A stretch of 36,206 nt of DNA from an uncultured Clostridia bacterium (lineage in GTDB: Bacteria > Bacillota > Clostridia > Christensenellales > UBA1242): positions 1-36,206 of the forward strand of contig CANQNH010000008.1 of the NCBI GenBank assembly GCA_947625165.1. The letters are read 5' to 3'. Position 1 is the first letter of the stretch. Each line of letters begins with the position of its first letter. Positions 1 to 36,206 of this stretch are shown here, one piece after another. The translations under genes were made by a program, and so were the position numbers. The notes beneath the pieces were generated by a model. It was given only the letters and a program-made list of their open reading frames with translations, was not told where the DNA came from and searched no databases.

Positions 1-1
1 C

Positions 2-283
2 GGGCTTGACAAGTTTTTGACGGATATGATTTCAATGCTTTCACCACAAGGGCGCGGAGTGGTGCTTTCGTTTCACAGTTTGGAGGACAGAATTGTGAAA
101 CAAGTTTTCAAGACGGAAAGCACCGATTGTTTGTGCCCGCCAAAGACGCCAATTTGCATATGTGGACACAAAGCGCGCGTGTTTCTTGTGAACAGAAAAC
201 CGATTGTGGCGTCAGAGGATGAGCAGCGGCAAAACAGCCGAAGCACATCGGCAAAACTGAGGATTGTTGAGAGAAAATCATAA
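2..283 (+). CDS. rsmH: 16S rRNA (cytosine1402-N4)-methyltransferase RsmH, C-terminal part
   Basis: The reading frame is open from the left edge, so only the last ~93 residues are present. They contain the RsmH/MraW hallmark SFHSLEDRIVKQ, followed by the Cys-rich CLCPPKTPICICG stretch and the NRKPIVASEDE...NSRSTSAKLRIVE tail that ends the family. The enzyme uses SAM to methylate N4 of C1402 in the decoding site of 16S rRNA. Its position directly before an FtsL-position protein and a division transpeptidase is the classic division/cell-wall cluster order. The TAA stop is at 281-283. The only truncation is the window edge. Confidence 0.95.
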   Translation, partial: GLDKFLTDMISMLSPQGRGVVLSFHSLEDRIVKQVFKTESTDCLCPPKTPICICGHKARVFLVNRKPIVASEDEQRQNSRSTSAKLRIVERKS

Positions 284-309
284 AAAGCAAAGGAAGGAGA
301 ATATGATAT

Positions 310-1167
310 ATGGACAGACTTTTTGCTGAAACGCAGACCGAAAAAGAGGTTGAAAAGAAAGAAGTCAATCAGGCTTTGTCAAGCGCGGTGGAAGTTCCAA
401 AACGAAAGCAGGCGAACGAGAAAAATGACAATGCTTTTTCCTTTGAGAGCGAAACTTTTTCTGCAGAAGAGTTGAGCGAAGAACCCGAGCAAAAGGTTGA
501 GGAAAGTTCTCCAACCATCAAAGAGTTGCAGGAAAAGCAAAAAGCGGAGGAGGCATCGGCGCAAAGCGCATATCTAAATTCGCTTGAAAACATCACGGTT
601 GCGGAGTTTTTGCAGCGAGAGCAAGAAAAAGACGCCAAAGCGTTTGAAAAAGAGAAAGATGCCTTGATTGAAAAACTCTATCAACCCACATCTGTGCCAG
701 AGCAAGAGAACATCACCGCGCAAGCAGAAAGTCAAGCCGCGCAGCAGAAAATGCAACAACAAAGCGCGGGGGTCATTGAAAAACCCAACTATGATTTTTT
801 GGAAGAGAACAAAAAAATTGTCAAACTGACAAGAAGGGGCAGTGAAAAGAAAAAATCCTCAAAAAAACTTTCAAGCAAAGCGGCAGGCATTATGCTTGCG
901 TGCGCGCTTGGAGCAAGTTCGGTGGTGTGTGTTGCCAATGTGGCTCTGATTGACCAAATGAGTGCAAGTTATTTCGAAATTGGCGAAACCTACAAGGTGA
1001 ATTTGGCGAAATATCTCAAAAAAATCAGCAATCTTGACGCCACAAAAAAGAGTATGCAGTTCTTGGAAACCTACCCTGAGGACATCTTGGACGCCGGCGA
1101 TGTGGGGCAGTTTTCAAATTGGTTTGACAGATTGTGCAATTTCATAGCGGGGTTGTTTGGAGGTTGA
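310..1167 (+). CDS. FtsL-position single-pass membrane protein with long acidic cytoplasmic region
   Basis: 285 residues. The ATG at 310 has GGAGA at 296-300; the ATG at 303 is in another frame and closes after 8 codons. Residues 1-~185 are highly charged (Glu/Lys/Gln-rich, probably coiled coil or disordered). One membrane segment lies at about 191-212, preceded by a Lys-rich stretch, so the N terminus should be cytoplasmic. About 70 residues are outside and end in a Gly-rich hydrophobic tail. The gene sits 26 nt after rsmH and 3 nt before the transpeptidase, exactly where ftsL lies. FtsL bridges FtsB/DivIC and the FtsWI complex, but typical FtsL is ~100-120 residues with a leucine-zipper ectodomain. 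I see no clear sequence match, so an FtsL role is inferred from position and topology only. Confidence 0.75.
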   Translation: MDRLFAETQTEKEVEKKEVNQALSSAVEVPKRKQANEKNDNAFSFESETFSAEELSEEPEQKVEESSPTIKELQEKQKAEEASAQSAYLNSLENITVAEFLQREQEKDAKAFEKEKDALIEKLYQPTSVPEQENITAQAESQAAQQKMQQQSAGVIEKPNYDFLEENKKIVKLTRRGSEKKKSSKKLSSKAAGIMLACALGASSVVCVANVALIDQMSASYFEIGETYKVNLAKYLKKISNLDATKKSMQFLETYPEDILDAGDVGQFSNWFDRLCNFIAGLFGG

Positions 1168-1170
1168 TTT

Positions 1171-3066
1171 TTGGAAAAACCCTACACCCTACATTCTTTG
1201 CAAAAACGGATTAAAGCCATCTTTTTGGTGCTGCTGATTTTGACGCTGTCGCTCACCGTTCGGCTGTTTGTTGTTCAGGTGATTGATGGAAAAAAACTTC
1301 AAATCAGAGCCACTGACCAGTGGACGAGAGACCTTTCTCTTGTTGCGCCAAGGGGTGACTTTTTTGATGCGACAGGCGACAGTCTGGCTGTGTCCTACAC
1401 GACCTATGATGTCTATGTTCGTGGCCGCGAGGTTGCCGATGCCAACGCGGTTGCCGCCAAGCTTTCCGAAATTTTGGATTTGGATTTTGAGAAAACTCTT
1501 GGCAAAGTTTCGCGCAAAAACATCAGCGAGGTGCTGATAAAAATGCAGGTTGAGGGCGAAGTTGCGGAGAAAATTTATGCCGAAAATCTTGACGGGGTCT
1601 ATTTTGCGGAAAATGTGGGCAGATATTATGTCTATGGCAACCTCATGACGCAACTTTTGGGGTTCACCTCTCTTGACAATGTTGGGCAGGCGGGGTTGGA
1701 GGCCTATTTGGACACATATCTGAAAGGTGTTGACGGTTTTTCCTATGTGCAAAGCGACCTTCAAGGCAAGGAAATTGGCGGAAAGTTGCGATATTATGTC
1801 AGCGGAACGGCGGGCAACGATGTGACACTGACTGCAAACAGCAAAATCCAAATCATCTTGGAACGAGTGCTTGAAAATGCCTATGCACAGCAGAAAGCAA
1901 AGGGCGTGACGGGCATTGTGATGAACGCCAAAACAAGCGAGGTGCTGGCAATCTCGTCAAAGCCGAGTTTTGACCTCAACCAGCCACCGCGAACCGACCT
2001 GCAAGCGCTGTTTGACCAATCCAAAATGAAGGCGGTCACGGACACCTATGAGCCAGGTTCAACCTTCAAAATTCTCACACTTGCGGCGGCACTTGAAGCG
2101 GGAGTTGTTTCGCTTGACGACAGGTTTTATTGCCCCGGTTTTCGCGTTATTGACGGGCAACGCATAAAGTGTTGGAAAAGCATAGGTCACGGCAGCCAAA
2201 CGCTTACAGAGGCTTTTGCAAATTCGTGCAACTGTTGTTTTATGGACCTTGCACTTCGGCTGGGCGTGGACAGGTTTTATGCCTATATGGAAAAGTTTGG
2301 ACTTGGGCAGAAAACGGGCATCACAATCAAGGGTGAAAGTTCCGGCATTTTGATGCCAAAAAAGAGTGTCAAAAATGTTGATTTGGCAAGAATGGGCTTT
2401 GGGCACGCAATCGCAGTGACACCAATCCAACTTTTGTCGATTGTGGCAGGCATAACGGGCGGCGGCGTTTGGAAAACCCCGACTGTGATTGGCGAAATCA
2501 AAGATGCCTATGGCAAAACCACTTTCAAGCCGCAGGTCAAAATGCGCAGAATTGTCAGCGAAAAAACCAGCAAAACGGTCAACCAACTTTTGCAGAAGGC
2601 GGAAAACAAACAAAAGGATTTCTCTTTTGTGGAGGGCTATAATGTTGGCGGAAAAACAGGCACAGCGCAGAAATATGGCGAAAACGGTCAGATTGCGCAG
2701 GGGAAATATATCTCAAGTTTCATTGGCATCTATCCCGCCGACAATCCGGACTATCTTTTTATGATTTTGGTTGACGAGGCAAGTGCGGGCGCATATTATG
2801 GCTCGTTGGTGGCAGCACCATATGGCAAAGCGTTTTTTGAAGAGTTGTTTGAGTTTTTTGACATTCCAAAAGATGACGAAACCGTGACTGTGGAAAAAGT
2901 TGTGATGCCGCAGGTGACGGGGCGCAGTCTGGCAAAAGCGATTGTGGAAATTCATCAGGCAGGTTTGGAGTGTGAAATTGACGGAAGCGGCGAAGTTGTG
3001 CTGGAACAACTCCCGCCAGCAGGCACAATGCTCAATCGTGGAGACACGGTTTTGCTTGTCACGTGA
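1171..3066 (+). CDS. ftsI: Division penicillin-binding protein (FtsI/PBP2B/SpoVD type) with PASTA domain
   Basis: 631 residues. It starts at TTG 1171, with GGAGG at 1159-1163 overlapping the end of the preceding gene. The N-terminal anchor is at about 16-36, followed by the class B dimerisation domain (VAPRGDFFDATG near 59-70). The transpeptidase domain has all three catalytic motifs: S297-T-F-K300, S352-C-N354 and K495-T-G497. One C-terminal PASTA domain (about 572-631) begins VVMPQVTGRSLAKA. Class B PBPs cross-link septal peptidoglycan outside the membrane with FtsW. PASTA domains are typical of Gram-positive PBP2x/PBP2B and of sporulation SpoVD. Whether this is the vegetative enzyme or SpoVD cannot be told from the sequence alone; the operon position favours division. 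The catalytic motifs are intact. Confidence 0.95.
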   Translation: MEKPYTLHSLQKRIKAIFLVLLILTLSLTVRLFVVQVIDGKKLQIRATDQWTRDLSLVAPRGDFFDATGDSLAVSYTTYDVYVRGREVADANAVAAKLSEILDLDFEKTLGKVSRKNISEVLIKMQVEGEVAEKIYAENLDGVYFAENVGRYYVYGNLMTQLLGFTSLDNVGQAGLEAYLDTYLKGVDGFSYVQSDLQGKEIGGKLRYYVSGTAGNDVTLTANSKIQIILERVLENAYAQQKAKGVTGIVMNAKTSEVLAISSKPSFDLNQPPRTDLQALFDQSKMKAVTDTYEPGSTFKILTLAAALEAGVVSLDDRFYCPGFRVIDGQRIKCWKSIGHGSQTLTEAFANSCNCCFMDLALRLGVDRFYAYMEKFGLGQKTGITIKGESSGILMPKKSVKNVDLARMGFGHAIAVTPIQLLSIVAGITGGGVWKTPTVIGEIKDAYGKTTFKPQVKMRRIVSEKTSKTVNQLLQKAENKQKDFSFVEGYNVGGKTGTAQKYGENGQIAQGKYISSFIGIYPADNPDYLFMILVDEASAGAYYGSLVAAPYGKAFFEELFEFFDIPKDDETVTVEKVVMPQVTGRSLAKAIVEIHQAGLECEIDGSGEVVLEQLPPAGTMLNRGDTVLLVT

Positions 3067-3110
3067 CAAACGAAAGCGCGTGCCGAAAAGAATGTGAAGT
3101 GAGAACGAAA

Positions 3111-3161
3111 CAAAACAAAGAAAGAGGCAGAAGAAAGGCAACTTTGTTTTGTGTGACTGCC
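3111..3161 (+). other. Alternative inverted repeats after ftsI
   Basis: Arms CAAAACAAAG (3111-3120) and CTTTGTTTTG (3142-3151) pair perfectly over 10 bp. A second pair, GGCAG (3126-3130) and CTGCC (3157-3161), interlocks with the first. There is no clean U-run, so this is not a standard terminator. It may be a 3' processing or termination structure of the ftsI transcript. The surrounding 3067-3141 tail is A/G-rich and nearly free of T. Confidence 0.4.
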
Positions 3162-3191
3162 ACCTGAAAAGAAAAAAATCAAAAATCTGTC

Positions 3192-3219
3192 TTGACAACG
3201 CCGCTGAGTGTGGTATAAT
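3192..3219 (+). promoter_or_regulatory. Promoter of the 3242 gene
   Basis: TTGACA (3192-3197), 16-nt spacer, TATAAT (3214-3219) with an extended TGG directly before the -10. The start site is predicted near 3226, so start codons upstream of this element in the same frame are ruled out. Confidence 0.9.
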
Positions 3220-3241
3220 AATTTGCAAGAGGAGTTTTGAA

Positions 3242-3643
3242 ATGAAAACAGGTGAGCAAAAGCAGAAAACAATTTTGAAAGTTGGACTTGGAATTGGGAT
3301 TTCTTCGCTTCTTTTTGGCGCGGCGTGCGGCATCACGGGGATGGTGTTGAGATATGTTGACGATGGCACAAATGAGAAAATTCAAGAGGCAACTGATGGA
3401 GTGACAATTGCAAACTTTGTTGCAGTTGGAGGACTTGCAGCAGGGACTGTTCTTGTTTCGGCAGATGGAATGTTTGAAGTGGCTTCTGATGGAATAACGG
3501 GAAACATTGCGTATGAAACACAAAACAACAATGCGGAACAAGAAGAAACAGAACTTAAAGCGGCAAAAGAAGAGAAAGTTTTGGCGAAAAATGAAACTCT
3601 CAACGCCGAAAAAGATGCCAATCGAAATGGAAGAGAACTGTAA
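3242..3643 (+). CDS. Small two-segment membrane protein, unknown function
   Basis: 133 residues. The ATG at 3242 has AGAGGAG at 3228-3234 and lies just downstream of a near-consensus promoter, which excludes the longer reading that begins at 3149. A Gly/Ala-rich hydrophobic segment spans about 11-36 and a weaker one about 54-73. The last ~50 residues are Glu/Lys/Ala/Asn-rich and probably helical or coiled. No catalytic motif or known domain is visible. It is monocistronic, with its own promoter and terminator. Function unknown. Confidence 0.8.
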   Translation: MKTGEQKQKTILKVGLGIGISSLLFGAACGITGMVLRYVDDGTNEKIQEATDGVTIANFVAVGGLAAGTVLVSADGMFEVASDGITGNIAYETQNNNAEQEETELKAAKEEKVLAKNETLNAEKDANRNGREL

Positions 3644-3646
3644 AGA

Positions 3647-3675
3647 AAACTCTGCAAAAGCGGAGTTTTTTGTTT
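3647..3675 (+). terminator. Intrinsic terminator
   Basis: AAACTCTGC, loop AAAA, GCGGAGTTT with one wobble pair, then a T-run. It begins 3 nt after the stop of the 3242 gene. Confidence 0.85.
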
Positions 3676-3710
3676 TGACAAAACGTTTTATGTTTTAAAT
3701 GCAGAAAAAG

Positions 3711-3741
3711 TTTGCTAAAAAGCGGAAAAATATAGTAAAAT
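3711..3741 (+). promoter_or_regulatory. Putative leaderless promoter of the protease gene
   Basis: TAAAAT (3736-3741) ends exactly 6 nt before the ATG at 3748. A weak -35, TTGCTA (3712-3717), lies 18 nt upstream. No SD precedes the ATG. The predicted +1 is the A of the start codon. Confidence 0.5.
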
Positions 3742-3747
3742 ATCAAT

Positions 3748-4479
3748 ATGTGGTGGACATATGTTATCATCGGTGTTGCAGCATTTTTGGCAGTGCTTTT
3801 GTGCCTTGCACTTGCAGTGGCAAGTTTTTCTTTTGACAACTATTATGAAAAATGGAAAAGCCTGAATGAAAAGCGCAATTCCTATGGCATCACAACGCTG
3901 GAATATGTTGAAAGCATAAACGAAAAATTTTTTGGCGGCAGGCTGAAAGTCACAAGATGCCGCGAGTTTGAGGACCACTATAGCACCGGCGTTATCGGTC
4001 TTTCGGCGCAAACAATGGGCTCAAACAGTTTGGCATCAATCTCCATAGTTTCGCACGAACTTGGCCACGCAAGGCAGGATTTTTCGGGCGACACACTCAA
4101 AAAGCATTGGAATATGCAGCGTGCAGGCAGAATTTGTGGGTTTTTCTTCCTTCCACTTTTGCTTGCAGGTGTGATTTTGTGCGCTCTTTGGGCGTTTGAA
4201 GTGCTTGCAGGAATGGCTTTTCTCATTATCGGTCTTGCTTGCGCGGGGGCAAGTTTGCTGATATTCTTGTTTGCGGTTGTGCTGAAATATAAAGAAATCA
4301 AAATTGAAAAAGAGGCGTCAGACTTTGCAATTGAGTTTATGCGGGAATATCTTTTGGAAATTGAAATCAAATATTGTCAAGAACTTTTGAACAGCGCTCG
4401 CTTGACCTATTGGGCAGGGCTTATTCGCACACTTTTGTCGTGGACAATGCTGACAAGCAAAACTCCAATGTTCAAGTGA
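3748..4479 (+). CDS. Membrane-embedded zinc metallopeptidase (YugP / Zn_peptidase_2-like)
   Basis: 243 residues. The N-terminal membrane segment is at about 2-27. A soluble part carries the zinc motif H103-E-L-G-H107 in the context VSHELGHARQ, as in the Zn_peptidase_2 (YugP) family. Two further membrane segments follow (about 129-151 and 153-178). Then comes KEASDFA around E189, where the family has its third-ligand region. The family is widespread in Gram-positives and its substrates are unknown. No SD is visible: the upstream bases are A/T only and a -10-like hexamer ends 6 nt before the ATG, suggesting a leaderless message. The last residues (SKTPMFK) are followed by a long A-rich tail. 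The fold assignment is good; the function is unknown. Confidence 0.85.
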   Translation: MWWTYVIIGVAAFLAVLLCLALAVASFSFDNYYEKWKSLNEKRNSYGITTLEYVESINEKFFGGRLKVTRCREFEDHYSTGVIGLSAQTMGSNSLASISIVSHELGHARQDFSGDTLKKHWNMQRAGRICGFFFLPLLLAGVILCALWAFEVLAGMAFLIIGLACAGASLLIFLFAVVLKYKEIKIEKEASDFAIEFMREYLLEIEIKYCQELLNSARLTYWAGLIRTLLSWTMLTSKTPMFK

Positions 4480-4684
4480 AAGAAGGTTTTACGCGAAGTG
4501 AAAAAAGAAAGCACTTAAAAAACAAAGACAAAAGACTGAAAGCGAGAACAACAATTTGTCCAAACAAAATTGACAAATCAAAGCGAAAAACAAAAAGCAA
4601 AAGTGGCAGCAAAATGTCTGAAAAAGCAAAGCAAAAGGCGACAGGCTGGCAAAAATCAACACAAAAAAACAAAAAAGTCAAAAC
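4480..4684 (+). other. A-rich, T-poor 3' tail
   Basis: This stretch after the protease stop is strongly A-rich and contains very few T residues (about one in ten between 4501 and 4680). It can be read as a Lys-rich frame, but no start signal or conserved pattern supports coding. It runs to the terminator at 4685, so it looks like a long unstructured 3' UTR. Confidence 0.5.
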
Positions 4685-4716
4685 AAAAAAAGAGGGGCAA
4701 ACAAGCCTTCTTTTTT
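4685..4716 (+). terminator. Terminator between convergent genes
   Basis: An A-run plus GAGGGGC, loop AAACAA, GCCTTC and six T. The stem includes a G-U wobble and one bulged G on the plus strand. It separates the protease from the minus-strand DUF1540 gene and is weaker when read on the minus strand. Confidence 0.6.
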
Positions 4717-4886
4717 CAATCTTTACTGATGAAACTTTTGCAAAAGTGAGCCTTTTCGCCGTTTGGCATAGGTTCGCCAGAGCCTTGCGAAACATCAATA
4801 ACAAGTTTGTTGCAGTTGCAACCCTTTTCGTTGTATATGCAGGTTTTCACATTGCATCTCACTCCGCTGTTGAGTTCTTCTTTCAT
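4716..4886 (-). CDS. DUF1540-type Cys-rich mini-protein
   Basis: 56 residues. It starts at the ATG at 4886, preceded by GGGAGGTG (complement of 4889-4896), so upstream in-frame starts are not needed. The pattern RCNVKTCIYNEKGC-NCNKLVIDV ... HFCKSF has the regularly spaced cysteines of DUF1540 proteins (CxVxxCxYN...C.C..I.V...C.SF). These are tiny, probably metal-binding Clostridia/Bacilli proteins of unknown role. A plus-strand Lys-rich frame covers the same bases but has no start signal; the family match and SD identify the minus strand as coding. It is convergent with the protease gene and shares its termination region. Confidence 0.85.
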   Translation of the reverse strand: MKEELNSGVRCNVKTCIYNEKGCNCNKLVIDVSQGSGEPMPNGEKAHFCKSFISKD

Positions 4887-5031
4887 AACACCTCCCGTGA
4901 CAATATTGTTTGCAAAGCAAAAAAAATCATACATCTGTCCGAAAAAGCGCAAGTTTTGTCATAAAATTGCCCAAAACCGCCGTTTTTGCATATAATTTTT
5001 TGAAATTTCATATATAATGTTGTTGAAATTG

Positions 5032-5060
5032 TTGACATTTTAAATTTTTGGGTCTAAAAT
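5032..5060 (+). promoter_or_regulatory. Promoter of the 5109 gene
   Basis: TTGACA (5032-5037), 17-nt spacer, TAAAAT (5055-5060). The predicted start near 5067 gives a ~42-nt leader. Extra TATAAT-like hexamers occur just upstream near 4991 and 5012. Confidence 0.75.
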
Positions 5061-5108
5061 TAAAGTGTAACAAAAAGATTACAAATCTTATTAAAAGGAG
5101 AATTAGAG

Positions 5109-5342
5109 ATGAAGGATATCATTAGTTTCTTTGAAAAATTGCCTCTCTGGGCAAAGATTGTTCTTGCATTGCCTGTTCTTGACGTTTGCTGGGCTGTTTA
5201 TCGTCTTTGCAGATCAATCAACAAGGGAAATGTCGTTGGCATCGTTCTTGGCGTTCTGATGCTTTTCTTCTGCCCTGCAATTGTATGGGTTCTCGACATT
5301 ATCACTCTTCTCGTGATTGGCAAGGTTATCTGGATTGACTAA
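5109..5342 (+). CDS. Small hydrophobic membrane protein
   Basis: 77 residues. The ATG at 5109 follows AAAAGGAGA near 5093-5101. It has an amphipathic start (MKDIISFFEKLPLWAK) and two membrane segments (about 16-35 and 41-74) separated by the basic loop RLCRSINKG. The LPVLD-x-x-W-x-x-YR pattern is one I recognise from small uncharacterised membrane proteins of low-GC Gram-positives; no function is known. It is monocistronic, with its own promoter and a perfect terminator. Confidence 0.8.
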   Translation: MKDIISFFEKLPLWAKIVLALPVLDVCWAVYRLCRSINKGNVVGIVLGVLMLFFCPAIVWVLDIITLLVIGKVIWID

Positions 5343-5348
5343 TTGTCT

Positions 5349-5378
5349 AAAAAAACTTCCCGTTTGGGAAGTTTTTTT
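5349..5378. terminator. Symmetrical (bidirectional) terminator
   Basis: A-run plus ACTTCCC, loop GTTT, GGGAAGT plus T-run: a perfect stem flanked by A and T runs. It can stop the 5109 gene on the plus strand and glyS on the minus strand. Confidence 0.9.
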
Positions 5379-5494
5379 ATTGTCCAAATTTGTTTGATTA
5401 TGCAAAACAATGTTGGAAGAAGTTGTGCAAAATGTTGTAGAGTTTTCAAAACATTGCTTGCAATAATAGTGATTTTCAGCAAAAAAGTTTTGCG

Positions 5495-6871
5495 TCACCA
5501 AAAAATTTTTTCATTAACATAGGCCACAAGTTCATCAACTTTCAGCCTGATTTGTTGCATTGTGTCGCGGTCACGCACCGTCACGGTGTTGTCATCCAAA
5601 GTTTGAAAATCAATTGTGACGCAGAAAGGTGTGCCGATCTCGTCTTGTCGGCGATAGCGTTTTCCGATTGAGCCTGCCTCGTCATAGTCACACATAAAGT
5701 GTTTTGAAAGCATTTCGTTGATTTCGCGTGCCTTTTCGCTCAAATTTTTCTGCAAAGGCAAAACGGCAACTTTATATGGTGCGATGGCTGGAATAAAGTG
5801 CAAAACAACACGCGTTTCGCCATCTGCAAGCACCTCTTCGTCGTATGCCTCACACAAAACCGCCAAAGTCAATCTGTCCGCACCGATGGCATACTCCACA
5901 ACGGTTGGAATAAACTTTTCGTTTGTGACAGGGTCAAGATATGCCAAACTCTTGCCGCTGAGGTTTTGATGTTGCGTCAAATCGTGCGTTGAACGATGAT
6001 GAATGCCGTTCAACTCCTCCCATCCGATTGGATATTTGAATTGAATGTCACATGCAGCCTTGGCATAGAAAGCAAGTTTGTCGTGGTCGTGAAAACGCAA
6101 ATTTTCCGCTTTCAAGCCAAGGTCCTCAGCAAATTGCAACGCTTTTTGCTTGGTTTTTTCATAGATTTCCATACTTTCTTCCGCACGACAGAATGTTTGA
6201 TGCTCCATTTGTTCAAACTCAATTGTTCGCAAAAGGAAGTTTCCCGGTGTGATTTCGTTTCGGAAAGATTTGCCGACTTGCGAAACAGAAAAAGGAAGTC
6301 TTGCGCGGGTCGTTCGCTGAACGTTCAAGAAGTTGACATAAACGCCTTGCGCTGTTTCTGGACGAAGATAAACAACATCTTTTTCTCCGTCAACCGTTCC
6401 GCGCGAGGTCTCAAACATCAATTTGAATTGTCGGATTTGTGTCCAATTAAAGTTTCCGCAGTGTGGACATTTCACTTTGTGCTCGTTGATGTAGGCTTCA
6501 AGTTCCTCATTGGTCATCGCCTCGGCTTTCACACTGCCTTTTGAATGCTCCTCAACCAAATTGTCCGCACGAAAACGCTGCTTGCAAGATTTGCAATCCA
6601 TTTTCGGATCACTGAACGCCTGAATATGCCCAGATGCCTGCCAAACATTTGGGTTCATCAAAATGTCCGCATCTGCACCATAGGAGTTTGGCTCTTCTTG
6701 CACAAACCTCTTCCACCACGCACGCTTGATGTTGTTTTTCAGTTCAACGCCAACAGGCCCAAAATCCCAAGTGTTTGCAAATCCGTTGTAGATTTCGCTT
6801 CCGGGATAGACAAACCCTCGACTTTTGCACAGGTTGACAATTTTGTCCATTGTGACTTTTGTTTTTTCCAT
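5495..6871 (-). CDS. glyS: Glycyl-tRNA synthetase, single-chain homodimeric type
   Basis: 458 residues, the usual length of the dimeric (GlyQS/eukaryote-like) class II enzyme. The start ATG (6871) has AGGAG 8 nt upstream. The N-terminal motif SRGFVYPGSEIYNGFANTWD matches the family. A four-Cys zinc ribbon is formed by CKSCKQRF and CPHCGNF. Motif 2 is FRNEITPGNFLLRTIEFEQME, and the motif 3 region holds GADRLTLAVL. The HHRSTHDLTQHQ stretch is the glycine/AMP-site segment. The C-terminal anticodon-binding domain starts near IAPYKVAVLPL. The enzyme charges tRNA-Gly. Expression is controlled by the T-box leader immediately upstream. All expected motifs are intact. Confidence 0.97.
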   Translation of the reverse strand: MEKTKVTMDKIVNLCKSRGFVYPGSEIYNGFANTWDFGPVGVELKNNIKRAWWKRFVQEEPNSYGADADILMNPNVWQASGHIQAFSDPKMDCKSCKQRFRADNLVEEHSKGSVKAEAMTNEELEAYINEHKVKCPHCGNFNWTQIRQFKLMFETSRGTVDGEKDVVYLRPETAQGVYVNFLNVQRTTRARLPFSVSQVGKSFRNEITPGNFLLRTIEFEQMEHQTFCRAEESMEIYEKTKQKALQFAEDLGLKAENLRFHDHDKLAFYAKAACDIQFKYPIGWEELNGIHHRSTHDLTQHQNLSGKSLAYLDPVTNEKFIPTVVEYAIGADRLTLAVLCEAYDEEVLADGETRVVLHFIPAIAPYKVAVLPLQKNLSEKAREINEMLSKHFMCDYDEAGSIGKRYRRQDEIGTPFCVTIDFQTLDDNTVTVRDRDTMQQIRLKVDELVAYVNEKIFW

Positions 6872-7043
6872 ATTTCAATCTCCTTTTATGCACGGGAAAA
6901 ATAAAAAATCCCTATGCGATTTTGCATAGGGGCGATTTTTCAAGACCGCTGTTCCACCCTATTTCGTGAAAAAATTCACCTTGTTTGAAAGTCTTTACGC
7001 CGACACGCGTCAGGCTCGGGAGTTGCCAATTCCGTCATAACCT
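6872..7043 (-). promoter_or_regulatory. T-box riboswitch leader of glyS, unusually compact
   Basis: The minus strand carries the T-box AGGGTGGAACAGCG (complement of 6947-6960). Its UGGA bulge is complementary to the UCCA end expected of tRNA-Gly. It is followed by a strong terminator. A small hairpin, GTGAA/TTCAC (about 6966-6979), fits stem III. GGC glycine triplets that could act as specifier occur at the complements of 7025-7027 and 6999-7001. From the predicted start (~7043) to the T-box is only about 80 nt, so stem I must be short. Uncharged tRNA-Gly should favour antitermination. Confidence 0.85.
6900..6931 (-). terminator. Regulated terminator of the T-box leader
   Basis: Perfect CCCTATGC / GCATAGGG stem (complement of 6910-6931) followed on the minus strand by ATTTTTTATTTTT. 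It lies between the T-box and the glyS SD. Confidence 0.92.
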
Positions 7044-7049
7044 AAAGGA

Positions 7050-7079
7050 AGGATAGCACAAAACAGGTGCAAAAGTCAA
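7050..7079 (-). promoter_or_regulatory. Promoter of glyS leader
   Basis: Minus strand: TTGACT (complement of 7074-7079), 18-nt spacer, TATCCT (7050-7055) preceded by an extended TGC. The start is predicted near 7043. Confidence 0.7.
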
Positions 7080-7118
7080 GTGAAAAGCAAAAACAGGCGG
7101 AAATTTTTGAAAAAGGTC

Positions 7119-7147
7119 TTGCATTTTGCATTGAATTGGTTTATAAT
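7119..7147 (+). promoter_or_regulatory. Promoter of the 7206 gene
   Basis: TTGCAT (7119-7124), 17-nt spacer, TATAAT (7142-7147). The start is predicted near 7154, which rules out the longer in-frame reading from 7080. Confidence 0.85.
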
Positions 7148-7205
7148 GTGCTTGAAGTGGTGCGCAAAACGCGTTGGCGAGCATATCACATTTAAGGAGA
7201 AAAAA

Positions 7206-7661
7206 ATGATAAAATTGACAGACGAATGGATGAAGGTGTATAAAAGTATGGACAAATGTCCGCTTGCAATGTTTCAGTGCCTTGCATTTGAGATTTCGGT
7301 GTTTGATGTTGCAAGAACATTCAAGAAAGAGGGCGGACACAGATATATCAGCAAGGAAAAACTTGAACCAGAAAACAGAGATGTTGTGAAAGCCAAGAAA
7401 ACAATGGAGTTTTTGGAAAATGATGATGAAATGAGTTTGAGAACATTTTCCAAGACAGGAAATGTTGTTGTTCCACAAAAACTTGTCCTTTTCAAAAAGA
7501 AAAATGGCAGATTGACAGGCGGAGCATTTCACGATTTTGAGCACGGACCAGAAAGAATTTTCACATTCAAGATGACCGAAAACGGCAATATCAAAGATTT
7601 GAAAGAGGTTGAGGCAAAACCAAACTCTGACAAAAAATCATCAACCGCAAGAACAAGGTGA
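7206..7661 (+). CDS. Hypothetical soluble protein
   Basis: 151 residues. The ATG at 7206 has AAGGAG at 7194-7199. There is no signal peptide or membrane segment. The central part mixes charged helices (EPENRDVVKAKKTMEFLENDDEMS) with strand-like segments (GNVVVPQKLVLFKKKNG, ERIFTFKMTENGNI). The C terminus is Lys/Ser-rich. I recognise no domain or catalytic pattern. It has its own promoter and lies divergent from glyS. The stop is followed by ~145 nt of A-rich, T-poor sequence before a strong terminator. Function unknown. Confidence 0.75.
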   Translation: MIKLTDEWMKVYKSMDKCPLAMFQCLAFEISVFDVARTFKKEGGHRYISKEKLEPENRDVVKAKKTMEFLENDDEMSLRTFSKTGNVVVPQKLVLFKKKNGRLTGGAFHDFEHGPERIFTFKMTENGNIKDLKEVEAKPNSDKKSSTARTR

Positions 7662-7805
7662 AAACAGAGAAAAGCAAATTTGAGAAACAAAATCTGCTTT
7701 GATGTGAAAAAACTAAGAGAAATATGAAAAAAATAAAGTAAAAATAAACCAAAGAAAAAACAAAAAGAAAAAAACATAAAAAGAAAAATAAAGACAAGAA
7801 CAACG

Positions 7806-7838
7806 AAAAAAGAAGATGACAAACATCTTCTTTTTTTT
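7806..7838. terminator. Strong symmetrical terminator
   Basis: AAAAAAGAAGATG (7806-7818), loop ACAAA, CATCTTCTTTTTT: a 13-bp perfect stem with A- and T-runs on either side. It serves the 7206 gene on the plus strand and the candidate RNA on the minus strand. The rest of 7662-8109 has no gene: 7662-7805 is an A-rich tail, and 8014-8109 is the ABC-F 3' region. Confidence 0.93.
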
Positions 7839-7920
7839 GAAAGGAACCCGCGTGGCAGTGTTTTTGACACCCACAAGGTTATTACTGATTGGGATGAAAA
7901 GTCCTTTTCACCAAACTTTC
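7806..7920 (-). ncRNA. Candidate structured small RNA (~115 nt)
   Basis: A TTGACA-17-TAAAAT promoter at 7927-7955 fires leftward into a stretch without a reading frame that ends at the 13-bp terminator. The transcript (complement of ~7920 to 7806) has CGCG near its 5' end that can pair with a later CGCG (near 7849-7852). A GTGG...GTGT / ACAC...CCAC hairpin covers about 7851-7873. A GGTGAAAA / TTTTCATCC stem lies about 7892-7912. This segment is richer in G+C than its flanks. I considered 6S RNA, SRP RNA and common riboswitches and could not match it confidently. Confidence 0.6.
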
Positions 7921-7926
7921 GCGTTT

Positions 7927-7955
7927 ATTTTATAGCAAAGCATCAAAAATGTCAA
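7927..7955 (-). promoter_or_regulatory. Promoter of the candidate small RNA
   Basis: Minus strand TTGACA (complement of 7950-7955), 17-nt spacer, TAAAAT (complement of 7927-7932). Confidence 0.8.
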
Positions 7956-7983
7956 TACTTTTGACAAAAAATAATAAAAATTC

Positions 7984-8013
7984 AAAAAAAAACGAGGAAA
8001 AATTCCTGTTTTT
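7984..8013 (-). terminator. Terminator downstream of the ABC-F gene
   Basis: AGGAA / TTCCT stem extended by a C-G pair around one bulge and flanked by long A and T runs. It lies about 100 nt past the ABC-F stop. A second weak stem, ACGATTT / AAATCGT, lies at 8079-8101. Confidence 0.7.
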
Positions 8014-8109
8014 TTATTTTTTTCTGCAAAACAAGCGATTTCTTATGATTTAATTGCTTGCAGCAAGAGTGTGATTTTACGATTTGGTTTTTAAAAATCG
8101 TGAGAGAGT

Positions 8110-9690
8110 TTAGGATTTATATTTTTCCATATATTCTTCATAACTGAGTTGCTTGTCAACGATTGTGTTTTCGTCAACAATGTCAATAATCCTGTTTGCA
8201 ACCGTTTCAATGATTTCTTGGTCGCCTGTTGCAAACAGCATCGCGCCTTTGAAGTTGACCATTCCTTTGTTGAGGGAGGTGATGCTTTCCAGGTCAAGAT
8301 GGTTTGTTGGCTCGTCAAGAATGAGAAAGTTTCCGCTTTCAAGCATAATTTTTGCAAGCATACATCGCACACGCTCACCACCAGAAAGCACATTCACCTC
8401 TTTCAGACTTTCTTCGCCAGAAAACAACATTCTGCCAAGCCACCCGCGCACAAAACTTTCCGTTTTGTCTTTGGAATATTGCCTCAGCCAATCCACAATT
8501 GAAAGGTGGCAGCCATCAAAATATTCGCGGTTGTCCTGTGGAAGATATGACGATTTGATTGTTTTGCCAAATCTGAATGTGCCACTGTCCGCCTCTTCCT
8601 TGCCTGCAAGGATATTGAAAAGTGTGGTCAAAACCAAAGAATTTGACGAAAGAAAAACAATTTTCTGCCCGTGTTCGACGGTGAAAGAAAGATTTTTGAA
8701 CATTCCTTTTTTGGTCAGATTTTCAACTTTCAAAATTTCTTTGCCAATTTCTTGGTCATATTTGAAATCAACATATGGATATTTTCTTGATGATGGCTTG
8801 AAATCGTCGATTGTCAGGCGTTCAAGTTCTTTTTTGCGGCTTGTTGCTTGTTTCGATTTTGAAGCATTGGCAGAAAATCGCGCGATAAAGTCTTTCAGTT
8901 CTTTTGCACGCTCTTCGGCTTTCTTGTTTTGGTCTTTGCGCTGTCTTGCCAAAAGTTGACTTGTTTCATACCAAAAATCGTAGTTTCCAAGATACATATT
9001 GATTTCGCCGAAGTCAACATCACAAATATGCGTGCAAACTTTGTTGAGAAAGTGTCGGTTGTGCGAAACAATGATGACAATGTTTTCAAAATCAAGAAGG
9101 AAGTTTTCCAGCCAACGAATTGTTTTGAAATCCAAATTGTTTGTTGGCTCGTCAAGAATGAGGATGTCGGGATTGCCAAACAGAGCCTGAGCAAGCAAAA
9201 CTTTCACTTTGACTTTGGCATCAAGTGTGGACATAAGGTTGTTGAAACAGTTTTCGCTGACACCCAAATTTTGCAAAAGCGATTTTGCCTCCCCATCTGC
9301 TTCCCAGCCGCCTAGTTCGGCAAATTCTGTTTCAAGTTCTCCTGCGCGAATGCCATCTTCGTCAGAAAAATCAGGCTTGGCATAAAGTGCATCCTTTTCC
9401 TTTTGAATTTCCATCAGGCGTTTGTGGCCAAGCAAAACGGTGTCCAAAACAGTTTCGGCATCATATTTATTTTGATTTTGTTCCAAAACAGACATTCTTT
9501 CGCCCGGAGTGACAACAATCTCGCCGGTGTTTGGCTCAATTTCGCCCGTCAGAATTTTCAAAAATGTTGATTTTCCCGCACCGTTTGCACCAATAATGCC
9601 ATAGCAGTTGCCTTTGGTGAATTTCAAATTGACATCTTTATAAAGTTTTCGCCCGCCAAAAGCAAGCGACACATTGACTGCTTGTATCAT
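8110..9690 (-). CDS. ABC-F family ATPase (YkpA/YbiT-like) with one degenerate composite ATP site
   Basis: 526 residues. The ATG at 9690 has AGGAG just upstream. There are two ABC domains and no membrane segments; the linker has the ABC-F ARFSANASKSKQATSRKKEL motif. ABC-F proteins act on ribosomes (translation factors or antibiotic protection). NBD1 has an intact Walker A, G34-ANGAG-K40-ST, and LDEPTN. NBD2 has an intact signature, L435-SGGE, and LDEPTNHLD. However, the NBD1 signature is LDAKV at 156-160 instead of LSGGE. The NBD2 Walker A is degraded (SSNSLVLTT, 348-356), with Leu354 where Lys is expected. The NBD2 switch His is gone (FATGDQE), and NBD1 reads SHNRH. So only the NBD1 Walker A/NBD2 signature site should hydrolyse ATP. 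It lies 10 nt after the 9701 gene in the same operon. Confidence 0.93.
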   Translation of the reverse strand: MIQAVNVSLAFGGRKLYKDVNLKFTKGNCYGIIGANGAGKSTFLKILTGEIEPNTGEIVVTPGERMSVLEQNQNKYDAETVLDTVLLGHKRLMEIQKEKDALYAKPDFSDEDGIRAGELETEFAELGGWEADGEAKSLLQNLGVSENCFNNLMSTLDAKVKVKVLLAQALFGNPDILILDEPTNNLDFKTIRWLENFLLDFENIVIIVSHNRHFLNKVCTHICDVDFGEINMYLGNYDFWYETSQLLARQRKDQNKKAEERAKELKDFIARFSANASKSKQATSRKKELERLTIDDFKPSSRKYPYVDFKYDQEIGKEILKVENLTKKGMFKNLSFTVEHGQKIVFLSSNSLVLTTLFNILAGKEEADSGTFRFGKTIKSSYLPQDNREYFDGCHLSIVDWLRQYSKDKTESFVRGWLGRMLFSGEESLKEVNVLSGGERVRCMLAKIMLESGNFLILDEPTNHLDLESITSLNKGMVNFKGAMLFATGDQEIIETVANRIIDIVDENTIVDKQLSYEEYMEKYKS

Positions 9691-9700
9691 AAAAATCTCC

Positions 9701-10438
9701 TTATTTGTTGCGAATGTTTGCCTTGTTGTTTTGTTGCTTCAAGGTTTGAATTTCTTTTGTGTTTTGCAATTTTTGCTCTTTTTTGACCGTTTTTTCAACA
9801 ATTTTTGCATCTTTTTTGTTGATTTTTGTTTGAGTGTTGGTTTTTTGAGCCTCTTGCACAGCAAATTTTTCGTTTTGCTCTTTTTGTTTTTTCTTTCTTT
9901 GTTCAATCTCTTTCACTTTGGCAAGGAAGTTGGCTTTGTATTTATGCTCAAAGTCAAGCAAAAGGGTTTGAATGTCCACATCGTTTGCATACAGTCCGTC
10001 CAACATCTCGCCAAGAACGGGATTGAGGTTGAAAATTTCTTGATAGGCGGCAACCTCATCAAAACTTTGAGAGCGAAAATCTTGCAAAATGCGTCTTGTC
10101 AAAAACATTCGCATATCCATATAAATTTCCATTTTTTGCAAAAAATCAGGCGTAAAAAACGAAAAAAATCGATTTTGAAGCATCTTTTTGCAATTTTTCA
10201 AAGAATTTTTGAAGTGTTTTTTAACTTTTTTCTTGTCTTCATAAACAAACGAAGGAACGATGTTTGTGTTTGACATTTCACCAAGCAAAATTCTTTCTTT
10301 GATTGTCTTTTCGTTGACATCAAAGTCGTCTGGCAGAAAATCGCGGCCAAAATACTTGTATTGCTTGCTCAATTTTCTGTTTGTGATGTTCAGGAAGTTG
10401 TATATCTCCCAATTTGTGTTTAGATTTTTCTTTTTCAT
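9701..10438 (-). CDS. Unknown basic protein with coiled-coil C terminus
   Basis: 245 residues. I chose the ATG at 10438 because TTGACA-17-TATAAT ends exactly 6 nt before it and no SD exists; an upstream in-frame start would lie inside the promoter. The N-terminal half (MKKKNLNTNWEIYNFLN...) is helical and aromatic/basic. The C-terminal ~90 residues are Lys/Gln/Asn-rich and strongly coiled-coil or disordered. There is no signal peptide, membrane segment or recognisable domain. It is the first gene of a two-gene operon with the ABC-F ATPase, which may hint at a ribosome or RNA context, but that is only inference. The message should be leaderless. Confidence 0.8.
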   Translation of the reverse strand: MKKKNLNTNWEIYNFLNITNRKLSKQYKYFGRDFLPDDFDVNEKTIKERILLGEMSNTNIVPSFVYEDKKKVKKHFKNSLKNCKKMLQNRFFSFFTPDFLQKMEIYMDMRMFLTRRILQDFRSQSFDEVAAYQEIFNLNPVLGEMLDGLYANDVDIQTLLLDFEHKYKANFLAKVKEIEQRKKKQKEQNEKFAVQEAQKTNTQTKINKKDAKIVEKTVKKEQKLQNTKEIQTLKQQNNKANIRNK

Positions 10439-10444
10439 AGGTTT

Positions 10445-10473
10445 ATTATAAAACATTCACGCGTCATTGTCAA
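10445..10473 (-). promoter_or_regulatory. Consensus promoter giving a leaderless transcript
   Basis: Minus strand TTGACA (complement of 10468-10473), 17-nt spacer, TATAAT (complement of 10445-10450), then 6 nt (AAACCT) and ATG. The predicted +1 is the A of the ATG at 10438. Confidence 0.88.
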
Positions 10474-10503
10474 GAAAACAACATCTCTTGGCAGAGAAAA
10501 ATG

Positions 10504-10661
10504 TTTTTTGAAAATTGCAAAAAAATCAAAAATGGCAAAGAAAAATCAACAAAAAATTAAAATAAAATGAATTTTTTGAATTTTTTATTATTTTTTGAAT
10601 AAAAAATCAGCAATTTTTTATGTTTTTTCAAAATGTTTTTTCGCATTTTTCAAACATTTTT
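10504..10661 (+). other. Helically phased T/A-tract region (predicted curved DNA)
   Basis: In the 367-nt gap before the giant gene, tracts of 5-7 T (or A) recur about every 10-11 bp. T-tract starts are at 10572, 10581, 10591, 10614, 10623, 10636, 10646 and 10657, with an A6 at 10601. Earlier tracts lie near 10504, 10519, 10528, 10540 and 10551. Such phasing is the classic signature of intrinsic curvature. No reading frame lies here; a small CCGAT/ATCGG hairpin follows at about 10666-10678. Confidence 0.65.
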
Positions 10662-10722
10662 CTCTCCGATTTTATCGGCAGATAAAATATTTCAAGAATT
10701 TGTGTTTTGTTTGTCTTTTTGT

Positions 10723-10750
10723 TTGAAAAAAAATTATTTAATGTTATAAT
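10723..10750 (+). promoter_or_regulatory. Promoter of the giant surface-protein gene
   Basis: TTGAAA (10723-10728), 16-nt spacer, TATAAT (10745-10750) with extended TGT. The start is predicted near 10757, giving a ~67-nt leader. It sits directly downstream of the phased T-tracts. Confidence 0.85.
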
Positions 10751-10823
10751 AAACTTGTCGAAAAAGCAGACAATATTTTTATTCAAAAACTCAAATCGAA
10801 AAAACTCAAATTGGAGATGTTTT

Positions 10824-13800
10824 ATGGCTAAGAAAAAAAGAGGAGTGATGAAACTCTGGCTCGCGATTGTGCTGGCTGTGGTTGGTCTTGTGGCAATTGC
10901 TGGCACAACGGTGCTTATTATGTTTTTGCTTGGAAATTTCAAAGAGAAGGTTGTTCCACCTGAAAACATTGCTGTTGAAACAACTGAAGAGTTTGTTGAT
11001 GGGCTTGCGTCTTTTGATGCGGATGCCTCTTCTCTTTCGGACCAAGACAATCGAAGGTTTCATTTCAACGCATCATCCAATTTCAGCATTGTGATTTCCA
11101 CCACAACCGAAGATGTGACCACCACAGAACTGACCTTGAGTGAACTGAGCGGTGGTTCGCTTAAAAACGGGAAATGGGAAAATGGATACATACGCATTCC
11201 TCAAAAAGCAAAACTTGGCGAAAAGATTGAAATTGAACTTTTGACAGATGCCGACCTCGGCGATGTTTTTGGAGGATATTCAATTTTCACGGTCAGGTCT
11301 GCAAATGCTCTGCTTGCTCCAGTGAAAGTGAGTGTTTCGACAGATGTTTCTGTGAGGGAACTTTCGCTGAAGATTGCTGGCAGAGAAGGCAAAAATGACA
11401 ATGGTCCAGAGGAAGTTTTGCGCGGAGATTTTCGAATTGAACCCAATTTCACTCCGGAAGAAAGCCAAAAAAACTTTTCCAATCCTGAAAATCTAAAGAG
11501 GGTGTTTTTCTCGGCAGAAGACATCAATCTTGAATGCCTGAACGCTGAAGAGGGCTTGTTCAGAACGAAGGATGTCATCACAACATCGCATGTTGACAGA
11601 ATAACGGCTTACACCTTCTCCAACGCGTTTTATCAAAATCAAGTTTTGGCGATGTTCTCGGAGTACTCGGGTGACGAACTTGCAACGCGGGTTATTCAGC
11701 ATCTTGTTCAAAATCCGCAAAAGTGCAAGACAAGTTTTATTGACATCAAGGTTGTGCCAGCAGAGATTGACAAGGTGAAATTTTCTGGCGAAGAAACCAC
11801 AAGAGAGTTGGAATTTGAAAACACGATTGACAAATATTTTGAACTCACTCTCAATTCCAACAAGGGTGACGACAGTTTGAATATGACCATCACTGACAAG
11901 AGTGGAAAGGATTTGAGTTCGCTCTTTTCCAGTGTGGGCATCAAAATTCCAAGAGGTGCAGAATTTGGCAATCTGCTCATTCTTGGCGGCAATGTTATGA
12001 AAGTTGCCACGGTCAACGACAGAAGGGTGATTTCTGTTGAACCATTCGACAGCAGCAAGCGATATTGGGAAGATTTGACGGCGGAATATTATGTTTTGCC
12101 AAACACCTCACCATCGCTTTATGAAAACTATTATTGGCGAATTGCAGACAGCAATTTGACGGCTCGAAGTTTTGATTTGAAACTCAATTTGTTCTATCAA
12201 GATGACGACACTGGCAGCGAATGGACAACCTTCTTCGACATTGGAACGGAAGGAAATTTTGAGCCAACTTTGCATTTTCAATCAACTATGTCGGCGTTTG
12301 AATATGCTCCAACGTGGACACAAAACAATCCAATCAGGCTGACAATCAACTATGGCGAGGATGGAACTCCAAAGCCGGATGCAGTTGATTTGAAAAATCC
12401 AAACATCTATGGCGGGGTCAGCAATGACAATGTCTATAAAACGGTCAAATTTTTCTTGTTCTGCTCTGCGGGAACAGATTTGTCGACAATTTTTGACTGC
12501 GAAAATCCAAAAGTGTATGCTTTGAAAAATGAAATCTATGGCTTGCCAAAGCCAGACACGAGCGAGGGCGGAGTTTATAACTACACACTTTATGGCATTG
12601 ATGGCACGATTTTGACCGCACTGAAGAGTTGTGCCGACAACATATATGTGGTTGCAGCGGTTGTTCGCACAGATGTGAATGGCAAACTTGTGACAACAGA
12701 AACGGGCGATTTGCAAATTGTTGTTGTCAGCAGGCCTTTGCAAATTGAGGTTGACAACGCACTCCCATTCTTCAAACTTGCCCCATCTTTTGATTTTGAT
12801 GGGACTGCAAGCATTGCACACAATGTGGACACGGGGGATTATTATGTTCCGTCCGTTTATGTGGACGATGATGGCAACAAGATGCAAATCATCAAGTTTA
12901 ATATGACTTTGGAGAGTGAAAATCGTGCATCTGACATTGTGAAAATTCGCGATGCGTTCAATTCAAGCGAAGAAGGCACAGAGCGTTTGAAAGTTGTTTG
13001 CAAAGACATCAACAACTTGGAAACAACCTCTGTTGTGATGCAAGTGCCTGAGGTCAAGGCAAGCGATTTGGATGAAAATCTGATTGAGGTCACGGCAAGC
13101 TTCTATATTGCCGATGGCGATTTCAACCGTGGCGATGCCGAAAGACGACTTAAGTTTGAACTGCAATATATCAACGAATTTAACGAAGAATTTTATAAGA
13201 AAATCTGCAAAAATGGCGAAGAAACAGTTGAAAGTGTTGTGGTTTACTATCCAGAAGTTGTCGCAATGAAGGGCGCTTATGAAGAAAGAACCGACTTGGA
13301 CAGAGATGATGATGGACAACCTGACGAAATCAAGATTGTTGATGATATTGACAAGGCAACAATATCTTGGGGGAATTGGGAAAAGGAAGGCACCACGCTT
13401 GATGCCATTCTCAACAACACAGATGGGCTTAATGCATTGCTTTCTTTTGCACTGACTGACCAACACGGGTTGACAATTCAAGAAAAAGCAGGGCTTTATG
13501 ATGTTCAGTTTGTGGAAATTCCACACGACGCCAACTCGCCAATTCTCAACTTTGACAGCGCAAACAGGCGCATTCAAGGGTTTAACACAAGTGAAGATTT
13601 GACAACCACCCTCAAAGTCCGAGTTGTTGACAGAGATGGTCAGCCGGTGATGTTTGGAGGCGAAGAGATTTCTCGCGAGTTTTCGTTTAATGTTTCTTGC
13701 ACAGGCATCGACCATATCAAATTTGACAACACACTCACCGATGTTGATGCGGCAACCAGAGATTCCAAAACGGAAACATTTGTTCTCAATGAACTTAATG

Positions 13801-16800
13801 GCATCAAAAACAACGGAAATGTGACAGTCACAAAATATGCCACTGTTGGCGTTGAAACCAGACTTTCAAATCTCTTTGATGTCTTCTTGGATGAAGCGGA
13901 AGAACAAAGAGTTTCAAACTTGAAATTCACATTGGCGGATTCGTTCTATAACGGGATGAGTTTGGACATCTTGAAAGTGTTTGGCTTTGCAACTGCCACA
14001 GATGTGACAGAAGGCCATTTTGACACCAAAACAAACACCGGAGATGACTACTCTTCTTTGCGTGATGCCATCCAGGGTGAAGTGTTTGGTATTGTGTTCT
14101 ATGGCTACATCCAATCCACAATCACAATTGAGTTTAATGTCACGGATGCAAGCGAAAGATTGTTTAACATTCAGTTCCGACTTGTGTGCAGACCTTGTGC
14201 CAGCCTGGATTCCACATTCAGCCGCTATTCTCAAGGCACATATGCGGACTATCTCAAAACAACCAGCGAGGACAATCGCCAACCGGCAATTTTCGCAGAT
14301 GAGAAATATTCTTTGGATGAATATATTCCAATTTCATGGATTGGCAGCAGTCTGCCTGATGTGCAACCATCTTGGACAACAATTCTCAATGGTGTTGACG
14401 ACTTGGGGCAATATTTTGAATGCAACAGTTTGAATGTCACTCTTGCAAGAGAGGAAAACGCGGGTGGGAACTCTTACCATCTCAATGTTGGCAGGTTCTT
14501 CCAACTGCAAACAATTCAATTCACAATTTTCTGCGGGCAAAGTGAAAGATATTCTCTTCGCACAACAATCACGCTCTATGTCAACCCAAACTTTGTGATT
14601 GTGCAAAAAGTTGCGGATGCAGATGCAAATATGCAGGTGGATTTGCAAAGCCTTAGCAGCAGTTTGTTTGATGTTTTCAAAGTGACCGGTGATGATGGAT
14701 ATGTTGAAAAACGTGAAAGCGCAACATCAATCAAAAATCAGTTTACATATGCCAACACAACAGGCGCGGGCTTGGAATATGTCACACTGACATTGACTTC
14801 TGGGAACATTGCGCTTGGTGTCAACACCAACCAATTGAATATGAAGTTGGGTGAAAAGATTTTGCAAACGTTTGTTATGCAAACAGCATCTTCAACGGGC
14901 GACCCAATCAATGTTGATGCTGTCAAAGTGAAAACATTTGGTGAGGACGAAGAAAAAGTTGAACAATGCTCAGAGGCAACATTTGCGTTTGACATCGGCT
15001 TTGGTGACAACGCCTATGAGATGGCGCAAAAACTCATCAAAAAGGGTGATGGCAAAAATGTTGAAACCGTTGCGTTCAATGGAAAAGAGACAATTGTTTT
15101 GCAATCCGGTTTGGACTACACCGTTGGCGACACGTTCTCCATTGAAAGAGTGAGCGGAAACATAAATTGGACAGAGGGCAAAACAATCAGAGCAAAAACT
15201 TTGTCAAAGGCATTTTTCAATCCGCTTGATGGCGGCGAGGGTAACACGGTTGTTGTCAAAACCACGATTGATGGAAAGTTGTCTGTGCTGATAAGCCTCA
15301 ACGCCATTGTCAGCCAGGTTGGCGAAGTGTTTGTGAAGTATGACCAACCTGACGAGGAGACAAGAGAAGATGTGTTCAACAAGTTTGGTGATGTTGACTT
15401 TGCCGAACTTGTTGGGGCAAGTGTCACAAATTTGGAAGAAAATGGAGTTTATCAACAACTTTCAGCCGGCAAAACTTACAAGATTTTGCACAACATTGCA
15501 AAGGCCGACACCTCAGACAAAGATGAAAATGGAAAATTCTTGCCAGGACTTTATTATTACGCAGAAACTGACACCGAGTTCAATTTGACACTTTCAGTTG
15601 TGGGGTGTGTGGGCTATATTGATGGCTTGGCAAGTTTGACAAACCGAGATGGAACATACTATCTGACCATCAACGACCTGAAAAATGACACCGAAAGCGA
15701 TGTGTTTGTTGTTGTCAGAGCCACAGTTTCCAGTGTTGGCAAGACCCCATTTGTTTGGAACTTCCGCATCAAAGTGCAAAGCAACTTGGAAGGCGGCATT
15801 GTGGCTTATCCATACGCAGACAATGTGGAATATTTGGACACAAATTCGACTTATTATGTTGATGGGCAATATCACATCAATCTTCAAGAGCAACTTGTTG
15901 AAACAAACAGCAAGTTCAAGACTGATGACGAAAAGAAGCGTTTTGCTGACCCAGACTTTGGCGATGGCAGAGATGTGCAGATTGGCTTCAAGATTGCAAG
16001 TGCAAGAATTGGTGACAGTGTTGCAACGTTGTCAGTGGCAGACCTTCAAGATTTGGTTGAAAGTTGCTCGCTTGACCTTTCAGGCGGCGAAAGTGCGCGC
16101 GTTGACAGTGCTGCCGACTTTGATTTTGACATCAAATTGAAGAGCAATCTGACAAGACTGACGATTGAAATTGCAAAATTCTATTATGTTGATGGCAATC
16201 GTGCGCTTTCAAGCACAGACCTTTCCTATGTGTTCAAATTCAATCAATCACCTTCATATAAAGCATCTGTCACGACCGGCGGACAGTCAATTGTTGGAGT
16301 GGACAATGTGTTTGCTTACAATGTCAAAGCCGGAAGCGGAGAAAACATTTTCAACATCACTCTCAGCGAACTTAGCGGAACAAGTGAAAATGCTGAAGGC
16401 GAATTTTGGGCATATGCAAAATCGCTCAGTGGCAATTTGAGTGATGCCATAAGCGGCGGAGTTGACTTTGAGGGCAGAAATGGCGCAGGTGTTTTGAAAT
16501 TCACTCCACAAAACAGCGTGGCAAAAGACAGTGTTGTTGAATTTGGCATATACACGAAAAAGAAGGTTGCATTCAAACTTATCATCACGGTGACAGGCCC
16601 ATATGACATCACAGAAACGGGTGCAGAGTTGAAGGGTGGAAAGATTTATCGCCTTGCCGAGCTCTTGTCCATCAAGGGCGCAGACGGAAGAACAATTCCA
16701 GATGCGAGTGTTTCAACTTCTTGCGCAAACGATGCTCCAACGACATATTTTGTCAACACCAGCGGAGCAGGACAAATCGGCTTTGCAAATCTGACAGCGG

Positions 16801-19800
16801 ACACAACATTCAAGTTTGTGTTCACAATTTCGGGCTATTCTTTTGAAAGAGAATTTGTTGTCAAAGCAAGCGTTGACAGTGGCGCAACTTACACTCACAA
16901 AGACACCGAAAAGAGATATGGTGGCAAAGAGTTCTCTTTTGACATTGCAGGCGTGCAAAGCGACATTCCAACAAATGAGGACAGCACATTCACATACAAG
17001 ATTTGGAATGGTTCAGAATTTTCAACTTCTGTCAACATCACACCAACAAGCATCGGCGAGGAGCAACCTGTTTCGCAGTCGTTCACAATTGGGTGCTTCA
17101 ATGGCGACAATGAACTTTTCAGAATAACATTGATTTATAACTACACTGTTTTCCCAAATGTTGAAACAACGTTGCACTATCCAGCCCCAAACGGCACAGA
17201 ACTTGAAGATAATGCAGAATATTTGTCAGACAATACAACCATTGAAAACTTCTTTGGCAGCAAGGCGCAATTCAACTCTCAAAACAGGGTTGTTGTGAAT
17301 GTTGTTGATGAAGCAGGCATCACGGAAACGAATTGGAAAATCACAGTTGACGCAAACAGCATCAACAATCTTCAACTGACTTATGGAGATGGCAGAGTTG
17401 TGACCAACCAGTCCACAACTGGCGAACTTGTGCTTTGTGAAGGTGACGAGGCGCAAGCGCGTGCACTTGGCTTCACCTTCAAACTTGTCGATGCATCAAA
17501 AACGGGGTCGATTGACTTTGTTGTCAGTGTCAACTCGGTGGAGAAGGTCTATCGTGTTGTTGTGCTGACCGGAAAAGTGATTGACTTGCAATTGAACTCT
17601 CCAAGTTCGTCAAAAGAGCGTTTCTATGCCGAAGATTTGAAACGACAAGCAGATGCAAAAATCTTTGCTCCAAACAGAATTTTGAAATATGCGTTCAACG
17701 AGCAGACCACAGCATCTGGCGGAGCAACCTATTATGCCCGTTTGGCATCCAGCACAGATGTGCAGGCAATTGCTGTCTATGCTGACAACACAGCGATGGT
17801 TGTTCAAGATTTGGAGAAATCGTATGAGGGTTACACCTATCAAGGCACATTCCTTAGCAAAGCAGAGGCGGAGAATTTGTCCAACACGCAGAATTTGGAC
17901 GAAACAATCTATGCCACTGCACCGCGTTTGACCGCAAGAGTTGCGGCAATATACAGAACTTTGACAAAAGACATTGAGATTGATTTGCAGAAGGCGGGAT
18001 ACACCATCAAATTGAACGGAACAGACAGCAAAGATGTTGCAATCAGTGTCAAAGATTTGTCGAAAGAGATAAAATATGAGCCAAAACTTTATCAAGGAGA
18101 TGAGATTGTTGAAACATCAAGTTTTACATACAGTGTTGAGGTTTCTTTGAAATTTAACATTCAAGTGACATCAGACGATCCAAACAGCGACACAAAGAAA
18201 ATCATTCTCAAAGCGGACAATGAATATGTTTCTTTCTTGGACACTTACGCGCAAGAACTTGGCATCACTGATGAAAATGGCGAAACAATGACTGCGAGGA
18301 GGATGCAAGAGATTGGCGCAAGTTTTGACATTCAAATTTATGGCGCATCAATTGCACTTCAACAAAATGCAGGCAGCAACGATGCTGAAAAGAAATTGAC
18401 CAACAATGCACTTTCAATTCACAACCGACTGCTTGTGGAACAATACACTTCTTCGGCAGGCCTGAAATATCGCTACACCACCGGACTTATTCCACGTGCA
18501 AAATGCACACTTAGTGATGGTTTTGTTGATGCCGATGGCGGAGAAACATTGACAAACAGACTTAACTACATCACGCTGACTGCAGTTTCAAATGGCTCGG
18601 ATTGGACAATCAGGGCGCAGGGTTCAAACAACAATGGAAATCACGTTATGCTTCGTTTGGACTATGTTGTTGACCTTGGCGGTGGAAATGTGGCAAAAGA
18701 GAGCCACAATTTGCTGTTCTTGGTTGAGCCAAACACCACACTGACTTTTGCAAGTGATGCACAAGGCGAAATCAACACCGCTGTTGTTGCCCAAGACTAT
18801 GACGCCGAAGGCGACAAACTTATCACAAGCAACAGGGCTGTGCCATATAAGGTTGATTTCAATATGACAAGTGGCGACAGTTTTGACATCAACCTGTTTG
18901 GTGGAAGATATCCTGTCATCAACGTGATGTTGCACGGCTCCACAATCAACACGGCCAACACCTTGACTTACAAATATACAAACACAAGCACCGAAATTGC
19001 AGGAAAGACTTACAACGACAAAACTTTAACATTCTTGAATTTTGGCACCGGTTGGAGTGGTTATCAAACATCTAATGGGGCAGAAGAAGTTGCGATAACA
19101 GCAAAATCAACCACTTTCGGCAGTGCAAACTTCTATATCGAATTTGAAGACGAGTTTGAGTTTAAGATGAGGTTCTATTTCACCATCATCTCGCGTTCAA
19201 ACCCAACTTTGAAAGGCGAAGGCACAATCAATGAAGGCGACACCTTGCGCTTTGGTGCAAGATACAGCACACTCAAACAAAATATGGACAATGGCGATTT
19301 TATGGTTGTTGGGTCGTTTAATTATGCTGTTGAAAAATCGCCAGACGATGTGTTCACAGAAAACATTCCTGACACTGAAAAATACAACAACTATGTCAAA
19401 TTCACAAACAACACAACATACGCGGCCACATTGAAAATTGTTGTGAAAGACAGTGAAAGAGACTATGTCAACATTTTTGATCCTCTAAGTGCAGGGGAAA
19501 CGAAGATTTATCAAGTGTTCTATGAAGAAGCAGCTTGGGTGGACGGAACCCCAACTCAAGCAAACATCAAGACGGTTGAAGTTCGCGTGAAATTTGAGCA
19601 ATCTGGCAATGAATTTGAGATTGGAACATATTCTGTTGAATATGGCAACAATGCAAAAGAGCAAAAAGAGCCATATTTTGACGGAGAAGAGGATTATTCT
19701 GAAGACGAAACGAATAATAAAAATGTTGAGTTTGAAAACGGCGTTGCCAAAACGGACGGATTTATCAGAAACAACAGAGGAACAGATGAATCTTCTCAAA

Positions 19801-22706
19801 AGAATAAATATAACACGAAGAAATTCTATGTTTCATCAACACTTTTGACAAACTATTCCAAGAACACCATTTCAGACCCAGACACATCAACGACCGACGC
19901 CCCAACTGGCGGCACGTGGTCATATGTGGTTTTGGGAGGAATGGACATTGTTGGATTTAACACAGACCTCACTGACACACAAACAACAAGAGTTCAAGCA
20001 GTTAACCAAGCAAATTTGGATGCAAGCAACAATATTGTTCACAGCACTTTTGACATCAACAGCCTCACAGTGACAAAAATTTCGTTTGTCGTCAACAACA
20101 AAGTTGTGTCCGACAATTCAACGACGATCCATTTTGTCACAAGTGACCAATTCTCATACTACTCAGGATCCTCTATTGAGGATAAGAAAGGAATTGGACA
20201 AAACAATAGTGGCATCACATTCACAATTCCAAAATTTGACGGAAATGTTTGGGGCACACAGGAGACAATCAACCTGACAATCAACTTCACTTTGTCTTAT
20301 GGCGGAAATTCAACAACAATTTCCGAGCAATATGTGCTCAACCGAAAGGATGAGGGCAAAGAGTTGTTTGCGGGAGGAACAAACCTTGTTGACAACGGAG
20401 AGGTTGTTGTTCAAAACACGAACGGAAAGACGGTCTATAACGACACACTTGAAGTGAAACTTGACAGCAAAGAAAGTGTTGATTTGGTTGTTCTTGACAA
20501 AGATGCCTATGCGTTTGAAGATAATGGCGAATTGATTTACATCAGGACAACAGATGACCGAATTCTTCAAAACGGCAAATCGTATTACAATGTAAGTGGC
20601 TCAACTGTGACACGCGCAACAGGTTTGGGCTCATACGAACGCTTTGTTCCAAGCATTGTTTCACTCTCAAATCAGAGAAGTTATGCAGTGCGTGAATATA
20701 TTGGAATCAACAAAAATGTTCAGGCAAACGGAAGAGACAAAATGTTGACTTCGGGGCAGCAATTCTACGTTCTTGCCACAAACCATAAGCGTGGTGGTGA
20801 AGATGCAACGGGGTTGAGTTTGGCATATAACGGAACTGATTTGACGACCGTTGCTTCAACAACAAAGTTTGGCACATCTGCTGACACACATATTGAGAAA
20901 TTGGATAGCGGCAAAGGCATTGCGACATACACAACAGCCAACCAATTCCAGTTGAGAATAAATCATATTGACGAACTTGCTGGCCGTGACCACAAGACAA
21001 CTCAATTGTTCTTCCTCTACACTTCAGGAAGCAACACATACAGATACGAGCAAGCGTTCAACATCTATCCTCAATATTCGTCTGTGAGAACAGGTCGTGT
21101 GGACAACTCTGTGGATGTGACAAGTTATATTCAAGCAGGAAGCAGCACATCACCATACTACATCTTCCCTCTGTCAGCTTGGGGAGGCAGTGGAGTTTCT
21201 CTTGTGCAGTATGATGCGGTTGGCGGTGACTCAACAAGCGGGCTTGGAAATGATGACTATAAGCTCAAATTTGCAATCAGTGAAAACTCGCTGCTGGGTT
21301 ATGGTCAAGCAAACATCGATGCACGCGGACTTATCACCACAGTTGAAGGCTTCTCGCTTGACACACAAACAATTTCTGTGAATGTCTATATGAGAGTGGC
21401 AGGAGAAAACGGATTGTTTGAAAGTGAAGACACTTCGTCAACACCAATTGGCACATTAACACTTCACTTCACAACGGCAAGTTCTTATAGCTCAACAACA
21501 TCTGGCATAGTGAGTGCAGGAAATTCAGTTTTCGCAGTTGATGGTCAAGCAAGAGTTTTTGGCTCAATAAGCACATCTAGCCCTCGTCCACAGTCAGCAC
21601 CTGGAATAATGCTCACAAGTGTTGTTGGCGAAAGATTGGATTTTGCAAAAGCGTTTGAAGGAAGTTTCCCAGACCTCACAAACAAAAAATTCAAACTGCT
21701 CAAAGATGGCGAAAATGCAGTGAAGTTTAACAGCTCACAAATCCAAGACAACAATGATGGTTGGGTGTTCAGCACTCCTGGTGAAAGAACAGTCACAATC
21801 GGATTGTCTGCACGAAATGGCGGAACGGATGTCGTTGGCTATTTCACCGCCACAGTGATTGTTCAGGACAGCAGCAGAAAGAAAATGAGTTTTGCAGTGG
21901 CAAACGGTGCCGGCTTTGACCCATCGAAAATTGCCTCTGGCAGTGGCAAGTGGTATAAGCAAGCAGCGTCAAGCAACAGTGCAAAAGAGGTTTCCCCATC
22001 CGACAAAATTTCAGACAATGTTGGACTTTACGACTTCACTTACATTCAGGCATCTTCTGGCAAGAGTACAAGTTATGATGTTTCGTTCTATGTTTATAAT
22101 CGAGAAACAATAAAATATAACTTTGCGGCAATTCAGCCAGGTGGAGCGTTTGTTATGCAAAACTTGCTGACAAGCAAGACGGCTGGCAGCACATATGAAT
22201 TCTGGAAACTTGACGAAAATGGAATGCTGACAGAACTTGTGAAAAACGACATTCTCTCGTCTGACAAGAGCGAAGGACAGACTGAAACAAGACAATATTG
22301 CCTTGTGGAGAAAAACAGCAGAAAAGAAGTGACAAATGTCCAACTGTTTGAGGTGACATTCAAATACATCACAATGAGCATTTCTCAGCAAGGACAGGCA
22401 ACAGTCGGACTTGAAGAGGGCAGAGTTCTTTCCAAAGACGATGTCGGTGCAGAAGTGAAGAAACTTTTGGGACTTTCAATTTCCAATTCGATTGACGACT
22501 ATTCATCAGAAAAAACCGCTCTTTCTGGCTCGACCGAGTTCATCAGCATTCAAGAGAGAAATTCTGCAACGGGTGTTTTGTCATATCTCACAGATTTTGA
22601 AGTGCCAAATTCACTGAATTCTCTCCAAAGAACATATGTTGTGACATATCGCGTGGGCGGAACACTTCAAATCAAACTTGTTCAAATTTATTTCAGTTTT
22701 TCATAA
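10824..22706 (+). CDS. Giant N-terminally anchored extracellular protein (3,960 residues)
   Basis: The ATG at 10824 has GGAG at 10813-10816; an upstream in-frame reading from 10707 would start before the promoter. The N terminus is MAKKKRGVMK followed by one long hydrophobic segment (about 11-36) with no clear signal-peptidase site, so it looks like an uncleaved signal anchor with everything after it outside. The remaining ~3,900 residues are rich in Asp, Asn, Thr, Ser, Gly and alternating hydrophobics, resembling chains of beta-sandwich (Ig-like) domains. A few motifs recur, e.g. LSELSG near the start and again near 1850. D824-L-D-R-D-D-D-G-Q-P-D-E resembles calcium loops of the DxDxDGxxD type. 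There is no LPXTG, choline-binding, SLH or enzymatic motif, and the C terminus ends on a beta strand. Adhesin, stalk or cell-wall scaffold are possibilities; function unknown. The frame is uninterrupted for 11.9 kb. Confidence 0.93.
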   Translation: MAKKKRGVMKLWLAIVLAVVGLVAIAGTTVLIMFLLGNFKEKVVPPENIAVETTEEFVDGLASFDADASSLSDQDNRRFHFNASSNFSIVISTTTEDVTTTELTLSELSGGSLKNGKWENGYIRIPQKAKLGEKIEIELLTDADLGDVFGGYSIFTVRSANALLAPVKVSVSTDVSVRELSLKIAGREGKNDNGPEEVLRGDFRIEPNFTPEESQKNFSNPENLKRVFFSAEDINLECLNAEEGLFRTKDVITTSHVDRITAYTFSNAFYQNQVLAMFSEYSGDELATRVIQHLVQNPQKCKTSFIDIKVVPAEIDKVKFSGEETTRELEFENTIDKYFELTLNSNKGDDSLNMTITDKSGKDLSSLFSSVGIKIPRGAEFGNLLILGGNVMKVATVNDRRVISVEPFDSSKRYWEDLTAEYYVLPNTSPSLYENYYWRIADSNLTARSFDLKLNLFYQDDDTGSEWTTFFDIGTEGNFEPTLHFQSTMSAFEYAPTWTQNNPIRLTINYGEDGTPKPDAVDLKNPNIYGGVSNDNVYKTVKFFLFCSAGTDLSTIFDCENPKVYALKNEIYGLPKPDTSEGGVYNYTLYGIDGTILTALKSCADNIYVVAAVVRTDVNGKLVTTETGDLQIVVVSRPLQIEVDNALPFFKLAPSFDFDGTASIAHNVDTGDYYVPSVYVDDDGNKMQIIKFNMTLESENRASDIVKIRDAFNSSEEGTERLKVVCKDINNLETTSVVMQVPEVKASDLDENLIEVTASFYIADGDFNRGDAERRLKFELQYINEFNEEFYKKICKNGEETVESVVVYYPEVVAMKGAYEERTDLDRDDDGQPDEIKIVDDIDKATISWGNWEKEGTTLDAILNNTDGLNALLSFALTDQHGLTIQEKAGLYDVQFVEIPHDANSPILNFDSANRRIQGFNTSEDLTTTLKVRVVDRDGQPVMFGGEEISREFSFNVSCTGIDHIKFDNTLTDVDAATRDSKTETFVLNELNGIKNNGNVTVTKYATVGVETRLSNLFDVFLDEAEEQRVSNLKFTLADSFYNGMSLDILKVFGFATATDVTEGHFDTKTNTGDDYSSLRDAIQGEVFGIVFYGYIQSTITIEFNVTDASERLFNIQFRLVCRPCASLDSTFSRYSQGTYADYLKTTSEDNRQPAIFADEKYSLDEYIPISWIGSSLPDVQPSWTTILNGVDDLGQYFECNSLNVTLAREENAGGNSYHLNVGRFFQLQTIQFTIFCGQSERYSLRTTITLYVNPNFVIVQKVADADANMQVDLQSLSSSLFDVFKVTGDDGYVEKRESATSIKNQFTYANTTGAGLEYVTLTLTSGNIALGVNTNQLNMKLGEKILQTFVMQTASSTGDPINVDAVKVKTFGEDEEKVEQCSEATFAFDIGFGDNAYEMAQKLIKKGDGKNVETVAFNGKETIVLQSGLDYTVGDTFSIERVSGNINWTEGKTIRAKTLSKAFFNPLDGGEGNTVVVKTTIDGKLSVLISLNAIVSQVGEVFVKYDQPDEETREDVFNKFGDVDFAELVGASVTNLEENGVYQQLSAGKTYKILHNIAKADTSDKDENGKFLPGLYYYAETDTEFNLTLSVVGCVGYIDGLASLTNRDGTYYLTINDLKNDTESDVFVVVRATVSSVGKTPFVWNFRIKVQSNLEGGIVAYPYADNVEYLDTNSTYYVDGQYHINLQEQLVETNSKFKTDDEKKRFADPDFGDGRDVQIGFKIASARIGDSVATLSVADLQDLVESCSLDLSGGESARVDSAADFDFDIKLKSNLTRLTIEIAKFYYVDGNRALSSTDLSYVFKFNQSPSYKASVTTGGQSIVGVDNVFAYNVKAGSGENIFNITLSELSGTSENAEGEFWAYAKSLSGNLSDAISGGVDFEGRNGAGVLKFTPQNSVAKDSVVEFGIYTKKKVAFKLIITVTGPYDITETGAELKGGKIYRLAELLSIKGADGRTIPDASVSTSCANDAPTTYFVNTSGAGQIGFANLTADTTFKFVFTISGYSFEREFVVKASVDSGATYTHKDTEKRYGGKEFSFDIAGVQSDIPTNEDSTFTYKIWNGSEFSTSVNITPTSIGEEQPVSQSFTIGCFNGDNELFRITLIYNYTVFPNVETTLHYPAPNGTELEDNAEYLSDNTTIENFFGSKAQFNSQNRVVVNVVDEAGITETNWKITVDANSINNLQLTYGDGRVVTNQSTTGELVLCEGDEAQARALGFTFKLVDASKTGSIDFVVSVNSVEKVYRVVVLTGKVIDLQLNSPSSSKERFYAEDLKRQADAKIFAPNRILKYAFNEQTTASGGATYYARLASSTDVQAIAVYADNTAMVVQDLEKSYEGYTYQGTFLSKAEAENLSNTQNLDETIYATAPRLTARVAAIYRTLTKDIEIDLQKAGYTIKLNGTDSKDVAISVKDLSKEIKYEPKLYQGDEIVETSSFTYSVEVSLKFNIQVTSDDPNSDTKKIILKADNEYVSFLDTYAQELGITDENGETMTARRMQEIGASFDIQIYGASIALQQNAGSNDAEKKLTNNALSIHNRLLVEQYTSSAGLKYRYTTGLIPRAKCTLSDGFVDADGGETLTNRLNYITLTAVSNGSDWTIRAQGSNNNGNHVMLRLDYVVDLGGGNVAKESHNLLFLVEPNTTLTFASDAQGEINTAVVAQDYDAEGDKLITSNRAVPYKVDFNMTSGDSFDINLFGGRYPVINVMLHGSTINTANTLTYKYTNTSTEIAGKTYNDKTLTFLNFGTGWSGYQTSNGAEEVAITAKSTTFGSANFYIEFEDEFEFKMRFYFTIISRSNPTLKGEGTINEGDTLRFGARYSTLKQNMDNGDFMVVGSFNYAVEKSPDDVFTENIPDTEKYNNYVKFTNNTTYAATLKIVVKDSERDYVNIFDPLSAGETKIYQVFYEEAAWVDGTPTQANIKTVEVRVKFEQSGNEFEIGTYSVEYGNNAKEQKEPYFDGEEDYSEDETNNKNVEFENGVAKTDGFIRNNRGTDESSQKNKYNTKKFYVSSTLLTNYSKNTISDPDTSTTDAPTGGTWSYVVLGGMDIVGFNTDLTDTQTTRVQAVNQANLDASNNIVHSTFDINSLTVTKISFVVNNKVVSDNSTTIHFVTSDQFSYYSGSSIEDKKGIGQNNSGITFTIPKFDGNVWGTQETINLTINFTLSYGGNSTTISEQYVLNRKDEGKELFAGGTNLVDNGEVVVQNTNGKTVYNDTLEVKLDSKESVDLVVLDKDAYAFEDNGELIYIRTTDDRILQNGKSYYNVSGSTVTRATGLGSYERFVPSIVSLSNQRSYAVREYIGINKNVQANGRDKMLTSGQQFYVLATNHKRGGEDATGLSLAYNGTDLTTVASTTKFGTSADTHIEKLDSGKGIATYTTANQFQLRINHIDELAGRDHKTTQLFFLYTSGSNTYRYEQAFNIYPQYSSVRTGRVDNSVDVTSYIQAGSSTSPYYIFPLSAWGGSGVSLVQYDAVGGDSTSGLGNDDYKLKFAISENSLLGYGQANIDARGLITTVEGFSLDTQTISVNVYMRVAGENGLFESEDTSSTPIGTLTLHFTTASSYSSTTSGIVSAGNSVFAVDGQARVFGSISTSSPRPQSAPGIMLTSVVGERLDFAKAFEGSFPDLTNKKFKLLKDGENAVKFNSSQIQDNNDGWVFSTPGERTVTIGLSARNGGTDVVGYFTATVIVQDSSRKKMSFAVANGAGFDPSKIASGSGKWYKQAASSNSAKEVSPSDKISDNVGLYDFTYIQASSGKSTSYDVSFYVYNRETIKYNFAAIQPGGAFVMQNLLTSKTAGSTYEFWKLDENGMLTELVKNDILSSDKSEGQTETRQYCLVEKNSRKEVTNVQLFEVTFKYITMSISQQGQATVGLEEGRVLSKDDVGAEVKKLLGLSISNSIDDYSSEKTALSGSTEFISIQERNSATGVLSYLTDFEVPNSLNSLQRTYVVTYRVGGTLQIKLVQIYFSFS

Positions 22707-22715
22707 GGTGATTGT

Positions 22716-24167
22716 ATGAATGCTTGGTTTTGGATTTTCATTGCATATATCAGCACAAATTTCTTGCTGTTTCTTTCAATGGTCTTTTTGGAAAGGAAAA
22801 AGTTGTCCAGCATCATCAGTTGGACAACTGTCCTCACTTTTTTGCCGATTTTGGGCTATCTTTTGTATATTGTTTTTGGGAGTGGACTGTCGTTTCGTGT
22901 CAAGCGAATGATTGCCAATCACAAACTCTATGAGGTGGAGTTTGACGAAAAAGTTGCCGACTTTTTGATTAGCGATGAAACCGCAAAGCAAAAACTCAAA
23001 AACAGCGATATGGGGCTGATTAAATGCTGCTATAACTATGGGAGCATAATTTGCCCCGGAAATGATGTCAAAGTTTTTTATAATGGTCAAGACAAACTGA
23101 ATGCCTTGCTTGCCGACCTTGAAAATGCGAAAGAAAGCATCAATATGGAATATTATATCTTCGCAGACGATGAAACCGGCAAGGCGGTGATGGATGTCCT
23201 CATCCGAAAGGCTCGTGATGGCGTGAAGGTGCATTTCATATATGACAGCATCGGCTGCTTGCACGCATCAAGAAGATTTTTCAAACAACTTGAAAAAGCC
23301 GGCGGCGAGGTTGCAGAATTTTTCCCACCATTTGCGCGAATTCGCTTGATAAACCTCAAATTGAACTATCGCAACCACAAAAAAATTGTTGTGATTGACG
23401 GAAAAATTGCTTACACGGGCGGGGTGAACATCCGTGATGACCACATCGGAAAGGACAAATATCTTTCACCTTGGCGGGACTGCCATTTGCGTATTGTGGG
23501 GCCCGGCGTGCATCAACTTCAAAATGTTTTCCTCAACGATTGGCGATATGTCAAAAAGGAAAACTATGTCTTCAAAAAGTATGTCGAAGAGGGCTATTTT
23601 CCAAAACTTGAACTTGCGGGCGACACCTTTATGCAAGTGGTGGTGTCTGGACCGGACGAGCCAATTCAATACACCAAAGAGGTTTTCATCAAACTTTTGA
23701 CCAATGCAAAAAAACAAATTCTCATTCAAACGCCATATTTTGTTCCGGACGAGGCGTTTATGTCGGCACTTCGGATTGCCATTGCAAGTGGCGTTCGGGT
23801 GAAGATTATGATCCCATCAAAGCCAGACCATCGCACAATTTTTTGGGTGTCACTTTCATATGTCAAAGAGTTTGTCGAACTTGGCGCTGATGTCTATCTT
23901 TTCAACGGATTTATGCACAGCAAAGTGATTGTTGTGGATGACGACAAATTGACCGTTGGCACTTGCAACATCGACCATCGCTCGTTCAGCCTCAACTTTG
24001 AGGACACCGTGATGCTCTATTCCAAACGGCTGAATGAGGACTATCGTCAGCAATTTGAGATTGACGCCGCAAACAGCAGAAGCGCCGACTTGCAATATTT
24101 CAAAAGACAGCGTTGGTTGACGCGATTTGCTCAAGCGGTGTTCAGACTGTTTTCGCAAATATTCTGA
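22716..24167 (+). CDS. cls: Cardiolipin synthase (phospholipase D superfamily)
   Basis: 483 residues, the normal length. The ATG at 22716 is 9 nt after the giant gene's stop, with GGTG as a weak SD. Two N-terminal membrane segments (about 5-25 and 38-60) precede two PLD domains. Each has an HKD motif: H221-K-K223-IVVI-D228 (followed by GKIAYTGGVNI) and H401-S-K403-VIVV-D408 (followed by DKLTVGTCNID). The enzyme condenses two phosphatidylglycerol molecules into cardiolipin and glycerol at the membrane. The tight spacing implies co-transcription and perhaps translational coupling with the giant surface protein. A terminator follows. All catalytic residues are present. Confidence 0.96.
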   Translation: MNAWFWIFIAYISTNFLLFLSMVFLERKKLSSIISWTTVLTFLPILGYLLYIVFGSGLSFRVKRMIANHKLYEVEFDEKVADFLISDETAKQKLKNSDMGLIKCCYNYGSIICPGNDVKVFYNGQDKLNALLADLENAKESINMEYYIFADDETGKAVMDVLIRKARDGVKVHFIYDSIGCLHASRRFFKQLEKAGGEVAEFFPPFARIRLINLKLNYRNHKKIVVIDGKIAYTGGVNIRDDHIGKDKYLSPWRDCHLRIVGPGVHQLQNVFLNDWRYVKKENYVFKKYVEEGYFPKLELAGDTFMQVVVSGPDEPIQYTKEVFIKLLTNAKKQILIQTPYFVPDEAFMSALRIAIASGVRVKIMIPSKPDHRTIFWVSLSYVKEFVELGADVYLFNGFMHSKVIVVDDDKLTVGTCNIDHRSFSLNFEDTVMLYSKRLNEDYRQQFEIDAANSRSADLQYFKRQRWLTRFAQAVFRLFSQIF

Positions 24168-24186
24168 AAAAAATCAAAAAACAACA

Positions 24187-24225
24187 CAAAAATCCGCAAT
24201 TTCAATTTTAAAAAGCGGATTTTTT
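24187..24225 (+). terminator. Terminator of the giant-gene/cls operon
   Basis: AAAAATCCGC (24188-24197), A/T loop, GCGGATTTTT (24215-24224): a 10-bp perfect stem running into T. It is immediately followed by the next promoter element. Confidence 0.85.
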
Positions 24226-24233
24226 GCAATAAT
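24225..24233 (+). promoter_or_regulatory. Putative leaderless promoter, extended -10
   Basis: TGCAATAAT: extended TG plus AATAAT (24228-24233), ending 6 nt before the ATG at 24240. No good -35 is present, because the terminator stem occupies that region. No SD is present. Confidence 0.55.
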
Positions 24234-24239
24234 TTTGGT

Positions 24240-25004
24240 ATGAACAACAAAAAAGAGCAAAAACAGTTTGAGAAGCAAATTGAGAACAGTCTTCCAAAGC
24301 AAAATTTGGACGAAGAATGTGACATAAGCATCATCCGCAAAATTGTTTTTGAAGAAAAACAAAACGCACCAGACTATGCCATTTATGACATAATTTTGGC
24401 AAACATCATCGCACTTGCGGGAGTGTTTTTGGCGGCGTTTGTGCCGGTTGTCAGTTTTGCGCTGCCCGTTTTGTTTTTCATATATATTGAGGTTGGGCTT
24501 GGCGGCTTTGTCACAAAGAAACAACTTGGACTGAGAGCAAAATTTGAAGATATGTTTGTTTCTCTCAAAAAATATGTTCGGCTTTTTTGCGTGTTCATCA
24601 TCAAAATGGTGCTTGTGGCGTTTTGGCTTTGCATTTTCATTGTGCCGGGCGTGATTTGTTTTCTTGACTATTGCTTTTCCGCAAACATCCTTTATGAAAC
24701 GGACGATTTAGACGCAAAAAGTGTTCTGATTTTAAGCAAAGAGCTTGTCAACGGCTATCGTGCCACCATTTTTCTTTATATGGCAATTGCTTTGGCAAGT
24801 TTGGCGGTGTCGGTGAGTGTTATGTTTCTGATTTTGATGCTTTTTGATGTGTTTTTTGTTGTGACGCCGTTGTTTTATCTGGTTTTCATCCTGCTTGCGC
24901 TGTTTTTGGACTTTCTGCTTGTGGCACTTCCACTTGTGGAAACGGCCATTGCGGACTGCTATATTGATGCGAAAAAGAACAAAATTTTGCGAAAACAAGC
25001 CTGA
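24240..25004 (+). CDS. DUF975-like polytopic membrane protein
   Basis: 254 residues. The ~45-residue charged N-terminal tail is followed by about five membrane segments. The stretch PGVICFLDYCFSANILYETDDLDAKSVLILSKELVNGYR resembles the conserved region of DUF975 proteins (polytopic, small residue then A-x-x-x-L-x-x-SKELxxG). There the loop between membrane helices reads 'low/decayed state - D/E - A - SK'. Function is unknown in the family. It starts at the ATG at 24240 without an SD; a TGnAATAAT element ends 6 nt before it, so the message is probably leaderless. The last codons form one arm of a 12-bp inverted repeat. Confidence 0.75.
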   Translation: MNNKKEQKQFEKQIENSLPKQNLDEECDISIIRKIVFEEKQNAPDYAIYDIILANIIALAGVFLAAFVPVVSFALPVLFFIYIEVGLGGFVTKKQLGLRAKFEDMFVSLKKYVRLFCVFIIKMVLVAFWLCIFIVPGVICFLDYCFSANILYETDDLDAKSVLILSKELVNGYRATIFLYMAIALASLAVSVSVMFLILMLFDVFFVVTPLFYLVFILLALFLDFLLVALPLVETAIADCYIDAKKNKILRKQA

Positions 25005-25021
25005 AAAAACGCAAAATTTTG
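24980..25021 (+). repeat. 12-bp perfect inverted repeat spanning a stop codon
   Basis: CAAAATTTTGCG (24980-24991) and CGCAAAATTTTG (25010-25021), spaced by 18 nt containing the TGA of the 24240 gene. Each arm also contains the palindrome CAAAATTTTG. A T-run follows only ~10 nt later (25032-25037), so it may be an imperfect terminator or a protein site. Confidence 0.6.
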
Positions 25022-25039
25022 CAATAAAGCATTTTTTGT

Positions 25040-25067
25040 TTGTCTTTTCTGACAAATTTGATATAAT
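25040..25067 (+). promoter_or_regulatory. Promoter of the 25095 gene
   Basis: TTGTCT (25040-25045), 16-nt spacer, TATAAT (25062-25067) with extended TGA. The start is predicted near 25074. Confidence 0.8.
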
Positions 25068-25094
25068 TTTCTTATATCAAGAAATGAGGTGCAA

Positions 25095-25643
25095 ATGAAC
25101 TACGAAAATTTTGTGAAAAGGGATGATGCCTACAAAAAATTTGTCAAACAGAGAAAACTTGTCATCGACAGTGTCCAAAAAGGCAATTTTGCCGATGTGT
25201 TTTCCAATCTTTGCGCGGATGCGCTGGAAGGCGACAGCGTTGCCGAGGATTGTGTTGCATATTTTTTCAATAAAGGCATTTCGAACATTTTGCAGCCAAA
25301 CTATGAATTTTATATGTTTTGGCAGATTTTGGCGGGGGCAAACGGAAACGAGTTTGCGCTTGAAAAAATCGAATTTTTCCTCAACAGCGCGCTTGAACAA
25401 ATTGTTGAGGACACGGAACTCGTTGCAAATGCGATGAGAAAGCAAAAAATGGACGCATCAAACGCCCTTATGGTGATTTCAAATATGCTTTGTGAGGCCA
25501 TCATTGACCATTTGAACTTTGATGCCGTTGACTTTGTGAAGGTCAAGGACGAGCCATCACTTTATTCCACAGAAAAAAACCGACCATTTGTTGACGCACT
25601 CAATGCGGGGCTTGTGGATGTTGTCAATTTTTTGGCTCAATAA
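25095..25643 (+). CDS. Hypothetical helical protein
   Basis: 182 residues. The ATG at 25095 has GAGG at 25086-25089. It is predicted mostly alpha-helical and acidic, with Ala/Leu/Phe periodicity (FADVFSNLCADALEGDSVAEDCVAYFFNKG; LAGANGNEFALEKIEFFLNSALEQI), reminiscent of Sel1/TPR-like helical repeats. I cannot assign a family. There is no signal peptide or membrane segment. It ends 20 nt inside the convergent minus-strand gene. Function unknown. Confidence 0.75.
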   Translation: MNYENFVKRDDAYKKFVKQRKLVIDSVQKGNFADVFSNLCADALEGDSVAEDCVAYFFNKGISNILQPNYEFYMFWQILAGANGNEFALEKIEFFLNSALEQIVEDTELVANAMRKQKMDASNALMVISNMLCEAIIDHLNFDAVDFVKVKDEPSLYSTEKNRPFVDALNAGLVDVVNFLAQ

Positions 25644-26094
25644 GTCTGAAACCTTCTGTTGAAAAACTTTCTGCAAAGATGCCAGAGATTGCCGTCACAA
25701 CAGTGCTGCAAAGTTCAATCTCGCCGCTTTTCACGGAAAGCATCATAAGTTTGATGATAAGCGTGTTTTCAAGCGCCACAAGGCACAAAAAGGCGTTGTT
25801 TTCATCTTCCACACAAGCAAATTTGTGTGGTTTTTTCTTGCCAAATTTTTCTTCCAACATCCTTTGTGAAGAGGAGAGTTTTTCTTGCAAGAGGTCTGAA
25901 CATAGTTGTTTTTCAAGTTTTTTCAAGCACGCATTCATTTTTTCAATCAGCACAAAAATCTCACAAAGAAGCAAAGAAAACTCCTCTTCTTCAAGCCGAA
26001 CAAAAACAAACCCCTTGTTTTTCAACATTTTGGAATAGGCTTTTGCAATTTGCTCAAAGTTTTCTGGCAACAGTTGGTCATCATAATTTTCCAT
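25624..26094 (-). CDS. Hypothetical protein, convergent overlap with neighbour
   Basis: 156 residues from the ATG at 26094 (MENYDDQLLPENFEQ...). This start is chosen because TTGGCA-16-CATATT ends 7 nt before it, matching the leaderless pattern elsewhere in the window. An in-frame ATG at 26193 would add a Phe-rich membrane-like segment translated from a T-run, and has neither SD nor promoter. The protein is Glu/Lys/Leu-rich and helical, with several Cys. Its shape (helical, similar size) recalls the adjoining 25095 product, but I cannot align them by eye. The last 20 nt overlap the 3' end of the plus-strand gene. Coding is probable, function unknown. Confidence 0.6.
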   Translation of the reverse strand: MENYDDQLLPENFEQIAKAYSKMLKNKGFVFVRLEEEEFSLLLCEIFVLIEKMNACLKKLEKQLCSDLLQEKLSSSQRMLEEKFGKKKPHKFACVEDENNAFLCLVALENTLIIKLMMLSVKSGEIELCSTVVTAISGIFAESFSTEGFRLIEPKN

Positions 26095-26101
26095 ATGCTT
26101 C

Positions 26102-26129
26102 AATATGAAAAAAACAAAAAAAATGCCAA
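26102..26129 (-). promoter_or_regulatory. Possible leaderless promoter for the minus-strand gene
   Basis: Minus strand TTGGCA (complement of 26124-26129), 16-nt spacer, CATATT (complement of 26102-26107), 7 nt before the ATG at 26094. The -10 matches consensus at only 4 of 6 bases. Confidence 0.4.
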
Positions 26130-26248
26130 AAAAAACGAAAAAAAGAAAAAAAATGGTTTTTCGAACAAAAAAACAAAACAAAATCAAAGTCATATAAAGA
26201 ACAACCAAAATCAAATAAAAGAAAATTTTGATTTTTGCCAAAAAATTG

Positions 26249-26278
26249 TGGCAAAAAACGATGTGTTCGTGATATAAT
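26249..26278 (+). promoter_or_regulatory. Promoter of the nucleotidyltransferase gene
   Basis: TATAAT (26273-26278) with extended TGA. A weak -35, TGGCAA, is at 26249-26254 with an 18-nt spacer. The start is predicted near 26285, i.e. at the SD, giving a very short leader. Confidence 0.65.
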
Positions 26279-26296
26279 TTTTTCAAGGAGGAGCAA

Positions 26297-27187
26297 ATGG
26301 ATTTGGTTATATTGGCCGCTGGGCTTGGAAGTCGCTTTGGTGGGGACAAACAAATTGAGCCTGTTGATGCAGACGGCAACTTCATTTTGGATTATTCTGT
26401 TTATGATGCAGTCAGGGCAGGATTTGACAGAGTTTTGCTGATAATTCGCAAAGAACACAAACAGATTTTTGAAAAAACAATCGGACAAAGATTGAAAAAG
26501 GTTGTTCCTGTGGAATATGTTTTTCAAGAAATGGATGATGTGCCGAAGGGTGCAAAAGTGCCTGCCAACAGGACAAAACCTTTCGGGACGGCACACGCTT
26601 TGCACTGCTGTCGCAATGTTGTTTCAGACAAGTTTGCAGTGATAAACGCCGATGATTTTTATGGCGCGCAGTCACTGAAAATTCTTGCCGACTTTTTGAA
26701 GAAAAGTGAAGATGGGCAGTTTGTGTCCGCGGGATTTAAAGCAAAAAATGTTTTGTCAAAATCTGGCGCGGTCAAGAGAGGAATTTTTTCGCTCAAAGGC
26801 TCTTTTGCTTGCGGTTTGGTTGAAAGTTTGGTGGAGTGGCGCGGAAAAGAAGTGTTTGCAACACCGCTTGGCAAAGATGAATGGCACAAAATTTTGCCAG
26901 ACACAATGGTTTCAATGAGTTGTTTTGGTTTCAGCAAAAAATTTTTGGAGCAGATTGAAAATGACATTGCAAACTTTTTTGGACAAAGCGAAGAGGTGTT
27001 GACAAGCGCGGAATTTCTTATTCCGGATGAGGTTGAGCGTGCACTTGCTGCGGGAGCAACAATGGAGGTGATTGCAACTCCATCAAAATGGTTTGGAATG
27101 ACCTATCGTGATGAAGTTGACGGCATCAAGCACGAAATTCAAGCACTCAAAGATAAAGGGGAGTATCCACCACACCTTTGGAAATAA
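26297..27187 (+). CDS. Sugar-phosphate nucleotidyltransferase-like protein
   Basis: 296 residues. The ATG at 26297 has a strong AAGGAGG. The N terminus LVILAAGLGSRFGGDKQIEPV is the nucleotide-binding G-x-G-x-R-F-G-G-x-K loop of NTP transferases (GT-A Rossmann fold). FAVINADDFYG carries the metal-binding Asp pair. RTKPFGTAHAL is the conserved substrate-loop segment. Related proteins in Bacillota are annotated only as 'nucleotidyltransferase' and presumably make an NDP-sugar or similar activated precursor for wall or surface polymers. The C-terminal ~80 residues lack the left-handed beta-helix of GlmU/GlgC, so it is a transferase-only form. The substrate cannot be told. It is monocistronic. Confidence 0.88.
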   Translation: MDLVILAAGLGSRFGGDKQIEPVDADGNFILDYSVYDAVRAGFDRVLLIIRKEHKQIFEKTIGQRLKKVVPVEYVFQEMDDVPKGAKVPANRTKPFGTAHALHCCRNVVSDKFAVINADDFYGAQSLKILADFLKKSEDGQFVSAGFKAKNVLSKSGAVKRGIFSLKGSFACGLVESLVEWRGKEVFATPLGKDEWHKILPDTMVSMSCFGFSKKFLEQIENDIANFFGQSEEVLTSAEFLIPDEVERALAAGATMEVIATPSKWFGMTYRDEVDGIKHEIQALKDKGEYPPHLWK

Positions 27188-27236
27188 AATCAAGCCTGAG
27201 TTATATGATGCTAAAATAACCATAGTGACAAATAAC

Positions 27237-27275
27237 AAAAAAAAGAGAGTTTTAATTTTCTCTTTTTTTGTTTTT
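27237..27275. terminator. Symmetrical A/T-rich terminator
   Basis: A-run plus AAGAGA, loop, TCTCTT plus T-run: about a 9-11 bp stem. It serves the nucleotidyltransferase gene on plus and, at a distance of ~160 nt, the P-type ATPase on minus. The rest of 27276-27434 is almost pure A/T (T-rich on plus) with no gene. Confidence 0.75.
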
Positions 27276-27434
27276 TTTCATTTTTTTTATTCAAATTTAA
27301 GCCATTTTTGCATTTTTTCTTGTTTTTTTTAATTTTTTTATTGAATTTTTAATTTTTTATTGATTTTTGCTTAAATTTTTTAATTTTGAGATTTAATTTG
27401 AGAGTATTGTTTTTTACAATTTTTTATTCCCATT

Positions 27435-29519
27435 TCAAACCTTTTTGGTTTCACAAACTTTGCATTTTTTGTTTTTTGTGGGATTGTATCGCAACGCACG
27501 AATGCTGTTTAATATTGCCAAAAGTGTGACGCCAACATCTGCAAACACCGCAACCAGCATCCCCGTGACGCCAAATGACCCAAGTGCCAAAAACACCAAT
27601 TTGACAACAGCGGAAACGCCAATGTTTTCAAGCACAATCCTCTTTGTGAATTTGGAGATTTTGATTGCGCTTATGATTTTGTGTGGATTGTCGTCAACAA
27701 GCACAACATCGCTCGCCTCAATGCTTGCCGGTGCACCATTGATGCCCATACTTATTCCAACATTTGCCAGCGCAAGTGAGGGTGCATCGTTGATGCCGTC
27801 CCCAACATATGCCACTTTCATTTTTTCTTTTTGGTGGCTTTCAAGAAAGGCATATTTGTCCTCTGGCAGCAATTTGCCGACCGCCTCATCAACTCCAACA
27901 CTGTTTGCAACTTTTTCCACAATTGCTGGATTGTCGCCCGAAAGCATAACGGTTTTTATTCCCAATTTTTTGAGGTCTTGACAGGTTTCGATTGCTGTGT
28001 GTTTGAGCGTGTCAGCAAGATGAATTTCTCCGATTTTCTTGTTGTTTTCAAAAACTTCCACCGTTGTTGTGCTCAAATTTTTGGTTTTTCGACCAACAAA
28101 ATAGTCCTTTTCACCAAAGGAAAACTTCACGCCAAGGCCTGCCTCTTCCTTGAAATTTTCAAGTCTTGGCAATCTCTTTTTGTTTGCCGCAACAATGGCA
28201 TTTGCAAGTGGATGGATGGAATATTGTTCTCCAACAGCCGCCAAGAAAAGAATGTCTTTTTCGGTTTTTGTCTTGTCCAAACTTTCCACTTTTTCAACCT
28301 CAAATTTGCCTGTTGTCAGAGTGCCGGTTTTGTCAAAAGCGATGAGATCAAGATTGGCACACGCATCAAGATAGTTTGACCCTTTGATGAGAATGCCGTT
28401 TTTGGATGCGTTGCCCAGCCCGGAAAAATAGGACAGTGGCACGGAAATCGCAAAGGCGCACGGGCAGGAAATGACCAAAAAGATGAGGCCGCGATAGATT
28501 GCTGTGTCAAAATTTTTGGTGACCGCCCAAACAATGCCCCAAACAGAGACTGCAAGCAAGATGATGCCAAGGGTGTACCATTTGGTGATTTTTGAAATGA
28601 AAGTTTCGGTTTTGCTTTTGTTTTCGGTGGCGTTTTCAACGAGGTTCATAATTTTGCTGATTGCGCTGTTTTCATAAAGACTGGTTGTTTTCACAACAAC
28701 AACTGCATCAAGAATGATTGTTCCGGACAGAATTTTGTCACCTTTTTTCAGTTGCACCGGAACACTTTCGCCGGTCAAGTTTTGCATATCTGCCAATGCA
28801 GAGCCTTCCACAATGACGCCATCCAAAGCAACTTTTTCGCCTGCGCGCACCAAAATTTTGCTGCCAACTTTGACGGTGTTTGGCAAGACTTTTTCAGTCG
28901 AGCCGTTTTTCAGCACCAAATTTGCGTATTCAGGTTGCAATTTCGCCAATTTTTCAATGCTTTTGCGGGATTTTTTCACTGCCAAGTTTTCAAAAATCTT
29001 CCCGATGGAATAAAGCGCAATCACCATCAAACCTTCCATATTTTCACTGACGATTGATGCGCCAACAACAGAAATTGTGATGAGCAAGTTTTCGTTTATG
29101 ATGCCCTTGAAAAGCAGGCGAATGGCTTTGAGATAGGTTTTGTATCCAAGCAAAAGCGCGCTGATGACATAAAGTGTCCAAAAGCACCAAGTTGGCATTT
29201 TGACAAAGAAAATCACAAAACCGATGGCAATTCCCAAAAGCAAAAATGAAACATCCAAAATCAACATTTTGTCAAATTTTTCATCTTTTTTCTCGCTTTT
29301 TTGGGCAAAATCTTCGATTTTTGCGTTTGGCTCCAATTCTTTTGTCAGTTTTGTCACTTTTTGCATCGTTTCGTCAACATTTTCGCTCTCAAACGAAAGA
29401 GTGCTTTTGACAAACTCAATATGCACATTTTTTATGCCCTCAATTTTGGCAAGTTCGCCTTCAAGGGTTTTTGCGCAATTTGGGCAGTCAAGCCCCTCAA
29501 TTTTCACTGTTTTTTTCAT
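27435..29519 (-). CDS. cadA: Heavy-metal P1B-type ATPase (Cd/Zn/Pb exporter)
   Basis: 694 residues. It starts at the ATG at 29519 with GGAG upstream, inside the last 23 nt of the repressor gene. The N-terminal HMA domain binds metal through C12-PN-C15. Eight membrane helices are expected. The transport-site motif is C352-P-C354. D396-KTGT is the phosphorylated Asp. HPLANAI is the nucleotide-site HP motif, and GDGINDAP is the hinge. CPC, the single HMA domain and the CadC-like partner fit the Cd/Zn/Pb (P1B-2) class rather than copper. The C terminus ends KKCKVCETKKV, an extra CxxC that may be a regulatory metal site. It exports metal ions with ATP hydrolysis at the membrane and is co-transcribed with its repressor. 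Confidence 0.95.
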   Translation of the reverse strand: MKKTVKIEGLDCPNCAKTLEGELAKIEGIKNVHIEFVKSTLSFESENVDETMQKVTKLTKELEPNAKIEDFAQKSEKKDEKFDKMLILDVSFLLLGIAIGFVIFFVKMPTWCFWTLYVISALLLGYKTYLKAIRLLFKGIINENLLITISVVGASIVSENMEGLMVIALYSIGKIFENLAVKKSRKSIEKLAKLQPEYANLVLKNGSTEKVLPNTVKVGSKILVRAGEKVALDGVIVEGSALADMQNLTGESVPVQLKKGDKILSGTIILDAVVVVKTTSLYENSAISKIMNLVENATENKSKTETFISKITKWYTLGIILLAVSVWGIVWAVTKNFDTAIYRGLIFLVISCPCAFAISVPLSYFSGLGNASKNGILIKGSNYLDACANLDLIAFDKTGTLTTGKFEVEKVESLDKTKTEKDILFLAAVGEQYSIHPLANAIVAANKKRLPRLENFKEEAGLGVKFSFGEKDYFVGRKTKNLSTTTVEVFENNKKIGEIHLADTLKHTAIETCQDLKKLGIKTVMLSGDNPAIVEKVANSVGVDEAVGKLLPEDKYAFLESHQKEKMKVAYVGDGINDAPSLALANVGISMGINGAPASIEASDVVLVDDNPHKIISAIKISKFTKRIVLENIGVSAVVKLVFLALGSFGVTGMLVAVFADVGVTLLAILNSIRALRYNPTKNKKCKVCETKKV

Positions 29520-29883
29520 TTTCTTTCTCCAAAATATGCTCCAAACTTATCTCAAAAACTTTGCAAACGTGGTCATCTGCAAGGGAATATAACACCTCTT
29601 TCCCACTTTTTCGGCATTTGACCAAATCAATTTCGCGCAGATTTTGAAGTTGATGCGAAACTGCCGACTTGGTCATATTCAGCAGCGCGGAAATGTCGCA
29701 CACGCACAGTTCTCCGCAGTCAAGAGCGTTTATGATTTTTATTCTTGTGCTGTCGGAAAGCGCCTTATAAAAGTCCGCCATACCCAGCAAGATTTCTTCG
29801 TCTTGCATTTTCTTTTTCACAGACGAAACATTTTCTTTGTGAATGATGTTGCAGTCACAGTTGACGCACTTACATTTGCCCAT
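29497..29883 (-). CDS. ArsR/SmtB-family metal-responsive repressor (CadC-like)
   Basis: 128 residues. It starts at the ATG at 29883, which has GGAGGG 7 nt upstream (complement of 29891-29896); a TTG five codons earlier lies on the SD itself. It has a winged-helix ArsR fold with the recognition helix SALLNMTKSAVSHQLQNLREIDLV. Metal ligands fit the CadC alpha3N site: C60-V-C62 in ELCVCD plus N-terminal cysteines C4, C6, C9 and C11. Such proteins sense Cd/Pb/Zn; metal binding releases the operator. It overlaps the ATPase gene by 23 nt and is preceded by a promoter carrying two dyads, so autoregulation of the operon is expected. Confidence 0.93.
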   Translation of the reverse strand: MGKCKCVNCDCNIIHKENVSSVKKKMQDEEILLGMADFYKALSDSTRIKIINALDCGELCVCDISALLNMTKSAVSHQLQNLREIDLVKCRKSGKEVLYSLADDHVCKVFEISLEHILEKENEKNSEN

Positions 29884-29914
29884 TTTATGACCCTCCAAAA
29901 ATAGTTTAAGACAA

Positions 29915-29970
29915 GATTGAATATTTATTCAATCGTTATCATTATAGTTGAACAAATATTCAACTGTCAA
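29915..29970 (-). promoter_or_regulatory. Metal-responsive promoter with two operator dyads
   Basis: Minus strand TTGACA (complement of 29965-29970), 18-nt spacer, TATAAT (complement of 29941-29946). Operator 1 fills the spacer: AGTTGAACA-AA-TATTCAACT at 29946-29965, with one mismatch between arms. Operator 2 covers the start site: GATTGAATA-TT-TATTCAATC at 29915-29934, a perfect 9-2-9 dyad. The TGAA...TTCA core matches known ArsR/SmtB/CadC operators. Confidence 0.9.
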
Positions 29971-30133
29971 GAAATTTGAGAAAAAAAATAAATTTTTTAA
30001 AATTAGGCAAAGCGGTGGCGAAGATTTCTTCCAAAAAACCGATAGGCAAGCAACTGGGCAAAACCAAAAAAGCAGGAGATAACCAAAACTCACAAACAAA
30101 TAGAACAGGCGGACGAAGGTTGAAATTTGGGGA

Positions 30134-30162
30134 TTGACAGGGCGGGAAAAGTGAGATATAAT
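30134..30162 (+). promoter_or_regulatory. Consensus promoter giving a leaderless transcript
   Basis: TTGACA (30134-30139), 17-nt spacer, TATAAT (30157-30162), then 6 nt (GTGACT) and the ATG at 30169. No SD is present; the predicted +1 is the A of the ATG. Confidence 0.9.
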
Positions 30163-30168
30163 GTGACT

Positions 30169-31248
30169 ATGGAAACACAAAAACAGGAAATTTTGAAACA
30201 AATTTTGTATAACGCAAAACAAATTTGCAGACGGGGTTCGGTGAAGTTCACATCGTATCGAGAGAGCGACGATGCAACCGAAAATTGTTTCAGTGTCTAT
30301 CTTGCCACAAACGAGAATTGTGCCTATTTTCCCAAAATGACCTCGTTTGAGGACAAAGATGTTTTGAGTGTGACGGGAAGCGGCGACCACGCGTTGAATG
30401 CCGTCTTTTTTGGAGCAAAATCGGTGGAAACCTTTGACATCAACCGACTTGCGTTTCTGTTTTGTGACCTCAAAGAAACCGCGCTTTTGCACCTCACCAG
30501 AAGTGAATTTGTGGATTTTTATGATGAAACAAATTTGTTTCCGCATCAACTTTATGACAAAGTTTCGCCATTTTTAAAAAGCGAAACAAAAGAGTTTTTT
30601 GATGGACTGTTTGAGTATATAAAATTTGCACCAGAGGGAGATTTTTTACGACCATTTTATATGCAAGAGGTTTACACACACTCACAGGGGGTGTGCACGC
30701 AAAAACAGGGGGCAAACGCTGAAAAAGGTTTCAGCAAGACATCTTGCGTCATGAGAAATCTTATTGAAGAGTTTGGCAACACTGCTCAAAACCTCATTAT
30801 CAACAATCCCTACCTTGTCAGTGAAAAAACATACAAAGAAACTCAAAACAGGCTGAAATTGCTCAAACAACCTGTTGGGCACAAGTTTTGCCCCGCACAT
30901 AAAATTGGTGAAGAGTTTGAGCCAAAGGATGTTGTGATTTTGTCCAATGTTTTGCGGTTTTATTTGGATAATTTATATTTTTTCTTTCTATGCGACCAAG
31001 ATGACAATAAGGATTGGGGCAAAGATTTTGTAAAATCGTTGTCAAAGGTGATGAAAGAAGATGCTGTTGCAAGTATGCTTTATGAATATTCATCTATGAC
31101 TTATTGTTCTAGTGAAAAAAAGTTGCGCACAAAGATGGGTGTGAATTTGAATAAAATCACTGTTGACGAGGATGATTTTGGAGCAAAGCAAGCAACGGTT
31201 TGGGTTGCCAGCAAAAGTGATTTGCAGGCTGACAGTCGCGTATTATGA
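30169..31248 (+). CDS. DUF3419-like / SAM-dependent methyltransferase-fold protein
   Basis: 359 residues from the ATG at 30169; earlier in-frame starts fall inside the promoter. The N-terminal part has LATNENCAYFP followed by the Rossmann motif VLSVTGSGDHALNAVFFGAKSVETFDINRLA, where G-S-G-D plus the acidic FDIN end of strand 2 are SAM-binding features. PKDVVILSNVLRFYLDNLYFF resembles motif IV and the following helix. I recognise this arrangement from uncharacterised DUF3419-type proteins of Bacillota; the reaction is unknown. Residues near 172-190 (THSQGVCTQKQGANAE) look like an inserted loop coded by unusually G-rich DNA. It is monocistronic and leaderless, with a terminator downstream. Confidence 0.78.
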   Translation: METQKQEILKQILYNAKQICRRGSVKFTSYRESDDATENCFSVYLATNENCAYFPKMTSFEDKDVLSVTGSGDHALNAVFFGAKSVETFDINRLAFLFCDLKETALLHLTRSEFVDFYDETNLFPHQLYDKVSPFLKSETKEFFDGLFEYIKFAPEGDFLRPFYMQEVYTHSQGVCTQKQGANAEKGFSKTSCVMRNLIEEFGNTAQNLIINNPYLVSEKTYKETQNRLKLLKQPVGHKFCPAHKIGEEFEPKDVVILSNVLRFYLDNLYFFFLCDQDDNKDWGKDFVKSLSKVMKEDAVASMLYEYSSMTYCSSEKKLRTKMGVNLNKITVDEDDFGAKQATVWVASKSDLQADSRVL

Positions 31249-31254
31249 AAAAGG

Positions 31255-31280
31255 CAAGTCGAATTTGACTTGTTTTTTTA
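31255..31280 (+). terminator. Intrinsic terminator
   Basis: CAAGTC (31255-31260), loop GAATTT, GACTTG (31267-31272), then seven T. It begins 6 nt past the stop of the methyltransferase-like gene. Confidence 0.8.
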
Positions 31281-31372
31281 GAGTTTTTGTTGATTGTTAT
31301 TGTTCTTTTGCGATTTTTTCTTATTTCTTCACAATTCATTTGCTGCTTAGTCAAAAAAGTGCTTTTGCAAAA

Positions 31373-31402
31373 TTGATAAAACTTTTCAAATTGTGTTATA
31401 CT
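31373..31402 (+). promoter_or_regulatory. Promoter of the Y-polymerase gene, leaderless
   Basis: TTGATA (31373-31378), 18-nt spacer, TATACT (31397-31402) with extended TGT. It ends 7 nt before the ATG at 31410. No SD is present. No CGAAC-N4-GTTCG LexA box is visible here. Confidence 0.8.
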
Positions 31403-31409
31403 GACACTG

Positions 31410-32675
31410 ATGGACAAGCAGAGAGTGTTTTTTGTGATTGATATGAAGTCCTTTTTCGCATCGGTGGAGTGTGCGGAAAGGGGGCTTGACGCGATGACCA
31501 CAAAACTTGTTGTTGCAGACGAAAGCCGAACAGAAAAAACAATCTGTTTGGCGGTTTCGCCAGCACTGAAAGCGCTTGGCATCAGAAATCGCTGCCGACT
31601 TTTTGAAATTCCAAAAGACCTTGATTTTCTTATTGCACCGCCGCGAATGAAAAAATACATCGAGTATGCCGCTGAAATTTATGGGATTTATCTTCAATAC
31701 ATCGACAAAAACGACATTCACACCTATTCCATTGACGAGTGTTTTTTGGATGTGACGGACTATTTGAAACTTTACGGCCTGCGTGCAAAAGAGTTCGCGC
31801 AAAAACTTATGGGCGAGATTGATGCCAAACTGCACATTCCGTCCACTGCGGGAATTGGCACAAATATGTATTTGGCGAAAATTGCCCTTGACATCACTGC
31901 AAAACACGCCAAAGACCGAATTGGCTGGCTTGATGAGGAGAAGTTTGTCAGAACCCTGTGGAAACATCAACCCATCACTGATTTTTGGGGAATTTCCACC
32001 GGCATCGCAACGCGGCTGGCAAAATTTGGCATTTTTGATATGGAAGGAATTGCCAAGGCAGACGAGGATTTGTTGTATGACGAATTTGGCGTCAACGCCG
32101 AACTTCTGATTGACCACGCACGCGGCAAAGAAAGTTGCCTTATGAGCGACATAAAAAACTATAAGGCCAAAGGGCATTCAATTTCTTCTTCGCAGATTTT
32201 GCCGAGGGACTATAACTTCAAAGACGCAAAACTTGTGATGGATGAAATGGTGCAGACGGGATGCTATGAGATGTTTCGGCAGGGCTATGTGACCGACCAT
32301 ATCCACTTGTTTGTGGGCTATGGTGACGAAAAAAAGGGCGGGGCAAAGGATATGCGCCGAATGAACGTTGTGACCAACCTTTTTTCAATCATCGGCAAAG
32401 TGGCTGACGAGATGTTTGACAAGTTTGTGGACAAGTCCAGACCGATAAGGCGTGTGGGCTATGCGTTTGACCTTTTGCCCGAGGCGTGTGAGCAATATGA
32501 TATGTTTGTTGACCCAGAGCAAATTGAAAAGGAAAAGCGGTTGGTGTGGAGCATTTTGGATTTGCAAGACAAATATGGCAAAAATTCCGTTTTGAAGGCG
32601 GCAGATTTTGAAAAGAACGCCACGATAATTCAGCGAAACAACACAATTGGAGGGCACAGCAGTGGAGAGACCTAA
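31410..32675 (+). CDS. Y-family translesion DNA polymerase (DinB/UmuC-like)
   Basis: 421 residues. The catalytic carboxylates are D11 in FFVIDMKSFFASVEC and D109-E110 in YSIDECFLDVTDY. F15-F16 hold the steric-gate position. The palm/fingers (1-~190), thumb with helix-hairpin-helix (DFWGISTGIATRLAKFGI) and little-finger domain (about 245-360) follow in the usual order. This is the Gram-positive UvrX/YqjW-like branch that pairs with YolD-like proteins, and a YolD-like gene indeed overlaps its 3' end. It copies past DNA lesions. The C-terminal ~50 residues (KNATIIQRNNTIGGH) are low in conservation. The message has no SD and should be leaderless. Confidence 0.93.
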   Translation: MDKQRVFFVIDMKSFFASVECAERGLDAMTTKLVVADESRTEKTICLAVSPALKALGIRNRCRLFEIPKDLDFLIAPPRMKKYIEYAAEIYGIYLQYIDKNDIHTYSIDECFLDVTDYLKLYGLRAKEFAQKLMGEIDAKLHIPSTAGIGTNMYLAKIALDITAKHAKDRIGWLDEEKFVRTLWKHQPITDFWGISTGIATRLAKFGIFDMEGIAKADEDLLYDEFGVNAELLIDHARGKESCLMSDIKNYKAKGHSISSSQILPRDYNFKDAKLVMDEMVQTGCYEMFRQGYVTDHIHLFVGYGDEKKGGAKDMRRMNVVTNLFSIIGKVADEMFDKFVDKSRPIRRVGYAFDLLPEACEQYDMFVDPEQIEKEKRLVWSILDLQDKYGKNSVLKAADFEKNATIIQRNNTIGGHSSGET

Positions 32676-32829
32676 GATGTCACGCGAGGACAGGGCAAAG
32701 CAGTTTGCACCATTCAACGCACTCAAAGGTTTGCAGGAGGCGTTGCGAAGAAAGGAATATGAGCACGAATGTGATGTGAAAAACAACATTCAGTCCAAAA
32801 TTGCCCACAAAGATGACAGTCCGAAGTGA
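32662..32829 (+). CDS. YolD-like small protein
   Basis: 55 residues. GTG 32662 is preferred because GGAGGG (32648-32653) lies 8 nt upstream and the product then starts VERPKMSREDRAKQFAPFNALKGLQEALRRKE, which fits the family's N terminus. The ATG at 32677 with GGAGAG is an alternative. The gene overlaps the polymerase end by 14 nt. YolD-like proteins nearly always accompany UmuC/DinB-type polymerases in Bacillota and may act as UmuD-like accessory factors; the mechanism is unproven. Confidence 0.85.
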   Translation: MERPKMSREDRAKQFAPFNALKGLQEALRRKEYEHECDVKNNIQSKIAHKDDSPK

Positions 32830-32849
32830 AAAAAAGATTTGTCAAAAGT

Positions 32850-32879
32850 TTGCAAAACAAAGAATGTGTGTGCTAGAAT
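32850..32879 (+). promoter_or_regulatory. Promoter of the DUF4422 gene
   Basis: TTGCAA (32850-32855), 18-nt spacer, TAGAAT (32874-32879) with extended TGC. The start is predicted near 32886, giving an ~11-nt leader. Confidence 0.65.
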
Positions 32880-32896
32880 GAAAAAGAGGACTGTGT

Positions 32897-33682
32897 ATGA
32901 GCGATATAAAAATTTTCATTTCTTGTCACAAGAAATTCAAGACATTGGACAACAAACTGCTTTTTCCAATTCAAGTTGGAACGGTGTTTGCAAACGAAAA
33001 ATTTGATATGTTGCACGATAATGATGTTGTTGGAGACCATGCCGACAACATCAGCAACAAGAACAAGCAATATTGCGAATTGACTGCACAATATTGGGCT
33101 TGGAAAAATGTTAAGGCTGATTATTATGGATTTTTTCATTACAGAAGATATTTTTCTTTCAAAAAAGAGAAGCCTGATTTTGCGATTGATTGGATAAGAT
33201 ATAACAAAGAGATTGATGCCAGATTGCGCCAGAAGTTCAACCTTAATGAAAAAGATATGCAGGAAATGATTGAAAAGCATGATGTCATTGCACCGCGTAA
33301 AATTTTCTCTTGGATGAGCAACAGAAGGCAATATGCAATTGCAAAGCAGCAACATTGGGAAGATATGCAAAACTGTTTGGATATCATTGACCGTGACTTT
33401 CCGCAAATGAGCAAAATTGCGCACAAATATATGAGACAATGGGCGGGCTACGTTTGCAATATGTTCATAATGCGAGCCGACATTTTCAATGACTATTGCG
33501 CGTGGCTGTTTCACATTTTGGAAAAAAATGAGAAAGAGCGGGATTATTCCAACTATAAAGGCGCGGAACTTCGCGTGAGTGGTTTTTTGGCGGAACGTTT
33601 GTGCGGAATTTATCTTACATATTTGAAAAAAGTCAAGGAGTGCGACATCGCATATCTTGATGTAATAAAGTTCAAAATGTGA
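32897..33682 (+). CDS. DUF4422 family glycosyltransferase-like protein
   Basis: 261 residues. The ATG at 32897 has AGAGGA upstream. It carries the DUF4422 hallmarks: KIFISCHKKF at the N terminus, FPIQVGTVFANEKF, DNISNKNKQYCELTAQYWAWKNVKADYYGFFHYRRYF, and the late NMFIMRADIFNDYCAWLFHIL. DUF4422 proteins occur in capsule and surface polysaccharide clusters and are taken to be GT-A-type glycosyltransferases; donor and acceptor are unknown. The length is normal for the domain. It stands alone with its own promoter, not in a polysaccharide cluster. Cytoplasmic, no membrane segment. Confidence 0.9.
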   Translation: MSDIKIFISCHKKFKTLDNKLLFPIQVGTVFANEKFDMLHDNDVVGDHADNISNKNKQYCELTAQYWAWKNVKADYYGFFHYRRYFSFKKEKPDFAIDWIRYNKEIDARLRQKFNLNEKDMQEMIEKHDVIAPRKIFSWMSNRRQYAIAKQQHWEDMQNCLDIIDRDFPQMSKIAHKYMRQWAGYVCNMFIMRADIFNDYCAWLFHILEKNEKERDYSNYKGAELRVSGFLAERLCGIYLTYLKKVKECDIAYLDVIKFKM

Positions 33683-33836
33683 CAAACGTTTTCGCTTGCA
33701 AACCCGATAAAAGAAGATGGGTGTGCGCAAAAGATTTGAGAGAATTTTTAACGAATGAAAAATTAAAATAACAATGTGTCTTACATTTGTTGTTTATGTG
33801 GCAAGTCAAAATTGATAACAAACAAGCCGGTGTCTG

Positions 33837-33867
33837 AAAAGCAAAGGGAAAGATGCTTGCTTTTTTT
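33837..33867 (+). terminator. Distant terminator after the DUF4422 gene
   Basis: AAAAGCAA (33837-33844), 12-nt loop, TTGCTTTT (33857-33864) plus T: a perfect 8-bp stem. It lies ~155 nt beyond the stop codon. The rest of the 366-nt gap 33683-34048 has no supported gene; it holds a 6-bp AAGTCG/CGACTT inverted repeat (about 33950-33984) and the next promoter. Confidence 0.75.
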
Positions 33868-33998
33868 GTGTGTGGGAGGGGAAAAAGAAGTTCTTTAAAA
33901 ACTTATGAGGGTCAAATGCGCCAAACATATCTTCAAAAGGGGAATATAAAAGTCGTTGCGGGCGTTGTCGTTTTTGTTGCGACTTGAGCGGAAAGGTA

Positions 33999-34027
33999 TT
34001 GACAGAGCAAAGGGAATGTGATATAAT
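33999..34027 (+). promoter_or_regulatory. Consensus promoter of the AAA+ operon
   Basis: TTGACA (33999-34004), 17-nt spacer, TATAAT (34022-34027) with extended TGA: both hexamers are perfect. The start near 34034 leaves a ~15-nt leader that is mostly SD. Confidence 0.92.
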
Positions 34028-34048
34028 ACTCAAGTAAAGGGAGGAAAG

Positions 34049-35404
34049 ATGATACTTTCGAATAAACAATTTTTGGAACTCACACAAAAAGTCGAGGCTC
34101 TGAAAGAGCAGTTGGAATTTTATCGTTCACAACTTGACAGAGCAAATCAAAATGCGGACACAGCGCGTGCAAGTGCAATCAAAGCGGAGACAAATGCCCA
34201 TTCAGATGTTGCGTTGCTTGGGATTGAGGTTGATGCAAAACTTGAAAATCTGAACAACCTCATCAAGTTATACAGCAAAAATCTGGACGCGGCATTCACG
34301 CCAGATGCGTTGAAAGAAATTCGCCAAAAGATTTTTGATGGCGTTCAGGAAGAGGCGAAAGCCTTTGTTGACAGCATCACCAAGCAGACAATCACAGACA
34401 ATGTTGTGGAGATTTTGACTGACAAAGTGAAAAAACTTGTCGTTGAAAACGCTGAAGGAAAAATTGACGGCGAGGCTCTTTCTGTGTTTGCAGAGCAGGT
34501 TGTTTCGGCAATTTTGCCACAAATTGTTCTGCCTTCGGCATCAACCTCAGGGCAGCCTTTTTCAACACTTCCTGCTGGGGTGAAACCTTTTGACCCAGAG
34601 AGAGAACTTGTGCACGAGCAATTTGAAAAACTGCTTGCCACAGTCAAATTGGGGCTTGCGCCGATGCTTGTTGGGCCTGCGGGCACAGGAAAAAGCACGG
34701 CGGTTGAGCAGGTTGCAAGAGCGATGAAACTGCCGTTCTATATGTCAAACCGAGTTGGACAGGCTTTCGAGTTGACGGGCTATACTGACGCGCAAGGTCG
34801 ATATGTTGAAACACCGTTCTATCGTGCTTACAAATACGGCGGAGTTTTCTTGTTTGACGAGATTGACGGTTCTGATCCAGAGGCACTTGTCACAATCAAC
34901 ACAGCGATTGCGCAGGGCTACACTGTTTTCTGTGGCGAAAGAGTTGAGATGCATCCAAACTTCCGACTTATTGCAGCCGGCAACACTTATGGCACAGGGC
35001 CAGACAGTGAATATTGCGGAAGAAACCAACTTGACAGCGCCACACTTGACCGATTTGTTGTTATTCCTTGGGGCTATGACAGAAGATTGGAAGAAAAACT
35101 TGTTGGCGACCCAGGACTTTTGGAATTTGCTTGGGCGCTTCGCGATGTTGTGGAAAAGAACCACTTGAAAATCATCATTTCAACGCGTGGCATTTTGGCA
35201 ACGCACAAACTTATGCAAACAAACGCATTTTCGCTTGCAGAAAACCTGCAATCCAATCTTTTGGAGGGCGTTGAGGTTGACACTTTGCAAACAATCAAAA
35301 CGGGTTTGAAAAACATTGCGGGCTATAACAAATCAAATTCAAAATATATGCAGGCGCTTGACGAGATGATTGATGCTCAGAAGAGTGGAGGTCGAAACAG
35401 ATGA
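34049..35404 (+). CDS. MoxR/CobS-like AAA+ ATPase (AAA_5) with coiled-coil N terminus
   Basis: 451 residues. The ATG at 34049 has a strong AGGGAGG. Residues 1-~150 are helical/coiled coil (KVEALKEQLEFYRSQLDRANQNADTARASA). The AAA core has Walker A G209-PAGTG-K215-ST and Walker B VFLF-D270-E271-ID. The sensor 1 region is LIAAGNTYGTGPDSEY, and the arginine-finger region is LDSATLDRFV. This is the MoxR/CobS/CbbQ branch, whose members remodel partner proteins, often with a VWA-domain protein coded next door. It overlaps the next gene by 4 nt (ATGA), so tight coupling is expected. All ATPase residues are present; the substrate is unknown. Confidence 0.92.
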   Translation: MILSNKQFLELTQKVEALKEQLEFYRSQLDRANQNADTARASAIKAETNAHSDVALLGIEVDAKLENLNNLIKLYSKNLDAAFTPDALKEIRQKIFDGVQEEAKAFVDSITKQTITDNVVEILTDKVKKLVVENAEGKIDGEALSVFAEQVVSAILPQIVLPSASTSGQPFSTLPAGVKPFDPERELVHEQFEKLLATVKLGLAPMLVGPAGTGKSTAVEQVARAMKLPFYMSNRVGQAFELTGYTDAQGRYVETPFYRAYKYGGVFLFDEIDGSDPEALVTINTAIAQGYTVFCGERVEMHPNFRLIAAGNTYGTGPDSEYCGRNQLDSATLDRFVVIPWGYDRRLEEKLVGDPGLLEFAWALRDVVEKNHLKIIISTRGILATHKLMQTNAFSLAENLQSNLLEGVEVDTLQTIKTGLKNIAGYNKSNSKYMQALDEMIDAQKSGGRNR

Positions 35405-36156
35405 TAAACAAAATCCGAAACATTGACATTTTGCGAGCAGTTGAAATTCATCACAAAGAATATGACAAACTTCAAGACATAATGGAAAACACAAACAAAG
35501 TTGTTTTGCTTTATGGGCCAAGAGCGTGCGGAAAGAAATATGCGGTCACGCAGTTTTGCCGCGAAAACTGGCAAGTGCCATATTTTTGCGCAAACATCAG
35601 GACGGAAGAGGACATTTTCGGAACGATGTTTGAGGGGAAATATCAAAAATCTCAACTTTTTATGGCATATCTCAATGGAGAGATTTTGGTTGTTGGAAAT
35701 GTTGCGTCAGCACAACTTCTTGCATTGCTGTCAAAAATTCAAAATTCAAAATCGGTGAAATTTCCTTGCGGAAGGGTTGAAAAGGGCAAGGGATTTCGAA
35801 TTGTCTATGTTGTGGAGAGAGAAAACCTGAGCATTGAGGGCTTGCAAAACGAATTTGCGGCAATCCGATTTGACTATGACCCAGTGATTGAGGCAAAAAT
35901 TTGCCAAGACCTTGACCTATACAACTTTTTGAACGCGGTGCGCAACATTGGAGATTTGTGCGTGACAACAAACACATTCAAAAAACTTTATGATATGTCC
36001 AAGATTGCACCATTCACGAAGTCGGATGTTGTGAAAAGTTTGCTTTGCGGTGACAACAGCACAAGCACGATTGAAGAGATTGTGAAGAAAGCGGGCGAAA
36101 AACTGAAAACAAACGCATATATGAAAGAACTTGCAAGTTTCATCAAAGCCTGCTGA
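35401..36156 (+). CDS. Degenerate AAA+-like partner protein
   Basis: 251 residues. The ATG at 35401 overlaps the preceding stop as ATGA. The P-loop-like VVLLYGPRACGKKYAV has G39...G44-K45, but the hydroxyl residue that should bind Mg-ATP is Lys46. The Walker B equivalent GEILVVGNVASAQ has G99-N100 instead of Asp-Glu. The order of elements (P-loop, YFCANIRTEEDIFGTMF resembling the pore/specificity segment of the preceding protein, then 'Walker B', then RFDYDPVIEAK) parallels the upstream AAA_5 protein. I therefore read it as a shortened paralogue that has lost catalysis and perhaps serves as a structural subunit. The C-terminal ~80 residues are helical. Function unknown. Confidence 0.8.
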   Translation: MINKIRNIDILRAVEIHHKEYDKLQDIMENTNKVVLLYGPRACGKKYAVTQFCRENWQVPYFCANIRTEEDIFGTMFEGKYQKSQLFMAYLNGEILVVGNVASAQLLALLSKIQNSKSVKFPCGRVEKGKGFRIVYVVERENLSIEGLQNEFAAIRFDYDPVIEAKICQDLDLYNFLNAVRNIGDLCVTTNTFKKLYDMSKIAPFTKSDVVKSLLCGDNSTSTIEEIVKKAGEKLKTNAYMKELASFIKAC

Positions 36157-36178
36157 AAACTTTAAAAAGGATTGAAGA

Positions 36179-36206
36179 ATGGAATTTTCAAGATATAACA
36201 AAAATG
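36179..36206 (+). CDS. Start of a third operon gene (partial)
   Basis: ATG 36179 with AAGGA at 36167-36171 begins MEFSRYNKN and runs off the window. It lies 22 nt after the degenerate AAA+ gene on the same strand. MoxR-type operons often have a VWA-domain gene in this place, but nine residues prove nothing. Confidence 0.6.

Follow-up and report, generated by a model that had tools for sequence, protein, structure and literature searches.

The window, the whole 36,206-nucleotide stretch of DNA analysed here, contains ATG codons that are preceded at six or seven nucleotides by a -10 box. The question is whether the genes that begin at these codons are transcribed into leaderless mRNAs, and how far such a mode extends beyond this locus. 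The initial annotation listed six sites of this kind, and at all six the sequence agrees with its description. SD words were searched for upstream of the six ATGs and found at none (0/6). The proposed leaderless geometry, a good -10 box 6-7 nt before an ATG without SD, is present at five of the six sites. The features of these five sites are as follows.

3712..3747, plus: Zn-peptidase gene promoter with TAAAAT 6 nt upstream of ATG 3748; the -35 box is weak, best match 4/6 at spacer 18
3748..4479, plus: predicted leaderless gene (ATG 3748), putative neutral zinc metallopeptidase (PF04298)
10439..10473, minus: TTGACA-17-TATAAT, a perfect promoter of sigma-70 type whose end is 6 nt upstream of ATG 10438; +1 predicted at the A of the ATG
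9701..10438, minus: predicted leaderless gene (ATG 10438), 245-aa protein without family match
24225..24239, plus: TG-extended AATAAT box, 6 nt before ATG 24240; best -35 box only 4/6 at spacer 15
24240..25004, plus: probable leaderless gene (ATG 24240), uncharacterised 254-aa protein
30134..30168, plus: perfect promoter TTGACA-17-TATAAT, ending 6 nt before ATG 30169
30169..31248, plus: predicted leaderless gene (ATG 30169), 359-aa protein with a DUF3419 match; in-frame GTG/TTG alternatives upstream
31373..31409, plus: TG-extended TATACT box, 7 nt before ATG 31410; -35 box 5/6 at spacer 18
31410..32675, plus: predicted leaderless gene (ATG 31410), Y-family DNA polymerase (DNA polymerase IV-like)

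The sixth site, which had been marked only as possible, is at chance level and was dropped.

26095..26107, minus: CATATT, 7 nt upstream of ATG 26094; 4/6 matches, unsupported as -10 box

In-frame start codons are present upstream of ATG 26094. The site is unsupported because boxes as weak as this one are expected at 6-7 nt in 16.5 of 292 starts of the genome. The 24240 gene is less certain than the others as a leaderless gene, since no homologue of its protein was found among the collected loci at E 1e-8. The AATAAT box of this gene is located directly 3' of a hairpin. An SD-led ABC-F ATPase gene (8110-9690) comes after the gene 9701..10438. Rfam and tRNA scans of the window gave no matches. 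The SD mode is represented in the window by two contrasting arrangements.

3192..3244, plus: perfect promoter, SD-bearing leader and ATG of gene 3242
33999-34051: promoter, SD leader and ATG of gene 34049

The spacing between -10 box and start codon was then scanned in 436 kb (42%) of the 1.04 Mb genome, using starts picked without regard to motifs. From 319 genes, 292 were used; the others had no ATG near the coding peak or were located less than 70 bases from the end of a stretch. With d defined as the number of nucleotides between the end of the -10 box and the start codon, a strict -10 box was found at d=6 in 17 and at d=7 in six of the 292 ATG starts, and at each other d from 0 to 13 in only 0-2. 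The 23 boxes observed at d=6-7 compare with 2.0 expected for two positions (Poisson p about 5e-17). As a control, 1,653 internal in-frame ATGs gave seven strict boxes at d=6 and four at d=7. Among 20 distinct permutations of the hexamer, TATAAT scores 23 and every other one 9 or less. In the whole genome the perfect pattern TTGACA-N16-18-TATAAT-N4-9-ATG has 11 matches, and the reversed-pattern control has none. The 23 candidates are also enriched in other promoter elements: the -35 box matches at 4/6 or better in 18 of 23 (29% at random coding positions), and a TG extension is present in 11 of 23 (9%). With a relaxed box, 37 of the 292 starts are counted at d=6-7 against 16.5 expected; in the siblings the relaxed box gives little or no excess in G339 (5 against 6.0) and G336 (10 against 9.0), and 10 against 5.5 in G347. 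The strict-box share of starts is 7.9% in this genome, 4-7% in three siblings and 4.5% in genome G130, all of which are lower bounds.

The candidates are also distinguished by the absence of SD. An SD word is absent from 22 of the 23, whereas it is present in 175 of the 269 other starts of the genome (Fisher p 6e-9). The sole exception is uvrC (L026), and its SD is located upstream of the box, outside the predicted mRNA. SD words are likewise absent from 14/14 candidates in the siblings, 13/13 in G130 and 44/45 among 80 named loci, which are the best 80 of at least 588 GlyRS loci. SD words occur at 176 of the 292 starts (about 60%), so that this genome, unlike Bacteroidetes, has not given up SD, and the 16S tail GGATCACCTCCTTT carries an intact anti-SD. 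Two initiation modes thus coexist, the SD mode and, beside it, the leaderless class. Another 94 of the 292 starts have neither SD nor a -10 signal, perhaps in part by wrong start choice. The SD-free peak at 6-7 nt that the initial annotation predicted for a genome scan is seen in the 42% covered, and its two modes were recovered as an SD-led majority and an SD-free, -10-adjacent class.

The base before the start codon was compared between classes. Of the 76 d=6 cases in four sample sets, 74 have a pyrimidine at position -1 and two a purine, whereas SD-led starts of the same sets have a pyrimidine in 46-71%; in G130 alone the contrast is borderline (p 0.06). A pyrimidine at -1 is what a transcription start on the A of the AUG would lead one to expect. 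The d=7 class has no clear pyrimidine rule (4/6 in this genome, 2/3 in G130, 5/8 among the named loci). Base -1 of the 31410 gene is G, so a one-base leader is possible there. By start codon, the d=6-7 peak comprises 28 of 469 ATG candidates, and 7/279 GTG, 4/508 TTG and 1/111 CTG candidates give no clear peak. ATG is thus preferred; one GTG case is the uvrC of a relative (L217).

Bacterial transcription start sites vary by a few bases. Transcription might then start a few bases upstream of the ATG and leave a very short leader of 1-5 nt, so that the mRNAs would not be truly leaderless. This variability and the behaviour of the d=7 class are in its favour, but in the d=6 class any start upstream of the A would be nearer to the box than usual, and a purine occupies -1 in only two of 76 cases. 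We regard the short leader as unlikely. The initiator base and the geometry of the orthologues point to a transcription start on the A of the AUG.

The layout is conserved at single genes. Of 26 homologues of the Zn-peptidase, two without N-terminus were left out. Among the 24 used, 22 have the strict box 6-7 nt upstream of the start, and the remaining two a 4/6 box at a distance of 6 nt; position -1 is a pyrimidine in 24/24, and an SD word in the last 20 nt occurs in 0/24. This layout is kept down to 31% protein identity. For uvrC, each group consisted of the 30 loci with the highest scores from 61 genomes, the present genome included, and one of 29 loci of the phylum group was dropped as its start codon was not found. 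Within the order, 14 of 30 orthologues have the layout, and in the rest of the phylum 0 of 28 do (p 2e-5); uvrC is not a random gene here, because it was chosen as leaderless in both this genome and G130. The uvrC orthologues L204 and L205, of the same genus, are without the layout.

The surveys delimit the distribution. In the order, 1,003 boxes were counted at d 6-7 against 514 at d 10-11, and in the phylum 169 against 216. A relative of 59% GC has the peak (13/289 against 2.0 expected), and the control genomes G047 (family f4, 61% GC) and G262 (phylum, 48.5% GC) show no excess. According to these results, an effect general to the phylum is ruled out. Families f4, f24, f20, f29 and f33 show no excess, and the ratio ranges from 0.5 to 4.2 among families with at least three genomes. 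Many families of this order of uncultured gut Clostridia, though not all, share the predicted leaderless mode as a lineage trait.

A different origin would be a local accident of genome reduction, in which leaders were deleted in this genus without selection. The genomes of the genus are small (about 0.7-1.5 Mb), and no excess is seen in three genomes that belong to the same family but to other genera (4 against 7). The DNA polymerase IV-like gene also changes its mode between species: among 18 orthologues from the genus (identity 63% or more), five have the -10 box at 6-7 nt, and 10 of the remaining 13, all without the layout, have an SD word. Families with genomes of 1.2-2.3 Mb, however, show a similar excess (f32, 183 against 65; f15, 107 against 43), and the retention of the Zn-peptidase layout in distant homologues also argues against an accident, which we consider quite improbable.

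It might also be that the ATGs are not the real starts, that translation begins downstream at an SD start or upstream in frame, and that the boxes are ordinary or internal promoters. Upstream in-frame alternatives exist for 30169 and 10438, and the coding-score start of the 30169 frame is TTG 30127. Start codons with SD words are located downstream, a TTG eight codons into 30169 and an ATG 28 codons into 31410. The genes 3748, 24240 and 31410, however, have no in-frame start codon upstream, and a start 28 codons in would remove part of the conserved N-terminus of the 31410 protein. Among five homologues of 10438, four have a strict -10 box 6-7 nt before the ATG together with a 6/6 -35 box, and the fifth (L083) has TATAAT 6 nt upstream of its second ATG. 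The 30169 protein has homologues in four of 40 other genomes of the genus; most other members found of its family appear SD-led, but in the homologue L269 of another genome TATAAT is located exactly 6 nt before the aligned ATG. Seven housekeeping proteins (MiaB, Der, MurG, PcrA, MurA, UvrC and DusB) have starts that coincide with the family N-terminus or differ from it by a few residues. Wrong starts are thus a very improbable explanation of the class. Chance occurrence of TATAAT-like hexamers near ATGs in AT-rich upstream DNA accounts for weak boxes such as that of 26094, but for the class as a whole it is refuted by the sharp strict-box peak, unlike internal ATGs or permuted hexamers, by the peak in the 59% GC relative and by the spacing kept in homologues, and it is hardly credible.

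The window sites other than 26094 are very probably leaderless genes, with the SD mode alongside and as part of a lineage trait. At the level of sequence, the geometry, the genome-wide excess, the absence of SD, the starts that fit the homologues, the initiator pyrimidine and the conservation have been demonstrated. In the proposed mechanism, a sigma factor, presumably the housekeeping one, would recognise a -35/-10 promoter of the ordinary kind, with the -10 hexamer at positions -12 to -7 when counted from the start codon. RNA polymerase would begin on the A of the ATG, or perhaps one base earlier at spacing 7, giving an mRNA without 5' leader and SD. Its 5'-terminal AUG would be bound by the ribosome, probably in the 70S form together with initiator tRNA. 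Most genes of the same genome use SD leaders.

A mycobacterial map of transcription start sites (PMC3898074) also belongs to the literature on the leaderless genes of Actinobacteria. About 20% of actinobacterial genes are leaderless (PMC3160421); a box shortly before the start and mixed modes per genome are shared with the present case, and the phylum is different. In Deinococcus-Thermus, -10-adjacent ORFs with the box TANNNT comprise about 30% of ORFs (PMC12340547), and a fixed short distance from -10 to ORF leads to leaderless mRNA as proposed here, where the strict TATAAT/TAAAAT box gives about 7-8%. The level of about a fifth of genes, as in these two groups, is not reached at the strict box, and our shares are lower bounds; the predicted leaderless share would be about 7% or more, resembling streptococci and not Deinococcus. 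In streptococci 8-9% of mRNAs are leaderless (PMC6431027, PMC4448216). The leaderless mRNAs of S. agalactiae all have AUG, 90% begin on the A, and 81% of the leaderless transcripts of S. pyogenes are also leaderless in S. agalactiae; lactococci have a TATAAT-type box with TG (PMC6431027, PMC4448216, PMC3160421). Streptococci and lactococci are likewise low-GC Gram-positives with SD as the main mode; they belong to another class, and here the -35 box is found as well (at least 4/6 in 18 of 23). The streptococcal and lactococcal cases were shown by dRNA-seq and those of Deinococcus-Thermus were reporter-tested, whereas ours are predicted from sequence.

The statement that leaderless messages are not usual for low-GC Gram-positives is therefore only partly right. 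It agrees with C. phytofermentans, where leaderless starts are 4% of one class of transcription start sites, generally with another upstream site and an RBS (PMC5171806), and with the 15 leaderless genes of C. difficile (PMC7438776). It does not hold for streptococci, for Lactobacillales and Mycoplasma, where leaderless genes are predicted (PMC3160421), or for C. acetobutylicum, where RNA-seq gave 212 leaderless cases among the genes whose proteins were detected, with changes under stress (PMC4533764). Clostridium and Clostridioides share the broad NCBI class Clostridia with this lineage, and the class described here is box-defined, SD-free and conserved. According to a survey cited in PMC9581028, 21.6% of 4,769 bacterial genomes are predicted to have leaderless transcription; genomes of this lineage may be among them. 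Among the matches listed in the open-access literature searched, no report of leaderless genes in this lineage was found. Leaderless initiation itself is already known, as one of the less common modes of starting translation; what is new here is the lineage and the conservation at single genes.

These results add a large and mostly uncultured clostridial lineage to the known range of leaderless initiation, whereas the three maps of cultured Clostridia consulted report it as few, rare or condition-linked. The Zn-peptidase and uvrC provide conserved test genes, in which the spacing from promoter to start remains fixed even at protein identities as low as 31-42%. The starts of such genes may be misplaced by gene finders that rely on SD. 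Because the mode is patchy between families, the gain and loss of an initiation mode becomes testable. It is a tentative possibility that many families keep an old, selected leaderless set (the Zn-peptidase, uvrC and others, several of them DNA repair genes), in which promoter, initiator base and start codon form one unit. Such a set would be translated through a second route of initiation and might be under common regulation, for instance in stress, with SD genes following the usual route.

Six leaderless sites had been proposed in the window by the initial annotation. Direct reading of these sites gave the following features.

10438, minus strand: consensus promoter TTGACA-17-TATAAT ending 6 nt before ATG
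30169, plus strand: the same consensus promoter, also 6 nt before ATG
3748, 24240 and 31410: good -10 boxes, 6 or 7 nt from ATG
26094: hexamer with only 4 of 6 matches

Shine-Dalgarno (SD) words were searched for at all six sites, and none (0/6) carries one. The first two sites read exactly as described, and the same geometry is found at the next three. The site 26094, which had been marked only as possible, was rejected as a leaderless promoter, as a 4/6 hexamer is expected by chance. A hairpin at 24185–24226 (plus strand; −10.9 kcal/mol, z −3.8), which carries a U run, reaches exactly to the TG-extended -10 box before 24240; bases may therefore be common to a likely terminator and the following promoter. 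A simple terminator scan found none, the hairpin loop of 17 being above its limit.

The distance d between the end of the -10 box and the start codon was analysed in the whole genome (1,038,144 bases, 56 contigs, 82% complete), in which the window forms contig C8. The perfect pattern TTGACA-N16-18-TATAAT-N4-9-ATG gave 11 matches, versus 0 for the reversed control. When the last spacer was widened to N0-30, 32 rows corresponding to 31 promoters were obtained. The ATG is located at 4–9 nt in 11 rows (exactly 6 nt in four; 4 nt in four, two of them with a second ATG at 7), at 10 nt in one and at 14 nt in two, all with no SD word, and at 19–30 nt in 18, of which 17 carry an SD word. On contig C20 (738–799, minus strand), a perfect promoter is followed 2 nt on by an inverted repeat (GGATGTTTTCGCTGAAAAACATCC) and then by ATG; the transcript would begin with a hairpin.

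Genes were sampled from 20 stretches of 20 kb and the window, and were called by hexamer coding score; the start was chosen as the ATG nearest the coding peak, blind to promoter and SD. A strict -10 box (TA...T, at least 5/6) is present at d=6 in 17 and at d=7 in 6 of 292 starts, and at any other d within 0–13 in 0–2. In the control of 1,653 internal ATGs, the corresponding counts are 7 and 4. The SD is absent in 22 of the 23 box-adjacent starts versus 94 of the remaining 269. The distance scan suggested in the initial annotation thus yields a peak at 6–7 nt, seen for ATG and not clear for GTG, TTG and CTG. A -35 box of at least 4/6 occurs in 18/23 candidates versus 29% of random coding positions, and a TG extension in 11/23 versus 9%. 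With the strict box and background subtracted, about 7% of the sampled genes are predicted to be leaderless.

A -10 hexamer that spans −12 to −7, counted from the A of ATG, puts this A at the usual +1. In bacterial promoters, a purine is preferred at +1 and a pyrimidine just before it, at −1. At d=6, base −1 is T in all 17 own cases. Pyrimidine counts in the other sets are 11/12 in three sibling genomes, 10/10 in G130 (a relative in family f15, 59% GC) and 36/37 in 80 named loci (the best 80 of at least 588 GlyRS loci), which gives 74/76 when all four sets are pooled. At SD-led starts, the pyrimidine shares are 46, 55, 71 and 68%, respectively; the contrast is significant in the own, sibling and named-locus sets, and borderline in G130 (p 0.06). 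At d=7 the picture is less distinct (pyrimidine in 4/6 own cases), and the G at −1 of 31410 makes a one-base leader possible for its mRNA.

The 3748 gene matches PF04298. Among the same best 80 loci, 26 homologues were found, and two without the N-terminus were left out. The strict box precedes the ATG in 22 of the 24 (6 nt in 20, 7 nt in two); in the remaining two a 4/6 TANNNT box takes its place, likewise at 6 nt. All 24 have a pyrimidine at −1, and SD words are missing from the 20 nt that precede the start in every one. In the 25 ungapped upstream sequences (own included), T at −35 and A at −11 are found in 25/25, and T at −12 and T at −7 in 23 each, at an average identity of 45.5% over 60 nt. 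In the case of the 10438 gene, the layout is kept in 4/5 homologues, and the fifth has it before a second ATG. For uvrC, picked as leaderless in both the own genome and G130, the 30 best-scoring loci per group were taken out of 61 genomes, own included; one of the 29 phylum loci, in which no start codon was found, was dropped. A spacing of exactly 6 nt between box and start is seen in 14/30 orthologues of the order (13 ATG, one GTG) versus 0/28 elsewhere in the phylum, where 24/28 have an SD. Among 18 orthologues of the PolIV-like gene (at least 63% identity, own included), five (own, L114, L127, L129 and L130) have the box at 6–7 nt, and 10 of the remaining 13 have an SD word. By sequence, the gene switches between a leaderless and an SD-led layout among species of one genus (loci L113–L130). 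Upstream of it, TGTGTTATACT is common to L113 and L117, and the two loci differ by a stretch with an SD ahead of the ATG.

The own candidates include MiaB, Der, MurG, PcrA, MurA, UvrC and DusB. Their matches start at protein residues 1–10 and positions 1–8 of the best profiles, at the N-terminus, and therefore support the ATGs as true starts. Further candidates are a pseudouridine synthase, an ABC ATPase, an isochorismatase-like protein, an alpha/beta hydrolase, proteins without family, and an AddB-like protein matched only from residue 412. DNA-repair proteins among the candidates of the own sample and G130 are PolIV-like, UvrC, PcrA and AddB-like. The leaderless miaB candidate (L019, 6866–8002, minus strand) encodes 378 aa matched only to position 376 of a 437-position profile, and the usual C-terminal region may thus be absent.

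In 200 genomes of the order, TTGAC-N17-19-TATAAT-N6-7-ATG occurs 1,003 times versus 514 for the N10-11 control. The ratio ranges from 0.5 to 4.2 among families with at least three genomes. The counts are 61 v 22 in the own genus (10 genomes) and 4 v 7 in other genera of the own family (3 genomes). An excess is observed in f32 (183 v 65), f15 (107 v 43), f17 (97 v 34), f19 (38 v 9), f25 (77 v 28), f14 (50 v 20) and f6 (83 v 45), and not in f4 (26 v 30), f24 (22 v 29), f20 (29 v 26) and f33 (3 v 6), nor in 118 other phylum genomes, two of the same class (169 v 216). The strict box at d=6–7 is found in 3/76, 5/99 and 7/95 starts of the siblings, 13/289 of G130, 1/144 of an f4 genome and 1/102 of another phylum member. 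In the best 80 loci (817 starts), d=6 occurs in 37 versus 3–8 at d=4, 5, 7 and 8.

The two initiation modes proposed for the genome are both present. Beside the SD-free box-adjacent starts, clear SD leaders precede genes 3242, 6871 (minus strand), 26297 and 34049 in the window, and the 16S rRNA ends with an intact anti-SD (GGATCACCTCCTTT). GGAG also precedes the ATG of a heavy-metal P-type ATPase gene (27435–29519, minus strand; E1-E2 ATPase and HMA domains). A 3,999-codon open frame (10707–22706, plus strand) occupies one third of the window; its in-frame ATGs 10824 and 10848, the latter after GAGGAG, are likelier starts than TTG 10707. A Pfam search of a 1,500-residue piece (10839–15338) matched no family.

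In a published prediction, 56/209 Firmicutes genomes have leaderless genes, at a mean of 4.2% and with Lactobacillales and Mycoplasma as their main groups (Zheng et al., 2011, PMC3160421). For bacteria as a whole, a genome survey cited in PMC9581028 predicts leaderless transcription in 21.6% of species. In streptococci, 8–9% of mRNAs are leaderless by dRNA-seq, and those of S. agalactiae all have AUG, 90% starting on A (PMC6431027, PMC4448216). RNA-seq gave 212 in C. acetobutylicum (PMC4533764), and an adjacent -10 box is found at ~30% of ORFs in Deinococcus-Thermus (PMC12340547). The description of the mode as unusual for low-GC Gram-positives agrees with the few cases in C. phytofermentans and C. 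difficile (PMC5171806, PMC7438776), but not with the other Firmicutes cited here. No paper on this lineage was found in the open-access literature searched.

We consider with high confidence that the class as a whole, and 10438, 30169, 3748 and 31410 individually, are best read as leaderless; 24240 is likely so. Since leaderless genes are documented in other bacteria, the kind is already known; as far as seen, the mode is new in place. In this genome, SD is accompanied by leaderless initiation as a second mode, used by a minority of genes, and the leaderless layout is well conserved at some genes.
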